A DNA stretch of 64,000 nucleotides from an uncultured Maribacter sp. (lineage in GTDB: Bacteria; Bacteroidota; Bacteroidia; Flavobacteriales; Flavobacteriaceae): the NCBI RefSeq assembly GCF_947500985.1, contig NZ_CANMTX010000001.1:248001-312000 (forward strand), read 5' to 3'. The notes under the pieces were generated by a model, which had not been told where the DNA came from, made no database searches, and saw nothing but the letters and a program-made list of their open reading frames with translations. Made by a program: the position numbers and the translations under genes. Positions within the stretch are counted from its first letter, which is position 1, and the number at the start of each line of letters is the position of its first letter. Positions 1 to 64,000 of this stretch are shown piece by piece.

Positions 1-875
1 CCTATTTATGGAATAAAATTGCAGTAACGGAATTGCCAGCCTTTATGTTGGCAGGTATCCGTTTTGTAATAGCTGGTAGTCTTATTTTTATTATTTCTAA
101 AATATTAGGCTTCTCTCTTAAAATTACCAAAGAACAATTTAAGAACACTATTCTTGCAGGCTTTCTATTTCTGACTTTTGGAAATGGGGTTGTTGTTTGG
201 GCTCTTAAATTTGTAGATAGCAGCTTTGCGGCTCTCGAAGTATCAGCGCAACCTTTAGTGGTTTTAATAATGATGCGCTTATTTCAAGGAAAAAAAATAC
301 AACCAATGTCAATAGTGGGTGTAGTTCTCGGAGTTATGGGTATTTTTCTTTTAGTCGGACAGAAAGACATTATTGCACAAGACCGAGCGATATTGGGCAT
401 GGTATTAATTTTTTTCTGCATGCTTAGCTGGTCTTATGGTAGTTTATTTGTTGGCAGAGCCGATTTACCAAAAAACTTCTTTGTAAACACGGGTTATCAA
501 ATGTTCACTAGCGGTATATCGTTATTAATTATTAGTGCCATATTTAGCGAGCAATGGTCGTCTCCAAACACTTGGAGTACTCCCGTTCTTTGGTCTATGT
601 CGTTGTTGATTATTTTCGGTAGCATTGTAACCTTTACCGCCTTCAATTATTTACTACGTATTGTATCTCCAGAAAAAGTAGCGACTTCTACTTATGTAAA
701 CCCAATAATTGCTATGATTCTCGGCTGGTATTTTTTAAACGAAGATATTACCGCACAATCAGCAATAGCATCTGTTGTATTATTAACGGGTGTATATTTC
801 ATTAATAGCAAAAAGAGCTTAACAATATTCTCAAGATTTTCAGGAAAACGTATTCCTAAAAATCCGGTAGAGTAA
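1..875 (+). CDS. EamA/DMT family transporter (5' end outside window)
   Basis: Inner-membrane drug/metabolite exporter of the EamA (RhaT-like) family; substrate unknown. The frame is open from base 3, reading YLWNKIAVTELPAFMLAGIRF, which matches the first-helix region of EamA proteins, so the true start lies upstream of the window; the TTG at 33 is an internal leucine codon. About nine hydrophobic helices in two EamA halves follow. The second half carries the usual NPIIAMILGWYF-NED motif near the C-terminus. The last 20 bases overlap the convergent pseudouridine synthase gene. Family is clear, substrate is not. Confidence 0.85.
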   Translation, partial: YLWNKIAVTELPAFMLAGIRFVIAGSLIFIISKILGFSLKITKEQFKNTILAGFLFLTFGNGVVVWALKFVDSSFAALEVSAQPLVVLIMMRLFQGKKIQPMSIVGVVLGVMGIFLLVGQKDIIAQDRAILGMVLIFFCMLSWSYGSLFVGRADLPKNFFVNTGYQMFTSGISLLIISAIFSEQWSSPNTWSTPVLWSMSLLIIFGSIVTFTAFNYLLRIVSPEKVATSTYVNPIIAMILGWYFLNEDITAQSAIASVVLLTGVYFINSKKSLTIFSRFSGKRIPKNPVE

Positions 876-1440
876 TTTTAATAGTAGCTACTTCTCTTGG
901 TGTCATATTCTCTAATTGAATATCACCAATTCGTACACGAACCAACCGAACTGTTGGAAAACCTACGTATGCAGTCATTTTACGAACTTGACGAAATTTT
1001 CCTTCTTTAATGATAATGCTTACCCATGAAGTTGGTCTGTGCCTACCAATTCGTAATGCTTGATCTGCATCGGGTAGTGATGGCAAATCCTCTAAAACCT
1101 TTATTTCACAAGGCTTGGTCTTGTATTTCTTTCCGAATATTCCGATAGTTACTCCTTCCGCTATTTTTTGAATTGCATCAGGAGTGATTAAGCCATCCAA
1201 TTGGGCCAAGTATTCCTTTTCTATCCCTGAGCTGTTTATGGTGTCGCTCAACTTCCCATCCGTGGTCATTAATAGTAATCCTTCTGATTTTTCATCTAAC
1301 CGTCCAATTGGCATTATCCCATCCGGAAAATGATAAAGCTCACTTAAAAATCGTTTTTTGCGTAGTTGTCGATCTTCTCCTGATGACATCTGACTCAACA
1401 TTGCGAAGGGTTTATAGATTTTAAAATGACTGTGTTGCAT
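856..1440 (-). CDS. RsuA/RluE-type pseudouridine synthase
   Basis: Isomerises a specific uridine of rRNA to pseudouridine in the cytoplasm. The motif GRLDEKSEGLLLMTTDG sits at residues 46-62, with Asp49 as the expected catalytic residue. The 194-residue length and the lack of an N-terminal S4 domain resemble the single-domain RluE/RluB-like branch of the RsuA family rather than RluA. The C-terminal half has the conserved KEGKFRQVRKM segment that contacts RNA. The 3' end overlaps the EamA gene tail to tail. The modified base cannot be assigned from sequence. Confidence 0.85.
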   Translation of the reverse strand: MQHSHFKIYKPFAMLSQMSSGEDRQLRKKRFLSELYHFPDGIMPIGRLDEKSEGLLLMTTDGKLSDTINSSGIEKEYLAQLDGLITPDAIQKIAEGVTIGIFGKKYKTKPCEIKVLEDLPSLPDADQALRIGRHRPTSWVSIIIKEGKFRQVRKMTAYVGFPTVRLVRVRIGDIQLENMTPREVATIKITLPDF

Positions 1441-1532
1441 TAATTTAACCGCTTACTATTTATTTTGATGACATATGGTCGCAAAAGATACCCTTTTTAA
1501 CGCATGAATTAGTAATCTACTATAGAGAATGT

Positions 1533-1540
1533 TACCTTTG
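1533..1540 (+). promoter_or_regulatory. Bacteroidetes-type -7 box for the helicase gene
   Basis: TACCTTTG matches the TAnnTTTG consensus of the Bacteroidetes primary sigma factor and ends 20 bases before the ATG of the helicase gene. No clear TTG -33 element is present. Confidence 0.45.
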
Positions 1541-1560
1541 TAAGCTCCAGAGAAGATTTT

Positions 1561-3114
1561 ATGCAAGAGACAGTTTTTGAATTACAAGATAGAAAGACCG
1601 ATAAGGAACTTTATAGCTATCAACAAGGAGCAATTCAACAAATTTTTGACAAGTTCGATTCAGAAAAAGATGATTACCATCTTCTATACCAATTACCGAC
1701 CGGTGGTGGTAAAACAGTGATTTTTTCTGAAATGGTACGTCAGTATTTAAAAAACCACAACAAGAAAGTTTTGGTAATGACGCACCGTATTGAACTTTGT
1801 AATCAGACTTCATCAATGCTTACTAGCTTTGGCGTCGTTAATAAAGTAGTCAATAGTAAAGCAAATCTTGATGACCACGAACGTTACAGCTGTTATGTAG
1901 CCATGGTTGAGACCTTAAACAATAGGTTGAATGATGATCAATTAGACATTTCCGACGTTGGTCTTGTTATTATTGATGAAGCTCACTATAATTCTTTTAC
2001 CAAACTTTTTAAGTTTTTTGAGAATTCTTTTGTTTTAGGTGTTACGGCAACGCCGTTAAGTTCTAATAAGGACTTGCCTATGAATAAAAACTATGATGAG
2101 CTTATACCAGGTGAAACCATTGAAAACTTAATAGCTAACGATTTCTTGGCTAGGGCAGAGGTATTTCAGTATGACATGGGACTTACATCTTTAGAAATTG
2201 GGTCTAATGGCGATTATACCGTTAAATCATCTGCTGATTTATATACGAGTCCGGCAATGCTTGGCAAGCTTTTAGAAGCTTACACCAAACATTCTAAAGG
2301 AAAGAAGACATTAATTTTCAATAACGGTATTGAAACATCTATTCAAGTATATCATACTTTCGAAGCTGCAGGTTTAAATATTAGGCACCTAGATAATACT
2401 GCTACCAAAAAGCAGCGTAAACAAATATTAAAATGGTTTAAAGAAACACCTGATGCTATTCTAACATCGGTTAGTATTTTAACCACAGGTTTTGATGAAC
2501 CTACTATTGATACTATTATTTTAAACAGAGCAACAAAATCATTAACACTTTACTACCAAATGATTGGTAGGGGTTCTAGGGTTTTGAATAACAAATCGAA
2601 ATTTACAGTTATCGATTTAGGTAACAACCTTTATCGTTTTGGACCATGGGGTGCAGATTTAGATTGGGGAGCTATATTTAAGTCTCCGAATTTCTACATG
2701 GATCGGATTAAAGACGATGAGGATATTGAAAGTGATTTCAAACTTGAGCTTTCTGATGAAGTTAAAGAAGAATTTAAAAACTCTAAGGAAACTTATTTCG
2801 ATATCAAACAAACCTACGAAACGGCAACGTTTGCAGGGGAATCTTCTAAAGTTGTTCTAGAACGTTCTATTGCTCACCATGCATATATGTGTATAGAAAA
2901 TAGCGAAGATGTTTATGATGCATTGGCTTTAGCTAAGTTACTAAAAGAAGATATTGATAATCGTATTCATGTATACGGAAAATGTATTAGCAAGAGTACC
3001 TACAATTTCTTAAGCTGGTTAAAAGATGATTACCAAAAGAAACTGAATGCGTATTTAAGAGAAAATTTTGATACGGTTTTTGAAGATATACACGGGCATC
3101 CGCCAGAAGATTAA
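1561..3114 (+). CDS. SF2 DEAD/DEAH-box helicase
   Basis: ATP-driven nucleic-acid helicase of the type III restriction/UvrB-like (ResIII) branch of superfamily 2. Residues 45-52 (LPTGGGKT) form Walker A, 139-142 (DEAH) motif II, 161-165 (VTATP) motif III, and QMIGRGSR near residue 335 motif VI. The C-terminal ~150 residues are not recognised. No methylase or nuclease subunit lies beside it, so a restriction role is not supported. RadD-like repair helicases have similar architecture and are a reasonable comparison. It stands alone, bounded downstream by a strong terminator. Confidence 0.85.
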   Translation: MQETVFELQDRKTDKELYSYQQGAIQQIFDKFDSEKDDYHLLYQLPTGGGKTVIFSEMVRQYLKNHNKKVLVMTHRIELCNQTSSMLTSFGVVNKVVNSKANLDDHERYSCYVAMVETLNNRLNDDQLDISDVGLVIIDEAHYNSFTKLFKFFENSFVLGVTATPLSSNKDLPMNKNYDELIPGETIENLIANDFLARAEVFQYDMGLTSLEIGSNGDYTVKSSADLYTSPAMLGKLLEAYTKHSKGKKTLIFNNGIETSIQVYHTFEAAGLNIRHLDNTATKKQRKQILKWFKETPDAILTSVSILTTGFDEPTIDTIILNRATKSLTLYYQMIGRGSRVLNNKSKFTVIDLGNNLYRFGPWGADLDWGAIFKSPNFYMDRIKDDEDIESDFKLELSDEVKEEFKNSKETYFDIKQTYETATFAGESSKVVLERSIAHHAYMCIENSEDVYDALALAKLLKEDIDNRIHVYGKCISKSTYNFLSWLKDDYQKKLNAYLRENFDTVFEDIHGHPPED

Positions 3115-3158
3115 TTTGAATTGAAATTTTCTATTTCTTTAAAGAATTTTATAACATA

Positions 3159-3192
3159 AAAAAGGGCTGTTCAAAAATGAACAGCCCTTTTT
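3159..3192. terminator. Bidirectional rho-independent terminator
   Basis: A perfect 15-bp stem (3159-3173 with 3178-3192) around a 4-base loop, A-tract on one side and T-tract on the other. It serves both the helicase gene and the convergent cupredoxin-like gene. Confidence 0.9.
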
Positions 3193-3211
3193 ATTTATAC
3201 CTAATTGATGC

Positions 3212-3625
3212 TTACTCAACAATAAGACTGTACTGTGGTGTTGGATTTAAAGGACAGAAATATACATATTCTCCTTTTTCCAGTTTAGTTTCTTTTGAAT
3301 GACCTACAGTATTATTCTTTACTGCAGCAGTTACATATGCTGTTTGAATATGGTTTTCTGGTTTAGAGGCATCTTTACCTTTTTTTACCAATACTAAACC
3401 AACATCTTTACCTACATTGTTATTTGCAACATCAAAGACATAAGTACCTTCACTTACTGTGATAGATTTTTGAGTAAACTCACCCGCAGTTTGTTCTAGT
3501 GTAATTTTCTTTACACCATCATTCATTTTCATTTCTTTTGAACCACCTTTCATCATTTTGTCTTGTGCGTTTGAATTAAATGTGAAAGCTAATACGATAA
3601 CTAAAATTGATAATACTTTTTTCAT
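3212..3625 (-). CDS. Secreted cupredoxin-like protein
   Basis: Small exported protein (137 aa) with a Sec signal peptide ending near NSNAQ (residue 20), then a Met/Lys-rich stretch (DKMMKGGSKEMKM) and a beta-rich domain ending in YVYFCPLNPTPQYSLIVE. That end resembles the copper-loop end of plastocyanin-like domains: a Cys is present, but the usual C-terminal His/Met ligands are not in place. It may be a copper-binding protein using the Met-rich segment, or a cupredoxin fold that lost its site. It is followed on the same strand side by an AhpD-like gene 67 bases upstream, possibly co-transcribed. Confidence 0.65.
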   Translation of the reverse strand: MKKVLSILVIVLAFTFNSNAQDKMMKGGSKEMKMNDGVKKITLEQTAGEFTQKSITVSEGTYVFDVANNNVGKDVGLVLVKKGKDASKPENHIQTAYVTAAVKNNTVGHSKETKLEKGEYVYFCPLNPTPQYSLIVE

Positions 3626-3692
3626 GTGTTTAAAATTTAATGAGCATTTGCTCTAATGGATAGATTATTACTAATTGTTTGTAAAATTATAT

Positions 3693-4226
3693 TTATAAAG
3701 AAACTGCTACAGGAAAATCAACTGGCACCTGTGTAGTACTATGTACGTAATTTGAAATTGTTTTGTCACCTACTAATGAAATGGTGTCAATTAAATTCGC
3801 TTTTGTATATCCTGCTGCAAAATAGTTTTCTAAAACTTTTTCGTTTGTTCTACCTCTGTTTTCAGTAATATTCTTAGCCAATTTTGCTAAAGCGTCTAAT
3901 TTAGAATCAAATGATGCCTTACCTGCTCTTAGTTCAAGAATTTGCTCATCATTAAATCCGTTCATTTTACCTATTGCCGTATGTGCAGATAAACAATAGA
4001 TACAGTTATTTACTTCACTAACCGCTAAGTTGACAACTTCTTTCTCTTTAGCTGACAAAGATGTTTTTGCGTTGGCAAAATTCAAGTAATTTTCTAATGC
4101 CGTTTCACTATTTGCATAGGTGGCATATAAATTAGGAACAAAGCCTAAAGCTTTTTCTAAATTATCGAAAATTGCTTGATTGTTTTCGCTTACTTCTTCT
4201 CTTGTTGGTACGTTAAATCTGCTCAT
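3693..4226 (-). CDS. Carboxymuconolactone decarboxylase/AhpD-like protein
   Basis: Peroxidase-related CMD-domain protein of 177 residues. The motif E71-x3-C75-IY-C78-LSA-H82 is the AhpD-type redox centre (Glu, CxxC, His), which supports thiol-dependent peroxide or alkylhydroperoxide reduction; the electron donor is unknown. All-helical throughout, with no signal peptide, so cytoplasmic. A TAnnTTTG box lies 47 bases upstream. The nearby AraC gene on the same strand is a possible regulator, by position only. Confidence 0.8.
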   Translation of the reverse strand: MSRFNVPTREEVSENNQAIFDNLEKALGFVPNLYATYANSETALENYLNFANAKTSLSAKEKEVVNLAVSEVNNCIYCLSAHTAIGKMNGFNDEQILELRAGKASFDSKLDALAKLAKNITENRGRTNEKVLENYFAAGYTKANLIDTISLVGDKTISNYVHSTTQVPVDFPVAVSL

Positions 4227-4272
4227 ATATTTTGTTTTAATTTTATTGATTTATTCTTTGATTTATCTTGTA

Positions 4273-4280
4273 CAAAGGTA
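4273..4280 (-). promoter_or_regulatory. -7 box for the AhpD-like gene
   Basis: On the minus strand this reads TACCTTTG, an exact TAnnTTTG match 47 bases upstream of the start codon. No good -33 TTG was seen. Confidence 0.4.
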
Positions 4281-4338
4281 TGTTCGCTATAAAGTACTTA
4301 TCATGTAAATACCTCCTTTCTACATGTCAATTTTTCCT

Positions 4339-4515
4339 TTATAGAAATGTATTGAATACTTTAGTTAATCTAGAAGAGCTATCAGAATCACAGTAGTAAT
4401 CTGATAAATGGTTTCGATGACAATGTTTTTCTACATTGATAGCATTAGTCACCACCGCCTTTTTAGACGTAAATATTTCTATTAAATTGAAGATTGATTT
4501 TTGTTTTAAATTCAT
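4339..4515 (-). CDS. Small Cys/His-containing hypothetical protein (58 aa)
   Basis: An open frame of 58 codons from ATG (4515) to TAA (4339), filling most of an otherwise empty 380-base gap. The product begins MNLKQKSIFNLIEIFTSKKA, then carries an H-C-H-R-N-H cluster (residues 31-36), YYCDSDSSSRL, and a C-terminal TKVFNTFL. It has no signal peptide and no recognised domain. It lies between the AraC gene and the AhpD-like gene on the same strand, with GATCTTTG upstream, one end of a TAnnTTTG-like box. It may be a real small protein; coding status needs conservation data. Confidence 0.4.
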   Translation of the reverse strand: MNLKQKSIFNLIEIFTSKKAVVTNAINVEKHCHRNHLSDYYCDSDSSSRLTKVFNTFL

Positions 4516-4605
4516 GTCTTTGTTGTTTTATTTCTACACTACAAAGATCTAGTTATTATGAATCTTAAAACGGGCAATATTACCCTAGGTGTTGTCGATA
4601 TTTCC

Positions 4606-5448
4606 CTAAAATGATTTTTTGAGTTGTTTCTTAAAATCAGACGGAGATTGTTGTGTTTGGTTTTTAAAAAGACGACTTAGGTGCGAGGCATCATCGAAAC
4701 CAATTTCATAGGCTATTTCTTTTGCTGTCTTATCGGTATAAATAAGTAATCGCTTTGCTTCAAGAATTATACGCTCATGAATAATTTGCAGGGGAGTGGT
4801 ATTAAATTTAGAAAAGGTATTGGATAAAGTTTTTGGAGATTTATATAATTTATCTGCATAGAACGAAACTGAATGTTCTGACTTATAATACTCTTCAACC
4901 AATAAATTGAACCCTCTTAGCAAATCAACTTTCACATCGTTGGCAGCTTCACTGAAACCTTCTTTAGCTTTTAGTAATCTTGTGCTCATTATCATAAAGC
5001 GAGCCATGAGCATACGAAGCATTTCTGCTTGTATAGTGTCTTCAGTTTCTAATTCATCTACGAATACCTCATGTAAAGTGTCAAACTTTCGTTGATCTTT
5101 TTCGCCTAAATCGATGACAGGAATATGGGCATTTCCAAAAAATAACAATCCGGCACAGCTTACCTCTTGATCATGGTCTTTAATACAATAAAACTCTCTA
5201 TTAAATTGATATACAATTAAGTCGCTGCCTTCTGTATATCGAAAAAACTGGATAGGTGTTAGTGCCAACAAACTATGTTCAGAAATTGTATACGGAACAC
5301 CATCTACTTCTATAGAAGCTTTTTGAGTAGTGGTTCTAATAAAAATATAAATTCCTGCTTGCTTTGGTTTTCTATATGATTCTAGCAATAACTCATTACC
5401 AATTTTAAGTAATCCACCAGTACTAAAATCTTTAAAAACTTCTTGCAT
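4606..5448 (-). CDS. AraC family transcriptional regulator
   Basis: 280-residue regulator. The N-terminal ~170 residues form a cupin-like sensing region; the C-terminal ~90 residues carry the double helix-turn-helix, with KTAKEIAYEIGFDDASHLSRLF at about 237-258 as the conserved second HTH entry. The TonB receptor gene lies just upstream on the same strand but is insulated by a terminator, so this gene has its own promoter. Likely targets by position are the small ORF, AhpD-like and cupredoxin-like genes downstream. The inducer is unknown. Confidence 0.85.
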   Translation of the reverse strand: MQEVFKDFSTGGLLKIGNELLLESYRKPKQAGIYIFIRTTTQKASIEVDGVPYTISEHSLLALTPIQFFRYTEGSDLIVYQFNREFYCIKDHDQEVSCAGLLFFGNAHIPVIDLGEKDQRKFDTLHEVFVDELETEDTIQAEMLRMLMARFMIMSTRLLKAKEGFSEAANDVKVDLLRGFNLLVEEYYKSEHSVSFYADKLYKSPKTLSNTFSKFNTTPLQIIHERIILEAKRLLIYTDKTAKEIAYEIGFDDASHLSRLFKNQTQQSPSDFKKQLKKSF

Positions 5449-5464
5449 GAAAACTTGGTCTAAA

Positions 5465-5504
5465 AAAAGGTTGATTCATTACATGAGTAACAAATCAACC
5501 TTTT
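5465..5504 (-). terminator. Rho-independent terminator of the TonB receptor gene
   Basis: A 12-bp stem (5465-5476 with 5493-5504) followed on the minus strand by a run of seven T. It separates the TonB-dependent receptor from the AraC gene. Confidence 0.8.
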
Positions 5505-5528
5505 AAAATTCTTTAAACAACAAACTTT

Positions 5529-7781
5529 TTAAAACCGCACAGAAACCTTTCCTCTTAAATAAAACGGAGTACCAGGAGTAAAATGAATTTCTTCTACTGA
5601 TGCGGTTTCGTTGAACAGTCTACTTTCTGTAGCAAACTGAGTTTCGTTCCATTCGGTATCAAATAAATTTTCAACAATTACACCAACTGTCCAGTTTTTG
5701 ATATGGTAGTTTAGGTTTAAATCTGTTACAAAATAACCCTCTGCAACAATACTATTATCCTCATTTGCAGCTCTATCACCTAAATATCTATAGTTTAAGT
5801 TACCTGAAAAATTACCAATATCACTAAAAGACAATCCGCCTACAGCAGTAAAATCTGGCGCTAACGGAATATAATCTTCGCCATCTACTTCTTCTGTACT
5901 TCGTGCATAGGTATAGTTTACATCACTATATAGATATAACCAATCTAACATTTGGTAACGACCACCAACTTCAACACCAACTCTTCTGGTTTTACCACTT
6001 GGCTCAACAATACCGGCATCACCTACATAAACAAATTCTTGATCCAAGAACAATCCCCATAAAGTTGCATTAAGCACTAGTTTATCTATTGGCTTAATGA
6101 TAGTTCCGAAATCTACACCATATGCTTTTGGCAGCACATCTCTACCTTCATTTGCCGTTACTACTCGAGCATCGTTTGAATGAAATCCTAAACCGGTTTT
6201 TAAGAATAATTGCCAATTTCTATTCACGGAATATAAGGTGTTTAATTTCGGACTCACTATTGCCTTGCTTTCGCTTTTGTTATCATACAACTCGCTTAGC
6301 TTGTTTTCATATTCGAAATTGAAATAATCTAATCGTACTGAAGGATTAAAGGTCCAGTTTCCTGTTTTGTATTCTCCATTCACAAACCCATAGATATTGG
6401 TTTCGTCTACATCACCAAATGCATACTGCTCTAAAGATGTTTTTCTGTTTAAGGTATGTTCTAAAGTAACATCATCTACATTATCATTTCTGAATCCGAT
6501 ACCAGTAGAATATTTGAATCTATCATCGGATCCTACCGCTATATCAATCTGTTCGAAAACAGTTTCAGCACCCATAATCGTTCTGTCTTCATACTGTCGT
6601 ATTTGGTCACCATTAATAGGATCTTCTAAAAAGAAAGTGAAGTTTGAAAACAACTCAAAATCATACTTGCTCACAAAAGCTCTTGTCTTTAAAAATTGAT
6701 CCTCACCTAAGAATTTGGTATGATTCAACATTAAGTTCGTTCTGCTAGTTTGTCCGCCTTCCGTGTCATCAATAGCTCCAAAACGACCTATTATATTTTG
6801 ATCAATAGCGCGTTGCGGAATTTGACCAGAGGCATCCCACTTGCTTTGAAAATGAGAAGCGGTTAATGTAAGTTCTTCTTTTCCGATATCTTTATAATGG
6901 TAGCGACCCAAAATATTTACACGATTAAAATTTTGCGGCGAATCAAAAGGTCCGTCGGTCAAATAAATTTCTGAGGCTAAATACGCATCACTTTTACTAC
7001 TTTCAAGAATATTAAAAAGACCAACAAATCGATTGGTGTTAAACTGACCCGACTCGTAAGAAACCATGCTTTTGTCTACACTTTTCTTAAGACTTAAATC
7101 TACATAGCCGGCAGTATTGAAATCTCCTTTATCTGCGTAATATGGTCCTTTTCCGAAGTTAATATTATCTATAGTTTCTGGAATTACAAAGTGCAAATCC
7201 GCATACCCTTGACCATGAGCATGAGATACCATATTCACTGGCATACCATCAACGCTAATGGCTACATCTGTACCGTGATCAATATCAAATCCTCTTAAAA
7301 AAATCTGTTCTGCTTTACCGCCTCCTGCATGCTGACCAATTAATAGACCGGGTACTTTTCTTAGTATTTCTTGAGATGATTTTACAGGATCGTTCTGCAC
7401 GTCTATATTTACAAACCTAGTCATGGCATCTACTTTTGAAACTACGACGACTTGATCTAAATTAATACTTGATTCCTCTAAAATTATATTAATCCCTTCA
7501 TCAAAATGATTTTGAGTTACAACCAAAACAAAGGTTTTAAAACCCAAATTGGAGAAATAAACAGAATCATTTACCGATGTTAATGGTAGTGAAAAAGCGC
7601 CCGACAAATTAGTATGGCTATGTTGACCCGACGTTTGATTGAATATACCCACATTCTCTAAAGCGATGCCTTCTTTATCTGTTACTGCTGCTTTAAGGTT
7701 CTGTGCTTCTACATTAACTGATGCAATAAATAAAAAAGTAAATATTAAAAGTTTTAATGCCCTATTACAGCTGTAATTCAT
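5529..7781 (-). CDS. TonB-dependent outer-membrane receptor
   Basis: 750-residue outer-membrane receptor. Order: signal peptide (to about VNVEA, residue 26), a carboxypeptidase-regulatory-like beta-sandwich (~27-115), the plug (~120-235) and a 22-strand-type barrel ending in KVSVRF with the terminal Phe required for BAM insertion. The plug has the strongly patterned segment VSHAHGQGYADLHF, a signature of one subfamily whose substrate I cannot name; the histidines make a metal or metal-chelate ligand possible. It is not paired with a SusD gene, so glycan import of the SusCD kind is unlikely. Monocistronic. Confidence 0.9.
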   Translation of the reverse strand: MNYSCNRALKLLIFTFLFIASVNVEAQNLKAAVTDKEGIALENVGIFNQTSGQHSHTNLSGAFSLPLTSVNDSVYFSNLGFKTFVLVVTQNHFDEGINIILEESSINLDQVVVVSKVDAMTRFVNIDVQNDPVKSSQEILRKVPGLLIGQHAGGGKAEQIFLRGFDIDHGTDVAISVDGMPVNMVSHAHGQGYADLHFVIPETIDNINFGKGPYYADKGDFNTAGYVDLSLKKSVDKSMVSYESGQFNTNRFVGLFNILESSKSDAYLASEIYLTDGPFDSPQNFNRVNILGRYHYKDIGKEELTLTASHFQSKWDASGQIPQRAIDQNIIGRFGAIDDTEGGQTSRTNLMLNHTKFLGEDQFLKTRAFVSKYDFELFSNFTFFLEDPINGDQIRQYEDRTIMGAETVFEQIDIAVGSDDRFKYSTGIGFRNDNVDDVTLEHTLNRKTSLEQYAFGDVDETNIYGFVNGEYKTGNWTFNPSVRLDYFNFEYENKLSELYDNKSESKAIVSPKLNTLYSVNRNWQLFLKTGLGFHSNDARVVTANEGRDVLPKAYGVDFGTIIKPIDKLVLNATLWGLFLDQEFVYVGDAGIVEPSGKTRRVGVEVGGRYQMLDWLYLYSDVNYTYARSTEEVDGEDYIPLAPDFTAVGGLSFSDIGNFSGNLNYRYLGDRAANEDNSIVAEGYFVTDLNLNYHIKNWTVGVIVENLFDTEWNETQFATESRLFNETASVEEIHFTPGTPFYLRGKVSVRF

Positions 7782-7995
7782 AAAGTATAATTTAGATAAG
7801 GTTTGTTTTCAGCAATACTTACGACAAAAAATATCAATGGTTTTAAAGATTATTACACAACGGCAAATCTAAAGGATATGGTTACTAATCTTTATTTTTT
7901 ACGGTTTATAACATTGTTTTAACGGTAAGAGTCAAAAAGCCCCATTTAATAGTAAGATCTTTGTAACATAAATAAAAAATTTTACAAGCATATAT

Positions 7996-9096
7996 ATGAG
8001 CAATCAAGTATTATTAACCCCGTTTCATAAGAATTTAGATTTAAAAAACAGAGTAGTCATGGCACCTATGACTAGAAGTAGGGCAGCAAATGAAGGAAAT
8101 ATACCTACCGAAGATTTACATGTTCCTTACTACGCTCAAAGAGCATCTGCAGGATTAATTATTACCGAAGGTTCGCAAGTTTCTAAAGACGCCGTAGGTT
8201 ATATAAACACTGCTGGAATATATTCTAAAGAACAAGTAGAAGGCTGGAAAAAAGTAACAAAAGCTGTTCATGATAAAGGCGGAAAAATATTTATTCAATT
8301 GTGGCACGTTGGGCGTATATCTCACCCAGATTTTCACGATGGCGAATTGCCATTGGCTCCGTCAGCATTGAATCCTAATGCGAAATCATTCACACCTGAA
8401 GGATTTAAAGATACCGTGACACCAAAAGCAATGACTACAGCAAACATTAAACAAACAGTTGAAGATTTTAAAAACGCTTCTATCAACGCCATTGAAGCAG
8501 GATTTGACGGAGTGGAAATTCATTCTTCTAACGGCTATTTATTTCATCAATTTTTTACTAGCACTTCTAATATCAGAACAGATGAATATGGAGGAAATAT
8601 AGAAAATAGAACACGCTTCTTTTTTGAAGTTTTAGATGCTATGAAAGCCGTAATTCCACAAGAAAAAATAGGAGTACGATTTAATCCGTCGTTGAACGAT
8701 ATGTTCGGTATCACTTTTGATGAAGAAACAATACCAATTTTCGAATATATTATCAAGAAACTGAATGATTATGATTTGGCTTACGTTCATTTATCCGAAC
8801 CATTTAATGACGTTTCTAATGTACCATTCGCTGTAGAACATATTGCGAAACATTTTAGACCTCTTTATAATGGAACTTTAATGATCAACGCTGGTTTTGA
8901 TCAAGAATCTGGTAATAAAGTTATTGAAGAAGGTAATGCAGATTTAGTTGCATTTGGTAAGCCGTTTATTTCTAATCCTGACTTAGTTGAGCGTTTCGAG
9001 CATAATTACCCGCTTGCAGATTGGGATACAGACACTTTCTATACTCCTGGTAAAGAAGGATATATAGATTACCCTGAATACAGTGAAGCAAACTAA
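7996..9096 (+). CDS. Old yellow enzyme-type alkene reductase
   Basis: FMN-dependent NADH:flavin oxidoreductase (OYE/NemA family, 366 aa) that reduces activated C=C bonds or nitro groups in the cytoplasm. Visible signatures: MAPMTRSRA near the N-terminus, QLWHVGRISHP around residue 100, VEIHSSNGYLFHQFF with the substrate-binding His/Asn and the Tyr, and RTDEYGG. The usual HGANGYL is HSSNGYL here, a mild variant. It is transcribed away from the TonB receptor gene and has its own terminator downstream. Physiological substrate unknown. Confidence 0.9.
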   Translation: MSNQVLLTPFHKNLDLKNRVVMAPMTRSRAANEGNIPTEDLHVPYYAQRASAGLIITEGSQVSKDAVGYINTAGIYSKEQVEGWKKVTKAVHDKGGKIFIQLWHVGRISHPDFHDGELPLAPSALNPNAKSFTPEGFKDTVTPKAMTTANIKQTVEDFKNASINAIEAGFDGVEIHSSNGYLFHQFFTSTSNIRTDEYGGNIENRTRFFFEVLDAMKAVIPQEKIGVRFNPSLNDMFGITFDEETIPIFEYIIKKLNDYDLAYVHLSEPFNDVSNVPFAVEHIAKHFRPLYNGTLMINAGFDQESGNKVIEEGNADLVAFGKPFISNPDLVERFEHNYPLADWDTDTFYTPGKEGYIDYPEYSEAN

Positions 9097-9118
9097 AACT
9101 TTTTTAAAAATTAATTAA

Positions 9119-9152
9119 AAAATAAAAGCAACCAAATGGCTGCTTTTATTTT
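9119..9152. terminator. Bidirectional terminator
   Basis: Near-perfect stem, 9119-9130 with 9141-9152, A-tract then T-tract, shared by the OYE gene and the convergent small acidic gene. Confidence 0.85.
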
Positions 9153-9157
9153 TCCTA

Positions 9158-9439
9158 CTATCTAATTGTATCGGTGTCTTGTTCTAAATTTTCATTTTCG
9201 GATCCACCTTGACTATATAGTTGATTCTCCTCATCCTTTAGGTTCATTTGATTTTTTGGTAAACTACGTCCAGGTACATCTAAATCATTTCCTGCAAAAT
9301 CAACATCATTTTTTCGATTGATTAATTGAACATCATCGCCACCATCTGTTCTTGTATTTTTAGTCTTTTCTCCTAATGCAGCTAAATCTTGTTCTGTAAC
9401 ATCAGAATTATATTCCGCTTTATTATTTTCACTTTTCAT
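9158..9439 (-). CDS. Small hydrophilic hypothetical protein
   Basis: About 93 residues starting MKSENNKAEYNSDVTEQDLA. I chose the ATG at 9439 over the one 27 bases upstream because the longer form would add an unconvincing hydrophobic MLIILKKII. The product is rich in Asp, Asn, Glu and Gln, with no hydrophobic core, and is probably disordered. Similar small proteins with a TEQDLAALGEK-like start and repeated D-G-G-D/GNDLDVPG blocks occur in Bacteroidetes genomes without a known role. It is not in an operon. Confidence 0.6.
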   Translation of the reverse strand: MKSENNKAEYNSDVTEQDLAALGEKTKNTRTDGGDDVQLINRKNDVDFAGNDLDVPGRSLPKNQMNLKDEENQLYSQGGSENENLEQDTDTIR

Positions 9440-9644
9440 AATTATTTTTTTAAGTATTATCAGCACAAGGTATAAGTACTACATCTTTATCCTTATCGCT
9501 TTCAAATAAAATTTATGCTCTTTTAAGAAAACCTGAGTTGCATATCTTCATGTCAATAGAAAAATGTAATCGTGTTAAGAAAAATAGGTAAAGCATTAAG
9601 GTTAACGGCAGTATTTAGCCAACTTGCAAATAAATAATTTGAAG

Positions 9645-10268
9645 ATGGAAAATGTATTAGTAGCTGGTGCCAATGGTACCACAGGAAAAAAAATAGTACA
9701 CCTTTTAAAAAGTTCTCAATATTTTGAACCTATTGCAATGGTGCGTAAAGAAGAGCAAAGAGAACAGTTTGAAAAAGAAAATATAAAAACAGTATTAGGT
9801 GATTTAGAAAAAGATTTATCACATACAGTAGTTAATATAGATAAAGTAATTTTTGCAGCTGGATCCGGTGGTAAAAAAGTAGTTGAAGTGGACCAAGAGG
9901 GTGCCAAAAATCTAATCGATGCTTCTAAAAAAGTAAATATTAAAAAGTTTGTAATGTTAAGTTCGATGGGGGCAGATAACCCTGAAGAAGCCAGTGACTT
10001 AAAAGAATATTTGAAAGCAAAACACAATGCAGACGAATATCTAAAATCTGCGAATATAATGCATACCATTGTAAGACCTGGTTCTCTAACAAATGATGCT
10101 GGTACTGGTAAAATTGAATTAAAATCTAAATTAAATAAGCAAGGTTCTATTACCAGAGATGATGTTGCACAAACCTTAGTAAGGTCGCTACATGATGATG
10201 CCGCTATAAATTCAACTTTTGAAATAATACAGGGCGAAACCTTAATCGGGAAAGCTATGGATGCTTAA
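9645..10268 (+). CDS. Atypical SDR, NAD(P)H-binding protein
   Basis: Rossmann-fold protein of the NAD(P)H-binding SDR_a5-like group (YwnB/HSCARG relatives), 207 residues from the ATG at 9645 (MENVLVAGANGTTGKKIV). The glycine motif GANGTTG gives the dinucleotide site; VMLSSMGADNPEE and the TIVRPGSLTND segment are typical of the group. The catalytic YxxxK is replaced, as is usual for these sensor-like or isomerase-like proteins. An upstream TTG (9624) could lengthen it by seven residues. Function probably redox sensing or small-molecule reduction; unproven. Confidence 0.75.
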   Translation: MENVLVAGANGTTGKKIVHLLKSSQYFEPIAMVRKEEQREQFEKENIKTVLGDLEKDLSHTVVNIDKVIFAAGSGGKKVVEVDQEGAKNLIDASKKVNIKKFVMLSSMGADNPEEASDLKEYLKAKHNADEYLKSANIMHTIVRPGSLTNDAGTGKIELKSKLNKQGSITRDDVAQTLVRSLHDDAAINSTFEIIQGETLIGKAMDA

Positions 10269-10302
10269 TAAACAACTAAAGAATAGTCTCTAAACAAGAA
10301 AT

Positions 10303-10333
10303 AAAAGTCAATACTCATAGTATTGACTTTTTT
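10303..10333 (+). terminator. Rho-independent terminator
   Basis: A 12-bp stem (10303-10314 with 10320-10331), 5-base loop, T-tract. Ends the NAD(P)H-binding gene transcript. Confidence 0.8.
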
Positions 10334-10421
10334 AAGTTCAATAAAATTTCACCATTACTATTTAAAGTATTTATACTTAACCATGTTATGTATCTTCGTA
10401 CTAAACTAAACAACCTAAAAT

Positions 10422-11609
10422 ATGAAAAGTTCATTTTTAAAGATAACTATGGCGCTCGCCGTAGTAATAGCGCTAAATTCTTGTAAAGAGAATAAAAAAG
10501 AAAACAATGACAGTGCCGCAACCCAAGTAGAACTTGATAGCACCGATTTGGCTTTGCTAGACTTAAACTTACCTGAAGGTTTTAAAATTGAGGTTTACGC
10601 TAGGGGAGTAGATGGTGCGCGTTCTATGGCTATGGGTGATAATGGAACCTTATTTGTGGGTACTCGTACAGAAAACAATGTGTACGCTATTCAAGATACT
10701 AATGTCGATTTTAAAGCTGATAATATTATAGTCCTTGATACGATGGAAGTACCAAATGGTATTGCCATGAGAAACGGAGATTTGTATGTTGCTCAAGTGG
10801 GTAGTTTGTGGAAATATCCAAATATTGAAGATCAGATTGGTGGTGAGCTAGAAAAGGAATTAATTTATAATGATTTTCCAACGGAATTTCATCACGGATG
10901 GAAATATATAGCCTTCGGACCGGATGACAAGCTTTATGTTCCTGTAGGGGCACCTTGCAATATTTGTAATAAGACGGATGAAGATGAGCGATTTGCAACT
11001 ATCTCAAGAATGGATCCTGACGGTAGTAATCGTGAGATTTATGCTAAAGGAGTTAGAAACTCCGTCGGGTTCACTTGGCATCCTGACACAAAACAAATGT
11101 GGTTTACAGACAACGGTCGCGACATGTTAGGTGATGATATTCCGCCTTGTGAACTAAACACCGTAACCGAAGCTGGTCAACATTTTGGATACCCTTTTTG
11201 CCATGGTGGCATTGTTAAAGATCCAGAATTTGGAGATTTACGACCTTGTTCAGATTTTGTTGACCCTGCTTTACAGTTAGATGCTCACGTTGCTCCACTT
11301 GGTATTAAGTTTTATACCGGTAATATGTTTCCTGCGGAATATAAGGGTAAAGCTTTCATCGCAGAACACGGTTCTTGGAACAGAAGTAAGAAAGTAGGCT
11401 ATCGAATTATGATGGTTGATATTGAAGATGGCGAAGTTGTAAATAGCGAAACTTTTATTGATGGTTGGTTAGATGAAGTAGCTCAAAAAGCTACCGGAAG
11501 ACCAGTTGATTTATTGGTGTTAGAAGATGGTTCTATGCTTATCTCTGATGATTACGGTGATGCAATTTATAGACTTTCATACAGCAATACAGCGGTAGCG
11601 AGTAACTAA
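10422..11609 (+). CDS. PQQ-type sugar dehydrogenase lipoprotein (sorbosone dehydrogenase-like)
   Basis: Envelope lipoprotein of 395 residues with lipobox ALNSC (Cys21) and a six-bladed propeller of the soluble glucose/L-sorbosone dehydrogenase family. Conserved pieces include VRNSVGFTWHPDTKQMWFTDNGRD, EAGQHFGYPFC and AFIAEHGSWNRS. Such enzymes oxidise aldoses or related sugars with PQQ and pass electrons to a carrier; no cytochrome c domain is fused here. Several Cys pairs (CNICNK, CELN, FCHG) may form disulphides. No PQQ synthesis genes are in the window, so cofactor supply is open. Confidence 0.8.
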   Translation: MKSSFLKITMALAVVIALNSCKENKKENNDSAATQVELDSTDLALLDLNLPEGFKIEVYARGVDGARSMAMGDNGTLFVGTRTENNVYAIQDTNVDFKADNIIVLDTMEVPNGIAMRNGDLYVAQVGSLWKYPNIEDQIGGELEKELIYNDFPTEFHHGWKYIAFGPDDKLYVPVGAPCNICNKTDEDERFATISRMDPDGSNREIYAKGVRNSVGFTWHPDTKQMWFTDNGRDMLGDDIPPCELNTVTEAGQHFGYPFCHGGIVKDPEFGDLRPCSDFVDPALQLDAHVAPLGIKFYTGNMFPAEYKGKAFIAEHGSWNRSKKVGYRIMMVDIEDGEVVNSETFIDGWLDEVAQKATGRPVDLLVLEDGSMLISDDYGDAIYRLSYSNTAVASN

Positions 11610-11630
11610 TAAGTATAACTTCTTAGATTT

Positions 11631-11660
11631 AAAAAAGCAGCCTTTTTGGGCTGCTTTTTT
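11631..11660 (+). terminator. Rho-independent terminator
   Basis: 12-bp stem (11631-11642 with 11649-11660) with a 6-base loop and six terminal T. Separates the sugar dehydrogenase from the isomerase operon. Confidence 0.85.
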
Positions 11661-11735
11661 CGTTACAAAATGTTTAAGTTCTTTTCGCAACCCTTATATT
11701 TATACTACTTATTTATTTCATTAGAACATATCATC

Positions 11736-12635
11736 ATGAACGACTCAAATTCTCGCAGAACATTTTTAAAACAGACCGGTGTACTTTCAGTAAGTTCCAT
11801 GCTACCCTTATCTGTATTACCTATGGATAATAAATATAAAATGGGTTTACAGTTATTTACCATTCGCGATTCAATGGCCAAAGACCCTATCGAGAGTATT
11901 AAATACGCACGTGAATTAGGATATGTTGACGGGGAGATTTATGGCTATGATGCTGACAATGATACGTATTACGGTATAAAATCTAAGGAATTCAAAAAAC
12001 AGATAGATGATTTAGATTTTACCATATCTAGCGGACACTACGATTTTTCTAGTCTTTTTAATGAGCCAATAGAAAAGCTTGAGCGTTATGTAGACCAATG
12101 CATAGAAGGTGCTATCAACCTTAATAGTAAATACATTACATGGCCATGGTTGGCACCAGAATATCGAACAATTGAAAATTTTAAAATTCTGAAGGATAAA
12201 TTAAATGTAATAGGAGAACAGGTAACCAATGCCGGATTACAGTTCGCTTATCATAATCACGATTTTGAATTTACAGACCATAATGGTGAGCAAGGCTATG
12301 ATATAATTTTATCTGGCACAGATGCAAATTTGGTAAAACTACAAATGGATATGTATTGGGTTGAGCATTCCGCAGATAAGAGTCCGGCTAAATTAATTGC
12401 TGAAAACCCTGGTCGCTATGTTATGTGGCATATAAAAGATATGGACAAAGTAACTCGAGATTATTCTGAAATGGGTAATGGATCTATTGATTACAAAAGT
12501 ATGTTATCATCTATCAACAAAGATGATTTACAATATTACTATATAGAACAAGGCGGTAATTTTGCTAAGACCTCTATGCACAGTATTAGCGATAGCGCTA
12601 CTTATTTCAAAAAACATCTACAACGTTATTTATAA
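11736..12635 (+). CDS. Tat-exported sugar phosphate isomerase/epimerase-like TIM barrel
   Basis: Xylose-isomerase-like TIM barrel (AP endonuclease family 2). I chose the ATG at 11736 because it places a Tat motif SRRTFLKQ at residues 6-13 followed by a short hydrophobic stretch, whereas upstream starts run through the terminator. The metal-site segment FAYHNHDFEF and MDMYWVEHS are typical of the family. Exported relatives act on sugars or inositols in the periplasm; the substrate here is unknown. The next gene starts 5 bases downstream, so the two form an operon. Confidence 0.8.
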   Translation: MNDSNSRRTFLKQTGVLSVSSMLPLSVLPMDNKYKMGLQLFTIRDSMAKDPIESIKYARELGYVDGEIYGYDADNDTYYGIKSKEFKKQIDDLDFTISSGHYDFSSLFNEPIEKLERYVDQCIEGAINLNSKYITWPWLAPEYRTIENFKILKDKLNVIGEQVTNAGLQFAYHNHDFEFTDHNGEQGYDIILSGTDANLVKLQMDMYWVEHSADKSPAKLIAENPGRYVMWHIKDMDKVTRDYSEMGNGSIDYKSMLSSINKDDLQYYYIEQGGNFAKTSMHSISDSATYFKKHLQRYL

Positions 12636-12640
12636 GTTTT

Positions 12641-13480
12641 ATGAGTTATCCTGATAAAGTATATCTAAATGGAAGTATTGTAAATTCTACGGATGCTAAA
12701 GTATCGGTTTTTGATCGGGGATTTATTTTTGGTGATGGTTTATACGAAGTAATGGTTCAGATAAATGGCAGATTCTTTTATGAAAAGGAACACCTAGAAC
12801 GCTTACAATCGGGACTCCAAAAAATCAATATAGAATTTGATGTTAGTGTGCTCTCAAATGAAATTGCCACTTTATTAAAGTCAGTAGGGCTAACCGATAA
12901 AGATTGTATGCTTTATATTCAAATTACTAGGGGAGTAGCACCAAGACAACATTCATTTCCTGCAGATATAAAACCTACAATTATGATGTATGCCGTACCA
13001 AAGGTTTTGCCTGAAATAAATACTGTAAATGCCCATGTAATTACCAGAAAAGATTTTAGATGGTCTCGTTGCGATATTAAAATGACTTCTCTTTTAGGTA
13101 ATGTGATGTTGAATGAAGAAGCCATGCAGCGTGAATGTTACGAAACTATATTACATAGAGACGGAGTATTTACTGAGGCATCTCACAGTAATCTGTTTTT
13201 TATCAAAGATGGAGTAGTATATACTCATCCGGCAGATGAATATATTCTTAATGGTATTACTAGAATTGTAGTAATTGAGCTTTGTCACTCTTTAGGTATA
13301 GAAATTAGAGAAACTCCTGTTTCATTATCAGAATTGAATACTGTTGATGAAGCATTCTTAACAGGCACAAGTACACAGGTTGCTGCAATTCAAAAAATTG
13401 ATAAACATATACTTTATACTGGAAATGAAAAAGGCCCCGTAACACAAAGATTACAAGAGGCCTTTTTAAAACTTAAATAA
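12641..13480 (+). CDS. Class IV aminotransferase, D-amino-acid transaminase-like
   Basis: PLP enzyme of fold type IV, 279 residues. Lys147 (in DIKMTSLLGNVM) is the expected Schiff-base lysine; the RGVAPRQHSFP segment at 97-107 corresponds to RGVxPRNHxFP, a D-alanine aminotransferase hallmark that recognises the substrate carboxylate; FTEASHSNLF supplies the conserved Glu. It probably makes or degrades D-Ala/D-Glu. It is translationally close to the isomerase gene. Its last codons contain a hairpin that may terminate transcription, and only 4 bases separate it from the convergent gene. Confidence 0.8.
   Translation: MSYPDKVYLNGSIVNSTDAKVSVFDRGFIFGDGLYEVMVQINGRFFYEKEHLERLQSGLQKINIEFDVSVLSNEIATLLKSVGLTDKDCMLYIQITRGVAPRQHSFPADIKPTIMMYAVPKVLPEINTVNAHVITRKDFRWSRCDIKMTSLLGNVMLNEEAMQRECYETILHRDGVFTEASHSNLFFIKDGVVYTHPADEYILNGITRIVVIELCHSLGIEIRETPVSLSELNTVDEAFLTGTSTQVAAIQKIDKHILYTGNEKGPVTQRLQEAFLKLK
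13428..13467. terminator. Hairpin inside the 3' end of the aminotransferase gene
   Basis: AAAAAGGCC (13428-13436) pairs with GGCCTTTTT (13459-13467) across a 22-base loop, within the last 18 codons of the aminotransferase frame. With only 4 bases between the convergent stop codons there is no other place for a terminator. The long loop makes it weaker than the others in this window. Confidence 0.5.
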
Positions 13481-13484
13481 GATT

Positions 13485-14327
13485 CTAGACTACTTTGAAA
13501 TAAGTAAAAAATTCATCTGCATCTTTAATATCCATAAGATTTAAAATGTAGCATACTTCACTTAAATCAGAAAAATCAAGTCCGCCTTCAGCAACACTTT
13601 CATTTAAATATCTACCATCTATTCCGTTATACTGGTTTCCTAAACGAATAGCAGTATTCCAAACCTTGGTTAAGTGTTCATCATTTAATTTGGATTCCCA
13701 ATCTACCTTACCATCAGACTTAAAACCTGGTGTACCATTGCCCACTTCATTACCATCTGCTATTTTATGATAATCCGTAACCGTTTTTGTATACATAAGT
13801 TTAACAGGTTTGGCAGCAGATTCGTTCCAATCGCTATGCTGAACCACATGAACACTTTCTCTTGTTTTAATAGAAAGATCTTTTCTTGACAACTCCTTAA
13901 CCCATTCTGAAGTAAAATCTGACTGTCCCGCTTCTACTACCCAAATAGAACCTCCATTTTCAATGATTTTCAATGCCTGAGTTACCACTTTATCTACCGA
14001 AGTTTTCCATTCTTTATCTGCATCTAACCAATTTTCAAGGAAAACCATTGGCATGATTTCGTTTGGAGGTACATACAAACCTTCTTGAATACCATAAGTA
14101 CCTGCAACAGCAAGATAATTTAGATTCATATAATCTGGGTGATTTAGTAGCGTAGCAAAACCTGCTGCGGTATGTAAATCGTCGATATCGGTTTTACAGT
14201 CCAACTGCACTAGCAATAAATCTTTTTCCATATCGAATGCTGCTTTTTGGGCATTTATCCCCATATTAAAAAGTAGGACACATATTAAGCCTGATATTAT
14301 TTTATGTACACTGATTATTTTTGTCAT
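13485..14327 (-). CDS. Secreted nucleoside-hydrolase-like protein
   Basis: 280-residue exported protein (signal peptide ending near GINAQ, residue 27). The LLVQLDCKTDIDDLHTAA segment resembles the DxDxxxDD calcium-binding motif of inosine-uridine nucleoside hydrolases, and IWVVEAGQSDFTSEWV resembles their second core segment; overall similarity is weak. A periplasmic hydrolase of a ribosylated or sugar substrate is possible. It is convergent with the aminotransferase gene and not in an operon. Function not established. Confidence 0.55.
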   Translation of the reverse strand: MTKIISVHKIISGLICVLLFNMGINAQKAAFDMEKDLLLVQLDCKTDIDDLHTAAGFATLLNHPDYMNLNYLAVAGTYGIQEGLYVPPNEIMPMVFLENWLDADKEWKTSVDKVVTQALKIIENGGSIWVVEAGQSDFTSEWVKELSRKDLSIKTRESVHVVQHSDWNESAAKPVKLMYTKTVTDYHKIADGNEVGNGTPGFKSDGKVDWESKLNDEHLTKVWNTAIRLGNQYNGIDGRYLNESVAEGGLDFSDLSEVCYILNLMDIKDADEFFTYFKVV

Positions 14328-14382
14328 TTTAGGAAATTTGAGTTAGTTGATTTGTTGTTTCTACTAAAATATCAAATATTAA

Positions 14383-14505
14383 CTTGATTATCATAGAATT
14401 TATAGCCACGCTAACCATGCCAATTTCGATTTTAATGGAGAACTAGTCGTATTGGAGAGTGAAAATGTGACTATTATGGAGTGGTTAGCTGCTCAAAAAA
14501 AGTAA
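14383..14505 (+). pseudogene. C-terminal remnant of an unidentified gene
   Basis: Forty codons open from a stop at 14380-14382 to TAA at 14503, without a usable start. The translation contains IYSHANHANFDFNGELVV, then LESENVTIMEWLAAQKK, which has the composition and helix-like ending of a real C-terminus (some secreted alpha/beta hydrolases end in a similar EWL-xQKK helix). The rest of the gene is absent. The other bases of the 14328-14649 gap hold only the upstream region of the cold-shock gene. Confidence 0.4.
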
Positions 14506-14649
14506 GAATTGCCTTAATTATACTCAAAACAAGCAAAAACTCTTAAAGTATTCACAAAATATCGATTTAAAATAAGTTTAAACGCTGTTTGTCAACTATT
14601 GGCGCCATCTTTGCAGCTTAATAAGTATTATAAATTAAATTACATTACA

Positions 14650-14841
14650 ATGAGTAAAGGAACAGTAAAATTTTTCAATGACACAAAAGGATTCGGTTTT
14701 ATCACTGAAGAAGGAGTTGAAAAAGACCACTTTGTACACATTTCAGGTTTAATCGACGAAATTCGTGAAGGCGATGAAGTTGAATTCGAACTTAAAGAAG
14801 GAAACAAAGGATTAAACGCAGTGAACGTTAAAGTTATCTAA
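14650..14841 (+). CDS. Cold-shock domain protein (CspA family)
   Basis: 63-residue single cold-shock domain that binds single-stranded RNA/DNA and melts RNA structure. RNP1 reads KGFGFI (residues 14-19) and RNP2 is a variant, HFVHI, in place of the usual VFVHF. The ATG at 14650 gives the canonical MSKGTVKFFN start; the upstream in-frame start would add 17 residues not found in the family. A leader of about 40 bases after a CATCTTTG box and a strong terminator show a monocistronic unit. Confidence 0.92.
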   Translation: MSKGTVKFFNDTKGFGFITEEGVEKDHFVHISGLIDEIREGDEVEFELKEGNKGLNAVNVKVI

Positions 14842-14865
14842 GACATATATACTTTCAAGTTTAAT

Positions 14866-14897
14866 AAAAAGCTCTTCAGAAATGAAGAGCTTTTTTT
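14866..14897 (+). terminator. Rho-independent terminator of the cold-shock gene
   Basis: 12-bp stem (14866-14877 with 14884-14895) around a 6-base loop, then T-tract; also positioned to stop the convergent regulator gene that ends at 14899. Confidence 0.85.
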
Positions 14898-14898
14898 A

Positions 14899-15654
14899 TT
14901 ACCGCTCATTTTTAAGTCTATCGAAATCTTTTTCTAATTGAAATAACTTCTCTTCTAGATTAAAGTTGGTCTCTGGTAATCTGTGATAGAACACGTATCT
15001 AACACGCCACATCTCTTTTATTTCTTTAGGTTGTAATTCTACATCATCTACATTTTTGTGCTCGGCACGTAAAACATAAGTATCATTGGTAATAAATAAC
15101 CGCCTTAGAATAATACTTTTATCCGTAACTACAAAAACAAGTGTTCCATTATTCAATTTTGAATAAACCGATGGAGGAATCCATTCGCCTATGGCGATAT
15201 CTTTTGGAAACATGCCCAATTCATTTTTACTCATTTCTAAATTCTGTACCGTGTAAGCCCTAAATTTCTTATCAGGATTTATTGGTAAAGACAAAAATGG
15301 TAAATCTTGAATGTAAGAATCCTTATTATTATACTTAATATAATCTGATTGATTTAGCGTTGTAATACAAGGTACTTTAATAAAAAATTCTTGCTCACCT
15401 AAATCTTGTTCAACAGTTAAATTCCCTTTAAACTTTAATAAATTATTTACTGTTAATTCTGTTGTTAATAGGTCATCTATTGGAATGCTAAAATAATTAG
15501 CAATTTTAATTAACGTTTCTAATTTAGGTTCACTCCGCCCTTCTTCATACGCACCTAAAGTCCCTCTTTTAAGCTCAAATAGCTCTGCAAACGCCTGTTG
15601 ACTGAGACTTTTTAAACTTCTTATCTTTCTAATATTCTTTCCGAAGTATGACAT
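14899..15654 (-). CDS. XRE-type regulator with S24-like C-terminal domain
   Basis: 251 residues: an N-terminal helix-turn-helix (about 6-62; SQQAFAELFELKRGTLGAYE is the HTH), a linker, and a C-terminal beta-rich region (about 95-225) shaped like the LexA/CI S24 domain. I do not see a clear Ser-Lys autocleavage dyad, so it may sense a ligand rather than self-cleave. It is transcribed away from the PspA-flotillin operon across 240 bases that contain repeated TTGCTA motifs, so it is the likely repressor of both sides. Confidence 0.8.
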   Translation of the reverse strand: MSYFGKNIRKIRSLKSLSQQAFAELFELKRGTLGAYEEGRSEPKLETLIKIANYFSIPIDDLLTTELTVNNLLKFKGNLTVEQDLGEQEFFIKVPCITTLNQSDYIKYNNKDSYIQDLPFLSLPINPDKKFRAYTVQNLEMSKNELGMFPKDIAIGEWIPPSVYSKLNNGTLVFVVTDKSIILRRLFITNDTYVLRAEHKNVDDVELQPKEIKEMWRVRYVFYHRLPETNFNLEEKLFQLEKDFDRLKNER

Positions 15655-15657
15655 ATT

Positions 15658-15735
15658 TTGCTAATATAATTTGCAAGTAATAAAAATATTATTATATTTG
15701 TCTAACAAAATTAGCAATTATTATTCAAATTGCTA
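15658..15735. promoter_or_regulatory. Candidate operator: repeated TTGCTA elements
   Basis: TTGCTAAT (15658-15665) has its inverse ATTAGCAA at 15710-15717, and AATTGCTA follows at 15728-15735; TAGCAATT (15712-15719) and AATTGCTA form an 8-bp inverted repeat with an 8-base spacer. The elements bracket the plus-strand promoter and abut the XRE regulator start, as expected for autoregulation and control of the operon. Confidence 0.5.
15671..15700 (+). promoter_or_regulatory. Promoter of the PspA-flotillin-AAA operon
   Basis: TTG at 15671-15673 and TATATTTG at 15693-15700 are separated by 19 bases, a good match to the Bacteroidetes -33/-7 consensus. It leaves a leader of about 190 bases before the first ATG at 15895, in which I see no known riboswitch. 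Confidence 0.6.
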
Positions 15736-15894
15736 TTATTTTGAGCTGTTATTTTTATTAACCATTATTAAAACACAATATTATGTTCATCGTCGTTGTT
15801 TACATTTTAGCGTTCTTAATCTGAATTTAAGAAAACACACCAATAATATGTTGTATTATTGAATCTAAGAATCCACCTACAAAAACTAACCAAT

Positions 15895-16290
15895 ATGAAA
15901 AACCATTTTAATATAACCAGAGATTATCTTCTACAATTAAACTTTAATATCGTTAAAGAGAATAGGGCAGACGGAATTTTGGTTGTAGAGAAAGAAGATT
16001 CTGGGATAAAAAATCTGATTTTAGGGGTGTCACCACCAATCTTGATTATGGAACAATTTATATTTTCTGTTCATAATCAATCTGAAAAAATCTTTAAAAA
16101 TTTACTTCAGAAAAATAGAGATATCATTCATGGGGCTTTTGTTTTAGATGAAACAGCAAACCGGGTCATATTCAGAGATACATTACAAATTGAGAATATG
16201 GATCTAAACGAGTTTGAGGCAAGTCTCAATTCTTTAAGCTTACTAATGAGTGAATACTCAGATCAAATAATTGAATTTTCTAAATACTAA
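15895..16290 (+). CDS. YbjN/CesT-like chaperone-fold protein
   Basis: 131 residues from the ATG at 15895 (MKNHFNITRDYLLQLNFNIV). The pattern of an N-terminal helix, strands, then GAFVLDETANRVIFRDTLQIENMDLNEFEASL matches the alpha/beta fold shared by type III secretion chaperones (CesT) and YbjN/YjfI-type proteins. It has no signal peptide. Proteins of this fold often sit first in PspA-flotillin operons, as YjfI does before the PspA paralogue YjfJ in enterobacteria. Probable adaptor or chaperone of the module; 12 bases separate it from pspA. Confidence 0.65.
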   Translation: MKNHFNITRDYLLQLNFNIVKENRADGILVVEKEDSGIKNLILGVSPPILIMEQFIFSVHNQSEKIFKNLLQKNRDIIHGAFVLDETANRVIFRDTLQIENMDLNEFEASLNSLSLLMSEYSDQIIEFSKY

Positions 16291-16302
16291 AAATAAAAAA
16301 TC

Positions 16303-17016
16303 ATGAATATATTTAAAAGACTATTTAAAATAGGAGAGGCTGAAACCAATTCGGCAATTGACAAAATGGAAGATCCTATAAAAATGACAGAACAGGGCAT
16401 TAGGGATATGAAAATAGACTTAGAAAAAAGTTTAGAAGCGCTTGCACAAGTAAAAGCACTTGCCATACGTTCTAAGAATGATCAAGATGTTTACAAGAAC
16501 AAAGTAAAGGAGTATCAAGACAAAGCCATTATTATTTTAAAGAAGGCTAACAATAAAGAAATGGATGCTGCCGAAGCAGATAGACTTGCTAAAGAGGCTT
16601 TAGTCCAAAAAGAAAACAACGAAAAGCAATTAGAAGCTACCAAGACAGAAACTGATAAATTCGAAGTCAATGTTAGTCAAATGCAAGGTAATGTTGAAGC
16701 TTTAAAAGCTAACATTGGTAATTGGGAAAATGAGCTAAAAACGCTTAAAGCTCGTGTTAAGGTAAGTAATGCTACTAAAAATTTAAACAAGCAAATGGCT
16801 GAATTAGATAGTACTGGTACGGTGTCAATGCTTGAAAGAATGAAAGAGAAAATTGCTCAAGAAGAAGCCTTGGCTGAAGCTTATGGCGATATTGCAAATT
16901 CTAGTAAATCTATTGATGAAGAGTTAGACAAAGCTGCTGATACTACTGAGGCTGCTGCAGATGATGAACTTCAAAAATTAAAAGAACAACTAGGGTTTAA
17001 CAAATCCAAAAAATAA
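16303..17016 (+). CDS. pspA: PspA/IM30 family membrane-stress protein
   Basis: 237-residue, almost wholly helical coiled-coil protein beginning MNIFKRLFKIGEAETNSAIDKMEDP, the standard PspA/Vipp1 amphipathic start. ESCRT-III-like proteins of this family polymerise on damaged inner membrane and keep it intact. The C-terminal tail (DDELQKLKEQLGF) is acidic and charged. It is followed after 4 bases by the YqiJ-like gene and then a flotillin, the usual partners. No PspF-type activator is present; control is probably through the XRE regulator. Confidence 0.9.
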   Translation: MNIFKRLFKIGEAETNSAIDKMEDPIKMTEQGIRDMKIDLEKSLEALAQVKALAIRSKNDQDVYKNKVKEYQDKAIIILKKANNKEMDAAEADRLAKEALVQKENNEKQLEATKTETDKFEVNVSQMQGNVEALKANIGNWENELKTLKARVKVSNATKNLNKQMAELDSTGTVSMLERMKEKIAQEEALAEAYGDIANSSKSIDEELDKAADTTEAAADDELQKLKEQLGFNKSKK

Positions 17017-17020
17017 AAAT

Positions 17021-17731
17021 TTGAATCAACTAATAGACATATTATTTTCTGAGGTAAATATCACGTTAACCTTATTATTGATACTCCTTCTGGTGTATTG
17101 GATCATTACCATGATAGGTGGTCTTGATTTCGACCTAGATATTGATGTCGATATAGATGTTGATGCCGATATAGATCTTGACTCTGGTATAGAAGGTGGT
17201 AATCTTGATTTTGAAGATATCTCGAATACCGAAGTCAATCAAGATGATGTCATAGGCAAAAGACGCAGACCACTTAAATGGTGGCAAATCTTTCTTATCT
17301 ACTTCAACTTTGTAGGCTTACCTTTCATGTTTACGTTTACCTGCTGGATATTTGTTTGGTGGTTGATTACAACACTAATGACCACATTGACGTTTACCTA
17401 TGATAACTTTATAGGTTTCATTATAATGATTGCTGCTCTTTTTCCAGCGTTGTTTGTCAATAAATTATTTACCACTCCGTTTAAAGGTTTCTTCAAGCAA
17501 TTGAATAAAGATGGTGATGCACCTGTAGATTTTTTAGGCAGGCAAGCAACATTATTATCAAACATTACTGAAGACAAAATGGGTAACGCAGTAGTAAAAG
17601 CAGATGGTAATAGTCATTCTATCTATGTAAAATCTCTGGACCGTAAACCGTTAACCTACGGTAGTTCGGTCTTAATTATCAAAAGGTCTGCGGATCACAC
17701 ATATTTTTTAGTTCAATCTTATAACCAATAA
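17021..17731 (+). CDS. YqiJ-like membrane protein with NfeD/OB-fold C-terminus
   Basis: 236 residues. An N-terminal membrane helix (about 12-32) is followed by a very acidic alternating repeat (DFDLDIDVDIDVDADIDLD, residues 35-53), two or three more helices (about 88-150) and a C-terminal beta domain (about 165-235) like the OB fold of NfeD/YqiJ. Such proteins partner with flotillins in membrane microdomains. The likely start is TTG at 17021, 4 bases after pspA; no earlier ATG fits. The Asp/Ile-Val repeat could bind calcium, which is inference. Confidence 0.75.
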   Translation: MNQLIDILFSEVNITLTLLLILLLVYWIITMIGGLDFDLDIDVDIDVDADIDLDSGIEGGNLDFEDISNTEVNQDDVIGKRRRPLKWWQIFLIYFNFVGLPFMFTFTCWIFVWWLITTLMTTLTFTYDNFIGFIIMIAALFPALFVNKLFTTPFKGFFKQLNKDGDAPVDFLGRQATLLSNITEDKMGNAVVKADGNSHSIYVKSLDRKPLTYGSSVLIIKRSADHTYFLVQSYNQ

Positions 17732-17745
17732 AACTTAAATCATTT

Positions 17746-19812
17746 ATGGAATCCATCTTTTCAATTATCGGTATAGGTCTGGGGGTCATCCTCTTCCTTA
17801 TCATTGTTTATTTTGCAATCATTGCAATGTTCTACAAAAAAGTTCATCAAGGTCAAGCCTTGGTTAGAACTGGATTTGGAGGAACTAAAGTAGCAACAGA
17901 CAAAGGTCTGTATGTGGTACCAGTATTTCACAGGGTAGAAGTAATGGACATTTCAGTAAAGAAAATTCAAATTGAAAGACTAGCTACTGAAGGTTTAATT
18001 TGTAAGGATAACATGCGTGCCGATATTAAAGTGGCATTCTTCGTTAGAGTAAATAATGAAGTTAATTTCATTAAAAAAGTAGCCCAAACTATTGGTGTAC
18101 AAAGAGCATCTCGCCAAGAAACCTTAGAAGAGTTATTTGAAGCTAAGTTTTCTGAAGCACTAAAAACAGTTGGTAAAAAGTTCGATTTTATTCAATTATA
18201 CGAAGCACGTAGAGAGTTCAGAGATGAAATTGTAGATATTATTGGTACAGACCTTAATGGATATACTTTAGAAGATTGTGCTATTGACTACCTAGAACAA
18301 ACGGCTGTTGCACATTTAAAGGCTGATAACATTCTTGATGCAGAAGGTATTAAGAAAATCAACGATTTAACTGCTGCCCAAAATGTGAAGTCAAATCTTA
18401 TTAAGCGTGATGAGGAGAAAACAATCCGTAAACAAGATGTTGAAGCAAGAGAAGCTATTCTAGAGCTTGATAAGCAATTGGCTGAAAAAGAAGAACAGCA
18501 AAAAAGAGAAATTGCAAATATAAAATCTCGCGAAGAGGCTGAAATTTTAAAGGTGTCTGAAGAAGAGTTATTAAAGTCAGAAACCGCCCGTATTGCTACT
18601 CGTGAAAAAGTGAAGGTTGCCGAAGAAAACATGGAGCGTCAAATCATTGTGGCTTTAAAGAATAAGCAACGTACAGATGCCGTAGAAACTGAGAGAGTTG
18701 AAAAAGACAGACTTTTAGAGGCTACAGAAAGAGAGAGAGTAGTTACCCTCGCCCAGATTGAAAAAGAGAAAGTAGTTGAAGTTGAGAAGAAGAACATTCA
18801 AGATGTTATTCGTGATCGTGTTACCCTTGAAAAGGGAGTAGTGGAAGAGCAAGAAAACATGAAAGATATTCAAGCTTTTAAAACTGCCGATAGAGATAAG
18901 CAAGTAAAAATTACTATTGCCGAAGCGAATGCTCAAGAAGACTTAATTAAAACAATTAAGGCTGCAGAAGCACAAAAAGAAGCTGCAAAGCAAAAAGCCG
19001 AAGAAATTAATATTGAAGCTTTAGCTCATAAAGAAGCGAGTGAGAAAGAGGCTGAAGCACGTAAAATTTTAGCTGAAGCAACAGCTAAAGAAGAAGCAAC
19101 TGTTGGTATGTCTGAAGCCCAAGTGATGCATGCTAAAGCCGATGCTTACGAGCGTGAGGGAATTGTTCAAGCAATTATCATTGAGAAAAAAGCGAAAGCT
19201 GAAGCAACTGGTATTGAAGCTAAGGCAGAAGCGAAACGTAAAGACGGGTTAGCTGAGGCTGATGTTATCAAAGAAAAGGCGCTAGCAGATGCCGCTGGTA
19301 TTGAAGAGAAAGCTAATGCAATGAAGAAACTAGATGGTGTTGGTAAAGAGCATGAAGAATTTAAATTGCGTTTAGATAAAGAATTACAAGTTGATCTTGC
19401 TCACATAAATATTCAAAAAGATATAGCAGATGCTCAGGCACAGGTTATTGGTGATGCTTTAAAAGCTGCCAAAATTGATATTGTTGGTGGTGAAACGATG
19501 TTCTTTGATCAAATTATCGGACAAATTACTAGAGCCAAAGGGTATGATAGATTGGTTGAAAACAGTACCAATATACAAGATGTAAAAGATGCTATTTTAG
19601 GCAGCGATGATGTCAAGGGAAATCTTTTAGAAAAGGTAAAAGAATTCGCTGATAAATATGGAATTTCATCTGAAGACCTTAAGAATGTGACTATTGCTAA
19701 TTTACTGATGGACTTAAAGTCAAAATCAAACGATAGCGACGAACAAACGTTATTTAGCAACCTATTTAACCTTGCAAAGGGATTAGGTATGGGAGATAAA
19801 AAGCTGAAATAA
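17746..19812 (+). CDS. YqiK-like flotillin (SPFH/band 7)
   Basis: Inner-membrane scaffold, 688 residues, longer than E. coli YqiK (about 550). It has an N-terminal membrane helix (5-30), an SPFH domain (about 32-215), a long Glu/Lys/Ala-rich flotillin coiled coil (about 220-560) with repeats such as KAKAEATGIEAKAEAKRK, and a C-terminal globular tail (about 590-688) following GETMFFDQIIG. Flotillins oligomerise into membrane microdomains. It lies 14 bases after the YqiJ-like gene, the same order as yqiJ-yqiK. Confidence 0.88.
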   Translation: MESIFSIIGIGLGVILFLIIVYFAIIAMFYKKVHQGQALVRTGFGGTKVATDKGLYVVPVFHRVEVMDISVKKIQIERLATEGLICKDNMRADIKVAFFVRVNNEVNFIKKVAQTIGVQRASRQETLEELFEAKFSEALKTVGKKFDFIQLYEARREFRDEIVDIIGTDLNGYTLEDCAIDYLEQTAVAHLKADNILDAEGIKKINDLTAAQNVKSNLIKRDEEKTIRKQDVEAREAILELDKQLAEKEEQQKREIANIKSREEAEILKVSEEELLKSETARIATREKVKVAEENMERQIIVALKNKQRTDAVETERVEKDRLLEATERERVVTLAQIEKEKVVEVEKKNIQDVIRDRVTLEKGVVEEQENMKDIQAFKTADRDKQVKITIAEANAQEDLIKTIKAAEAQKEAAKQKAEEINIEALAHKEASEKEAEARKILAEATAKEEATVGMSEAQVMHAKADAYEREGIVQAIIIEKKAKAEATGIEAKAEAKRKDGLAEADVIKEKALADAAGIEEKANAMKKLDGVGKEHEEFKLRLDKELQVDLAHINIQKDIADAQAQVIGDALKAAKIDIVGGETMFFDQIIGQITRAKGYDRLVENSTNIQDVKDAILGSDDVKGNLLEKVKEFADKYGISSEDLKNVTIANLLMDLKSKSNDSDEQTLFSNLFNLAKGLGMGDKKLK

Positions 19813-19873
19813 CCAAGTGCGCTAAGAGTTTTTAAGTGAATTATTAATGTAATACTAAAGCCTAGTTACTTTT

Positions 19874-22800
19874 ATGGCAGAAGAATCCCGAACAGACAAA
19901 ACGGAAGAACATATTTTAGATGGCGGTACTTATGATGTAATTAAAAACCGACTGCAAAAGCAGAAGGAATTGTTACAGAGTAAGCTAATTAATCTAAATG
20001 ATAATCGAAAAACCGTTTTTGGATCATTAGAAACAAAGCTTATTGCTAATGACAGAATCAATACAGAGAATAATTGTATAGCAAGAGATATTGTTTCTTT
20101 TGGCGACACTTGTCTGTTCGGGTATAATGTTCATTTTGGTCTTAGAACCGAGATAACTATTAAAGACGTTTTTAGCGCTTATAAGTTTAAAGAAAATAGT
20201 TTTAAAGCTTCTACTCTTGATATTTTAGATGACGAAACTTTTAGATCTGACTTTACCAATTTATATAAATACTATAGAAATACAATATTTTCCAATTTTG
20301 CGGTAATAGGAAATTATCTTCATATGGTTTTTCAGTTGAGCGATAGTCCTACTGATATTAAAACATTTAAATGGCTTTTGGTTGATAATGCTTTAAAGTA
20401 TATTGATAACCGTAGCGAACATGAATATAAATTTCCTGTTCAACAAGAGTTTAAATGGCAAGAGGCTACAAGAGACATGCAACGTTATGGTGTGCATCCT
20501 CACGTGTCTATTAAAGACCGTGTGTTTGTAGAAACTATTGATGGCGATCTTACCATAAAAATAGAAGATAACACTGCTGAAGGCAAAGGTATTTTAGATG
20601 AACCTGTAGAATACGTTGACCAAACTCTTGATGATGGGCAATATCGCTTTGGCGATTTGGGTAATCTTTTAATACTAGAAATAAAACCGTTTCAAGAATC
20701 GCCTCGCTACTTTGTTTACAACGACAAAATGAAAGAGGTTCAAAAAATTGAATCGGTTAAAAATGCCTGTATTTTATTGCCAGATGATCAAGGTATCATC
20801 TTTCCAACGGGTTATTATTTACAAACAGGAGAGTATCATATTTTTGATAATGCTATCCCTAATGTAAAGTTTCAAGAACGTATTGTTTCTCCTAACGGAG
20901 AAGATTTTCTGTATGTTTTCTATTCTGCTGCCGAAGGGTTATATAACCTTATGTCTTATAATATCATAAGCCAGGTTATTAAAACGCCTATCATCTGTAA
21001 TGGATTTACAATTTTAGAAAATGGTGAACTTTGTTATTTCAAAACTGAACAAGAACAAACCAAACATCATGTAGTTCAAATATGGCAAACACCTTATTTA
21101 AAAGGTGATTACGTGCCTTCTCAGCATGAAGATACTCTTCTTTATAAAATAGGAAACAAAGATATTGTAAAGGCTATGGCAGAAGTCAATGGCTTAATTA
21201 CATTGTTGAATAAAAACGACAACTACGCCGGACTATATAGTGATATTGCAAAGTTCTCGAAAGATATATTAGATGCGTATTATTGGTTACCAGAACCAGA
21301 AACACATCAATTAAACGAGCCCATTGAAGAAATCAACAAAGCATCTAACGCTGCTATTGATGAGTTTGAAAAGGTAGTACAACTGCGTAAAAATGCTCAA
21401 AATCAATCTAAACTAATTCAACAGAATTCTGAGGAGTTATTTAATAAAATCAAAAGTACCTCATTTAAAAGTATTGATGAGTTTGTTGCGTTACTTACCA
21501 GGTTGCGATCTTTAAGAGGTGAAGCTATTTCGCTTAAAGAAGTACGATATATTGATTTAGAATATATAGAGGTTCTAGAAGAACAAATAGGGGAGCAGAC
21601 CAAAAAGATATCAGAACGTTGTGTTCAGTTTCTTTTAAACCCGAATGCATTACAACCATACCATGACGCTTTAAAAGATAAAAAAGAATTTATAGCTACT
21701 GTTGAAAAGGTAATTGTAGCTAAAGAGAAGGAAGAAGAAATTAATGAGATCAGTACCCAGCTAGAAATGCTGATTGATATTGTTTCTAACCTAGAAATTG
21801 AAGATACAGCCCATTCCACTAAGATAATCGATGATATTTCATTGATTTTCTCTACTATAAATGAGCTTAAAGCTGCTTTAAAAAACAAGAGGAATTCTCT
21901 TGGTATATCTGAAGCCAAGGCAGAATTTGCCGCACAATTAAAATTGATCGATCAGAGTATCATCAATTACCTAGATATGGCATCTACACCAGAAAAGTGT
22001 GATGAATATCAAACCAAAACATCTATTCAATTAGAAGAACTAGAAGGTAAATTCACCGATTTTGAAGAGTTTATCGAAACTATCATTGAAAAAAGAGAAG
22101 AGGTTTATGCTGCTTTTGATGCGAGAAAGAACTCCTTAATTGAAAAGCGAAACAAGAAATCTAGCGCATTAGCCAATGCATCTGCTAGAATATTAAAAGG
22201 GGTACAGAAAAAGGCACAGAGTTTTAAATCTGCCGTAGAGATTAATGGATACTTTGCATCAGATTTAATGATCAATAAGCTGCGTGATATTATTTCTCAG
22301 TTGCAAGAGCTTGATGATAGTGGTAAAGCTGAAGAGATTGAAACCCAATTGAAAACGGCTAGGGAAGATGCCCTTAGAAAGTTAAAGGATAAGCTAGATC
22401 TTTATGAAGATGGCGATAGTGTTATAAGATTGGGTAAACACAAATTCGGAGTCAACAAACAACAGTTAGACCTTACCATTGTTTTTCATAATAATGAACT
22501 GAACTATCATTTGACAGGAACCGATTTTTATAAAGAACTGAACAATGAAGCGTTCGTTAAAAATCGACATTTATGGGATCAAGAATATGTATCGGAAACC
22601 GATGATATTTATCGTGCTGCATATTTAGCCTACAAAATATTTTCTAAGTTTACTGAAATTGAGTTGCTTCCTCTAAGTGAAGAAGAACTTTTAAAAGTGG
22701 TGCAAGAACAAAGTAGAAACGATTATTCCGAAGGTTATATTAAAGGTGTTCATGATGTAGATGCATCAAGAATCCTAAAGCTTTTAGTACATAAACACCA

Positions 22801-24763
22801 TGAATTAGATTTGCTTACTTACCGACCAGAAATTCGTGGTTATGCACAATTTTTCTGGAACGATTTAGACAAAGATGTTATGGCTGAATTGGATAAAGGC
22901 TTAAAAGCTGCAGGAGAGGTTTTACAATATTTTCCTAAATCTAAAGAATACGCTTCTATCATTGAGGGATTGAAAAAGAAAATAGAAGTCTTTTCTGAAG
23001 AAACTAAGCTATTTGACGCCCTATTAAGCGAAGATATTGCTGATTATCTGTTTGAAGAACTAAAATCAGATTCTGAATTTGTATATAGTGGCTTTGCTAT
23101 TCAATTAAAAGATGAATTTTTAAAATTACTTAAATCTCAAAATGCAGATTTAAAGTTTAAGAAAAGTGTTGAAGAAGCTCCAAAATTTTCATCGAAAGTT
23201 CGTTTGGTGAAACAATGGGTAGGTGCATTTTTAAAATCTAAAAAAGATGTCGATACTAATCTTAATTTAAACAGATATGAAAATGAGATTGTTGGTGCCA
23301 TTTTATTTAGAGATGAATCTGCTTCTAAAATCAAGGCTGTTTCGCCAAATGAAAGTTTAAAAGAGTTGAGAGGTTCTCATGAAACTATTGTTGAAGGAGT
23401 TTATTCATTCAATTATCATGATTTTATTTCTAGAATGAATTTATTTGTGTCAGATGAAGTTCCGGCATTTCTAAAGTTTAAAAAGACAAAACACGAAATA
23501 ACCGAAAAACTAAAAATTGATTTAAAGTTAGAGGAATTTAAGCCAAGAGTGCTTACGTCTTTCGTACGTAATAAATTAATTGATGAAGTATATCTTCCAA
23601 TTTTCGGTAACAATTTAGCGAAACAACTAGGTACGGTAGGTGCAAACAAACGTACCGATAGAATGGGTATGTTGCTTTTGATATCGCCACCAGGTTATGG
23701 TAAAACCACCTTGATGGAATATATAGCAAACCGACTTGGTTTAATTTTCGTTAAAATAAATGGACCGGCAATTGGTCATGAGGTTACCAATGTAGACCCT
23801 GCTTCTGCAAAGAACAGTGCTGCTCGTGAAGAACTTAAAAAGTTGAATCTTGCTTTTGAAATGGGAAACAATGTAATGCTATATATTGATGATATTCAGC
23901 ATTGTAATCCGGAATTTTTACAAAAGTTCATTTCCTTATCAGATGGTACTCGTAAAATAGAAGGTGTATACGAAGGACAGCCTAAAACATACGATTTACG
24001 TGGGAAAAAATTCTGCGTAATAATGGCAGGTAATCCATATACGGAAAGCGGAGAGAAATTTCAGATTCCAGATATGTTAGCCAACCGTGCCGATATTTAT
24101 AACCTTGGTGATATTATTGGCGAAACAGAACACTTGTTCAGACTAAGTTTAATTGAAAATTCACTTACAGCAAATCCTATTTTACAGCAATTGGCAAGTA
24201 AGGAATTTGACGATGTGTATACATTGGTAGAACAAATTGAGTCTAAATCTGACGAAGGTCAGCTTATAGGAAACCATTCTAGCCAAGAAGTTGAAGAATA
24301 TAAAAAAGTATTGGAGAAGGTGTTAAGAGTGAGAGATGTATTGTTGAAAGTAAATGCAACATACATTAAAAGTGCAGCCATGCAAGACGAATATCGTACA
24401 GAGCCCTCTTTTAAACTTCAAGGTTCTTATAGAGACATGAATAAATTGGTGGCTCAAATAGTGCCAATCATGAACGAAAAAGAACTAAACACCATGTTAC
24501 GTTCTCATTATGAAAACGAAGCACAAACTTTGACCGGATCTGCTGAAGCTAATTTACTAAAATACAATGAGTTAATAGGAAATCTTTCAACAGAAGAAGA
24601 TACACGCTGGAGTGTTATTAAAGAACAATTTGTAAAAAATAATAAGCTAAAAGGATTTGGTAATGCTAATGAAATGGCGCAAGTACTTTCTCAAATGATG
24701 GAATTTTCAGAAAATTTAGCGGGTATCAAATCGGTTCTTGAAAAAGGTCTGAATAACGAGTAG
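19874..24763 (+). CDS. Giant coiled-coil AAA+ ATPase (annotated in relatives as DNA repair ATPase)
   Basis: 1629 residues. The N-terminal ~480 residues form a beta-rich region related to DUF3686-type proteins; residues ~480-860 are predicted coiled coil; a further region precedes a C-terminal AAA+ module. Walker A is ISPPGYGKTT (about 1270-1279), Walker B VMLYIDDIQ (about 1333-1341), with MAGNPYTESG as sensor 1 and ANRAD as a likely arginine-finger region. Despite the database name there is no direct evidence for DNA repair; the constant partnership with PspA and flotillin points to an envelope role. It follows the flotillin gene by 61 bases. Confidence 0.8.
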   Translation: MAEESRTDKTEEHILDGGTYDVIKNRLQKQKELLQSKLINLNDNRKTVFGSLETKLIANDRINTENNCIARDIVSFGDTCLFGYNVHFGLRTEITIKDVFSAYKFKENSFKASTLDILDDETFRSDFTNLYKYYRNTIFSNFAVIGNYLHMVFQLSDSPTDIKTFKWLLVDNALKYIDNRSEHEYKFPVQQEFKWQEATRDMQRYGVHPHVSIKDRVFVETIDGDLTIKIEDNTAEGKGILDEPVEYVDQTLDDGQYRFGDLGNLLILEIKPFQESPRYFVYNDKMKEVQKIESVKNACILLPDDQGIIFPTGYYLQTGEYHIFDNAIPNVKFQERIVSPNGEDFLYVFYSAAEGLYNLMSYNIISQVIKTPIICNGFTILENGELCYFKTEQEQTKHHVVQIWQTPYLKGDYVPSQHEDTLLYKIGNKDIVKAMAEVNGLITLLNKNDNYAGLYSDIAKFSKDILDAYYWLPEPETHQLNEPIEEINKASNAAIDEFEKVVQLRKNAQNQSKLIQQNSEELFNKIKSTSFKSIDEFVALLTRLRSLRGEAISLKEVRYIDLEYIEVLEEQIGEQTKKISERCVQFLLNPNALQPYHDALKDKKEFIATVEKVIVAKEKEEEINEISTQLEMLIDIVSNLEIEDTAHSTKIIDDISLIFSTINELKAALKNKRNSLGISEAKAEFAAQLKLIDQSIINYLDMASTPEKCDEYQTKTSIQLEELEGKFTDFEEFIETIIEKREEVYAAFDARKNSLIEKRNKKSSALANASARILKGVQKKAQSFKSAVEINGYFASDLMINKLRDIISQLQELDDSGKAEEIETQLKTAREDALRKLKDKLDLYEDGDSVIRLGKHKFGVNKQQLDLTIVFHNNELNYHLTGTDFYKELNNEAFVKNRHLWDQEYVSETDDIYRAAYLAYKIFSKFTEIELLPLSEEELLKVVQEQSRNDYSEGYIKGVHDVDASRILKLLVHKHHELDLLTYRPEIRGYAQFFWNDLDKDVMAELDKGLKAAGEVLQYFPKSKEYASIIEGLKKKIEVFSEETKLFDALLSEDIADYLFEELKSDSEFVYSGFAIQLKDEFLKLLKSQNADLKFKKSVEEAPKFSSKVRLVKQWVGAFLKSKKDVDTNLNLNRYENEIVGAILFRDESASKIKAVSPNESLKELRGSHETIVEGVYSFNYHDFISRMNLFVSDEVPAFLKFKKTKHEITEKLKIDLKLEEFKPRVLTSFVRNKLIDEVYLPIFGNNLAKQLGTVGANKRTDRMGMLLLISPPGYGKTTLMEYIANRLGLIFVKINGPAIGHEVTNVDPASAKNSAAREELKKLNLAFEMGNNVMLYIDDIQHCNPEFLQKFISLSDGTRKIEGVYEGQPKTYDLRGKKFCVIMAGNPYTESGEKFQIPDMLANRADIYNLGDIIGETEHLFRLSLIENSLTANPILQQLASKEFDDVYTLVEQIESKSDEGQLIGNHSSQEVEEYKKVLEKVLRVRDVLLKVNATYIKSAAMQDEYRTEPSFKLQGSYRDMNKLVAQIVPIMNEKELNTMLRSHYENEAQTLTGSAEANLLKYNELIGNLSTEEDTRWSVIKEQFVKNNKLKGFGNANEMAQVLSQMMEFSENLAGIKSVLEKGLNNE

Positions 24764-24830
24764 CTATCAACGAGAGGTTATTTTTTTCTTTTATTACTGA
24801 ATTTCAAGCTTTCACGTCAAAATAAAGATG

Positions 24831-24838
24831 TAGTTTTG
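24831..24838 (+). promoter_or_regulatory. -7 box before the J-domain/KTSC gene
   Basis: TAGTTTTG matches TAnnTTTG, 21 bases before the ATG at 24860, suggesting an extra promoter inside the gene run. No TTG at the -33 distance. Confidence 0.4.
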
Positions 24839-24859
24839 CAGCCGCAAAAAAGCTGTATT

Positions 24860-25306
24860 ATGAAGCGCATTAATGAATACAAGAAACTCTTCGGGGTTGA
24901 AAAAGAGATTGAACTTAAAGCACTTAAGTCCACTTATAGAGGTTTAGTTAAAGAATGGCACCCAGACAAGTTTCAAGAAGGTGATGAAAAAAGAGAAGAA
25001 GCTGAAGTTCAAAGTCGTCGTATTATTGACGGATACCACTTTTTAGTAAGTATCGCTCCTGAAACCAAAGAAGCTAATAAAGAAGTATACAACGAGTCTA
25101 TTAACTCTGGTGTTGCTGATTTTCAGCATAATGGTTTAGTTTTAGAAGTTACTTTCGTTGATGGTGCTACGTATGAGTACTTCGGTGTAACGAAGCCTAT
25201 TTTTCAGAAAATGATCAATTCTAACAAGTTGAACAGATTCGCGAAAAGAACAATTTTCCCGAATTATTTATACAGAAAATCGAAACGTGACCTTCAAGAG
25301 GCATAA
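24860..25306 (+). CDS. J-domain plus KTSC-domain protein
   Basis: 148 residues from the ATG at 24860. Residues 4-55 form a short DnaJ J-domain with the HPD tripeptide at 34-36 (KEWHPDKF), so it should stimulate an Hsp70 (DnaK). Residues ~85-142 (LEVTFVDGATYEYFGVTKPIFQKMINS) are a KTSC domain, a small fold linked to lysyl-tRNA synthetase relatives and thought to bind nucleic acid. The combination suggests a chaperone recruited to RNA or DNA. It lies between the AAA+ gene and an RNA helicase gene; co-regulation with them is likely but not shown. Confidence 0.8.
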   Translation: MKRINEYKKLFGVEKEIELKALKSTYRGLVKEWHPDKFQEGDEKREEAEVQSRRIIDGYHFLVSIAPETKEANKEVYNESINSGVADFQHNGLVLEVTFVDGATYEYFGVTKPIFQKMINSNKLNRFAKRTIFPNYLYRKSKRDLQEA

Positions 25307-25337
25307 TCGTATATAAATTAATGGTTATCAAAAACGC

Positions 25338-26639
25338 ATGAAAAATCAAAAAGAGATTTTATCAAAATTGAATATTGATGCGTTAAATCGCATGCAAGAG
25401 AGTGCGTTAGATACTATTTCATCATCGAATAATACCATTTTACTTTCTCCGACCGGTACAGGAAAAACTTTGGCTTTTCTTTTACCGGTTTTAGATTTTA
25501 TGGACCATAACGATCCTGAAGTTCAGGTATTGATTTTAGTTCCTTCTCGCGAATTGGCTATTCAGATAGAACAGGTTATTCGTAATATGGGTACTGGTTT
25601 TAAAGTGAATGCCATTTATGGTGGTAGAGCTATGTCTAAAGATAAGATAGAGCTAAAACATACTCCTGCAATTTTAGTTGGAACGCCTGGTAGAATTCTT
25701 GACCATTTTATGGCAGATCGTTTTACTAAAGAGCATATTAAAACTTTAATTCTTGACGAATTCGATAAGTCTTTAGAAGTCGGATTTGAAGAGGATATGA
25801 CTGAAATTCTTGCCGAATTACCAAATCTTAAAAAACGTATTCTTACTTCTGCAACGGAGGCCGTTAAAATTCCCAAGTTTGTGGGAATGGAAAACCCTAG
25901 AAGAATCAATTATCTTAAGAAAGATACACCTTCAAAACTTACCATTAGTACAGTTATCTCTGAAGAAAAAGATAAGTTGAAAACATTAGTTCAACTTTTA
26001 AAATATATTGGAGAAGAACCAGGTATTATCTTTTGTAATTTAAAGGATAGTATTGAAACTGTTAGTTCGTTTCTAAGTCAGAAACACATTCTACATGAGT
26101 GCTTTTCTGGTGGTATGGAACAGAAAGACCGCGAACGTGCTTTAATTAAATTTAGAAATGGTAGCAGTCGTATTTTAGTTGCAACTGATTTAGCTGGTAG
26201 AGGTATTGATATTCCCGAATTAAATTTTATCATTCATTACGAATTACCACAACGTATAGAAGAGTTTACGCATCGTAATGGTAGAACTGCTCGTGTAAAT
26301 GCAACAGGGACTGCCTATGTTATAAAATGGGATCAAGAATCGTTACCTGGGTTCATCTCAAATTCAAAGCCAATTAGCATCGGTAAAACCAATAGGTTAG
26401 GGGACCCATTTTGGGAAACGTTATTTATTTCTGGTGGCAGAAAAGATAAAATATCTAAAGGTGATATTGCGGGACTTTTCTTCAAACAAGGTGGTTTGAA
26501 CAGAGAAGAATTAGGAGACATTGAACTTAAGCAAGATTGCGCTTTTGTAGCAGTACCTAAAAGCAAATCAGATAAACTTGTAAACGAGTTAAACAACTCC
26601 AGATTAAAAAAGAAAAAAGTGCGTATTACCGTACTTTAA
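25338..26639 (+). CDS. DbpA-like DEAD-box RNA helicase with DEFD motif
   Basis: 433-residue ATP-dependent RNA helicase. Motif I SPTGTGKT (37-44), PSRELA (69-74), TPGR (116-119), motif II DEFD (140-143) instead of DEAD, motif III SATE (171-174) instead of SAT, and motif VI HRNGRTAR (about 312-319). The last ~75 residues, from KISKGDIAGLFFKQGGL, form a DbpA-type RNA-binding domain that in E. coli targets 23S rRNA hairpin 92. Likely role: ribosome assembly. It is 31 bases downstream of the J-domain gene. Confidence 0.87.
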   Translation: MKNQKEILSKLNIDALNRMQESALDTISSSNNTILLSPTGTGKTLAFLLPVLDFMDHNDPEVQVLILVPSRELAIQIEQVIRNMGTGFKVNAIYGGRAMSKDKIELKHTPAILVGTPGRILDHFMADRFTKEHIKTLILDEFDKSLEVGFEEDMTEILAELPNLKKRILTSATEAVKIPKFVGMENPRRINYLKKDTPSKLTISTVISEEKDKLKTLVQLLKYIGEEPGIIFCNLKDSIETVSSFLSQKHILHECFSGGMEQKDRERALIKFRNGSSRILVATDLAGRGIDIPELNFIIHYELPQRIEEFTHRNGRTARVNATGTAYVIKWDQESLPGFISNSKPISIGKTNRLGDPFWETLFISGGRKDKISKGDIAGLFFKQGGLNREELGDIELKQDCAFVAVPKSKSDKLVNELNNSRLKKKKVRITVL

Positions 26640-26649
26640 TCATAGTTAG

Positions 26650-26657
26650 TATTTTTG
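26650..26657 (+). promoter_or_regulatory. -7 box before the SDR gene
   Basis: TATTTTTG fits TAnnTTTG and ends 16 bases before the ATG at 26674; the SDR gene may be transcribed separately. Confidence 0.35.
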
Positions 26658-26673
26658 CCCTTTTTAAGGTAGT

Positions 26674-28227
26674 ATGATGAAGGATAAACAACACGAGAAC
26701 GAAACTGAAATCGATTTAACCGAGATTGAAAGTTGTATTGAAATTTTAAATCGTTTGGTAACAGATACCAATCAGATATTTGAAATTCCTGAAGATAGAA
26801 GAATTGCCTTAATTAAAGTTGCTGGTCAATTATCTCGACCAAACAAGCAAGAGTTTGCTAAAAGGGTAAAAGATGCCAAACGTAACGAAAAAAGAAAACA
26901 AGCAGTTCGCGATAAGCATGCTCGTAAAGAAACAGGTATAAGAAGTGCACGTGAAGCTCATGTATTTGTTGCTCCAAAATTACTACCTGCTGCAGAATTA
27001 GCCAGTAAAGATTTACCAGAACTAACAACACCTCGTAATTGTTACGTTTGTAAGGCTGAGTTTACTAAACTGCATCATTTTTACGACACCATGTGTAGCG
27101 ATTGCGGTGATTTTAATTATGCGAAAAGATTCCAAAATGCCAATGTAAAAGGTCAAGTTGCGGTTATTACCGGATCTCGTTTAAAAATTGGTTATCATAT
27201 TACGTTAATGTTACTTCGTGGCGGAGCTACCGTTATAGCTACCACACGTTTTCCTGTAGATTCTGCACTTCGTTTTTCTAAAGAGGAAGATTTTATGGAG
27301 TGGGGGCATAGACTTAAAATTCACGGTCTAGATTTACGTCATATACCAAGTGTTGAAATATTCTGCAATTTCATTGAGCAGGAATATGATAAACTAGATA
27401 TTCTTATTAATAACGCTGCACAAACGGTACGTAGACCTGCAGGTTTCTACCATCATTTAATGGAAAATGAAGAAAAAGAATTCTCTTCATTACCTAAGTT
27501 TGCTCAAATGGTTTTAAGCGACCATGAAAGTTGTTTAGATGAATTAAAATCATTCAGTTCTAAAGCTTCTCCAAATCAAAACATGCCGGTTACTTGGCAC
27601 GGACCAGAACCTGGTATTGGTTTACGAGCTTCTGCGAAACTATCTCAAATTCCGTATAGTTTTGATAATGCTTTAGTTGCGCAAGAAGTATTCCCTACGG
27701 GGGAATTAGATGCCGATTTACAACAGGTAGATTTACGAAAAACGAACAGCTGGCGTTTAAAGTTAGGCGAAATAGAAACCACTGAAATGATTGAGGTTCA
27801 GTTGGTGAATTCTGTAGCACCTTTTGTGTTATGTAATCGCTTGGCAGAGTTGATGAAGAAAGAGAACACTGGTCAGAAACATATTATTAATGTAACGGCG
27901 ATGGAGGGTAAATTCCACCGTTTCTTCAAGGAATCTCGTCATCCACATACCAATATGGCGAAGGCTGCATTGAACATGTTAACGCATACTGCTGCTGGTG
28001 AACTGGCAAAAGACGGAATCTTCATGAATGCTGTTGATACGGGTTGGGTAACTGATGAAGATCCTGCAGAATTGGCTAAGAAGAAACAAGAAGTACACGA
28101 TTTTCAACCGCCTTTGGATATCGTTGATGGTGCAGCTAGGGTTATGGACCCATTATTTGATGGTATTAATACCGGAAAACATTGGTGTGGTAAATTCCTA
28201 AAAGACTATTTTCCAATAGATTGGTAG
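26674..28227 (+). CDS. SDR-fold protein with N-terminal zinc-ribbon-like segment and lost catalytic Tyr
   Basis: 517 residues, twice the usual SDR length. Residues 1-110 are charged and helical; C123-x2-C126 and C141-x2-C144 form a likely zinc site. The Rossmann motif TGSRLKIG is at 166-173 and NNAA at 246-249, so NAD(P) binding is probable. About 150 residues then intervene before INVTAMEG (405-412), where ~50 is usual. The YxxxK motif is T426-NMA-K430: Lys is kept but Tyr is Thr. A normal dehydrogenase reaction is therefore doubtful. Relatives are widely annotated as SDR without a known role. Confidence 0.75.
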
Positions 28228-28354
28228 TTGCATTATTCTTAAAAAATGTTGTTTTTATTGCTGCATTCTAAATTGTTTAGAAACATTTAATAAAAAGTTA
28301 AAACTCTTACCGTTCTAATTTACTAGTCTGAATCTATTTTCGTTTTTTTGCGGC

Positions 28355-30313
28355 ATGATTAGGCTAACTATCAAAGTATTACTACAATTTCTTGTATTCA
28401 TCATCATCGGAATATCAATTCCTATGAGTGCTCAAGAAACGCAAACGTATAACGGACCTTTACAAATAGGTAAGTATAACGGTAAAGCAACGTATTCTTA
28501 TAAACTTGTTGAGAACGACACCGTTCTTGATGGCGATTTTACAGTACTACGTTCCAATCTTCAAGAACTCTTAGAGAAACAAGATTACTCATTTCAATTT
28601 AAGGGAGCTTTCGTGGACGGTACTGCGGATGGTCCTTGGAAATTTCAATTCGGAGAATTCAATTCAAAAAGCCAGTCTGAAGTTATTGATTATCAATACC
28701 GTGTTCTAGTTAGTGGAATTCAAAAATCTGCTATCGGTAAAATTAAAATGGGCAAGCCTAATGGTAAATGGACGATCGTAGAAGAAGAAATTGAAAATTC
28801 CGAAATATCTAAGACCTTGTTTAAAAGTGTTATTTCTTTCGATAACGGTGTACCACAGCAAAACTTTAGTATCAATAATGAAAACTATACACTTGTAGGT
28901 AGATTTCTGCGTGATGGTTTGGCGCATGATGAGTGGTCGTTGTTTCCTTCAAATGGCATGGACCAATCTGAAAGTTGGTATTTTAAAGATGGTCTATTAC
29001 AGTCTATTAGAGTAGATGACGAAAGTGATCATAAAACTATAAAGGCTTACCAAGGGTATAACGGTAAAACTAAAATCATCAATCTAAATGCGGGTTATAT
29101 TAAAGCTTTAGAAATTCAGCTTTCGCAAGTAGATGTTGATATTCTTCATCATAATAGTCTACCAGAACTTTTAAAGCAAAATGCAGCACGTTATCAAGAA
29201 GTTGATGAAATATTATCTGAATTGGGTAAATCAAAATTTCTACCAGAGTTAAAAGTTAAGGTCCCTTATTACCCGCTTGATTCATTAGAGGTTACTAAAG
29301 TTGATAGTATTGTATCTTATTATAAAAAAGCATATGAGTTAAGTGAATCTATCTTGCATAATTCACAATTGAACATCTTAAAATTATCCGATAACAATAC
29401 TGCTTATCAATATAATACGGTACTTCAATTGAAGGAGATTTTCTTAAATCCTATTCAAGAAATTGTAAGTTATGATTCATTGGGCATATTGGAATACACT
29501 TCTCAAGAACAGTTAATCAATCACGTGTTTGCTAACGGACTTCCAAAACCTCAAATGGATATTGAGATACAAATAGATAGTGTTGTATCTTCTAAATCTT
29601 ATACAATTCCTTCAAGCGTTTCAATAACTGCTGATACTCCTAACATAGAAAAAATTGAAACTGTTGCTGAAATGGGCTATGACGGTATATTATCTATTGC
29701 AAATGAAGTAAAAGAAACACTTGCTCAAGAAAAACGTCAAAACGAATTGGCTAGCTTAGAAGAAGAGATCATTATTAGAAATGATTCAATGATGGTTTTT
29801 ATTGATTCTACCAGTTCAAATATTCCTTTAAAATACGCGACAGCCTTAAAACAACTGAAGTCTTTTACTAGCAAAACTATAAATGACTATTCTAAAGTGA
29901 AATCTGCAGAAAACAGATTATCTGCTGCTAGAACAACTGTTGAATGTCTAAATAATTTAAACGAGTTATCTAAGACGGTTTCAGAAATGCCAATATATCA
30001 AACTACAATTAAAGAAAGCTATACCGATAGAATTTGGAATCCGTTTATGGCAACTTTGATGGATGAGGATATTAAAAAACGAATAACATCAGCTTATTCA
30101 AAAACGCTAGAACCTTATTTCTTAAATGAGATAGACCAACACTTGTCTTGCGATACTACTAAAGAATTAAACAGCACTATCAATGCTACATATACCAAGA
30201 TTCTAGAATTAAAAGACCAAGACACCAAAAAGCTTGAACGCAAGTTAAAGAGGCAAAAAGACCCTATTACTATATTAGAAATGTTGAATGTACAAAACAC
30301 TGCAAAGCAATAG
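28355..30313 (+). CDS. Exported MORN/YwqK-like protein
   Basis: 652 residues with a signal peptide ending near IPMSAQ (residue 26). The N-terminal ~230 residues contain irregular MORN-2-type strands such as DGTADGPWKFQFGEF, KPNGKWTIV and RDGLAHDEWSLFP. The remainder is mostly helical, with pieces like EEEIIIRNDSMMV, and has no recognised domain. It begins a three-gene operon with the DUF2490 gene (3 bases downstream) and a second MORN protein. Probably periplasmic, structural or scaffolding; no enzyme motif seen. Confidence 0.6.
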   Translation: MIRLTIKVLLQFLVFIIIGISIPMSAQETQTYNGPLQIGKYNGKATYSYKLVENDTVLDGDFTVLRSNLQELLEKQDYSFQFKGAFVDGTADGPWKFQFGEFNSKSQSEVIDYQYRVLVSGIQKSAIGKIKMGKPNGKWTIVEEEIENSEISKTLFKSVISFDNGVPQQNFSINNENYTLVGRFLRDGLAHDEWSLFPSNGMDQSESWYFKDGLLQSIRVDDESDHKTIKAYQGYNGKTKIINLNAGYIKALEIQLSQVDVDILHHNSLPELLKQNAARYQEVDEILSELGKSKFLPELKVKVPYYPLDSLEVTKVDSIVSYYKKAYELSESILHNSQLNILKLSDNNTAYQYNTVLQLKEIFLNPIQEIVSYDSLGILEYTSQEQLINHVFANGLPKPQMDIEIQIDSVVSSKSYTIPSSVSITADTPNIEKIETVAEMGYDGILSIANEVKETLAQEKRQNELASLEEEIIIRNDSMMVFIDSTSSNIPLKYATALKQLKSFTSKTINDYSKVKSAENRLSAARTTVECLNNLNELSKTVSEMPIYQTTIKESYTDRIWNPFMATLMDEDIKKRITSAYSKTLEPYFLNEIDQHLSCDTTKELNSTINATYTKILELKDQDTKKLERKLKRQKDPITILEMLNVQNTAKQ

Positions 30314-30316
30314 CCT

Positions 30317-31144
30317 ATGAAAACGTTTCGTACATATAGCATAAAGCTTATATTCTTATTCTTTCTAGTATTTCAAGGATTTTCACAAGAGAAAGAGGCT
30401 GTAGAATTGCCTGAGTATTCAAAATATAAAGATTTAGGTACAAAGACCTGGATCAATACTTATGGTAATATTAGAATTGGCAAGCGCTTATTTTGGGATG
30501 CGCAAACCCACCTAAGATTAGAGGAAACAGAAGCTACACCATTTTTTGGTCAGGTAGCCCAGGTATATAATAGACATGCCATTGGGTACATTCACTCTAA
30601 ATATTTTAATGTTCGATTAGGTGGAGTTTTACGTTTAAATTTCAATACTGATGAAGCTTCTACAGATCGTAATTTAGTACCAGAATGGCGTATTTGGCAT
30701 CAATATCAGTTTGCACAATCACTTGCCAGTATGATGATTTATCATCGTATTCGTATTGAGCACCGTTGGACACAGAGTTTCGTAGAGAATAGCGATTACA
30801 TATTTAGAAACCGTTGGAGGTATATGTTTAGAATGAAAATACCTTTAAACAACCACAAGTTAAAACCGAAAACCTTTTACGTTGCACCAGAAGCAGAATT
30901 AATTATGCAAAGTGGAAAAGCGGTTGTTGCAAGCCCAATGGAAGATTTACGATTAACCACTACGCTAGGTTATATTCTAACACCAAGATTAACCGTTGCG
31001 GCAGGAGCAATGTATTCCCAAGGGCAAGATTTAGCTAACGGAGGATATTATAAGCAAAGTTGGGCAATGAGATTTCATGTTTACTATTCTCCAGATTTCA
31101 GAAAAGTAAAAAATAAACTTCCAGAAATTCACTTAACAGATTAA
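30317..31144 (+). CDS. DUF2490 outer-membrane beta-barrel-like protein
   Basis: 275 residues with a signal peptide ending near GFSQ (residue 24). The rest alternates short amphipathic strands rich in aromatic and arginine residues (RLFWDAQTHLRLEE, RIRIEHRWTQSF, RWRYMFRMKIPL), the DUF2490 pattern, probably a small outer-membrane barrel. Family function is unknown. It is sandwiched between two MORN-repeat genes, which suggests the three work together at the envelope. Confidence 0.75.
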   Translation: MKTFRTYSIKLIFLFFLVFQGFSQEKEAVELPEYSKYKDLGTKTWINTYGNIRIGKRLFWDAQTHLRLEETEATPFFGQVAQVYNRHAIGYIHSKYFNVRLGGVLRLNFNTDEASTDRNLVPEWRIWHQYQFAQSLASMMIYHRIRIEHRWTQSFVENSDYIFRNRWRYMFRMKIPLNNHKLKPKTFYVAPEAELIMQSGKAVVASPMEDLRLTTTLGYILTPRLTVAAGAMYSQGQDLANGGYYKQSWAMRFHVYYSPDFRKVKNKLPEIHLTD

Positions 31145-31166
31145 TAACATAGAGCAAACAAACACT

Positions 31167-32003
31167 ATGAAAAAAAGAGATGTAACATTGTACGGTCTGT
31201 TAGCCATTATATCTGCATTAGCTATATATTTTGGCATCAAATCCAGTACTCTAGAAAATGAGATAGGGGAGAGTAGCAAGGCAAAAGAGGAATTGGATGT
31301 ACTTGTAACCGGTAACAAAGAATTAGTGGCAATTGATTCTGTATTAATGGAAGGTGATTATAATAAAGCAATCGAATCTTATAATACCACACTTCAAAAT
31401 CATGAAGAGCTGAACAGTGTTATTCCTTTACGGATTGCCCTTGCTCAAAAATTAATGCAAAATAATACGGTAAATACTTCTGAAAAGGGAACTGAAAAAA
31501 TCTCTGTGGATTCAATTGCTATAGCTCCGGTATCTCAAAGTGAAATAAGAAGTATTGATTCTCTTAATTTCGCCCTAGAAAAAGCACGAGTTCAGTTAAA
31601 CAATATGCGTAAGCAACTGAACAATAAATCATTCGGTGAATATCTGAGTTTTACTAGTAAAAAAGGAACTGGTCTACATTATGTAGGTCAAGTGAAAAAC
31701 AATAAGGCTAATGGTGTAGGTATTGCTGTTCTTGAAACCGGTAGCAGATATGAAGGTGAATGGAAAGACAATCTACGAGAAGGCAACGGTACTTTTTATT
31801 GGCCTGATGGTGAATATTACATTGGCAGCTACAAAGATGATATGCGAAATGGTGAGGGAACATATTTTTGGCCTAACGGTGAAAAGTATAAAGGACAGTG
31901 GAAAAACGACAAACGAAATGGCAAAGGTATTTTTCACAAGAAAGAAGGCTCTGTTATAAGTGGTATTTGGGAAAATGATAAGCTTAAAGATACTGACAAG
32001 TAG
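31167..32003 (+). CDS. Membrane-anchored MORN-repeat protein
   Basis: 278 residues: a membrane anchor at about 6-22 (YGLLAIISALAIYFGIK), a helical region to about 150, then four MORN repeats (about 165-270) with the YEGEWKDN, YYIGSYKDD and YKGQWKND cores. MORN repeats bind lipid or protein and often position complexes at membranes. It closes the operon with the DUF2490 gene 22 bases upstream. Specific role unknown. Confidence 0.8.
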   Translation: MKKRDVTLYGLLAIISALAIYFGIKSSTLENEIGESSKAKEELDVLVTGNKELVAIDSVLMEGDYNKAIESYNTTLQNHEELNSVIPLRIALAQKLMQNNTVNTSEKGTEKISVDSIAIAPVSQSEIRSIDSLNFALEKARVQLNNMRKQLNNKSFGEYLSFTSKKGTGLHYVGQVKNNKANGVGIAVLETGSRYEGEWKDNLREGNGTFYWPDGEYYIGSYKDDMRNGEGTYFWPNGEKYKGQWKNDKRNGKGIFHKKEGSVISGIWENDKLKDTDK

Positions 32004-32172
32004 ATAATACACTATCATAACAGTATATTACATAAATTTCTGCAACGAGATTACGTCAAATCTCAATATGTAATTGTCATATTAAGAAAATCGCAAAAAT
32101 CATCTTGAACGTATGTTTTGCGTAATGGTTTAAGTAACTTTAGGTCTTAACCAAACTATTATTCAAACCTAA

Positions 32173-35100
32173 ATGAAATCGTTCTTTCGTTACCTAGCCG
32201 TTGCATCGTTTGTATGCATTTCTTCATCCCTTTTTTCTCAAGATTTTTCAGCATTGGAGTATCGTACTATTGGTCCGTCAAGAGGTGGTCGTGTTACCAC
32301 GGTTACCGGCACACCTGTTTTACCTGGTACTTTTTACCTAGGTGCTTCTGGTGCTGGAGTATGGAAAACCGATGATTATGGTACATCTTGGAATAATATT
32401 TCTGACGGATTTTTTGATACGCCCTCTATTGGAGCTATTGAAGTTGCTGTCAATGATCCTAATATAGTTTATGTTGGTACTGGTTCTGATGGACTTCGTA
32501 GTAACATCATTAGTGGTAAAGGAATTTATAAATCTATTGATGCCGGAGAAACTTGGGATCATATCGGACTAGCAAAAGCAGGACAAATTGGAGCTGTAGA
32601 AATTGACCCTACCAATAGTAATATAGTTTGGGTTGCAGCAATTGGCGATGCATTTAAAGCGAATGAAGAACGTGGGATCTATAAAACGATTGATGGTGGC
32701 GCAACTTGGGAAAAGATGCTTCACATATCTAACACAACCGGATTTGCAGATTTAGAGCTATTACCTGGAAACCCAAATATTGTTTATGCTGCTGCTTGGA
32801 AAGCACAACGTACACCTTGGACTATCATTTCTGGAGGAGAAAACAAAGAAGGCGGAATCTATAAATCTGTGAACGGAGGTAAAGATTGGGTCAAACTAGA
32901 AACAGGATTACCAAAAGGACTAATCGGTAAAATAGATTTAGCAGTTTCAGCAGTAGATTCAAGTATTCTTTATGCTGTAATTGAAGCACCAGGTGATGAA
33001 GGCGGTGTATACAAATCTGTAGATCAAGGTAAGACCTTTGTACAGACATCTAATCATAAAGGGTTGGTCAATAGACCTTTCTATTATATTAATATAGAAT
33101 TAGACCCTACCAATCCTGACATAGTGTATTCAAATGCTAATCCATTATTAAAATCTACCGATGGCGGAAAAAATTGGACAATGATGTCGGTACCACACGG
33201 CGATAATCATGATATATGGTTAAACCCTAATAATCCAGATTTATTAATTCAATGTAACGATGGTGGTGCCAATGTTTCTCATAATGGTGGTAAAACATGG
33301 TCATCGCAATTCAATCAACCAACAGCAGAAATATATCAAGTAGCAGTAGATGACCAATATCCTTATTGGATCTATGGAGCTCAACAAGATAATACCACTA
33401 TAGCGATACCAAGCTCAGCACCTAGTGGTACTTCTACTCAGGGTACTCAAGTTATGATTGAGGTAGGTGGTTGTGAAACTGGTCCGTCAATACCAAAACC
33501 GGGCAATCATAATATCGTTTATAACAACTGTAAAGGTCGTTTTAGCGTTTATAACAAAATTACCGGAGTAGGTAGGGAATATTCTATTGGTGCTTCTAAT
33601 ATTTATGGTCATAATCCTAAAGATTTAAAATATCGTTTTCAACGTGTAGCTCCTGTTCATGTTTCGCCACATGATCCAGATGTAGTTTACATGGGCTCAC
33701 AGTTTGTACATAAAACAAGGAACGACGGTGTTATTTGGGAAACGATTTCTCCGGATTTAACAGCTTTTGAAGCAGATAAGCAAGTGATTTCCGGTAGTCC
33801 GATTACCAGAGACATTACCGGTGAGGAATACTACAGTACTATATATTCCATAAGAGAATCAAAAATCAAAAAAGACTTGATCTGGACAGGATCTAATGAT
33901 GGTGTGGTTTCTTTGACTCAAGATGGCGGACAAACTTGGACGGCCGTAACGCCTAAGAAAATGCCTAAAGGTGGTAGAGTTGAGTCTATTGAACCTTCGC
34001 AATTTAATCCTGCCACTGCATATATATCTGTAGATAGACATTTATTAGGTGATACTACTCCATATCTCTATAAAACGGCAGATTATGGTAAAACTTGGGA
34101 GTTATTGAGTACTGCTACAAACGGAATTCCGTCTGACTATACCGCTAAAGTATTGCGTGAAGACCCTGAAACAGCGGGAATCTTATATGCAGGTACTGAA
34201 TACGGCATGTTCGTTTCGTTAAACGATGGACAAGATTGGAAATCTTTTCAGCAAAATTTACCAGTAACACCAATTACCGATATCATTATCAAAAGAGGCG
34301 ATTTAGTTTTAAGTACTATGGGGCGTGGTTTTTGGGTATTGGATAACATTACCTCTTTAAGAGATTCTGCTATTGCTGCTTTAGATGATACTCCTGTATT
34401 GTTTAAACCAGATAATACCTTTAGATATCGTACGCCAAGAAGAGCAAAAGGATTTCCTGACTATCCTTCAACGGGAGTTCTAATTGATTACTACCTACCA
34501 AAGGAACTTAAAAGCGAAGTGCAATTAGAAATTTTAGATGCTAACAATCAATCTATAGCAACTATCATAAGTGACTCTACAAAAGTGAAATCCAGTAAAG
34601 AAGAAGTAGAGAATATGGGGCTTAGTATGGCTTTTAGTTACTTTGATAATAAATTGGAAACTAAAAAAGGTATTAATAGATTTCAATGGGATATGCGCCA
34701 AAAAGGAGCATGGAGCGACAAAGAATCTAGAAGCTACAAAAATGGACCAATAGTATTACCAGGAACTTACACGGCAAAACTTACAGTAGGTAAAGAAATA
34801 TTTGATCAACCATTTGAAATTCTAGTTGATCCAAGATTAGCTGAAGAAGGCATTGATGAAACAATTATAAAAGATCATCTAGTATTTGAAAACAAAGTGT
34901 TAGCGCTACTGACCGAGGCTAGAAAATTTCAATCGCAATTAGAGAAAGAAATCAAGAAAACAACAGGAGACAAAAAAGCTTCTTTAGAGAAAACATTAAA
35001 AGAAATCAAGAATGATGAAGGGGCTTATCCGCAGCAAATGCTAGTGCCTCAAATTGCTTATTTGTCTTACATTGTTGGTGGTGCCGATAAAATACCTGGC

Positions 35101-35175
35101 AATGAAGAAGTAGAGCGTTTAAAAGAGCTTCAATTACAGTTTAATACCATAAAAAATCAAGTGGAATTGAACTAA
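32173..35175 (+). CDS. BNR/VPS10-type beta-propeller protein
   Basis: 1000-residue exported protein (signal peptide ending near SSLFSQ, residue 23). Repeats of the SxDxGxTW Asp-box kind recur through residues ~40-720 (DDYGTSWNN, IDAGETWDH, IDGGATWEK, VNGGKDWVK, TDGGKNWTM, HNGGKTWSS), building one or two propellers as in the sortilin/VPS10 group; ~780-900 is a beta domain and the tail is helical. Databases often call it glycosyl hydrolase, but I see no catalytic set. Likely an extracellular binding or peptide-handling protein. Monocistronic. Confidence 0.8.
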   Translation: MKSFFRYLAVASFVCISSSLFSQDFSALEYRTIGPSRGGRVTTVTGTPVLPGTFYLGASGAGVWKTDDYGTSWNNISDGFFDTPSIGAIEVAVNDPNIVYVGTGSDGLRSNIISGKGIYKSIDAGETWDHIGLAKAGQIGAVEIDPTNSNIVWVAAIGDAFKANEERGIYKTIDGGATWEKMLHISNTTGFADLELLPGNPNIVYAAAWKAQRTPWTIISGGENKEGGIYKSVNGGKDWVKLETGLPKGLIGKIDLAVSAVDSSILYAVIEAPGDEGGVYKSVDQGKTFVQTSNHKGLVNRPFYYINIELDPTNPDIVYSNANPLLKSTDGGKNWTMMSVPHGDNHDIWLNPNNPDLLIQCNDGGANVSHNGGKTWSSQFNQPTAEIYQVAVDDQYPYWIYGAQQDNTTIAIPSSAPSGTSTQGTQVMIEVGGCETGPSIPKPGNHNIVYNNCKGRFSVYNKITGVGREYSIGASNIYGHNPKDLKYRFQRVAPVHVSPHDPDVVYMGSQFVHKTRNDGVIWETISPDLTAFEADKQVISGSPITRDITGEEYYSTIYSIRESKIKKDLIWTGSNDGVVSLTQDGGQTWTAVTPKKMPKGGRVESIEPSQFNPATAYISVDRHLLGDTTPYLYKTADYGKTWELLSTATNGIPSDYTAKVLREDPETAGILYAGTEYGMFVSLNDGQDWKSFQQNLPVTPITDIIIKRGDLVLSTMGRGFWVLDNITSLRDSAIAALDDTPVLFKPDNTFRYRTPRRAKGFPDYPSTGVLIDYYLPKELKSEVQLEILDANNQSIATIISDSTKVKSSKEEVENMGLSMAFSYFDNKLETKKGINRFQWDMRQKGAWSDKESRSYKNGPIVLPGTYTAKLTVGKEIFDQPFEILVDPRLAEEGIDETIIKDHLVFENKVLALLTEARKFQSQLEKEIKKTTGDKKASLEKTLKEIKNDEGAYPQQMLVPQIAYLSYIVGGADKIPGNEEVERLKELQLQFNTIKNQVELN

Positions 35176-35183
35176 ACTAAAAA

Positions 35184-35215
35184 TGGGCAATTGCAGTTGA
35201 TATAACAATTGCCCA
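35184..35215. other. Hairpin downstream of the propeller gene
   Basis: TGGGCAATTG (35184-35193) pairs perfectly with CAATTGCCCA (35206-35215). The T-rich side is on the minus strand, where no gene ends nearby, so it is not a classical terminator for the propeller gene; it may act as an RNA stabiliser or a weak terminator. Confidence 0.4.
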
Positions 35216-35333
35216 AAAATTCTCATCGATAAAATTCCACTTTCTGTATAAAAATATAGGCTAGACTTCTATTCCCTTTTAATAAGGAAGTATAAAGTTT
35301 CACATTTGGAGTGTTAATTATAAACACGCTTAA

Positions 35334-36665
35334 ATGAAACATTATATATTCATAGCTGTCATTCTACTTACCCAATTTACATTTGGTCAAGATGTAGAAA
35401 CCAATACGACTTTAAAAATATGGTCGCTAGAAGATTGTATTTCTTATGCCATTGAGCATAACATCACTTTAAAAGATGCCGATTTAAATACTAGTATTTC
35501 TGAAGTAGATTACAATCAGTCCAAATCTGCCAAACTACCGAATCTTTTTGGTAGTGCTTCTCAAAATTTTTCAAGCGGTACTTCTATTGATCCCATAACC
35601 AGTGATTATGTTTCCGACCAAATACTTAGTACCAATCTTGGAATTAATAATTCTGTTACACTCTTTCAGGGAAATCAGTTAACTAATCAGGTTAAGCAGA
35701 ACAAACTTTTAATTGAACAAAATAGTTTATTGGCACAAGAGACCAAAAACAATATTGTTATCAGCATATTAGAATCGTATCTACAAACATTATACAGTAA
35801 AGAAGGAATTACAATTGCCGAAAACAATCTTAATGCCTCTGAAAAAGAGGTAATTCGGGCAAAATCTAGATTAGAAGCCGGTACTATTGCTTTGAGCGAT
35901 TATACAGAGGCGCAAAGTCAAGCCGCAACTAATAAATACAATGTCATTGCAGCTAAAAACGACTATGAACTAAACATCATCACGCTAAAGCAGTTATTAG
36001 AATTATCTCCATTAGAAGATTTACAGATTGAAACCGTGGATGAAAATGAAGATTTAATACACCTTGAGCTAAATAGAGAGGCTATTTATACCAATGCCCT
36101 TTCATACTTACCGGAAGTAGAAGCTAGTGCCACCACTATACTAATTAATGAAAAAGAATTAGATATAGCAAAAGGCGGTTATTTACCAACGTTGTCAATG
36201 ACCGGTAGTGTTGGGTCTGGTTATACAAGTATTAGCGACAACAATTTCACCGATCAATTAGATGTCAATTTCAATCAAAGATTGGGCTTAAGTCTTAGTA
36301 TACCAATCTTCAATAGAAACCAAACCAAGTCCGCGGTACAAATTGCATCTTTTAATATAGAAAAAGCCGAAATACAAAAACAAACAGTAGAAAAAGAGGT
36401 GATTAAAAAAGTAGAAACAGCGTACCAAAACGCATTATCATCGCAAGAGCAGCTAGTTGCTGCAGAAGCATCCCAAGATGCCGCAGAACAGTCGTATAAT
36501 CTAGCTCAAAAGAAATATGAGTTGGGTGATTTAAGTACTACAGACCTTGTAGTAAGTCAAAATACGTTTACAAATGCCCAACAGAATTATTTACAATCTA
36601 AATACCTAAATATTTTATACCATCAATTATTACAATTCTATCAAGGAAACGAAATTAAACTTTAA
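35334..36665 (+). CDS. TolC-family outer-membrane efflux protein
   Basis: 443 residues, signal peptide to about FTFGQ (residue 19), then two TolC/OEP repeats of long helices and strands (about 30-430), including SLEDCISYAIEHN at the start and KKYELGDLSTTDLV in the second repeat. It forms the outer-membrane exit duct of a tripartite pump. The adaptor gene starts 5 bases downstream and the ABC pair follows, so it belongs to a MacAB-TolC-type system. Confidence 0.9.
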   Translation: MKHYIFIAVILLTQFTFGQDVETNTTLKIWSLEDCISYAIEHNITLKDADLNTSISEVDYNQSKSAKLPNLFGSASQNFSSGTSIDPITSDYVSDQILSTNLGINNSVTLFQGNQLTNQVKQNKLLIEQNSLLAQETKNNIVISILESYLQTLYSKEGITIAENNLNASEKEVIRAKSRLEAGTIALSDYTEAQSQAATNKYNVIAAKNDYELNIITLKQLLELSPLEDLQIETVDENEDLIHLELNREAIYTNALSYLPEVEASATTILINEKELDIAKGGYLPTLSMTGSVGSGYTSISDNNFTDQLDVNFNQRLGLSLSIPIFNRNQTKSAVQIASFNIEKAEIQKQTVEKEVIKKVETAYQNALSSQEQLVAAEASQDAAEQSYNLAQKKYELGDLSTTDLVVSQNTFTNAQQNYLQSKYLNILYHQLLQFYQGNEIKL

Positions 36666-36670
36666 TCAAA

Positions 36671-37897
36671 ATGAAAAATAAAAAAAATATCATAATAGGC
36701 GGTGTCATTTTGGTCATCTTGGCTTTTGTTGCATATAGCTTTTTTAAGGGTGATGATACTGTTGCTATTGAAGCCAAAACAGTAGCTGCCAAAAAAGGTG
36801 ATGTAACTACAATGGTAACAGCAACAGGAACTATTGAACCTATAAATCAAGTTGATGTAGGTACGCAAGTTTCAGGTGTTGTAGAGAAGATTTATGTGGA
36901 TTATAACAGTGTAGTTACAGAAGGACAATTGATTGCTGAATTAGATAAAACCAATCTTAGAGCGGCTATGACGCAGGCACAAGCCTCATATGATAACGCG
37001 GTAAGCAATCGTAATTATTTACAAACTATTTACGACAGACAAAAGTCCTTATATGACAATCAAGTCATTAGCAAATCTGATTTTGACGATGCCTTTTTTA
37101 ATTATGAGACTGCAAAAGGTACGGTTACACAACGTTTATCTGATTTACAGCAGGCAAGAACAAACTTAGGCTATGCCAATATCTACTCTCCTATAGACGG
37201 GGTGGTTCTTTCAAGAGATATTGATGAAGGACAAACCGTTGCGGCTAGTTACAGTACACCAACACTATTTACCATTGCCCAAGATTTAAAAGAAATGCAA
37301 GTGGAAGCTGACGTTGATGAGGCAGATATAGGTGTAGTAAAAGAGGGGCAACGTGTAAGCTTTACCGTTGATGCTTACCAAGGTCAAGAATTTGAAGGTG
37401 AGGTAACACAAGTTAGATTGGACCCAACGATTACATCGAACGTAGTTACCTATACAGTGGTAATTAAAGCTGACAACCCTGATTTAAGATTAAAACCAGG
37501 ACTTACGGCTACCATTTCAATCTACACCTTAGAATTAAAAGATGTGCTATCTGTAGAAGCGAAGGCTATAAATTTTAAACCGACTCCCCCTGAAATGATG
37601 GCATATAATGAACAAGAACAATTGACTGTTGAACCTCCAAAAGGCGGCGGACCAAAACCTGATGAAAATGATGATAGTACAAGGGTTTGGGTTCTCGAAT
37701 CTAATGGTGCCATTTCTCCAAAAAAGGTGACTTTAGGAGCTAGTGATGGAGTAAACGTTCAAATTTTAAGCGGTATTAATGAAGGGGACAAACTGGTTTA
37801 TAGTTTAAAATCAGAAACTACTCAATCTGGTGCACCTGCAGGCGGTACGGAAGAGAGTCCGTTTATGCCACAACGCCCAGGAGGTAAAAAGAAATAA
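36671..37897 (+). CDS. MacA-like periplasmic adaptor
   Basis: 408 residues: membrane anchor (7-25), split biotinyl-lipoyl domain starting QVDVGTQVSGVVEKIYVDYNS, a helical hairpin (about 100-170), beta-barrel and membrane-proximal domains. It bridges the MacB permease and TolC. Near residues 300-330 and at the C-terminus it has Pro/Gly/Lys-rich stretches (PPKGGGPKPDEND, PQRPGGKKK) not usual in E. coli MacA. It lies 2 bases before the ATPase gene. Confidence 0.9.
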   Translation: MKNKKNIIIGGVILVILAFVAYSFFKGDDTVAIEAKTVAAKKGDVTTMVTATGTIEPINQVDVGTQVSGVVEKIYVDYNSVVTEGQLIAELDKTNLRAAMTQAQASYDNAVSNRNYLQTIYDRQKSLYDNQVISKSDFDDAFFNYETAKGTVTQRLSDLQQARTNLGYANIYSPIDGVVLSRDIDEGQTVAASYSTPTLFTIAQDLKEMQVEADVDEADIGVVKEGQRVSFTVDAYQGQEFEGEVTQVRLDPTITSNVVTYTVVIKADNPDLRLKPGLTATISIYTLELKDVLSVEAKAINFKPTPPEMMAYNEQEQLTVEPPKGGGPKPDENDDSTRVWVLESNGAISPKKVTLGASDGVNVQILSGINEGDKLVYSLKSETTQSGAPAGGTEESPFMPQRPGGKKK

Positions 37898-37899
37898 CC

Positions 37900-38643
37900 A
37901 TGAGTAAAGAAATCATAAAAATTGAAGACTTAAAGCGTGAGTTTACGATGGGTACCGAAACGGTTCATGCTTTACGTGGAATATCATTTACTATCAAAGA
38001 AGGTGAATTTGTAACCATCATGGGTTCTAGTGGATCTGGTAAAAGTACGATGCTTAATATTTTAGGATGTTTGGACCAACCCACATCGGGTACCTATGAA
38101 ATTGATGGTGTTAGTATGAAAGATTTAAGTAGAAATGAATTGGCGACAATCAGAAATGAAAAAATCGGATTCATATTTCAATCATATAATCTTTTAGCTA
38201 GAACTTCAGCCATTGAGAATGTCGAGTTACCGCTATTATATAATAGCAAGGTGTCTACAGACGAACGCAGAGAACGTGCGATAAAAGCTCTTGAAATGGT
38301 TGGTTTAGGAGATAGATTACATCATACTCCTTCTCAACTTTCTGGTGGTCAGCAACAGCGTGTGGCCATTGCCAGATCTTTAGTAAACAACCCAGTAATG
38401 ATATTGGCTGATGAAGCGACAGGAAATCTTGACACGAGAACATCTTATGAAATTATGTCACTATTTCAAGATTTGAACAAAAAGGGAATTACCATCACAT
38501 TCGTTACTCATGAGCCAGATATAGCAACATTTAGTAGTAGAACAATCGTATTAAAAGATGGTAGTATTATGCAAGATTATAAGAATCATAAAGTACAATC
38601 TGCAGCAGAAGAATTAGCAAAATTGCCACAAGAAAATCATTGA
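37900..38643 (+). CDS. ABC transporter ATPase (MacB/LolD type)
   Basis: 247-residue ATPase. Walker A GSSGSGKST at 42-50, Q-loop QSYN near 94, signature LSGGQQQ at 147-153, Walker B VMILADEA (D171, E172) and H-loop THE near 209. In E. coli MacB this domain is fused to the permease; here it is a separate gene, the layout common in Bacteroidetes. Probably exports peptides, lipoproteins or macrolides together with the adaptor and TolC homologue. Confidence 0.92.
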   Translation: MSKEIIKIEDLKREFTMGTETVHALRGISFTIKEGEFVTIMGSSGSGKSTMLNILGCLDQPTSGTYEIDGVSMKDLSRNELATIRNEKIGFIFQSYNLLARTSAIENVELPLLYNSKVSTDERRERAIKALEMVGLGDRLHHTPSQLSGGQQQRVAIARSLVNNPVMILADEATGNLDTRTSYEIMSLFQDLNKKGITITFVTHEPDIATFSSRTIVLKDGSIMQDYKNHKVQSAAEELAKLPQENH

Positions 38644-38645
38644 TT

Positions 38646-39866
38646 ATGAGAATATTAAATCTACTTAAAATTGCATTCAAGGCTATTGTTCTCAACAAAA
38701 TGAGAACATTACTGACCATGCTTGGTATTATTATAGGTGTAGCATCTGTAATTGCAATGCTTGCCATTGGTGAAGGTTCTAAAGAAAGCATAAGGAATAC
38801 CATTTCTAGTATGGGATCTAATATGATTACAATTAGACCTGGTACCGATGATAGAGGACCGGCTAGAGGTAGTGGTGGTGATGTGCAAACGTTGACACTT
38901 AAAAGTTTTGAGGTCATTAAAGAGAAAGCTACTTTGTTAAGTTATGTTACACCAGTTGTAAATGGCGGTGGTCAAGTAATTAGCGGAGCAAATAATTGGC
39001 CTAGTACGATTTATGGTGTAAATCCTGATTATCTAGAAATTAAAGTTGTTGGTCTTCAAAGCGGTAGCATGTTCACCGATGCTGAAGTAAAATCTGCTTC
39101 TAAAGTGGTCATTCTTGGGCAAACGGTAGTTGATAATGTATTTCCTGACGGGCAAGAACCTGTTGGACAAATGATACGCTTTGACAATATTCCGTTCAAG
39201 GTAATCGGTGTTTTAGAAGAAAAAGGAGAAAACACCTTTGGTCAAGATCAAGATGATGTTGTAATTGCACCATACACTACGGTTCAAAAACGAATTTTAG
39301 CTATTGATTATTTGAATCAAATAATGGCCTCGGCCGTTAGCGAAGATGACGCTCCCGATGCTGTTTTAGAGGTCACCGATATTCTACGTGAAGAACATAA
39401 GCTCATGGATAATGAAGAAGATGATTTTACCGTACGGTCTATGGAAGAATTAATATCGACGTTTAGTTCTACTAGTGAAATGCTAACTGTACTTTTAGTT
39501 GCTGTTGCCAGTATTTCATTGCTTATTGGTGGTATTGGCATTATGAATATCATGTACGTATCAGTAAAGGAGCGTACTAAAGAAATAGGGCTTCGTATGG
39601 CGGTAGGTGGTAAAGGATCAGATATATTGTTACAATTTTTAATCGAGGCAATTTTAATAAGTATTACTGGCGGTGTACTTGGTGTATTATTGGGGCTTGG
39701 TGCTACTGTTTTTATTGAAAAGTTCTTACATTGGCCTACAAGCGTGGCGATGTATTCTATAATAATTTCGTTTGCTGTTTGTGCGGTTACAGGTATTTTC
39801 TTTGGATGGTATCCTGCAAGAAAAGCTTCTGCTTTAGACCCGATTACAGCTTTACGTTATGAATAA
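38646..39866 (+). CDS. MacB-type ABC permease
   Basis: About 406 residues from the ATG at 38646, 2 bases after the ATPase stop; a TTG at 38640 is a less likely start. Helix 1 (LLTMLGIIIGVASVIAML) is followed by a large periplasmic MacB_PCD domain (about 45-270) and three C-terminal FtsX helices with the IMNIMYVSVKERTKEIGLRMAVG coupling loop. It is a mechanotransmitter for substrate transfer to TolC. The histidine kinase gene starts 6 bases after its stop. Confidence 0.92.
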   Translation: MRILNLLKIAFKAIVLNKMRTLLTMLGIIIGVASVIAMLAIGEGSKESIRNTISSMGSNMITIRPGTDDRGPARGSGGDVQTLTLKSFEVIKEKATLLSYVTPVVNGGGQVISGANNWPSTIYGVNPDYLEIKVVGLQSGSMFTDAEVKSASKVVILGQTVVDNVFPDGQEPVGQMIRFDNIPFKVIGVLEEKGENTFGQDQDDVVIAPYTTVQKRILAIDYLNQIMASAVSEDDAPDAVLEVTDILREEHKLMDNEEDDFTVRSMEELISTFSSTSEMLTVLLVAVASISLLIGGIGIMNIMYVSVKERTKEIGLRMAVGGKGSDILLQFLIEAILISITGGVLGVLLGLGATVFIEKFLHWPTSVAMYSIIISFAVCAVTGIFFGWYPARKASALDPITALRYE

Positions 39867-39872
39867 ATAATT

Positions 39873-40907
39873 ATGTACAAGAATAAAAAAATAGTAATTA
39901 CACAGCATCTTATAATTTGGCTGGTGTTGTTTAGCATGCCCTTCGTTCTATCTTACGGGCAAGATTTGGATACAAATAGGTTGATTGCACATTTCTTAAT
40001 ACCAATGTTGTTCTATGCCGTAATATTTTATTTAAACTTTTTTGTACTCATAGACAGGTTTCTTTTCTCTAAGAAAACACTGATTTTTATCATCGTCAAT
40101 TTAGTCTTAATCGGTTTCTTTATTTTATTGAAAGAGTTTATTGAAGACAATTATTTTAGCGAACTAATTAATAATAGACCCCCAAATGCAAATAGGGAAG
40201 GACCACCGTTTAAATTGTTCATATATGTGCAAATGTTATCATATGCGGCACCTGTTTTATTATCGATAGCTATAAAATCAACTAAAAGATGGGTAAAGAC
40301 CGAAGCAGAACGAAAAGAGGCTGATAATTTTAAGTTACAAACAGAATTGCAACATCTTAGATATCAACTTCAACCGCATTTCTTTTTCAACTCTTTAAAT
40401 AACATATATTCATTAGTTGATATTTCGCCGGATAAGGCTAAATCTACCATACATAGTTTAGGTAAACTAATGCGGTATTTGCTTTATGAAACGAATACAG
40501 AATTGGTGACACTTTCAAAGGAAATCGAATTTATGCGAAAGTATATCGAGTTAATGAAATTAAGATTAACAGATAAAACTGAAGTAGAATCTAGTTTTCC
40601 GGTAAGTGATTCACAAATTAAAATTTCGCCTTTATTATTTATATCTTTAATAGAGAATGCTTTTAAACACGGTGTTTCTGCCAGTACAAAAAGTATGATT
40701 TCAATTGACATGGCCATTAAAGGAAATAAGGTGGATTTCACAATTGAAAATCATAATTTTCCAAAACAAGATAGTGACAAAAGTGGTAGTGGCATTGGCT
40801 TACCGAACTTAGAAAAACGGCTCCAATTATTATATCCAAATAAACATTCTTTTAAAAAAGAGCTTAAAGCTGGTGTTTACAGAGTTAATTTACAGATAGA
40901 GACTTAG
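39873..40907 (+). CDS. LytS-type sensor histidine kinase 1
   Basis: 344 residues: four membrane helices in the first ~150, a His_kinase (PF06580) region with phospho-acceptor His169 in QLQPHFFFNSLNNI, and an ATPase domain ending in SGIGLPNLEKRLQLLYP. The loop between helices contains NNRPPNANREGPPF. It is the fifth gene of the MacAB-TolC operon. The nearest plus-strand LytTR regulator lies 2.5 kb downstream after two other genes, and is the likely partner. Signal unknown. Confidence 0.88.
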   Translation: MYKNKKIVITQHLIIWLVLFSMPFVLSYGQDLDTNRLIAHFLIPMLFYAVIFYLNFFVLIDRFLFSKKTLIFIIVNLVLIGFFILLKEFIEDNYFSELINNRPPNANREGPPFKLFIYVQMLSYAAPVLLSIAIKSTKRWVKTEAERKEADNFKLQTELQHLRYQLQPHFFFNSLNNIYSLVDISPDKAKSTIHSLGKLMRYLLYETNTELVTLSKEIEFMRKYIELMKLRLTDKTEVESSFPVSDSQIKISPLLFISLIENAFKHGVSASTKSMISIDMAIKGNKVDFTIENHNFPKQDSDKSGSGIGLPNLEKRLQLLYPNKHSFKKELKAGVYRVNLQIET

Positions 40908-40966
40908 GTAGTGTTCTGTATAAAATGAAATTTTCATTATTATAAACTTGTTGTAACTATATACAT

Positions 40967-42292
40967 ATGAAAAGTAACTTACTATTTATAATTTTACTTC
41001 TAGTAAATATTCACCTTTTTGCACATGAAGGTGGTCATGGAGATCCTTTAAAACAATGGGAAATGACAACCACTGATATAATTATCAAGGCTGATTTTAT
41101 TTCATATGAAAATGATGAAATTTGGCTTATGGATGGCAATCATACTATTCAAAAGTTTCAAATTACAGATTTTACAGAAGCTGATCAAAAGTTTATTAAA
41201 ACAAAGAATGAATTCATTCATTCTTTAAATAGCAGCGCAGCTATTGAGGTTGATTCACAATCATTATCAAGTTTTCATTGGGCACTTATTGGTTTAGGTA
41301 TTTTCCTTTTGTCCTTTTCTGTTTTCAAATTGATAAAACAAAAAAAAGTAATATACTTAACTCACGGAGTTCTTGGTTTGAGTGTCATTTTAATAGTATC
41401 ATGTAAAAATACTGGTAATACTAAAACAAATACTGTGCAAGTACCAGCAAATGATGTTTCGCTAATGCAAACTTTTTTTAAAAAATTCGACGGTGTCACA
41501 ACGCATTCAGATGAGAACTACCTGTATGTTTCATCAAATGGATTACCAGATCATGACATGATGGTTGGTATTACAAACTGGCAGCAACAAGTGCCTATCA
41601 AACAAAATTATACCGGTGACAATAGTTGGGCTATACCTACGCATCCAAAAATGGCGGAACATCCACTTTCTACTAAAACGAACCTTTTAAAAGGTGCAAT
41701 TGCGGTTGCTGTTAATGGTATTCCAATTTTTAACCCATTAAACAATAGAGTTGAAGATGCTAATGCTATTGGAGAATTAGACAATTGGGGCGGACATTGC
41801 GGTCGTGCAGATGATTACCATTATCATTTACCACCATTGCATTTACAAGATCAAGTAGGCGCAGGTAACCCAGTGGCCTATGCTGTTGATGGGTTCCCGG
41901 TTTATGGAAAAACAACAGAGTCTCTCGATGAATATTTAGGTATATTAAACTCAGATGGGTCTTATGAATACCACACTATTGATGAATATCCATATTTTAT
42001 TGCAGGTATGCGAGGAGAGGTAGTGCTAGACCCAAAAACGGAAGCTCCTGAAAACCAGGTTTATCCCCAACCTAGAACTCAAGAATTACGACCTGCTTTA
42101 AGACCTTTACGCGGAGCTGAAATTATAAATTTTGAATCTACAGGTACTAACGCGTACTCTTTAACTTATCGCTTAGATTCTAAAGACTATATTATAAATT
42201 ATGGATGGGAAAATGATAATGTTTACACCTACGAATTCTTAAATCCTGATGGAACATCAACTATAGAAACGTACAAACCTAGAAAAAAATGA
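40967..42292 (+). CDS. Two-part membrane protein with C-terminal YHYH domain
   Basis: 441 residues. Residues 1-19 are a signal peptide (cleavage after LFA would leave His20-Glu-Gly-Gly-His). A domain to ~100 is followed by a helix (104-122) and then KKVIYLTHGVLGLSVILIVSC (127-146), itself shaped like a lipoprotein signal ending in lipobox IVSC. The YHYH domain follows, with HCGRADDYHYHLPPLHL (YHYH at 283-286), YAVDGFPVYG and the NYGWENDNVYTYEFLNPDG end. It looks like a fusion of two secreted proteins. Its stop overlaps the next start (ATGA). Confidence 0.75.
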   Translation: MKSNLLFIILLLVNIHLFAHEGGHGDPLKQWEMTTTDIIIKADFISYENDEIWLMDGNHTIQKFQITDFTEADQKFIKTKNEFIHSLNSSAAIEVDSQSLSSFHWALIGLGIFLLSFSVFKLIKQKKVIYLTHGVLGLSVILIVSCKNTGNTKTNTVQVPANDVSLMQTFFKKFDGVTTHSDENYLYVSSNGLPDHDMMVGITNWQQQVPIKQNYTGDNSWAIPTHPKMAEHPLSTKTNLLKGAIAVAVNGIPIFNPLNNRVEDANAIGELDNWGGHCGRADDYHYHLPPLHLQDQVGAGNPVAYAVDGFPVYGKTTESLDEYLGILNSDGSYEYHTIDEYPYFIAGMRGEVVLDPKTEAPENQVYPQPRTQELRPALRPLRGAEIINFESTGTNAYSLTYRLDSKDYIINYGWENDNVYTYEFLNPDGTSTIETYKPRKK

Positions 42293-43308
42293 AACAAACT
42301 TCGCTAGTAATACTTGCTCTTATTTCTTTTACAATAATTGGTTGTAAGAATAGTAATAAAACTGCACAAACAGATGTAAAACCAAAGTCAGAAATTAATA
42401 TATATAAAGGTACAGCCTCAGTTTCTCAAGGACTGGCAACAGTTGAAACTGAAAACATATACGATTGTGATAGAGGTAGAAAAGCACCTATTGGAACATC
42501 TACAGCAACAGATGGTAGTAGTTGGACTGTACCTGCATTAGTTAATTTTACCGATGATAATTTCCCTTTTGCTTCAGATTTGTTCAACCCTTGTACAAAA
42601 GTTGAATACGCTTCCGCAGATGAAGCCTTAGCAGCATTAGATGGTACAGATATTGTTGAAGTTGATGCAGATGGCGAAGTAATTACAGCGTATATATTTG
42701 CTGACAATTATTTTGAAATGTACATTAACGGTATTCCTGTTGGTAAAGACAATGTGCCTTTTACGCAATTTAATTCTAACATTGTCAGGTTTAAGGTAAA
42801 AACCCCTTTTACTATCGCCATGAAGCTAGTCGACTGGGAAGAGAATAGTGGGCTAGGATCAGAAAGTAATAGGGGAAAAGCATTTCACCCTGGAGATGGT
42901 GGTATGGTTGGCGTTTTCAAAAATGCCAACAATGAAATTATTGCCACTACAAGTTCAAATTGGAAAGCACAGACTTATTACACCGCACCAATAAAAGATT
43001 TATCATGTGTTTCTGAAAAAGGTGCTTTGAGATTAAGTGATAATTGCAGTACCGAAGATTCAGATGATGGAACCTCTTACTTTGCCTTACACTGGAAAAC
43101 TCCATCAGATTGGCAATCAACAAGTTTCGATGATAGTCAATGGCCTAATGCATCTGTATATGCAAATAATGTTATTGGTGTAGACAACAAACCCTCATAC
43201 ACCAACTTTACAGATATTTTCGATAATACTTCTACCGATGCCCAATTTATATGGTCTACTAATGTAATTTTGGATAATGAGGTGCTTGTTAGGTATACTG
43301 TAGATTAA
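42289..43308 (+). CDS. Lipoprotein partner of the YHYH protein
   Basis: 339 residues with lipobox TIIGC (Cys19) and no acidic export tag, so probably periplasmic-facing. The rest is beta-rich, with segments such as NYFEMYINGIPVGKD, RFKVKTPFTIAMKLVDWEE and WQSTSFDDSQWPNASVY, the last two recalling galactose-binding-like jelly-roll domains that cap enzymes. I do not recognise a family with known function. The ATGA overlap with the YHYH gene implies coupled translation and a shared role. Confidence 0.7.
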   Translation: MKQTSLVILALISFTIIGCKNSNKTAQTDVKPKSEINIYKGTASVSQGLATVETENIYDCDRGRKAPIGTSTATDGSSWTVPALVNFTDDNFPFASDLFNPCTKVEYASADEALAALDGTDIVEVDADGEVITAYIFADNYFEMYINGIPVGKDNVPFTQFNSNIVRFKVKTPFTIAMKLVDWEENSGLGSESNRGKAFHPGDGGMVGVFKNANNEIIATTSSNWKAQTYYTAPIKDLSCVSEKGALRLSDNCSTEDSDDGTSYFALHWKTPSDWQSTSFDDSQWPNASVYANNVIGVDNKPSYTNFTDIFDNTSTDAQFIWSTNVILDNEVLVRYTVD

Positions 43309-43411
43309 ACTATCTGATAGCAAAATCACTGATTAAATACACGAAAATAACAGCATTATTTACGTTTAAAATTTAGAAATTATTGTTCATTAAGAAATCT
43401 TAAATACTAAT

Positions 43412-44155
43412 ATGGAAGCTATTCAAATAACCTGTATGATTGTTGACGATGAGCCTATGGCTGTTAATCTTGTAGAGAGTTATGTAGAAAAGACCCCTTA
43501 TTTAAAGTTGATTAAAAAATGTAATAGCGCAATTGAAGCTATGCAGTTTTTAAATTCAGAACAAGTTGACCTTCTTTTTCTTGACATTCAGATGCCAGAT
43601 TTAACTGGAATCGAATTTTCTAAAATGCTTCCGAAAAACACTAAGGTAATATTCACTACTGCTTTTGATCAATATGCACTTGAAGGTTTTAAGGTTGAGG
43701 CTTTAGATTATCTACTTAAACCTTTTGATTATGTCGAATTCTTAACAGCTTCAAATAAAGCTTTAGAATGGTTTTCTTTAGTTAGGGGTAACACTGCGAT
43801 TCAAAGTAAAGAAATACCTCAAGAAAAGGAGTTTCTTTTCGTAAAGTCAGAATACAAACAACTGAGAATTAAACTTTCAGACGTATTATATTTTGAAGGA
43901 TTGAAAGACTATATTAAAATTTGGCTGAAAGACAACCCCAAAGCTATTTTAACATTAATGAGCCTTAAGAGTTTGGAGGAGGAATTACCGGGAACACATT
44001 TTATGCGTGTACACCGATCATTCATTGTAGCTCTTAAATATGTTGAAGTTGTTGAGCGTAGTCAAATCATTATCAACAAACAACGCATTACGGTTTCAGA
44101 GCAATACAAACCTCGGTTTTTAGAATACATCAATAATAATTCATTGAATTCTTAA
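43412..44155 (+). CDS. LytTR response regulator 1
   Basis: 247 residues: receiver domain (about 5-120; acidic pair D12/D13, phospho-acceptor Asp58 in LLFLDIQMP, Lys103 in YLLKPF) and a LytTR DNA-binding domain (about 145-240; HFMRVHRSFIVALKYVEVVERSQIII). It follows the YHYH pair on the same strand, 103 bases on, and likely pairs with the kinase at 39873. Targets are unknown; the YHYH genes themselves are plausible. Confidence 0.9.
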   Translation: MEAIQITCMIVDDEPMAVNLVESYVEKTPYLKLIKKCNSAIEAMQFLNSEQVDLLFLDIQMPDLTGIEFSKMLPKNTKVIFTTAFDQYALEGFKVEALDYLLKPFDYVEFLTASNKALEWFSLVRGNTAIQSKEIPQEKEFLFVKSEYKQLRIKLSDVLYFEGLKDYIKIWLKDNPKAILTLMSLKSLEEELPGTHFMRVHRSFIVALKYVEVVERSQIIINKQRITVSEQYKPRFLEYINNNSLNS

Positions 44156-44336
44156 GGTTCAAAATTGATGTTATTGCTAGAATATTACTATCTGATTCTA
44201 TAGCTACTTTAGACGATTTATATTTAAAAAGTGCCATATTATCTTTCTAAAATTTGATTATTTGAGGTAATTATATATTTAATCTCATTAATGTCTCATT
44301 TAGATAAGCTTTAAATTCATTTGAAATTAAAAAGTA

Positions 44337-44840
44337 ATGAGCAGAGGGTTTGTCAAAGAAGAAGATCAAGAGGAAATACCGATGGTGCCACCTAGGGCAG
44401 ATTTACCCAAAGGAGCGGTTAATTACGTTACCAAAATTGGGTATAATAATTTGTTAGAAGAAAGAAATGCCTTATCAGTTGAAAAGGAATCTTTACAACA
44501 CGACAACGAGAAAGAAAGACGTATTGCGAGTAATTTAATCAATGCTAAATTACAATTACTGAATGAGCGAATTTCAAGCGCCAAAATCGTAGACTTAAGC
44601 GAACAACCTCAGAATGAAGTTCGTTTTGGTGCAACGGTTCTAGTAGTAATTGATACTACTGAAACACCGCAACAATTTCAAATAGTAGGGGTTGATGAAG
44701 CAAACATAGCGAAAGGTAAAATTTCGTTTTTATCACCAATAGCTAGAGTTTTAATATCTAAACATGTTGGCGATACTGCAACATTACAATTAGGTAATGT
44801 TGAGCGTGTGTTCAAAATTATGGAGATATCGTACACTTGA
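44337..44840 (+). CDS. GreA/GreB-like transcription factor
   Basis: 167 residues. Residues ~25-85 form a coiled coil (EERNALSVEKESLQHDNEKERRI) and ~90-165 the FKBP-like C-terminal domain, with VRFGATVLVVIDTTETPQQFQIVG and SPIARVLISKHVGDTATL typical of GreA/GreB. It would act in the RNA polymerase secondary channel. The coiled coil is preceded by a 20-residue extension absent from E. coli GreA, and the tip acidic pair is not obvious, so it could be a Gre-like antagonist rather than a cleavage factor. Confidence 0.82.
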   Translation: MSRGFVKEEDQEEIPMVPPRADLPKGAVNYVTKIGYNNLLEERNALSVEKESLQHDNEKERRIASNLINAKLQLLNERISSAKIVDLSEQPQNEVRFGATVLVVIDTTETPQQFQIVGVDEANIAKGKISFLSPIARVLISKHVGDTATLQLGNVERVFKIMEISYT

Positions 44841-44883
44841 TAAATGCAGTCTTTAATACAGTAAATTCTAAATTGATATGAAT

Positions 44884-44915
44884 AAAAAAGAGGACCCGTT
44901 GGGTCCTCTTTTTTT
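44884..44915. terminator. Bidirectional terminator
   Basis: 14-bp stem (44884-44897 with 44901-44914) with a 3-base loop, A-tract and T-tract; shared by the Gre-like gene and the convergent DUF4494 gene. Confidence 0.88.
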
Positions 44916-44936
44916 ATGCTATATATATAACTGCGC

Positions 44937-45494
44937 TTATTCTTCGCTTGACATTACATCACTTAATTCTAATGCTTCATCCATTGAATTATCAACCGGA
45001 ACTGAATCTTTTAACACATTGAATTTTTCTACTCGTTCCATATCATCTTCTTCACCAGAAAAATATGGAAAAACATCCATAATTGGAGATTCCGCTATTG
45101 ATGGTACAGAGTATTCACCCATAGTATCTTTCATTACACTTATAGTATTGTCATAAGCTTCCTTTACATCATTCGCCTGTATTAGTAAATACATGTTCGT
45201 TTTACGTTCCTTACCACTTTCTTCGTCAAAAGCAATTAAAGAAACTTTAGATTTGAACCATCTATCTGAATTTTCGAATGGATGAATCTCGGCAAAATTA
45301 GCGACCTTAATATTGGTGATTTTAATTTCTTCCGTATCGCTTAAGTAAACTGACATCTCTTCAGTAATTCTACTTTCGGCTTCGGTATAAGAAATGGCAT
45401 CAACCAAAAAAGGTTCTGTTTTTACCTTTAACATTCCTGAAGCTTCGTCTAGCTTTCTATATTTTATTTTACACTCGTACCAAGTTGCACTCAT
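44937..45494 (-). CDS. DUF4494 protein
   Basis: 185 residues starting MSATWYECKIKYRKLDEASGM, the conserved DUF4494 start. Two similar beta-alpha halves follow (WYECKIKYRKLD / RWFKSKVSLIAFDEESGKE), suggesting internal duplication. The last 50 residues are acidic. A purine-rich AAAGGAAATT precedes the ATG, one of the few SD-like sites here. The family is cytoplasmic, common in Bacteroidetes and without known function. Monocistronic. Confidence 0.82.
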   Translation of the reverse strand: MSATWYECKIKYRKLDEASGMLKVKTEPFLVDAISYTEAESRITEEMSVYLSDTEEIKITNIKVANFAEIHPFENSDRWFKSKVSLIAFDEESGKERKTNMYLLIQANDVKEAYDNTISVMKDTMGEYSVPSIAESPIMDVFPYFSGEEDDMERVEKFNVLKDSVPVDNSMDEALELSDVMSSEE

Positions 45495-45682
45495 AATTTC
45501 CTTTTATTTTGGGGTGCTAAATATACTTCTTAGTCATAGTTTGAAAAGCCAAAAAACGCAATAGATATTCACAATTTAAAGGTGATGAGTATAGTCTCCT
45601 CAAAATTAGATACTTAGAATTTTTTCAAGAATTTTAGAAATTCTGAACCATTAGATAATATAAAAATGAAAAGGATTACTAA

Positions 45683-46357
45683 TTAAAACAATTCATTTTT
45701 TACTAGATCATAGTATGAATCACTTACGGGTATAATAACATCTGAAAGCAGTAAATCTCTACCTTTTAAACCTGTTACACTGTTCTTATTAATAATATAT
45801 GACCTGTGCACTCTCATGAACATAGAACTCGGTAACTCTTGTTCTAAGGCTTTTAAACGTTGATTGCTAATAATTTTCTTATCAGCCATATGAAATGTAA
45901 CATACTCACTATCGCTTACGATATACTGAATATCTTCAAATTTCACCTTGTGTAAATCATAACCAGATTTAATAGTAAATGATTCAGACTTTTCTACTGC
46001 TTTATTGGTTTTCACCTTATTTACGGCAGTAACAAAGCGTTCAAACGTAATAGGTTTTAATAGATAATCTACTGCATTTAATTCATATCCTTCTAAAGCG
46101 TATTGAGAGTAAGCTGTGGTGAAAATTATCTTAGTGTTAGAATCTACCATTTTAGCAAAATCCGTACCCTTTATCTCTGGCATTTGAATATCCAAGAACA
46201 AAACATCTACATCATGTTCTTTCATTAATTGTAAAGCCTCTAACGGATTTTCAGCCTCACCTACCAAATTCAAAAAATCTAACTTTTCTATATAAGTTAT
46301 TAGTAGGGCTCGTGCCAATTCCTCGTCATCTACGACTATACAATTTATACTATTCAT
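45683..46357 (-). CDS. LytTR response regulator 2
   Basis: 224 residues: receiver (D10/D11, phospho-acceptor Asp56 in VLFLDIQMP, Lys near 106 in YLLKPI) and LytTR DNA-binding domain (about 125-222, with SSMFMRVHRSYIINKNSVTGL). Its start overlaps the end of the kinase gene by 8 bases, so the two are coupled and form a standard pair. It is transcribed away from the EF-hand and YHYH genes. Confidence 0.92.
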   Translation of the reverse strand: MNSINCIVVDDEELARALLITYIEKLDFLNLVGEAENPLEALQLMKEHDVDVLFLDIQMPEIKGTDFAKMVDSNTKIIFTTAYSQYALEGYELNAVDYLLKPITFERFVTAVNKVKTNKAVEKSESFTIKSGYDLHKVKFEDIQYIVSDSEYVTFHMADKKIISNQRLKALEQELPSSMFMRVHRSYIINKNSVTGLKGRDLLLSDVIIPVSDSYYDLVKNELF

Positions 46358-47447
46358 TCAACTGCAGTTTTAAATTCACTTTAAAAGCCTCTGTGGTTTC
46401 ATTGATAACCAATTCATGTCGGTTTGGATATAGAATTGTCAAACGTTTCTTTACATTTTCTATTCCAATACCACCAACATCATCCTTTACTATCTTAAAT
46501 TCAGGTTTACTATTTTCTAGTTCAAAATCAATACTACTTTCGGTAGCATTAATTTTAAGATTAATAAAGGTGCCTGTTACTTTTTCAATATTACTATGCT
46601 TTAAGGCATTTTCCAAAAAAGGAATCAATAACATGGGCACAATTTGAATATTCTGATTTTTTATAGAATATGTAGTAGTTATAGGGTATGTTTTGCTACT
46701 CTTAAGACAAAACAATTTAATATAATTTTCAATGTAATCTATCTCTTTATAAAGCGGTACAATTTCTTGCTCACACTCGTATAAAACATACCTAAGCATG
46801 TCTGACAAGTAACTAATACTCTTTTGTGTTCTTCCAGAATCTATGGCAGACAACGCATATATGTTGTTCAAAGCATTGAATAAAAAATGCGGATTGATCT
46901 GTGATTTTAGTAGCTTTAACTCTGTCTGTAAAGCTTCATTTTTATTGATTACTATTTCCTCTTCTTTACGCTGAGCAAGAAGAAATATTTCAACAAGTGT
47001 AGCAATCACATAGGCTATTGCAATCAGCAGCAAATTGATAAAAAACCGAGAAGGTGGTCTACGGTTAATTTCTAATGGTGGTCCATCTTCAAATCTAGGT
47101 CCTGACCCTGGTCCGCCAGCTCCAGGACCCTGTCCAAATCTAGGTCCAGGCATCTGCCTTATCGTATTTTCTGGTCCTAGTATCTGATCCGGAACAACAT
47201 TGGTCAAAATTAAGGTGACTACAAAAACTGTAATTATAGAGACTATAGTAAAGGCTATATACTTTTTCTTAAGTAATAATTGTGGAACTGTATAGTAGAT
47301 TAATATGGCAATCACTAAAATTTGAAACACGAGTGCCAATCCATTTTCAGCTGCAAATTGAATATCACTGCCACTAAAAATCCAAGCAGTTGACCAAATC
47401 AGTAACCATAAGGCTACATGAAATATAAAATTCTTATGTCTGTTCAT
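46350..47447 (-). CDS. LytS-type sensor histidine kinase 2
   Basis: 365 residues. Four membrane helices (about 8-26, 36-55, 64-84, 135-157), with a Gly/Pro-rich periplasmic loop at 99-124 (PGPRFGQGPGAGGPGSGPRF) that is the likely sensing part. The His_kinase box SQINPHFLFNALNN has His187; the ATPase end GGIGIENVKKRLTILYP closes it. It precedes its regulator with an 8-base overlap. The divergent EF-hand gene starts 190 bases away and may be a target. Confidence 0.9.
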   Translation of the reverse strand: MNRHKNFIFHVALWLLIWSTAWIFSGSDIQFAAENGLALVFQILVIAILIYYTVPQLLLKKKYIAFTIVSIITVFVVTLILTNVVPDQILGPENTIRQMPGPRFGQGPGAGGPGSGPRFEDGPPLEINRRPPSRFFINLLLIAIAYVIATLVEIFLLAQRKEEEIVINKNEALQTELKLLKSQINPHFLFNALNNIYALSAIDSGRTQKSISYLSDMLRYVLYECEQEIVPLYKEIDYIENYIKLFCLKSSKTYPITTTYSIKNQNIQIVPMLLIPFLENALKHSNIEKVTGTFINLKINATESSIDFELENSKPEFKIVKDDVGGIGIENVKKRLTILYPNRHELVINETTEAFKVNLKLQLNE

Positions 47448-47636
47448 GATGCAAATAAAAGGAATAAAAATTCAAACAAACCCCGTATACAAGGCTATAA
47501 ATAGGTGATATTAAAGAGTTCGCTGCTTATAATATGGCATTCACTTAAAAGTAAACGTCAAGCACTTAATACGCTCATATTACATTAAAGTTTCTTACAT
47601 CTTTGTTCTCGAATATTAACTATAAAATTAAAACAT

Positions 47637-47918
47637 ATGAAACGTATTACATTAAAAACAGGATTATTATTTGCCATGTTAGTTGCATTTGGAACAGTAG
47701 CAGTTAACGCACAGTCTAAAGGCGAAAGAAAAGAGCCCCCAACATTTACTGAGCTTTTAAAGCAAATGGATAAAGATGAAGATGGTCAACTTTCTAAAGA
47801 CGAGGTAAAAGGACCTTTAAAAGATGATTTCGATAAAATTGATACTGATGAAGATGGTTTTCTTACTGAAGAAGAATTAGAAAAGGCTCCTAAACCAAAA
47901 GGAAGACCTAAAAATTAA
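47637..47918 (+). CDS. Exported EF-hand protein
   Basis: 93 residues with a signal peptide ending near VAVNAQ (residue 26) and two canonical EF-hand loops, DKDEDGQLSKDE (45-56) and DTDEDGFLTEEE (69-80), each with Asp at 1, 3, 5 and Glu at 12. It should bind calcium in the periplasm. The Lys/Pro tail (KAPKPKGRPKN) is basic. It is divergent from the LytS/LytTR pair and followed by its own terminator, so it is not in the YHYH operon that follows. Confidence 0.88.
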   Translation: MKRITLKTGLLFAMLVAFGTVAVNAQSKGERKEPPTFTELLKQMDKDEDGQLSKDEVKGPLKDDFDKIDTDEDGFLTEEELEKAPKPKGRPKN

Positions 47919-47954
47919 GGTTTTTGATTGAATAATGTTTGTTGAAGTTAGCCC

Positions 47955-47982
47955 AAAGCTTCATGAGAAATTGTGAAGCTTT
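47955..47982 (+). terminator. Rho-independent terminator of the EF-hand gene
   Basis: 9-bp stem (47955-47963 with 47974-47982) and a short T/A-rich tail. Confidence 0.65.
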
Positions 47983-48027
47983 AATTTAAAACATTAATTC
48001 TCTAAACAACTAACAAGTATACATTTA

Positions 48028-48780
48028 ATGGTATTATTCAGAAAAGTTAGGAGAAAACTAATAGGCTTAGATAAATTCAAAAGTTATTTTATTTATGCTC
48101 TTGGTGAAGTGTTGTTAATTGTTGTTGGGCTTTTAATTGCTTGGAAAATAAACAGCCTTAATGAGATTAAAAAAAATAGAATTGTTGAACTAAAAATATA
48201 TAAAAGTTTAAGTCAAGAACTTGATACTAATTTAATTGTTCTAGATAGTGCCATTGTAAAATATACAAATAGTATACAAAAGCTTCAGAATACTATTAAT
48301 TATTTAGGCATGCCTACCAATGAATTATCTCAAGACGCTAAAGCTTTAATTGTGAATTTAAACTATGATAGAACTATAGTGCGAGATGAAGCAATCAACT
48401 CGATAAATGTTACTAATAAATTTGAATTTATTAATAGTGACTCGCTTAAACAATTGATTGCTGCTTACCCTAATGAATTGGATAGTTTTGACAATCAACA
48501 AGATAGAATTGAAAATATTATATCCAATAGGTTAAAACCAATTATAGAAAAGCATATTTCATTAATTGAAATTCTGCCTCAAAATAGTTATAACTATAAT
48601 AGAATGAAAGTATATGGCAATCAATCTAACTATACCGAATTACTGGTAAATAGAGAGTATCAAAACAGTATTATAGATAGACTATTGCAAACTAAAGGAC
48701 AATTGACTATTGCAAAAAATTTAAGACAGAAAACAGAAACAATTGCCACAAAGTTGAATCAAGAGTTGAACAGACCTTAA
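48028..48780 (+). CDS. DUF6090 membrane protein
   Basis: 250 residues beginning with a short basic segment (LFRKVRRKLIGLDKFKSYF), then one membrane helix (about 22-44, FIYALGEVLLIVVGLLIAWKIN), then a long helical periplasmic part. This matches DUF6090, widespread in Flavobacteriia, with no known function. It opens the YHYH operon: the next gene starts 36 bases after its stop. Confidence 0.78.
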   Translation: MVLFRKVRRKLIGLDKFKSYFIYALGEVLLIVVGLLIAWKINSLNEIKKNRIVELKIYKSLSQELDTNLIVLDSAIVKYTNSIQKLQNTINYLGMPTNELSQDAKALIVNLNYDRTIVRDEAINSINVTNKFEFINSDSLKQLIAAYPNELDSFDNQQDRIENIISNRLKPIIEKHISLIEILPQNSYNYNRMKVYGNQSNYTELLVNREYQNSIIDRLLQTKGQLTIAKNLRQKTETIATKLNQELNRP

Positions 48781-48816
48781 TCACTTTAAAATAATAACAA
48801 TTAAATACCTAAAATT

Positions 48817-49878
48817 ATGATACAGAAAAATAAATACTCAATTTTGGCTTACTTCATTTTTGCCTTTACCGCTATTACCTTTGTAAGTTGTAGTGATGAT
48901 GACTCTTCTACAACAGATGATTCGGTAATTGAAGATGAAGATGATACAGTTACCGATGGCACTGACGATGACACCACAGATGAAGATACAAATACAGTAA
49001 GTGTTGACGCTTCTTATTTCTATACTACAGATGGCTCTGTAACTATTACTACTGTGCCCTGTACATTATCAGACGGTACTGAAACAGATTGTTATCAAAT
49101 AGTTACGACCAGTCTACCTGGAGATCATGAAATGGGACCATGGTGCCCTGGTAATATTGAAGATGATGCTACAGCAGGTGGTATTTGGCTAGAAGGTGGA
49201 GAAGTATATGATGTAGATGGTGCTTTCGTTGAAAATATGGCAACATTCTATAATGATCCAAATTGGTTGATGTACGATGCCAACGGTGATATTTATATTA
49301 CCGATACCCAAGAGGATTGTGAAAATGCCGCTAACCCTAATGTTGGTGATGAATATGAAAATTTCTGTGTAGAATGTCTACCTTCCTATATCACAGATTT
49401 AACGCAAACATGGACTATTCCTATTACTCCGGTTTCACAAGATACTCCTGTACTATTTACTACCACAGGTGGTGGTCCTGGAGGTCCAGGAACAACAACA
49501 GCTCCATCAACACGTGGAGTAGCATTGAACGGAATTGAATTTTCTGCTCCAGCACCTGTTGATAATATTTTAGGTGCATATACATTAGCTCCTTTTGATG
49601 ATGCTGGTGGTCACATTAACGTTAACCAAGGGTATCATTACCACGCAGCAACGGGCTTTAGTACTAAAGTAGCTCAAGATGACGGGCATGCTGCCTTAAT
49701 TGGTTATGCTTTGGATGGATTTGGAATTTATGAATTGGCTGATAGCAGCGGTGTCGATGCTACCGATTTGGATGAACTACGAGGACATTCTGATGATACT
49801 AGAGGTTACCATTACCATGTAGATGCAGCTGGTAATAACAACTTTATTGATGGATTAAAAGGTGCTTACGTAAACTAA
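48817..49878 (+). CDS. Surface lipoprotein with YHYH domain (a)
   Basis: 353 residues. Lipoprotein signal with Cys25 in FVSCSDDDSS; the SDDD right after the Cys is the kind of acidic export tag linked to outer-surface lipoproteins in Flavobacteria, followed by a long Asp/Thr linker to about residue 65. The domain has Cys pairs (TVPCTLSDGTETDC, CVEC), a GGGPGGPGTTT spacer near 227 and two YHYH copies (GYHYHAATG near 273, RGYHYHVDA near 330), with GYALDGFGIYEL between. PF14240 proteins have no assigned activity that I know. Confidence 0.82.
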   Translation: MIQKNKYSILAYFIFAFTAITFVSCSDDDSSTTDDSVIEDEDDTVTDGTDDDTTDEDTNTVSVDASYFYTTDGSVTITTVPCTLSDGTETDCYQIVTTSLPGDHEMGPWCPGNIEDDATAGGIWLEGGEVYDVDGAFVENMATFYNDPNWLMYDANGDIYITDTQEDCENAANPNVGDEYENFCVECLPSYITDLTQTWTIPITPVSQDTPVLFTTTGGGPGGPGTTTAPSTRGVALNGIEFSAPAPVDNILGAYTLAPFDDAGGHINVNQGYHYHAATGFSTKVAQDDGHAALIGYALDGFGIYELADSSGVDATDLDELRGHSDDTRGYHYHVDAAGNNNFIDGLKGAYVN

Positions 49879-49888
49879 AAATATTATT

Positions 49889-50506
49889 ATGAAAAAGTAT
49901 ATCTTAATTTATATAACCGGGCTATTTTCATTGCTAGGTTATGCCCACAACCCAGATGCCTCTACAACTATGTTAGTTGAGAAGGAAAATAACACCTGGG
50001 TGCTACAGATCAGTTCTTCATTAACCGCTTTTCAGCAAGAAGTACGAACACATTTTGCAGAAACTCCGTATAAAACCCCCGAGGAGTTTCAACAAATGGT
50101 ATTGGAGCACATTAAAAACAATTTGGATATTAGTTTTAATGATGGTTCAAAAATCACCCTAGGTCAAGGAATTGTAAAACTAGGTCATGAGACAAAAGTA
50201 ATGTTTGAAGTATTTGGTATTCCCTCAGATTTACAATCTATACGCGTAAGAAATGCAGCATTTAAAGATATTGGTAGAAGTCAAAGTGCATTGTTCATTT
50301 TTAAAGATGGCTTCAGTAAAGATCAATTCATTTTAAATAATGATAATGACCATACTTTAAATCTAAAAGTTAATGGAAATAAGTTCGTGGAAGCGAGTCA
50401 ACAAAATGCAGGTATGGATTCCTCATATGTCATCTTAATTGTAATGAGCTTATTAGGTTTTAGCTTTTTAGTACAAAAGATTATTCTAACTAATGATGAA
50501 GTTTAA
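49889..50506 (+). CDS. Small exported protein with N-terminal His after cleavage (a), DUF6702-like
   Basis: 205 residues. Signal peptide 1-19 ends GYA, so cleavage would leave His20-Asn-Pro. A beta-alpha domain follows (about 25-165, with FQQMVLEHIKNNLDISFNDGSKI and KDQFILNNDNDHTLNLKVNG), then a C-terminal membrane helix (about 178-198). Similar to its neighbour at 50576 and, more weakly, to DUF6702 proteins. An exposed N-terminal His is the arrangement of copper histidine-brace proteins (CopC, LPMO), which is suggestive only. It lies in the YHYH operon. Confidence 0.65.
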   Translation: MKKYILIYITGLFSLLGYAHNPDASTTMLVEKENNTWVLQISSSLTAFQQEVRTHFAETPYKTPEEFQQMVLEHIKNNLDISFNDGSKITLGQGIVKLGHETKVMFEVFGIPSDLQSIRVRNAAFKDIGRSQSALFIFKDGFSKDQFILNNDNDHTLNLKVNGNKFVEASQQNAGMDSSYVILIVMSLLGFSFLVQKIILTNDEV

Positions 50507-50575
50507 ATACCATTTTATTTAGAATATTATAAAATGTAGCTGTTACCGAATACTTCACAAGTAATTATAGAAACC

Positions 50576-51184
50576 ATGAAAAAAATACTGTTAATAACCG
50601 CATTATTTTTATTGACTTTTAAGATAGCGGAAGCGCACAATCCATTATCCGCCATGTATTATTTGGAAGTAGAAGGGGACTTTGGTATTCTGAACATTAG
50701 TCTTAGTCAAGCTGGTTTAGACCAAGCGTTAATAACATCTTTTCCAAATAAAGATATTTCGAAAATTTCTAATGAAGAATATAAAAAACTTGCGGTAGCA
50801 TACATTAAAGATCATTTTCAGTTAGCCGTTAATAATAAAGATGTCAATATTTTAAATGGGGGAATTAAACTTGGAAATCATCAGACCGATTTAAAGTTTA
50901 TTACTTCGGTAGTACCCGAGTCTTTTAATATAATTGATTTAAAAATCGATGCTTTTAAAGAAAATGACCATCATCAAACCATCTTTTCATTATTGTTAAA
51001 TGGTGAAACCAGTAAGGTGGTGTTGTCTGATAGTAACGATTATACCACTTCAAAAGTCTTTAAGAATAATCTAATGATTACCGATAATCAAAAATTCAAT
51101 GCAAATTATTTATGGTTTATCGCTGTAATACCAGTAGTTGTTTTTGGAAGAAAATTTTTGCCCTCAAGTAAATCAATTACTTAA
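50576..51184 (+). CDS. Small exported protein with N-terminal His after cleavage (b), DUF6702-like
   Basis: 202 residues. Signal peptide ends AEA at residue 20, leaving His21-Asn-Pro-Leu-Ser-Ala. The domain YIKDHFQLAVNNKDVNIL / NHQTDLKFITSVVPESF / SKVVLSDSNDYT parallels the preceding protein and the DUF6702 layout; a membrane helix near 178-194 and a basic tail end it. The two genes look like an old tandem duplication. It sits between two YHYH genes. Confidence 0.65.
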   Translation: MKKILLITALFLLTFKIAEAHNPLSAMYYLEVEGDFGILNISLSQAGLDQALITSFPNKDISKISNEEYKKLAVAYIKDHFQLAVNNKDVNILNGGIKLGNHQTDLKFITSVVPESFNIIDLKIDAFKENDHHQTIFSLLLNGETSKVVLSDSNDYTTSKVFKNNLMITDNQKFNANYLWFIAVIPVVVFGRKFLPSSKSIT

Positions 51185-51225
51185 AAACAGTTTAATATTT
51201 ATTCAATTCTTTAAAATATATTCTT

Positions 51226-52224
51226 ATGAAAAAAGGTGCTTTAAAAACCATAATGTCGTTGTTGTTTTTGTTTGGCATTCTACTTGTTGGTTTACTAGCT
51301 TGTAGTAGTGATGATACTACCGATATAGAAACTGATGTGGAGACCGAAGAGGTAGCCGACGCTACAATTCAAGAGTCTTTTTTTAATTCAACCTCATTAA
51401 TATCTTATACCAAAGTAGATTGTACGCTTGAAGATGGTACTACTGGCGATTGTTATGAGCTGGTATTTTCAAGCAATCCTATAGAGGATGGTCCTTATTG
51501 CCCAGAAACTATAGATGATATTGGTGGTTTGGGTATTTATGATGGTAACACTAACCCCGGATTCCAAGTTTTAAAGGCTGATTTATTTAATGCCATGGAG
51601 GCAGATGGGTATGATATTGTTGACGATAATGGCAATATCAACACTGATGATTTTAACTCAGGTATGGTTGATTCTGATTTATCATACTGCTTACAAGCTG
51701 CTCCTGATAATAATCTTCAGTTATCATTTTTAATACCTGCTACTCCAAAATTGGCTTCTTCCAATAATGATATCGATACTATTGAGTTAGTGGGCGTTTC
51801 TGTAGATGGTGTTCCCATAAATGGCAACCCGCCTTCGGTAACCAACCCAGGTAGAGAAATTGCCGGAAACATACCTTCTCTTGATCCTTGCGGAGGACAT
51901 AATGACCCTGCTGGTTATTACCATTGGCACTTTGTAGCAGAGACCATGAATCAAGTATTAGCAGCTAATGATATTACAGACGTAGAATGTACTTTAATAG
52001 AACAGGTAGTAGATACCAAACTAATAGGTTTTGCTAAAGATGGTTTTCCTATTTATGCTTATAACACAGAACCAGATGACTTAGATGATTGTGGTGGTAG
52101 AACATCGGTAACTACAGATTATCCAGACGGAGTGTACCATTATGTGGCTAGTAATACAGATGCACCTAACGTTCCAAAATGTTTAAAGGGTGTTGCTGCT
52201 AATAATAATTTTAATGTTCAATAG
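51226..52224 (+). CDS. Surface lipoprotein with YHYH-like domain (b)
   Basis: 332 residues with lipobox LLAC (Cys26) followed by SSDDTTDIETDVETEE, an acidic export tag and linker. The domain is diverged: GGHNDPAGYYHWHF (YHWH near 231) and GVYHYVASN near 303 replace exact YHYH copies, but GFAKDGFPIYAY and the DDCGGRTS segment between them are kept. Cys pairs (KVDCTLEDGTTGDC, DDCGG, VPKC) parallel lipoprotein (a). It ends the operon before a strong hairpin. Confidence 0.8.
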   Translation: MKKGALKTIMSLLFLFGILLVGLLACSSDDTTDIETDVETEEVADATIQESFFNSTSLISYTKVDCTLEDGTTGDCYELVFSSNPIEDGPYCPETIDDIGGLGIYDGNTNPGFQVLKADLFNAMEADGYDIVDDNGNINTDDFNSGMVDSDLSYCLQAAPDNNLQLSFLIPATPKLASSNNDIDTIELVGVSVDGVPINGNPPSVTNPGREIAGNIPSLDPCGGHNDPAGYYHWHFVAETMNQVLAANDITDVECTLIEQVVDTKLIGFAKDGFPIYAYNTEPDDLDDCGGRTSVTTDYPDGVYHYVASNTDAPNVPKCLKGVAANNNFNVQ

Positions 52225-52672
52225 GATAACAAAAACATAATTATACATCTATCTCCTTAGCCTAATAAGTAAGGGGTTTATATTAATGTAGTTTATACAA
52301 ATATAAAATAAGACAACTCAAAATCTAGCCATTAAATCTTAGTACGATTTAATGGCTAATTTTATTTAAAAACTTTCCTTTTGAGACCTAATTCTATCTC
52401 TTCTAAATAAAAAGTACTTATTAAAATTCACCATTCACTTAATACTTTCTGTGATTTACTGATTCTCAAAATATCCTTCAAAACTTAACTTTATACTTGT
52501 ATTGTAAAGTGTTAAAAACAAGTCGTTAAAACCATTTAGTTTATTGTAGAATTATATTTTATTCAAGTTTAATATTACCGGCAATTTAGAAATAGTAGAA
52601 ACGAAAGGTTAAAATTTCAACTTTATTAGAACTTAAATAAAATCTCTGAACTTAATTTAAAATATAAGAATC
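52225..52672. other. Intergenic region between YHYH operons
   Basis: 448 bases without a gene. It holds the terminator at 52326-52358; the remaining ~300 bases are AT-rich, with no open frame over 40 codons, and form the upstream region of the beta-helix gene. A GTATTGTAAAGTGTTAAAA stretch near 52500-52516 resembles one upstream of the next YHYH gene. Confidence 0.6.
52326..52358 (+). terminator. Terminator of the first YHYH operon
   Basis: Perfect 13-bp stem (52326-52338 with 52346-52358), 7-base loop, followed by ATTTTATTT. Confidence 0.82.
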
Positions 52673-54238
52673 ATGAAGTACAAAACATTTAATAAAGCAG
52701 GAATTTTAGCTATAGCATTAGCCGTTTTCACTTCTTGCAGTAGTGATGATAACGAAAATGAAACTACAACAACCACTGATGACGTTGTAATTACGAGCAC
52801 TAATTCAACAGGGACGGCTGAAGGAGATACTGATAATACGGGTGCCGATGAAGATGATTTAGTGGAAAATGCCACCTTTGAAAACACTGTTCAAATTGTA
52901 TTTTCAGAAACATCGGTTACTATTACAAATCCTGTACCCGATGATGTGGTAATTACACAAGATGGGGCAGATGTTACGGTTAGTTCCACTATTTCAGAAG
53001 TAGCCTATGAAGTTTCAGGGACCACAACAGATGGAATGTTGAAAATGTATAGCGATAAGAAATTTAAATTATCACTTACCGATTTAAGTATTACAAATAA
53101 TGATGGTCCTGCCATAAACATTCAATCATCAAAAACCATTTTTGTGCTATTGGAGGGTACAAATAATCTAATCGATGCCTCTAGTTATAGCGTTATACCA
53201 GATGATGAAGATGCAAAAGCAGCATTTTTTAGCGAAGGGCAATTGGTATTTAGCGGATCTGGTGCTCTTAATGTTGCAGGAAACTACAAACATGGTATAG
53301 CAAGTGATGATTACATTAGAGTTATTAGCGGTACAATTACGGTATCAGAAGCAGCATCGGATGGAATGCACACTAATGATTATATAATAATCGATGGAGG
53401 TACAATCAATATAAATGCAAGCAGTGATGGTATGGATTGTGGAGAAGGCTATATTATTATTAATTCCGGTACGTTCAATATAAATGCTATAGATGATGGA
53501 ATCGTTGCTTCTTACGATATTGATGATGAAGATGAACCAGATGATTCAATCACTCCTAATTTAACTATAAATGGTGGTGAGTTTACCATCACAACTTCTG
53601 AAGGAGAAGGAATGGAAGCCAAAGGTATTATGACCATAAATGATGGCAACATAAATATTGATGCCTATGATGACGGACTTAACGCCATTGGAACCTTATA
53701 TATAAATGGTGGAAATACTTTTGTAAAAAGCACACTTAACGATGCCATAGATAGTAATGCCGGTATTACTATTACTGGTGGTACTACGATTGCCATATCC
53801 GTTAGAACAGACGAACCTGATGGAAGTTTTGACACAGATGACAATCTGTTTAAGGTTACAGGTGGTACTATTTTAGGTTTGGCATTGAACACTTCTTTCC
53901 CAACAGAAAGCGCAAGTACTCAAAATACTGTAATTTTTGACGGTATAAGTGCCAATACATTATTGAACATTCAATCAGAAGATGGTACTGAAGCCCTAAC
54001 ATATGAAGTTCCTTACCGCGTAAATACCATCATTTATTCTAATTCAAAACTAGAAACTGGTAAAACATATACAATCTATACAGGAGGTAGTGTAAGTAAT
54101 GGTACTGAAGTTAACGGTCTATACACATCTGGCACATATAGCGGAGGTACAGATTCAGGTGATTTCTTTACCATTGATGGCACAGTAACTCAAATTGGTG
54201 GAGAATTAGGTCCTCAAGGTGAAAATGGAGGTAGATAA
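52673..54238 (+). CDS. Cthe_2159-like beta-helix lipoprotein
   Basis: 521 residues with lipobox FTSC (Cys22) and acidic tag SSDDNENE. Residues ~75-420 show parallel beta-helix rungs (IINSGTFNINAIDDGI, LTINGGEFTITTSEGEGM, MTINDGNINIDAYDDGL, ITITGGTTIAIS), the pattern of the carbohydrate-binding DUF4353 family, whose Cthe_2159 member binds polygalacturonic acid and calcium. Probably a surface glycan-binding protein rather than an active lyase. It has its own upstream region and is followed after 133 bases by a YHYH gene. Confidence 0.82.
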   Translation: MKYKTFNKAGILAIALAVFTSCSSDDNENETTTTTDDVVITSTNSTGTAEGDTDNTGADEDDLVENATFENTVQIVFSETSVTITNPVPDDVVITQDGADVTVSSTISEVAYEVSGTTTDGMLKMYSDKKFKLSLTDLSITNNDGPAINIQSSKTIFVLLEGTNNLIDASSYSVIPDDEDAKAAFFSEGQLVFSGSGALNVAGNYKHGIASDDYIRVISGTITVSEAASDGMHTNDYIIIDGGTININASSDGMDCGEGYIIINSGTFNINAIDDGIVASYDIDDEDEPDDSITPNLTINGGEFTITTSEGEGMEAKGIMTINDGNINIDAYDDGLNAIGTLYINGGNTFVKSTLNDAIDSNAGITITGGTTIAISVRTDEPDGSFDTDDNLFKVTGGTILGLALNTSFPTESASTQNTVIFDGISANTLLNIQSEDGTEALTYEVPYRVNTIIYSNSKLETGKTYTIYTGGSVSNGTEVNGLYTSGTYSGGTDSGDFFTIDGTVTQIGGELGPQGENGGR

Positions 54239-54371
54239 AAAACTATTCACCTATAAAAACTCTCTAATCACTTAAAGCTTACCGTTATTAACTGATTTCC
54301 AAAATCTGGTATGCACTAAGTTAGTAGTATTGTAGTGTTAAATCGCTGAAATTTAGCTCAAATTAAATATT

Positions 54372-55160
54372 ATGAAAAAAAATAGTCTAAAAAAAATTCC
54401 CCAAGTGTCATTTGTTTTGGCATTATCGTTCATCACCTTAATTGCATGTAGTAGTGATAGTGTTGATGATGATATTACAGAAGACATTGCTAGTAATGAT
54501 GACGATGATTCTGAAGAAGTCGTAACAGAATTACATGCTGCATATGCTGCATTTAATTCAGATGCTGTAACTGTTTATTTAGATGGGTCTGAGGTTGTTA
54601 TTGAAACTACTGGTTTACCTAATCACGAAACGGTTTATTGGGGCGAAGGTAATGAGCTTTATTTAGAAGAATCAGATGTTGCCACCACACCTAGTATTAT
54701 GTCTAGCAATAATAATGCGACAACTATTCGTGTAGATGCAACCCCTAATTTAACAGGTAGTACTATCGAGACTGAATTGAATACCATTGGTATAGCCGTT
54801 AGTGGATCTTCTATTTTTAACGATCAAGAAGGTGGCGGTACTTTAGACCAAGCTGCAGGAAGTTTAGACTGGACAGGTGCTCATATTGGTCCTGGAGTAT
54901 ATCATTATCATTTAGAGCCTAAAGCATTTACTGATGATGATGAAAATTTAGTAGGTGTTTTATTAGATGGTGTTTTTCTTTATGGTCGTAAGTGTAATTC
55001 TACAGGTGATTATCCTTCAGATCTAGATGCTTCTGGCGGACACACTTCTACTACTCAGTATACTGATGGTGAAGAAGAATATCATTACCATATTATAAAT
55101 GAAATTTATTCAACAACAGGATCATACCTTGCATTTGCAGGTCCTTACCAAGGATATTAA
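54372..55160 (+). CDS. Surface lipoprotein with YHYH domain (c)
   Basis: 262 residues with lipobox LIAC (Cys26), then SSDSVDDDITED and an acidic linker. Two YHYH copies, GVYHYHLEPK (near 177) and EEYHYHIINE (near 237), frame LVGVLLDGVFLYGRK and DLDASGGHT, the family core. Shorter than (a), without the Gly/Pro spacer. Its stop is 2 bases before the next gene, so it heads a three-gene operon with a MORN-2 lipoprotein and the Sco protein. Confidence 0.82.
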   Translation: MKKNSLKKIPQVSFVLALSFITLIACSSDSVDDDITEDIASNDDDDSEEVVTELHAAYAAFNSDAVTVYLDGSEVVIETTGLPNHETVYWGEGNELYLEESDVATTPSIMSSNNNATTIRVDATPNLTGSTIETELNTIGIAVSGSSIFNDQEGGGTLDQAAGSLDWTGAHIGPGVYHYHLEPKAFTDDDENLVGVLLDGVFLYGRKCNSTGDYPSDLDASGGHTSTTQYTDGEEEYHYHIINEIYSTTGSYLAFAGPYQGY

Positions 55161-55162
55161 GA

Positions 55163-55783
55163 ATGAGAATAGTTCAATTCCATATTATTTGTTTTATACT
55201 AATTTTTCAAGTCGGTTGTAAAAATACAACTGAGCCTAAAGCTTTGGTTAATGAACCAATAGTGATTAAGCAAGAAACTAAATTTAAAGAAGAATTAAAG
55301 CTAAATCAATTGGAAGGAACTTGGTATTACAAAAACTCACCTTATGATGGTTATTCAATAGCCTTACATGAAAATGGCAATTTGGCTGAAAAGGTGGGTT
55401 TTGTAAAAGGTAAAAGAGAAGGCGTTGTACAAAGATGGTCAGATACCGGTGTATTACGAGTTGAATTTCATTATATAAATAATCGTCTAGAAGGTTCGTA
55501 TAAAAGTTGGTGGGAGAATGGGCAATTAGCTCAAGAAGCTAACTATGTTAATGGAAACATGAACGGAGTAGAAAAGAAATGGTACGCAGATGGTCAATTG
55601 GCAAAAGAACGTCAATTGGTTAACGGTAGAGAAGAGGGATTACAAAAAGCGTGGTTAAAAAACGGAACCTTGTATGTAAATTACGAAGCCAAAAACGGAC
55701 GTATTTTTGGGTTACGAAGAGCCAATTCTTGCTATCAATTAGAAGATGAAGTTGTAATTAGATCAGAAAACGAATTATTATGA
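55163..55783 (+). CDS. MORN-2/YwqK-like lipoprotein
   Basis: 206 residues with lipobox QVGC (Cys19) and no acidic tag. Six or so MORN-2 repeats (about 50-185) follow the FVKGKREGVVQRWSDTG, NNRLEGSYKSWWENGQ and NGNMNGVEKKWYADGQ pattern of YwqK-type proteins. The role is probably binding or scaffolding. The start of the Sco gene overlaps its stop (ATGA), implying coupled translation. Confidence 0.8.
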   Translation: MRIVQFHIICFILIFQVGCKNTTEPKALVNEPIVIKQETKFKEELKLNQLEGTWYYKNSPYDGYSIALHENGNLAEKVGFVKGKREGVVQRWSDTGVLRVEFHYINNRLEGSYKSWWENGQLAQEANYVNGNMNGVEKKWYADGQLAKERQLVNGREEGLQKAWLKNGTLYVNYEAKNGRIFGLRRANSCYQLEDEVVIRSENELL

Positions 55784-56454
55784 ACAAGACAGTACTTTCT
55801 ATAGTTGTTATACTTCTTTTTGCTGCTTGTAAACAAACAGTAAAAAAAGAGGACATACAGGTTAAAGAGACCAGTAGGGTAGAGCACTTGCCTTATTATA
55901 ATGATGAATCATTTACACCACATTGGATAACTCCGAATACTGAAGAAGAAAAACAATTTCACAAAATTCCTGATTTTAAATTGGTTGATCAGTTAGGAGA
56001 TACATTGACTCAAAAATCATTTGAGAATCAAATTTACATTACGGACTTCTTTTTTACGAGTTGCCCAGGTATTTGTTTGAAGATGACCAATAATATGACG
56101 AAGGTGCAAGAAGCTTTTTTAGATAATTCTGAAGTAGCTATTCTTTCACATTCCGTTACCCCTTCAATAGATTCAGTTTCTGTCCTTAAAACATATGCTG
56201 AAAAGAATGGAGTTATAGATGCTAAATGGCACTTGGTTACTGGTGACAAAACTGAAATTTATAACTTAGGTAGAAACGAATATTTTGTAGAAAATGATTT
56301 AGGTATTCCTAAGGATATTAATGACTTTCTACATACCGAAAACTTCTTGCTCATAGATAAAAACAAGCACATACGTGGTATCTATAACGGATTAAATAGA
56401 GCATCTGTTGCGCAATTGATTACCGATGTAAATGCATTATTAGAAGAGAGTTGA
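55780..56454 (+). CDS. SCO1/SenC family lipoprotein
   Basis: 224 residues with lipobox FAAC (Cys17). Thioredoxin-like Sco fold: TDFFFTSCPGICLKM carries the CxxxC metal/redox pair (C95, C99) and FLHTENFLLIDK the conserved His (near 190). Sco proteins deliver copper to CuA of cytochrome oxidase or act as copper-dependent thiol reductases. Here it is coupled to a MORN-2 lipoprotein and a YHYH protein, not to oxidase genes, which is the main hint that the YHYH set handles copper. Confidence 0.9.
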   Translation: MNKTVLSIVVILLFAACKQTVKKEDIQVKETSRVEHLPYYNDESFTPHWITPNTEEEKQFHKIPDFKLVDQLGDTLTQKSFENQIYITDFFFTSCPGICLKMTNNMTKVQEAFLDNSEVAILSHSVTPSIDSVSVLKTYAEKNGVIDAKWHLVTGDKTEIYNLGRNEYFVENDLGIPKDINDFLHTENFLLIDKNKHIRGIYNGLNRASVAQLITDVNALLEES

Positions 56455-56478
56455 TAGATTGATTAAGTAGTAAATACA

Positions 56479-56511
56479 AAAAAGCCCGTAAATTAATTTT
56501 ACGGGCTTTTT
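56479..56511. terminator. Bidirectional terminator
   Basis: 14-bp stem (56479-56492 with 56498-56511), 5-base loop, A- and T-tracts, between the Sco gene and the convergent DJ-1/PfpI gene. Confidence 0.88.
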
Positions 56512-56529
56512 CATTTAATATTCTGAATT

Positions 56530-57207
56530 CTATTTCAAAGCTGCCAATAACTTCTCTGCAACCAATTCAGATGATGCAGGGTTTTGACCTGTAATTAAAT
56601 TACCATCTTGAATTGCGTATGCTGCCCAATCTTCTTTTTTAGAATAGATTCCGCCATTTTCTTGTAGCATGTCTTCAACTAAGAAAGGAACAACATCTGT
56701 TAATTGCACTGCCGCTTCTTCTGTATTGGTAAAGCCAGTTACTTTCTTACCTTTAACTAATGGATGACCATCTGTTCCTTTAACACCTTTTAATGCTGCA
56801 GGCGCATGACATACAAATGCAACTGGTTTTGCTTGCTCATTGAATGTTTCAATCAATTTAATTGAGGTAGCATCATTCGCTAAATCCCATAACGGTCCGT
56901 GACCACCTGGGTAGAATACCGCATCAAAATCAGATGCATTTACCTCTACTAATTTCTTGGTATTGTTTATAACGCTTTGCGCATCTTTATCATCCTTATA
57001 ACGCTTTGTATCTTTTGTCTGAGCGTCTTCAGAATCACTACTTGGATCAATTGGTGCTTGACCACCTTTTGGTGTAGATACTGTAATCTCAGCACCTTTG
57101 TCTAAAAGTGCGTAATACGGAGCTGCAAACTCTTCTATCCAAAATCCTGTTTTCTTTCCTGTGTCTCCCAATTGATCATGAGAGGTTAATACGAATAATA
57201 TTTTCAT
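56530..57207 (-). CDS. DJ-1/PfpI (Hsp31-like) glyoxalase/chaperone
   Basis: 225 residues. Class I glutamine-amidotransferase-like fold with nucleophile Cys133 in VAFVCHAPAAL (followed by His134), Glu25/26 in GFWIEEFAAPY and the FYPGGHGPLWDL loop. Hsp31-type members remove methylglyoxal and act as holding chaperones. It lies 41 bases downstream of the broken MDR gene on the same strand and was probably co-transcribed with it, under the AraC regulator at 58959. Confidence 0.88.
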   Translation of the reverse strand: MKILFVLTSHDQLGDTGKKTGFWIEEFAAPYYALLDKGAEITVSTPKGGQAPIDPSSDSEDAQTKDTKRYKDDKDAQSVINNTKKLVEVNASDFDAVFYPGGHGPLWDLANDATSIKLIETFNEQAKPVAFVCHAPAALKGVKGTDGHPLVKGKKVTGFTNTEEAAVQLTDVVPFLVEDMLQENGGIYSKKEDWAAYAIQDGNLITGQNPASSELVAEKLLAALK

Positions 57208-57248
57208 CTTATTTTTTTTAAATTATTGATTTATAGAGAGTCTTTTTT

Positions 57249-58247
57249 CTAGACCTTTACTATCATTTTTCCTTTGTTCTTACCATCCATCATATCTAAG
57301 AATGCTTGTGGCGTATGCTCAAAGCCGTCAACGACGGTTTCCTTATATGTTAATTTACCTTCTCCCAACCAAGTAGATAATTGCTTCATAGCTACTGGGA
57401 ATTTGTCTGCGTAATTAGAAACTATAAAGCCTTGCATTAATGCACTATTCTTCACCAAAAATGGTTGCACAGCTACTGCCATCGGAATTTCTGTTTTGTT
57501 ATAAACTGAAATAGCACCACAGATAACAATTCTTGCAAATTGATTGATATTGAAGAGAACAGCATCAGATATTGGTCCGCCAACATTATCAAAATAAATA
57601 TCTACGCCTTTAGGGGCTGCTTCTTTTATGGCAGCTTGCATATCTTTAGTGGTTTTGTAGTTGATGCCATGGTCAAAACCAAATTCTGATTTTAGCATCT
57701 CAACTTTTTCATCCGTACCTGCAATACCAATAACATTTAAGCCAAGAATTTTACCGATCTGACCAACAACACTACCAACGGCACCCGCAGCACCAGATAC
57801 TACTAAAGTCTCACCTTTTTTAGGCTTCCCAATTTCGTGAAGACCTAAAAAAGCTGTTAATCCCGTCATACCAACGATACCTAAATATGCACTAAGTGGA
57901 GCCTTACTTTTATCTATTTTCTGCAAACCTTCACCTGTTGAAACCTGCTTTTCTTTCCATTGTAATAATCCTGATACAAAATCACCTTTCTTAAATTTGT
58001 CGTTGTTAGATTCGATAACTTCAGCAACCATACCAGAGCTTATGGGCTCATCTAAATTAAATGGTGGTACATACGACTTAGCATCACCCATACGACCTCT
58101 TAAATATGGGTCAACAGAAATATATTTGGCTTCTAACAATAGTTGACCATCAGTAATACTACGATTTACATCAGTTTCAACAAATTCAAAGTCAGAAAGA
58201 GTAGGAGTACCTACTGGACGTTTTTTTTAATTAATGGACTTATTCAT
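57249..58247 (-). pseudogene. MDR-type NADP-dependent oxidoreductase with early stop codon
   Basis: Zinc-independent alkenal/quinone reductase family (CurA/YncB-like). The full frame from ATG 58247 reads MNKSIN-stop-KKRPVGTPTLSDFEFVE and then continues through LEAKYISVDPYLRGRMGDAKSY, VVSGAAGAVGSVVGQIGKILG (NADP site) and MIVKV. The TAA at 58227-58229 is in frame on both sides; changing one base (TTA for TAA) would give MNKSINLKKRPVG and a normal 332-residue protein. The remaining start at TTG 58139 would lose the first 36 residues of the GroES-like fold. Likely a recent nonsense mutation, or a sequencing error. Confidence 0.75.
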
Positions 58248-58440
58248 AAGTTACTATTTAGATTCTATACTAAATTATTGTCTATAGAAATATGTGATAA
58301 TAAGTACTATTTCTAGTTAGCTTCTATATAACTTATAGCAAATTTATAATCTATATTTCTTAGACAGTTCAAAGATATTACAAAAAAGAATGAACATTCA
58401 TTTTTTAACAAAGGTTTATAAAAAGACAACTATATTATAT

Positions 58441-58470
58441 AAAAAGGGCAGTCAAATGACTGCCCTTTTT
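58441..58470 (-). terminator. Terminator left from the aldehyde dehydrogenase gene
   Basis: Perfect 14-bp stem (58441-58454 with 58457-58470), loop of 2 bases. It lies just downstream of the aldehyde dehydrogenase remnant and outlived that gene. Confidence 0.75.
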
Positions 58471-58479
58471 TAAGTGTTT

Positions 58480-58672
58480 TTATTTATCATCCATAATAAA
58501 GATGGACTTTACATTTACGAACTCTTTCATCCCGAAACCGCCATGTTCACGTCCATAACCGGAGTCTTTTACTCCGCCAAATGGCATTGAAGGTTCAGCT
58601 AATCCGAAAGAATTAATAAAAACCATTCCCGTATCAAAATGTTTCTCGGCTAGTCTGGTAGCTTGAATGCTA
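58480..58672 (-). pseudogene. C-terminal remnant of an aldehyde dehydrogenase
   Basis: About 64 codons on the minus strand ending TAA at 58480 read as the end of a succinate-semialdehyde-type dehydrogenase: LAEKHFDTGMVFINSFGL, then PMPFGG-type MPFGGVKDSGYGREHGG, then MKEFVNVKSIFIMDDK. The catalytic domain and N-terminus are missing. The similarity stops near 58672, where sequence from another gene begins. Confidence 0.75.
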
Positions 58673-58766
58673 TTAATCTACCTATTTCGCTAGATGCACT
58701 AGTTATAATAATTACTTTATCTTCTAATTTATTTGTGCGTTTTTTTGATTTAAGACTAATTTTCAC
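58650..58766 (-). pseudogene. N-terminal remnant of a short-chain dehydrogenase
   Basis: From GTG 58766 the minus strand reads VKISLKSKKRTNKLEDKVII, then ITSASSEIGRLIAFKL, the first strand and a degraded TGxxxGIG motif (TSASSEIG) of an SDR. After about 30 residues it runs into the aldehyde dehydrogenase remnant in another frame and stops at 58650. A deletion joined the two genes. Bases 58255-58440 and 58770-58958 hold nothing I can identify. Confidence 0.55.
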
Positions 58767-58958
58767 GTAATGAATTAGGTCTTTTGACTAAATTAAAATA
58801 ACAATTGACGGAAAAGGAAACGAATTATAATTTACCGTTTATGAGTTAAAAACCGAGGATTGGATAATCCTTCCAATATATAGGTTAGAAATCAAGTATA
58901 TGCCCTAGCAACAAAACTGAATAGCGTATTAATGACGAAGTTTAATAAAAAAACTTGC

Positions 58959-59855
58959 TTAAGCACTTACGTTCGATGTACAAATTGCTCTTTTTAATAA
59001 CATGTATTCTCCTTTATTTTTAAAATCGCGAATAGACGATCCTGTATACCGCTTAAAAGTTTTAGAAAGATGACTAACATCTGTAAAGCCCAATTCATCG
59101 GCAATTTCGTTTAGTCTAAAATCAGAGTTCAACAATCGTATTTCTACTAATTTAAGCTTCCCTTTTATAATATATTCACGCAACGACATATTTACTTGTT
59201 TCTTAAAAAACTCGCTTACATATGTTGGTGACATCTGAAAAACATTTGCTAAATTCTCGACTTTCAATAATTCTGTTTTACTAATATTCTCATTGATATA
59301 AGTAAGCATTTTAGTAATTCTGTCATCAGAATTATTTTTTGGTATTTCAAAGTAGCTACCTTTTTTAATATTGCGAATTAAAATCTCTAAGATGCTGGTC
59401 ATTAAACTGGTAACTAGATTTACAGACCTTTCACCGTAATTTCTAGATTCTTGAAGAATCATGCCGATAAGGCTTTGTAAATAATTACGGTCTATTTCAT
59501 TTTTAATAACATCACCAGGTAATTGGTTATAATTAGATAAAATATACGAAGCTTCTTTAAACCACTCGTTTCTATCAATACTTATTCTATTAGCACTTTT
59601 AAAAAACGAATCGGTAAACTTTAGAAATATAAATTTGGTAGGTTTTTCTATAGTAAACGAATGACATTTTAAGGGTGGTAACAAAAACATACTATTTTTG
59701 CTATAAGCATAATCGTTATAGTTTATGCATTGTGTGCCTTCGCCATCGTTTATCAATACAAACTCGAAAAAATTGTTCTTAACTGGTCGTTGTTTCCAAT
59801 CGGTTAATTCAATTTCTTGTATTTCAAAAGGTTTATACACTTCTAATACTTGCAT
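58959..59855 (-). CDS. AraC family transcriptional regulator
   Basis: 298 residues: N-terminal cupin-like sensor (about 15-165) and C-terminal double HTH (about 195-288) with LNEIADELGFTDVSHLSKTFKRYTG as the second HTH region. It lies upstream of the decayed dehydrogenase genes on the same strand and was probably their activator; the remaining DJ-1/PfpI gene may still be a target. A TAAATTTG box is 28 bases upstream of its ATG. Confidence 0.85.
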   Translation of the reverse strand: MQVLEVYKPFEIQEIELTDWKQRPVKNNFFEFVLINDGEGTQCINYNDYAYSKNSMFLLPPLKCHSFTIEKPTKFIFLKFTDSFFKSANRISIDRNEWFKEASYILSNYNQLPGDVIKNEIDRNYLQSLIGMILQESRNYGERSVNLVTSLMTSILEILIRNIKKGSYFEIPKNNSDDRITKMLTYINENISKTELLKVENLANVFQMSPTYVSEFFKKQVNMSLREYIIKGKLKLVEIRLLNSDFRLNEIADELGFTDVSHLSKTFKRYTGSSIRDFKNKGEYMLLKRAICTSNVSA

Positions 59856-59882
59856 ATGAATGACATTTTAGAGAAAATAAGG

Positions 59883-59890
59883 CAAATTTA
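59883..59890 (-). promoter_or_regulatory. -7 box for the AraC gene
   Basis: Minus strand TAAATTTG matches TAnnTTTG, 28 bases before the ATG at 59855. No clear -33 element. Confidence 0.4.
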
Positions 59891-59988
59891 TGCCAAAAAT
59901 TGGAATTTGAGTTTTATTGAAACCTAGTTAACCTTTATTTATACCATTAATTCCAACTTTTCTACCGTAAAAAACTCTTGAAAGCTAG

Positions 59989-59996
59989 TAACTTTG
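59989..59996 (+). promoter_or_regulatory. -7 box for the alkB-like gene
   Basis: TAACTTTG is an exact TAnnTTTG match 36 bases before the ATG of the alkB pseudogene. Confidence 0.45.
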
Positions 59997-60031
59997 TTTT
60001 AGAAAAATATCAAATAATTAGTGTATCGTAA

Positions 60032-60660
60032 ATGGATATATTTAATCAAACAGATTTATTTTCTACAGAAGAAGTCCGTAAAATAGAATTTGATTTACCA
60101 GGTGCTGATGTTACTTTGTTTGAGAATTTCTTTAGCATTGAAGAAAGCAATAAGTTGTATAAAAGTTTACTTCAAAATACACCTTGGCAGCAAGATCAAA
60201 TTACCATACACGGCAAACTTGTGGACTACCCAAGGTTGACGGCTTGGTATGGTGATATTAGCAAAGACATTCAATACACAAATACCAAAAGTAAAATTCA
60301 TGTTTGGAATGATGATTTACTTATTATAAAGCAACAAATAGAGCAGGAAGTAGATATAAATTTACACGCTGTTTGCTGAATTATTACCGTGACGGAAAAG
60401 ATAGTGTAGATTGGCATCAAGATTATAAGGGAGCTCAACGACATCATACCGTAATTGCTTCGGTTACATTTGGGGCAACTCGACCTTTTCAGCTTAAACA
60501 TGTTTCACGAACAGATTTAAAACGTGTAGATATACCTTTAGCAAATGGCAGTCTATTATTGATGCAAGGAGCTACACAAGAAAACTGGAAACATAAAATA
60601 CCAAAAACAAAAAAACCAATAGCCCCAAGAATTAACCTAACCTTTAGGTGGATAGGTTAA
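60032..60660 (+). pseudogene. alkB: AlkB-type alpha-ketoglutarate dioxygenase, frameshifted
   Basis: DNA/RNA demethylase family. The first frame (60032-60379) ends DINLHAVC and stops; the second, from about 60373, reads LLNYYRDGKDSVDWHQDY onward to NLTFRWIG. Adding one T in the GTTTGCTG at 60372-60379 would give VLLNYYRDGKDSVDWHQD and one ~209-residue protein. All metal and cofactor residues are kept in the second part: WHQD (HxD), the distal His in WKHKIPKT and Arg in RINLTFR. The inactivation looks recent, or is a sequencing error. Confidence 0.85.
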
Positions 60661-60721
60661 TTTATTCGGCATCAATCTTTACATTTGACTTTCAAACGTT
60701 ATAACCAATTTGAAACATCTT

Positions 60722-61021
60722 ATGAAAAAATCTTATCTAACCTTAGTCGTTCATATTTTAGTAAAAGAAGAATTTAGAGAAGAAATAAAAGCTGAATTGT
60801 TAAAACTTGTCGGTCCCACTAGAGGGGAAGAAGGTTGTATTGCTTACGACTTACATCAAGACAACGATAACCCGAATTTGTTCTTGTTTCACGAAAAATG
60901 GGTAAATCAAGATTATTTGGCCAAGCACTCGCAAAGTGACCATATTGCAGCATACAGGTTGGTTTCTAAAGATAAATTAGAAAATGTTAGCGCATACAAG
61001 ATGACAGAACTTACTAACTAG
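60722..61021 (+). CDS. Antibiotic biosynthesis monooxygenase (ABM) domain protein
   Basis: About 99 residues from the ATG at 60722 (MKKSYLTLVVHILVKEEFRE). The ferredoxin-like ABM fold is visible: strand LTLVVHILVK, helix to ELLKLVGPTRGEEGCIAYDLHQ, FLFHEKWVNQDYLAKHSQSDHI and a closing strand. Such proteins are small cofactor-free monooxygenases or quinone-handling proteins (YgiN-like). It follows the alkB pseudogene with its own small upstream region. Confidence 0.82.
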   Translation: MKKSYLTLVVHILVKEEFREEIKAELLKLVGPTRGEEGCIAYDLHQDNDNPNLFLFHEKWVNQDYLAKHSQSDHIAAYRLVSKDKLENVSAYKMTELTN

Positions 61022-61185
61022 GTTTGTATCAGTAGAGGTTTAATTCTAAAATAAGGTATACTAAACAGTTATTTCTATCAATATTTGGTTCATTTTGGCA
61101 ATTTTTTAAGATTTACCCTCTTAAAAACCTTTCTTTTTACCTTAATCTCCTTTTTTTGTACTCTTACTTTAGTGTTTTGTGTATA

Positions 61186-61193
61186 TATCTTTG
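61186..61193 (+). promoter_or_regulatory. -7 box for the nitroreductase gene
   Basis: TATCTTTG matches TAnnTTTG, 39 bases before the ATG at 61233. Confidence 0.45.
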
Positions 61194-61232
61194 TTTTAAA
61201 ATAAGAATCAACGGTATTAAAAATATAAAAAG

Positions 61233-61892
61233 ATGAATTTACAAGAAACATTAGAATGGAGATATACAACTAAGGAATATGACACAAGCAAGAAAATATC
61301 TGATAATGATATGGCTGAAGTCAAAAACTTATTGAGAATGAGTCCGTCAAGCGTAAACCTTCAGCCTTGGCATTTTATAGTTGCCGAAACTACAGAAGGT
61401 AAAGCACGTATAGCAAAAGGAACTCAAGGTTTTTTTAGTTTTAACGAACTAAAAGTGACCAGCGCTTCTGCTGTTGTTTTGTTTTGTTCAAAAATTGATG
61501 CAGACGAAGATTACTACAAGCACATTGCTAATACCGAAGACAAAGACGGAAGATTTCCAAATGAAGATATCAAAAACGGCTTCTTAGGTGCAGTTAAAGC
61601 ATTTGCAGGTATTCATAAATACGATTTAAAAGATCTTCAACATTGGATGGAAAAACAAGTATATCTTAATATAGGAAGTTTTCTACTAGGTGTTGCTAGT
61701 CTAGGTATAGATGCTACCCCAATGGAAGGTATTGATATGAAAGTATTAGATGAAGAATTCGGATTAAGAGAAAAAGGGTTTACTTCATTAGTAGCCGTTT
61801 CTTTAGGTTATAGAGCTGAATCTGATTTCAATTCTACAGAAAAAACACCTAAATCTAGACTACCAGAAAACGAGCTTTTTACTGTAATATAA
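61233..61892 (+). CDS. NfsB-type NAD(P)H nitroreductase
   Basis: 219 residues, FMN-dependent nitroreductase fold. RYTTKEYD near residue 10, SPSSVNLQPWHFIVAE (FMN-binding, about 37-52), LNIGSFLLGVASLGIDATPMEG (about 149-170) and a C-terminal KTPKSRLPENELF are typical of NfsB. It reduces nitro compounds or quinones with NAD(P)H in the cytoplasm. It follows an ABM gene, and ABM and nitroreductase genes often respond to the same quinone stress, though they have separate promoters here. Confidence 0.88.
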   Translation: MNLQETLEWRYTTKEYDTSKKISDNDMAEVKNLLRMSPSSVNLQPWHFIVAETTEGKARIAKGTQGFFSFNELKVTSASAVVLFCSKIDADEDYYKHIANTEDKDGRFPNEDIKNGFLGAVKAFAGIHKYDLKDLQHWMEKQVYLNIGSFLLGVASLGIDATPMEGIDMKVLDEEFGLREKGFTSLVAVSLGYRAESDFNSTEKTPKSRLPENELFTVI

Positions 61893-61913
61893 CTTTCATC
61901 TAATATGAAAGTT
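61891..61913 (+). terminator. Weak hairpin after the nitroreductase gene
   Basis: AACTTTCAT (61891-61899) pairs with ATGAAAGTT (61905-61913) around a 5-base loop and begins in the stop codon. There is no good T-tract, so terminator function is uncertain. Confidence 0.4.
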
Positions 61914-62108
61914 ATAGGATATAAAGAAAATTTCCAACTGAAGATGTTAACTCACTTCAAGATACAACTCCGATTACTTTTATAGTAATGGAATAAAAAA
62001 ATTCTTGTTTGGTAATATAAAAGTATTGAAACGTTCAGAACTTAAACACGAACAGTGATTTAAGAGTAATTTTACCGCTGTTAATATGGGCAACTATAGA
62101 TTAATCAA

Positions 62109-63224
62109 ATGAGTAAAGTAGCTAGAACGTTATTGGTATTTACAGTATTATTGGTGATTTCTTGTGGCAATAAAAAAAACACTAATAAGATTGAAACCAG
62201 TCTCAAATTATGTTTTGTTGATGAATATATTTTACCTGATGAAACAACATTTGCAAACACAAGAGTAGGAGGGTTATCAGGCATAGATTATGCAAATGGC
62301 GACTGGTATGCTATAAGTGATGATAGTGATTCTCCAAGGTTTTATAAGGCAATCGTTTCATATGATTTAAAAGGATTTAATACTATTCAGGTTACAGCAG
62401 TAACTCATTTTAAAGACGAAAATGGAAATAATTTATCTAAGGGAATTGTTGATCCCGAATCTATAAGATGTGATAATGGTGCTTTGATTTGGACAAGTGA
62501 AGGGAATATTAAAGAAGGTCTGATACCTTTCGTACACATTTCAGATTCAGTCGGAAATTTTGTAAAAGAAATAGATTTAGCAAATCGCTACTTACCTAAT
62601 GACAATCCAGATTTAGGACCTCGCCATAACGGTGTTTTTGAAGGAATAGCTTTAAGTCATAATAAAAAAGGGTATTGGGTTGCGATGGAATTACCATTGA
62701 AAGAAGACGGAGTTGAACCAACTTTAGAAGAAACAGATTCACCTGTAAGAATAGTATATATTAATAAAAAAACGGGGCATTCAGAAAAGGAAATAGTGTA
62801 TGAATTGGATAAAGTTACCCGTCCTGCAGCTGATGGATCCACTTTTGTACTTAATGGGATTGTTGAGATTCTAGAATACGATACAAATAGATTTTTTGTT
62901 TTAGAACGCTCTTATTCTATGGGATACGCTGACGGAGGTAATACCGTTAAAATTTACGATGTAAATGCAAGCAAAGCAACCGATGTAAGTAGTATTAATA
63001 GTTTAAAAGGTGAGAGCTATACCAAAGTAACAAAGAAGCTTTTATTCAATTTTGAGGATATTAGAAAAGACTTGACGAACGGTATTGTAGATAATATTGA
63101 AGGAATCACATTTGGACCTGACTTTGCAAACGGTAATCGCTCTTTAATAGTGGTAGCCGATAATAATTTTAGCCTTTATGGTCCACAACTTAATCAGTTT
63201 ATACTTTTTGAAGTAGAGAAATAA
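62109..63224 (+). CDS. Lipoprotein of the phytase-like esterase family
   Basis: 371 residues with lipobox VISC (Cys19) and no acidic tag. Beta-propeller-like protein of the esterase-like-activity-of-phytase family: GGLSGIDYANGDWYAISDDS near 60-80, VDPESIRCDNGALIWTSEG near 115-135, RHNGVFEGIALSHN near 173-186, and NGIVDNIEGITFGPDF near the end. It may hydrolyse phosphoesters, but no activity is shown for close relatives that I know. Monocistronic. Confidence 0.82.
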   Translation: MSKVARTLLVFTVLLVISCGNKKNTNKIETSLKLCFVDEYILPDETTFANTRVGGLSGIDYANGDWYAISDDSDSPRFYKAIVSYDLKGFNTIQVTAVTHFKDENGNNLSKGIVDPESIRCDNGALIWTSEGNIKEGLIPFVHISDSVGNFVKEIDLANRYLPNDNPDLGPRHNGVFEGIALSHNKKGYWVAMELPLKEDGVEPTLEETDSPVRIVYINKKTGHSEKEIVYELDKVTRPAADGSTFVLNGIVEILEYDTNRFFVLERSYSMGYADGGNTVKIYDVNASKATDVSSINSLKGESYTKVTKKLLFNFEDIRKDLTNGIVDNIEGITFGPDFANGNRSLIVVADNNFSLYGPQLNQFILFEVEK

Positions 63225-63450
63225 ATATAGAGAATCAATTTTGAACCACAACTTATACTACTATAGTCTGGGGTTTATTATGAGCATATATTATTTAATT
63301 TGGTAATATTCAGATAAGAAAAAACATATATTTTTTTAAGACAATAAACTACCTAATGAATTACGTTAATAAGATGAACGTAGTTTACATATAATTCTTT
63401 TACTGTATTTTAAGAGCTTATATTCGTGACATACAAAGCAAATTATTGAC

Positions 63451-64000
63451 TTGAACCATCTTATAAAAGACATTGTTCTTAATTATTCTTATATAGCGCT
63501 ATATGGTCTTACATTCGGTTATTTTATAACCTTATACTTTGGAGTAGGCACTCTATTTTTATATAGTTGCAAGCTATTAGAGCGTAAGAAAATGCTAAAT
63601 AAGGTTATAGCTATCGAAGTTTCTAAAAAGCAGATAGCCTTTGAAATAAAACACTCCATAAAATCAATACTAATTTTTGGATTTTCAATTATCCCTATCA
63701 TTTTTTTAATTCGAAAAGGGGTCATTGAACTATTGTCCAATACATGGTCAAATGTATTGATAGGATTGGTAATTCTTACCATTTGTAACGAGGTCCACTT
63801 TTATATCGTACACCGATTGATGCATCAAAAATTTATGATGAGACATGTGCATAAAATACATCACAAGTCTACCGTGCCTAATGTATATTCTGTATTTAGT
63901 TTTCACTGGGTAGAAGCTCTTCTTCTTAGTACTGTTCCGTTAATAATTGCTCCATCTGTACCATTTTCTATTGTAGCTATATTTTTGTATCCATTGGTAA
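63451..64000 (+). CDS. Fatty acid hydroxylase/sterol desaturase family protein (3' end outside window)
   Basis: Open frame from TTG 63451 (MNHLIKDIVLNYSYIALYG) to the window edge, 183 residues so far. Membrane helices near 13-32, 70-90 and 100-118 are followed by the di-iron histidine boxes HRLMH (about 123-127) and HVHKIHH (about 133-139); a third box is expected beyond the edge. The family hydroxylates or desaturates membrane lipids, for example carotenoids or sterol-like substrates. No ATG lies in frame between the upstream stop (63427) and this region, so TTG is the likely start. Confidence 0.8.
   Translation, partial: MNHLIKDIVLNYSYIALYGLTFGYFITLYFGVGTLFLYSCKLLERKKMLNKVIAIEVSKKQIAFEIKHSIKSILIFGFSIIPIIFLIRKGVIELLSNTWSNVLIGLVILTICNEVHFYIVHRLMHQKFMMRHVHKIHHKSTVPNVYSVFSFHWVEALLLSTVPLIIAPSVPFSIVAIFLYPLV

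What the first reader, a model, noticed from the sequence alone, without database searches (positions are those of the whole stretch)
39873..56454. YHYH protein island with two two-component systems, an EF-hand protein and a Sco copper chaperone
Four YHYH-domain proteins lie within 15 kb, each beside different envelope partners: a fusion protein with a jelly-roll lipoprotein, two DUF6702-like proteins, a beta-helix lipoprotein, a MORN-2 lipoprotein and a Sco protein. Two LytS/LytTR pairs and a MacAB-TolC pump frame them. YHYH proteins (PF14240) have no known activity that I am aware of. The density and consistent secretion suggest one surface or periplasmic system, possibly for copper or another metal. 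The shared function is inference; the gene content and operon structure are seen.
Basis: partly seen in the sequence, partly recalled or inferred. Interest (0 to 1): 0.75.

Follow-up and report, generated by a model that had tools for sequence, protein, structure and literature searches.

The report
YHYH proteins paired with copper handlers
A bacterial protein family of unknown job, YHYH, turns out to sit next to copper- and metal-handling genes and to carry a strictly kept cluster of likely metal-binding residues, which makes it a probable new part of how these bacteria handle copper at the cell surface.

Summary
Gene content confirmed; the genome is a Maribacter. The island holds two modules: HK1–YHYH_A–LipoA–RR1, and RR2–HK2/EF-hand … YHYH_B–DUF6702-like … YHYH_D–MORN–Sco. 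The triplet YHYH_D–MORN–Sco is in the main locus of all 20 Maribacter genomes read and in 15 of 19 D-type loci read elsewhere. Of 62 YHYH genes in 34 genomes, 21 lie within 4 kb of a Sco (0.34 expected) and 8 others within 4 kb of MbnP, of the copper-linked MbnP/MbnH pair (0.16 expected). Asp plus three His are kept in 185 of 187 cellular YHYH proteins but in 20 of 43 viral ones. A second such site is in 18 of 18 Sco-linked proteins outside the genus and lacking in 7 of 8 MbnP/H-linked ones. DUF6702 is a published N-terminal-His metal binder (PMC12537917). LytTR-like repeats mark the EF-hand and YHYH_D promoters in Maribacter only. A confident canonical model matched none of 240 solved chains compared. 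Best reading: envelope copper/transition-metal handling by a new metalloprotein family; metal identity and transfer direction are inferred.

The parts
39873..40907 (+). HK1, LytS-type histidine kinase (module 1)
   Evidence: PF06580 88.8 bits
40967..42292 (+). YHYH_A: YHYH domain behind an N-terminal region whose predicted mature end is a His (A|HEGGHG, by eye); one metal site
   Evidence: PF14240 57 bits; DHHH, second site RAAS; A-type clade 100*
42289..43308 (+). LipoA, lipoprotein of unknown family, partner of YHYH_A in relatives
   Evidence: no Pfam or NCBIfam hit; near YHYH_A in L038, L040, L042, L050
43412..44155 (+). RR1, LytTR response regulator (module 1)
   Evidence: PF00072 + PF04397
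45683..46357 (-). RR2, LytTR response regulator (module 2)
   Evidence: PF00072 + PF04397
46350..47447 (-). HK2, LytS-type histidine kinase (module 2)
   Evidence: PF06580 83.1 bits
47542..47569 (+). LytTR-like 21-bp direct repeat in the divergent HK2/EF-hand promoter
   Evidence: only exact match in the genome; pattern upstream of EF-hand in 16 of 18 genus loci
47637..47918 (+). secreted protein with two EF hands
   Evidence: PF13405 and related models, 2 stretches
48028..48780 (+). DUF6090-like protein
   Evidence: PF19578 18.2 bits, below cut-off 23.5
48817..49878 (+). YHYH_B, lipoprotein with acidic N-terminus, two metal sites, DUF6702-linked clade
   Evidence: PF14240 44.1 bits; two-site; clade 99*; lipobox CSDDDS
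49889..50506 (+). DUF6702a-like: His20 right after the predicted signal peptide, His100, C-terminal hydrophobic stretch
   Evidence: H20 and H100 each 120 of 120 relatives
50576..51184 (+). DUF6702b-like, divergent relative with the same A|H start
   Evidence: 25% identity to DUF6702a; alignment
51226..52224 (+). YHYH_C, lipoprotein, site 1 intact, site 2 degenerate (DRHV)
   Evidence: PF14240 89.2 bits
52415..52463 (+). three LytTR-like repeats, 21-bp period, upstream of Cthe_2159
52673..54238 (+). Cthe_2159 beta-helix lipoprotein
   Evidence: PF14262 221 bits; lipobox
54248..54296 (+). three LytTR-like repeats, 21-bp period, upstream of YHYH_D
   Evidence: two-repeat pattern upstream of YHYH_D in 16 of 19 genus loci
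54372..55160 (+). YHYH_D, lipoprotein with acidic N-terminus, two metal sites (DHHH + DHHH), Sco-linked
   Evidence: PF14240 33.5 bits
55163..55783 (+). MORN_2 protein starting just after YHYH_D; probable lipoprotein (QVGC by eye; not matched by my lipobox pattern)
   Evidence: PF07661 57.6 bits
55780..56454 (+). Sco lipoprotein with CPGIC and distal His (DFLHTENFLLID), overlapping MORN
   Evidence: PF02630 80.8 bits; motifs; tree

Best explanation
YHYH (PF14240) is a family of secreted metalloproteins, and this island encodes an envelope system that handles copper (perhaps also other late transition metals) under LytS/LytTR control. Each YHYH domain binds a metal through an Asp-His-His-His site; the Sco- and DUF6702-linked types carry a second copy of the site from an internal duplication. 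YHYH_B, C and D are lipoproteins with the Ser/acidic start known from surface-exposed Bacteroidota lipoproteins; the DUF6702-like proteins are N-terminal-His metal binders with a C-terminal anchor; Sco is a lipoprotein with copper-ligand motifs and no such surface signal. Most likely mechanism: YHYH catches the metal at the outer surface or in the periplasm and exchanges it with its Sco (or with DUF6702, or in other genomes MbnP/MbnH or HupE/UreJ), which delivers it to cuproproteins. RR2 acts on the HK2/EF-hand promoter and the YHYH_D-MORN-Sco promoter through 21-bp direct repeats. Shown by sequence: conserved neighbourhood, conserved quartet, site number matching partner, shared promoter repeats within the genus. 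Inferred: that YHYH binds metal, that the metal is copper, the direction of transfer, the surface location and which regulator binds.
For: Sco within 4 kb of 21 of 62 YHYH genes (expected 0.34) and MbnP within 4 kb of 8 of 62 (expected 0.16), the two sets disjoint (the 4 kb limit was set after seeing neighbourhoods). Triplet YHYH-MORN-Sco in 15 of 19 D-type loci read outside the genus, Sco in 17 of 19. MbnH within four genes in 60 of 80 and MbnP in 54 of 80 canonical loci (a biased set). In 38 linked Sco proteins one pattern finds CxxxC in 35, the distal His motif in 35 and both in 33 (a miss does not show absence). 21 of the 38 linked Sco, put in a tree with 19 other Sco of YHYH genomes, need 2 label changes (shuffled mean 13.6, 0 of 500 as low); one clade is not rejected, p 0.23. 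Site 1 DHHH in 185 of 187 cellular proteins. Second site in 18 of 18 Sco-linked and 3 of 3 DUF6702-linked, against 1 of 8 MbnP/H-linked, proteins outside the genus (L066 read). Halves align to each other in two-site types, E 6e-7. The window's DUF6702 subfamily is next to a YHYH gene in 6 of 6 cases in 34 YHYH genomes, 3 of the 6 being in this genome. DUF6702 of another species binds Ni, Co and Cu at pM to nM (PMC12537917 section 7). A Deinococcus YHYH gene is followed by HupE/UreJ-2. Promoter repeats in the genus: EF-hand 16 of 18, YHYH_D 16 of 19, YHYH_B 0 of 16, YHYH_A 0 of 5.
Against: No binding, expression or phenotype data. PaDUF6702 prefers Ni over Cu and HupE is a nickel permease family, so the DUF6702-linked half may be a nickel system. 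In 2013 MbnP homologues were said to lack data linking them to copper and to be little like CorA/MopE (PMC3621798); here a W-x-H like CorA's Kyn62/His64 is absent (0 of 59), although two Trp, a His and a Met are in 59 of 59. YHYH domains also occur in 463 of 50,697 phage records, and 23 of 43 viral-contig proteins lack part of the quartet, so the fold has uses without this metal site. 21 of 50 YHYH proteins outside the genus had no Sco, MbnP/H or DUF6702 within three genes. The promoter repeat was not found upstream of any of 30 YHYH genes from other loci. The surface signal on YHYH and its lack on Sco would put the two on different sides of the outer membrane, which a direct hand-over must explain; in longer YHYH proteins the acidic start is less consistent (15 of 27). 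Neighbourhood counts were not corrected for phylogeny.
Confidence: 0.6

Rival explanations
1. YHYH is itself a copper (or other metal) enzyme, for example an oxidase acting on a surface polymer or small molecule, and Sco or MbnH matures its metal site.
For: Sco proteins are often dedicated to particular cuproenzymes (recalled); the linked Sco proteins cluster on the tree. Conserved Tyr near the His residues (Y175, Y225, Y311, Y313) could be redox-active. MbnH-like partners have two haem motifs (65 of 65). CotH, sulfatase and beta-helix neighbours suggest a surface polymer.
Against: No homology or fold match to any enzyme found (not a full fold search). Two sites in some clades and one in others, following the partner, looks more like binding capacity than one active site.
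Confidence: 0.2
2. YHYH is a zinc-dependent hydrolase (peptidoglycan or polysaccharide), as proposed for phage versions.
For: PMC7824862 (one passage read) predicts a Zn site of conserved His and Asp and a tail-associated metal-dependent hydrolase; a quartet of this kind is kept in cells and in 20 of 43 viral proteins.
Against: 23 of 43 viral proteins lack part of the quartet. In cells the enriched partners tested are copper-linked.
Confidence: 0.08
3. It is a nickel/cobalt or general divalent-metal capture system; Sco acts as a thiol reductant, not as a copper chaperone.
For: A DUF6702 protein binds Ni at 5.6 pM and Cu at 3.3 nM; Deinococcus YHYH is beside HupE/UreJ-2; in L120 genes that read like a metal ABC transporter stand before the triplet (by eye, not tested against a library).
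Against: Sco and MbnP/MbnH, both copper-linked, are each enriched beside YHYH.
Confidence: 0.12

Closest known systems
MbnP/MbnH and CorA/CorB (MopE/SACCP) copper pairs
   Same: Bacteroidota canonical YHYH genes often stand directly after an MbnP-MbnH pair; secreted; likely copper role. CorA binds Cu(I) through kynurenine and two His and is copper-repressed with corB (PMC3912023, passages).
   Different: YHYH hits no MbnP or MbnH model in Pfam, uses an Asp-His-His-His motif, and in this window MORN-Sco stands where MbnP/H stand elsewhere.
Sco/PCuAC copper delivery to cytochrome oxidase
   Same: Sco with CPGIC and distal His in the operon.
   Different: No oxidase subunit or PCuAC among the Pfam hits of the island; this Sco clusters with other YHYH-linked Sco.
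DUF6702 metal sequesterase and HupE/UreJ-2 'anglerases' (PMC12537917)
   Same: The DUF6702-like proteins carry the His right after the signal peptide; Deinococcus YHYH pairs with HupE/UreJ-2.
   Different: That paper's text does not mention YHYH (0 occurrences) and names other neighbours for DUF6702 (M1 peptidases, HAD_2). Whether its modelled ligands His28 and His32 match His55, His74 or His100 here was not tested.
YcnI/CopC/PmoF1 copper binders
   Same: Secreted copper-binding proteins (PMC10952591 passages; PMC8424229 search listing only).
   Different: No sequence match of YHYH to a solved one and no match among 240 compared chains.

Membership tests
YHYH (PF14240) | Pfam model over its curated cut-off | tested here: met
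   57, 44.1, 89.2, 33.5 bits against 25
YHYH (PF14240) | conserved His motif H...YH[YW]H after an Asp | tested here: met
   DHHH in all four window proteins
SCO1/SenC | Pfam SCO1-SenC over cut-off | tested here: met
   80.8 bits against 22.8
SCO1/SenC | CxxxC and distal His copper ligands | tested here: met
   FTSCPGIC and DFLHTENFLLID in the window protein; role of these residues recalled
SCO1/SenC | copper delivery shown | not testable with these tools
   needs the bench
DUF6702 (PF20420) | Pfam model over cut-off | tested here: not met
   DUF6702a 17.9 bits against 24, DUF6702b no hit; relatives at 64-65% identity are precomputed PF20420, so called DUF6702-like only
DUF6702 (PF20420) | His at the predicted mature N-terminus | tested here: met
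   H20 in 120 of 120 relatives, Ala before it in 115 of 120; cleavage itself not tested
MbnP/MbnH operon | MbnP and di-haem MbnH beside the YHYH genes of the window | tested here: not met
   own genome has one MbnP match, at C2:22425, not in this island
Phage-tail zinc hydrolase proposal | intact metal quartet in viral members | tested here: inconclusive
   intact in 20 of 43; activity not testable here
LytTR regulon | direct repeats one 21-bp period apart upstream of target genes | tested here: met
   within the genus only; LytTR spacing rule recalled; binding not tested

The most novel reading that the evidence does not exclude
YHYH is a new class of copper-capture protein with a fold not yet solved: a duplicated Asp-His-His-His half-site, double in the Sco-linked surface lipoproteins and single in the MbnP/H-linked ones, that collects copper outside the cell and passes it to dedicated partners; phages reuse the fold, many after losing the metal site.
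Probability: 0.33. Interest if true: 0.85.

Novelty: new variant of a known kind. Interest (0 to 1): 0.72.

Why it matters
PF14240 occurs in bacteria, is listed for diatoms and matches 463 phage records, most of them named as Synechococcus phages or cyanophages; the three held papers that name the domain give only a prediction or a listing. The evidence here gives it a concrete, testable role, links separately studied metal modules (Sco, MbnP/MbnH, DUF6702/HupE) through one shared neighbour, and names the residues to mutate. How Bacteroidota take up copper across the outer membrane is poorly understood (recalled), so a conserved surface lipoprotein tied to a Sco would be a useful entry point.

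Tried and rejected
One unit of four YHYH genes: rejected, because YHYH_A groups with other A-types (100*) and lies between its own kinase and regulator, and YHYH_C stands on a long branch of unsure place. MacAB-TolC as part of the system: only adjacent. DUF6702 as homologue of the HupE/UreJ-2 N-terminal domain: only the signal peptide aligned, not shown. CorA-type W-x-H in MbnP: 0 of 59. The D-type AlphaFold model was poor (pLDDT 55) and was not searched. PDB by sequence: window YHYH_C gave two hits at E 0.78 or worse; with A1 seven hits, all reaching only the C-terminal part of the profile where the secretion tail lies, and one weak hit to a histone deacetylase, E 0.083; with A4 nothing better than E 0.44. 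CotH as an essential member: no match in this whole genome, although a cluster of 13 read loci has it. Lanmodulin: the EF-hand protein scores 27 bits against a cut-off of 135, so not a member. A first promoter script found no sequences because of a wrong pattern; repeated. Reading the second site by profile alignment left gaps in several proteins, so it was redone by pattern; the promoter pattern was set after seeing the sites. The profile that collected YHYH proteins in the read loci was seeded with proteins chosen by a YH[YWF]H and a DG motif, so the quartet count leans towards it, although loci came from the Pfam model and the viral and 80-locus sets from a DG pattern without His. Copper + SCO1 + Bacteroidetes + YHYH gave no paper.
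Full report
Observation. The window belongs to a Maribacter: named relatives of YHYH_D at 95% and of DUF6702a at 97% are Maribacter. The genes of the finding are present as open frames. The genome has 8 YHYH genes on four contigs, four of them here.

Two modules, not one. In the genus I read the main locus with a D-type YHYH in 20 genomes, this one included; the fragmentary contigs of G009 and G020 were not read. In 20 of 20 YHYH_D, MORN and Sco stand in a row (in L077 YHYH_D is split), and in 18 of 20 the RR2-HK2 pair and the EF-hand gene are in the same island; in G023 they lie on the next stretch, in G002 they were not seen in the stretch fetched. A second copy in this genome, L069, is rearranged. 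YHYH_B-DUF6702, CotH (PF08757) and DUF6090 come and go. HK1-YHYH_A-LipoA-RR1 is a second unit: it is seen in L040 and L042, without HK1 in L038, and in L048 HK1 and RR1 stand side by side without YHYH_A and LipoA. In G023, YHYH_A and LipoA sit beside thioredoxin- and redoxin-like genes.

Beyond the genus. PF14240 was found in 27 of 60 relatives and 34 of 296 genomes of the phylum, this one included. I read 19 loci with D-type YHYH outside the genus: 15 have the full triplet, 2 have Sco without a recognised MORN (L124, L125), 2 have MORN without Sco (L117, L121). Two of them, in other genera of the family, also have CotH, EF-hand-like genes and histidine-kinase/regulator pairs (L107, L108; the EF hands tested in L107 only). 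Counting from coordinates, 62 YHYH genes in 34 genomes have a Sco within 4 kb in 21 cases (0.34 expected from Sco number and genome size) and an MbnP within 4 kb in 8 cases (0.16 expected); no gene has both. At genome level YHYH (34) and MbnP (78) co-occur in 22 genomes (Fisher p 5e-7; the total was entered as 297 instead of 296; not corrected for phylogeny).

A second copper-linked partner. Canonical YHYH genes follow MbnP (PF20243) and a di-haem CCP_MauG protein. In 80 named loci fetched with a canonical alignment, MbnH is within four genes in 60 and MbnP in 54. This set is biased: the query's first sequence is itself MbnP/H-linked and only the 80 best of 561 confirmed matches were kept. A similar sigma factor and small Spy/LTXXQ-like gene (14.9 bits against a cut-off of 24.3) precede both kinds of operon: YHYH-MORN-Sco in L115 and L132, MbnP-MbnH-YHYH in L066 and L110. 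Published support: CorA binds Cu(I) by kynurenine and two His and is co-transcribed with the di-haem CorB (PMC3912023, passages); MbnP and MbnH are a widely conserved pair whose copper link was open in 2013 (PMC3621798, passages). [quoted passage not shown] its content is recalled. A passage of PMC9426467 says that MbnPH-like, ScoC, PcuAC, YcnI and CopC genes share operons with homologues of bp2923.

The metal quartet. On alignment A4, Asp164, His169, His176 and His178 are all present in 185 of 187 cellular YHYH proteins (pieces of 150 aa or less from the read loci were dropped). The two exceptions are half of a split gene (L077) and an edge protein reading DQHH (L214). In 43 proteins of viral contigs, chosen at under 90% identity, Asp is kept in 42 but the full quartet in 20. 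A second copy of the pattern, D-x(3,4)-[GH]-H ... YHYH, occurs nearer the C-terminus. Outside the genus it is present in 18 of 18 Sco-linked and 3 of 3 DUF6702-linked proteins; of 8 MbnP/H-linked ones, 6 lack it by pattern, L066 was missed by the pattern and reads DRAF by alignment, and 1 has it (L135, an A-type neighbour of a canonical gene); of 21 others, 4 have it. In the genus 19 of 20 Sco-linked, 15 of 18 DUF6702-linked and 2 of 10 other proteins have it; in the 80-locus scan 1 of 64 MbnP/H-linked, 3 of 22 other and 1 of 2 DUF6702-linked proteins do. The two halves align to each other in two-site types (probability 92, E 6e-7) and weakly over the whole family (probability 42, E 3e-4). Site number needs 4 changes on the tree.

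Trees. YHYH groups broadly follow partners (quick method, several gappy rows): 20 Sco-linked proteins fall in two supported sets (98*: 8 of 8 rows; 96*: 12 of 15 rows) whose union is not supported; DUF6702-linked 99* (6 of 8 rows); A-type 100*; a set without tested partners 96* (10 rows); and a 98* set of 21 rows that holds 9 of the 10 MbnP/H-linked proteins. For Sco I used 21 of the 38 linked proteins and 19 others from YHYH genomes (20 regions fetched, 19 gave a usable Sco): 2 changes, shuffled mean 13.6, 0 of 500 as low; one clade is not rejected (p 0.23). Inside the larger supported set of 28 rows that holds all linked Sco there are also 7 others, six of them as a group of their own and one long branch (L319).

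DUF6702. Relatives of DUF6702a have an invariant His right after the signal peptide's usual Ala (H20 120 of 120; A19 115 of 120) and an invariant His100 (120 of 120). I saw this in an alignment before finding PMC12537917, which reports DUF6702 as an N-terminal-His metal sequesterase (Ni 5.6 pM, Co 3.6 nM, Cu 3.3 nM; section 7 read) and HupE/UreJ-2 proteins with N-terminal-His 'anglerase' domains (passages). YHYH is not mentioned there (0 occurrences). Searching 34 YHYH genomes with the window's DUF6702 alignment gave 6 genes, 3 of them in this genome, all next to a YHYH gene. In Deinococcus sp. KNUC1210 a YHYH gene (235.6 bits) is followed at once by HupE/UreJ-2.

Location. YHYH_B, C, D and Cthe_2159 have a lipobox followed by Ser and acidic residues; Sco has a lipobox followed by Lys. 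SDDDD and SDDFE are surface-export signals deduced for Bacteroides fragilis and Flavobacterium johnsoniae (PMC5080379, passages). Of 39 YHYH proteins of 240-300 aa, 30 had a lipobox by pattern and 29 of these are net acidic by 2 or more after the Cys; of 31 of 310-400 aa, 27 had one and 15 are so; of 38 Sco proteins 33 had one and 28 are net basic; MORN 14 of 38, near neutral. Hence the short YHYH types are probably outside and Sco inside; not tested.

Regulation. The divergent HK2/EF-hand promoter holds an exact direct repeat CACTTAA-N14-CACTTAA at 47542-47569, the only exact match in the genome; with one mismatch the genome has 7 against 4 for the reversed-pattern control. Triple arrays of the same period stand before Cthe_2159 and YHYH_D (as a whole, 20 matches with up to 3 mismatches against 15.5 expected is not significant). 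Conservation carries the claim: upstream of EF-hand in 16 of 18 loci, YHYH_D 16 of 19, YHYH_B 0 of 16, YHYH_A 0 of 5, other genes 27 of 501, 18 of these 27 being HK2, which shares the EF-hand promoter. The pattern was set after seeing the sites, and none of 30 YHYH upstream regions from loci outside this set, including two other loci of this genome, has it. A 21-bp period fits LytTR regulators (recalled); RR2 is the likely binder (inference).

Literature. The word YHYH occurs in 26 held papers, and three of them use the domain name or PF14240. Passages read: predicted Zn-binding, metal-dependent hydrolase of phage tails (PMC7824862); [quoted passage not shown] listed for diatoms in temperate waters (PMC11992049). 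None of these passages links it to copper.

Verdict. The step from neighbourhood and conserved ligands to 'binds copper' remains inference.

Noticed in passing
L069 (own genome, C11:66000-79635), about 9000-13414: A second, rearranged copy: EF-hand and Sco on one strand, MORN and two YHYH genes on the other.
   Followed up: partly
window 40967-42292: YHYH_A and several relatives start, after the predicted signal peptide, with A|H followed by x-GGH, a possible N-terminal-His metal site (read by eye).
   Followed up: no
L227-L306 (viral contigs) and 463 of 50,697 phage records: YHYH domains are common in cyanophage records; of 43 viral-contig proteins 23 lack part of the His/Asp quartet.
   Followed up: partly
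L068 8000-9541 (own genome C2), L047 and L064: Another YHYH type is followed by a DUF6702-like gene; in L064 a ceramidase gene (PF05875) lies further upstream.
   Followed up: no
L040:17248-18711 and relatives; L218: CotH kinase family genes join YHYH-MORN-Sco operons and, by a home-made profile, a YHYH-MbnP-MbnH locus in L218, yet this genome has none.
   Followed up: partly
L065, L117, L139, L106, L126, L141, L142: Arylsulfotransferase- or sulfatase-like genes recur near YHYH genes (clusters; Pfam checked for L065 and L142).
   Followed up: no
L044:11591-12661: An AraC-type regulator fused to an SCO4226-like domain, which Pfam calls nickel responsive; genes of similar length follow Sco in some other Maribacter loci.
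   Followed up: no
L077 8629-9404: YHYH_D of one Maribacter is split into two reading frames; described only.
   Followed up: no
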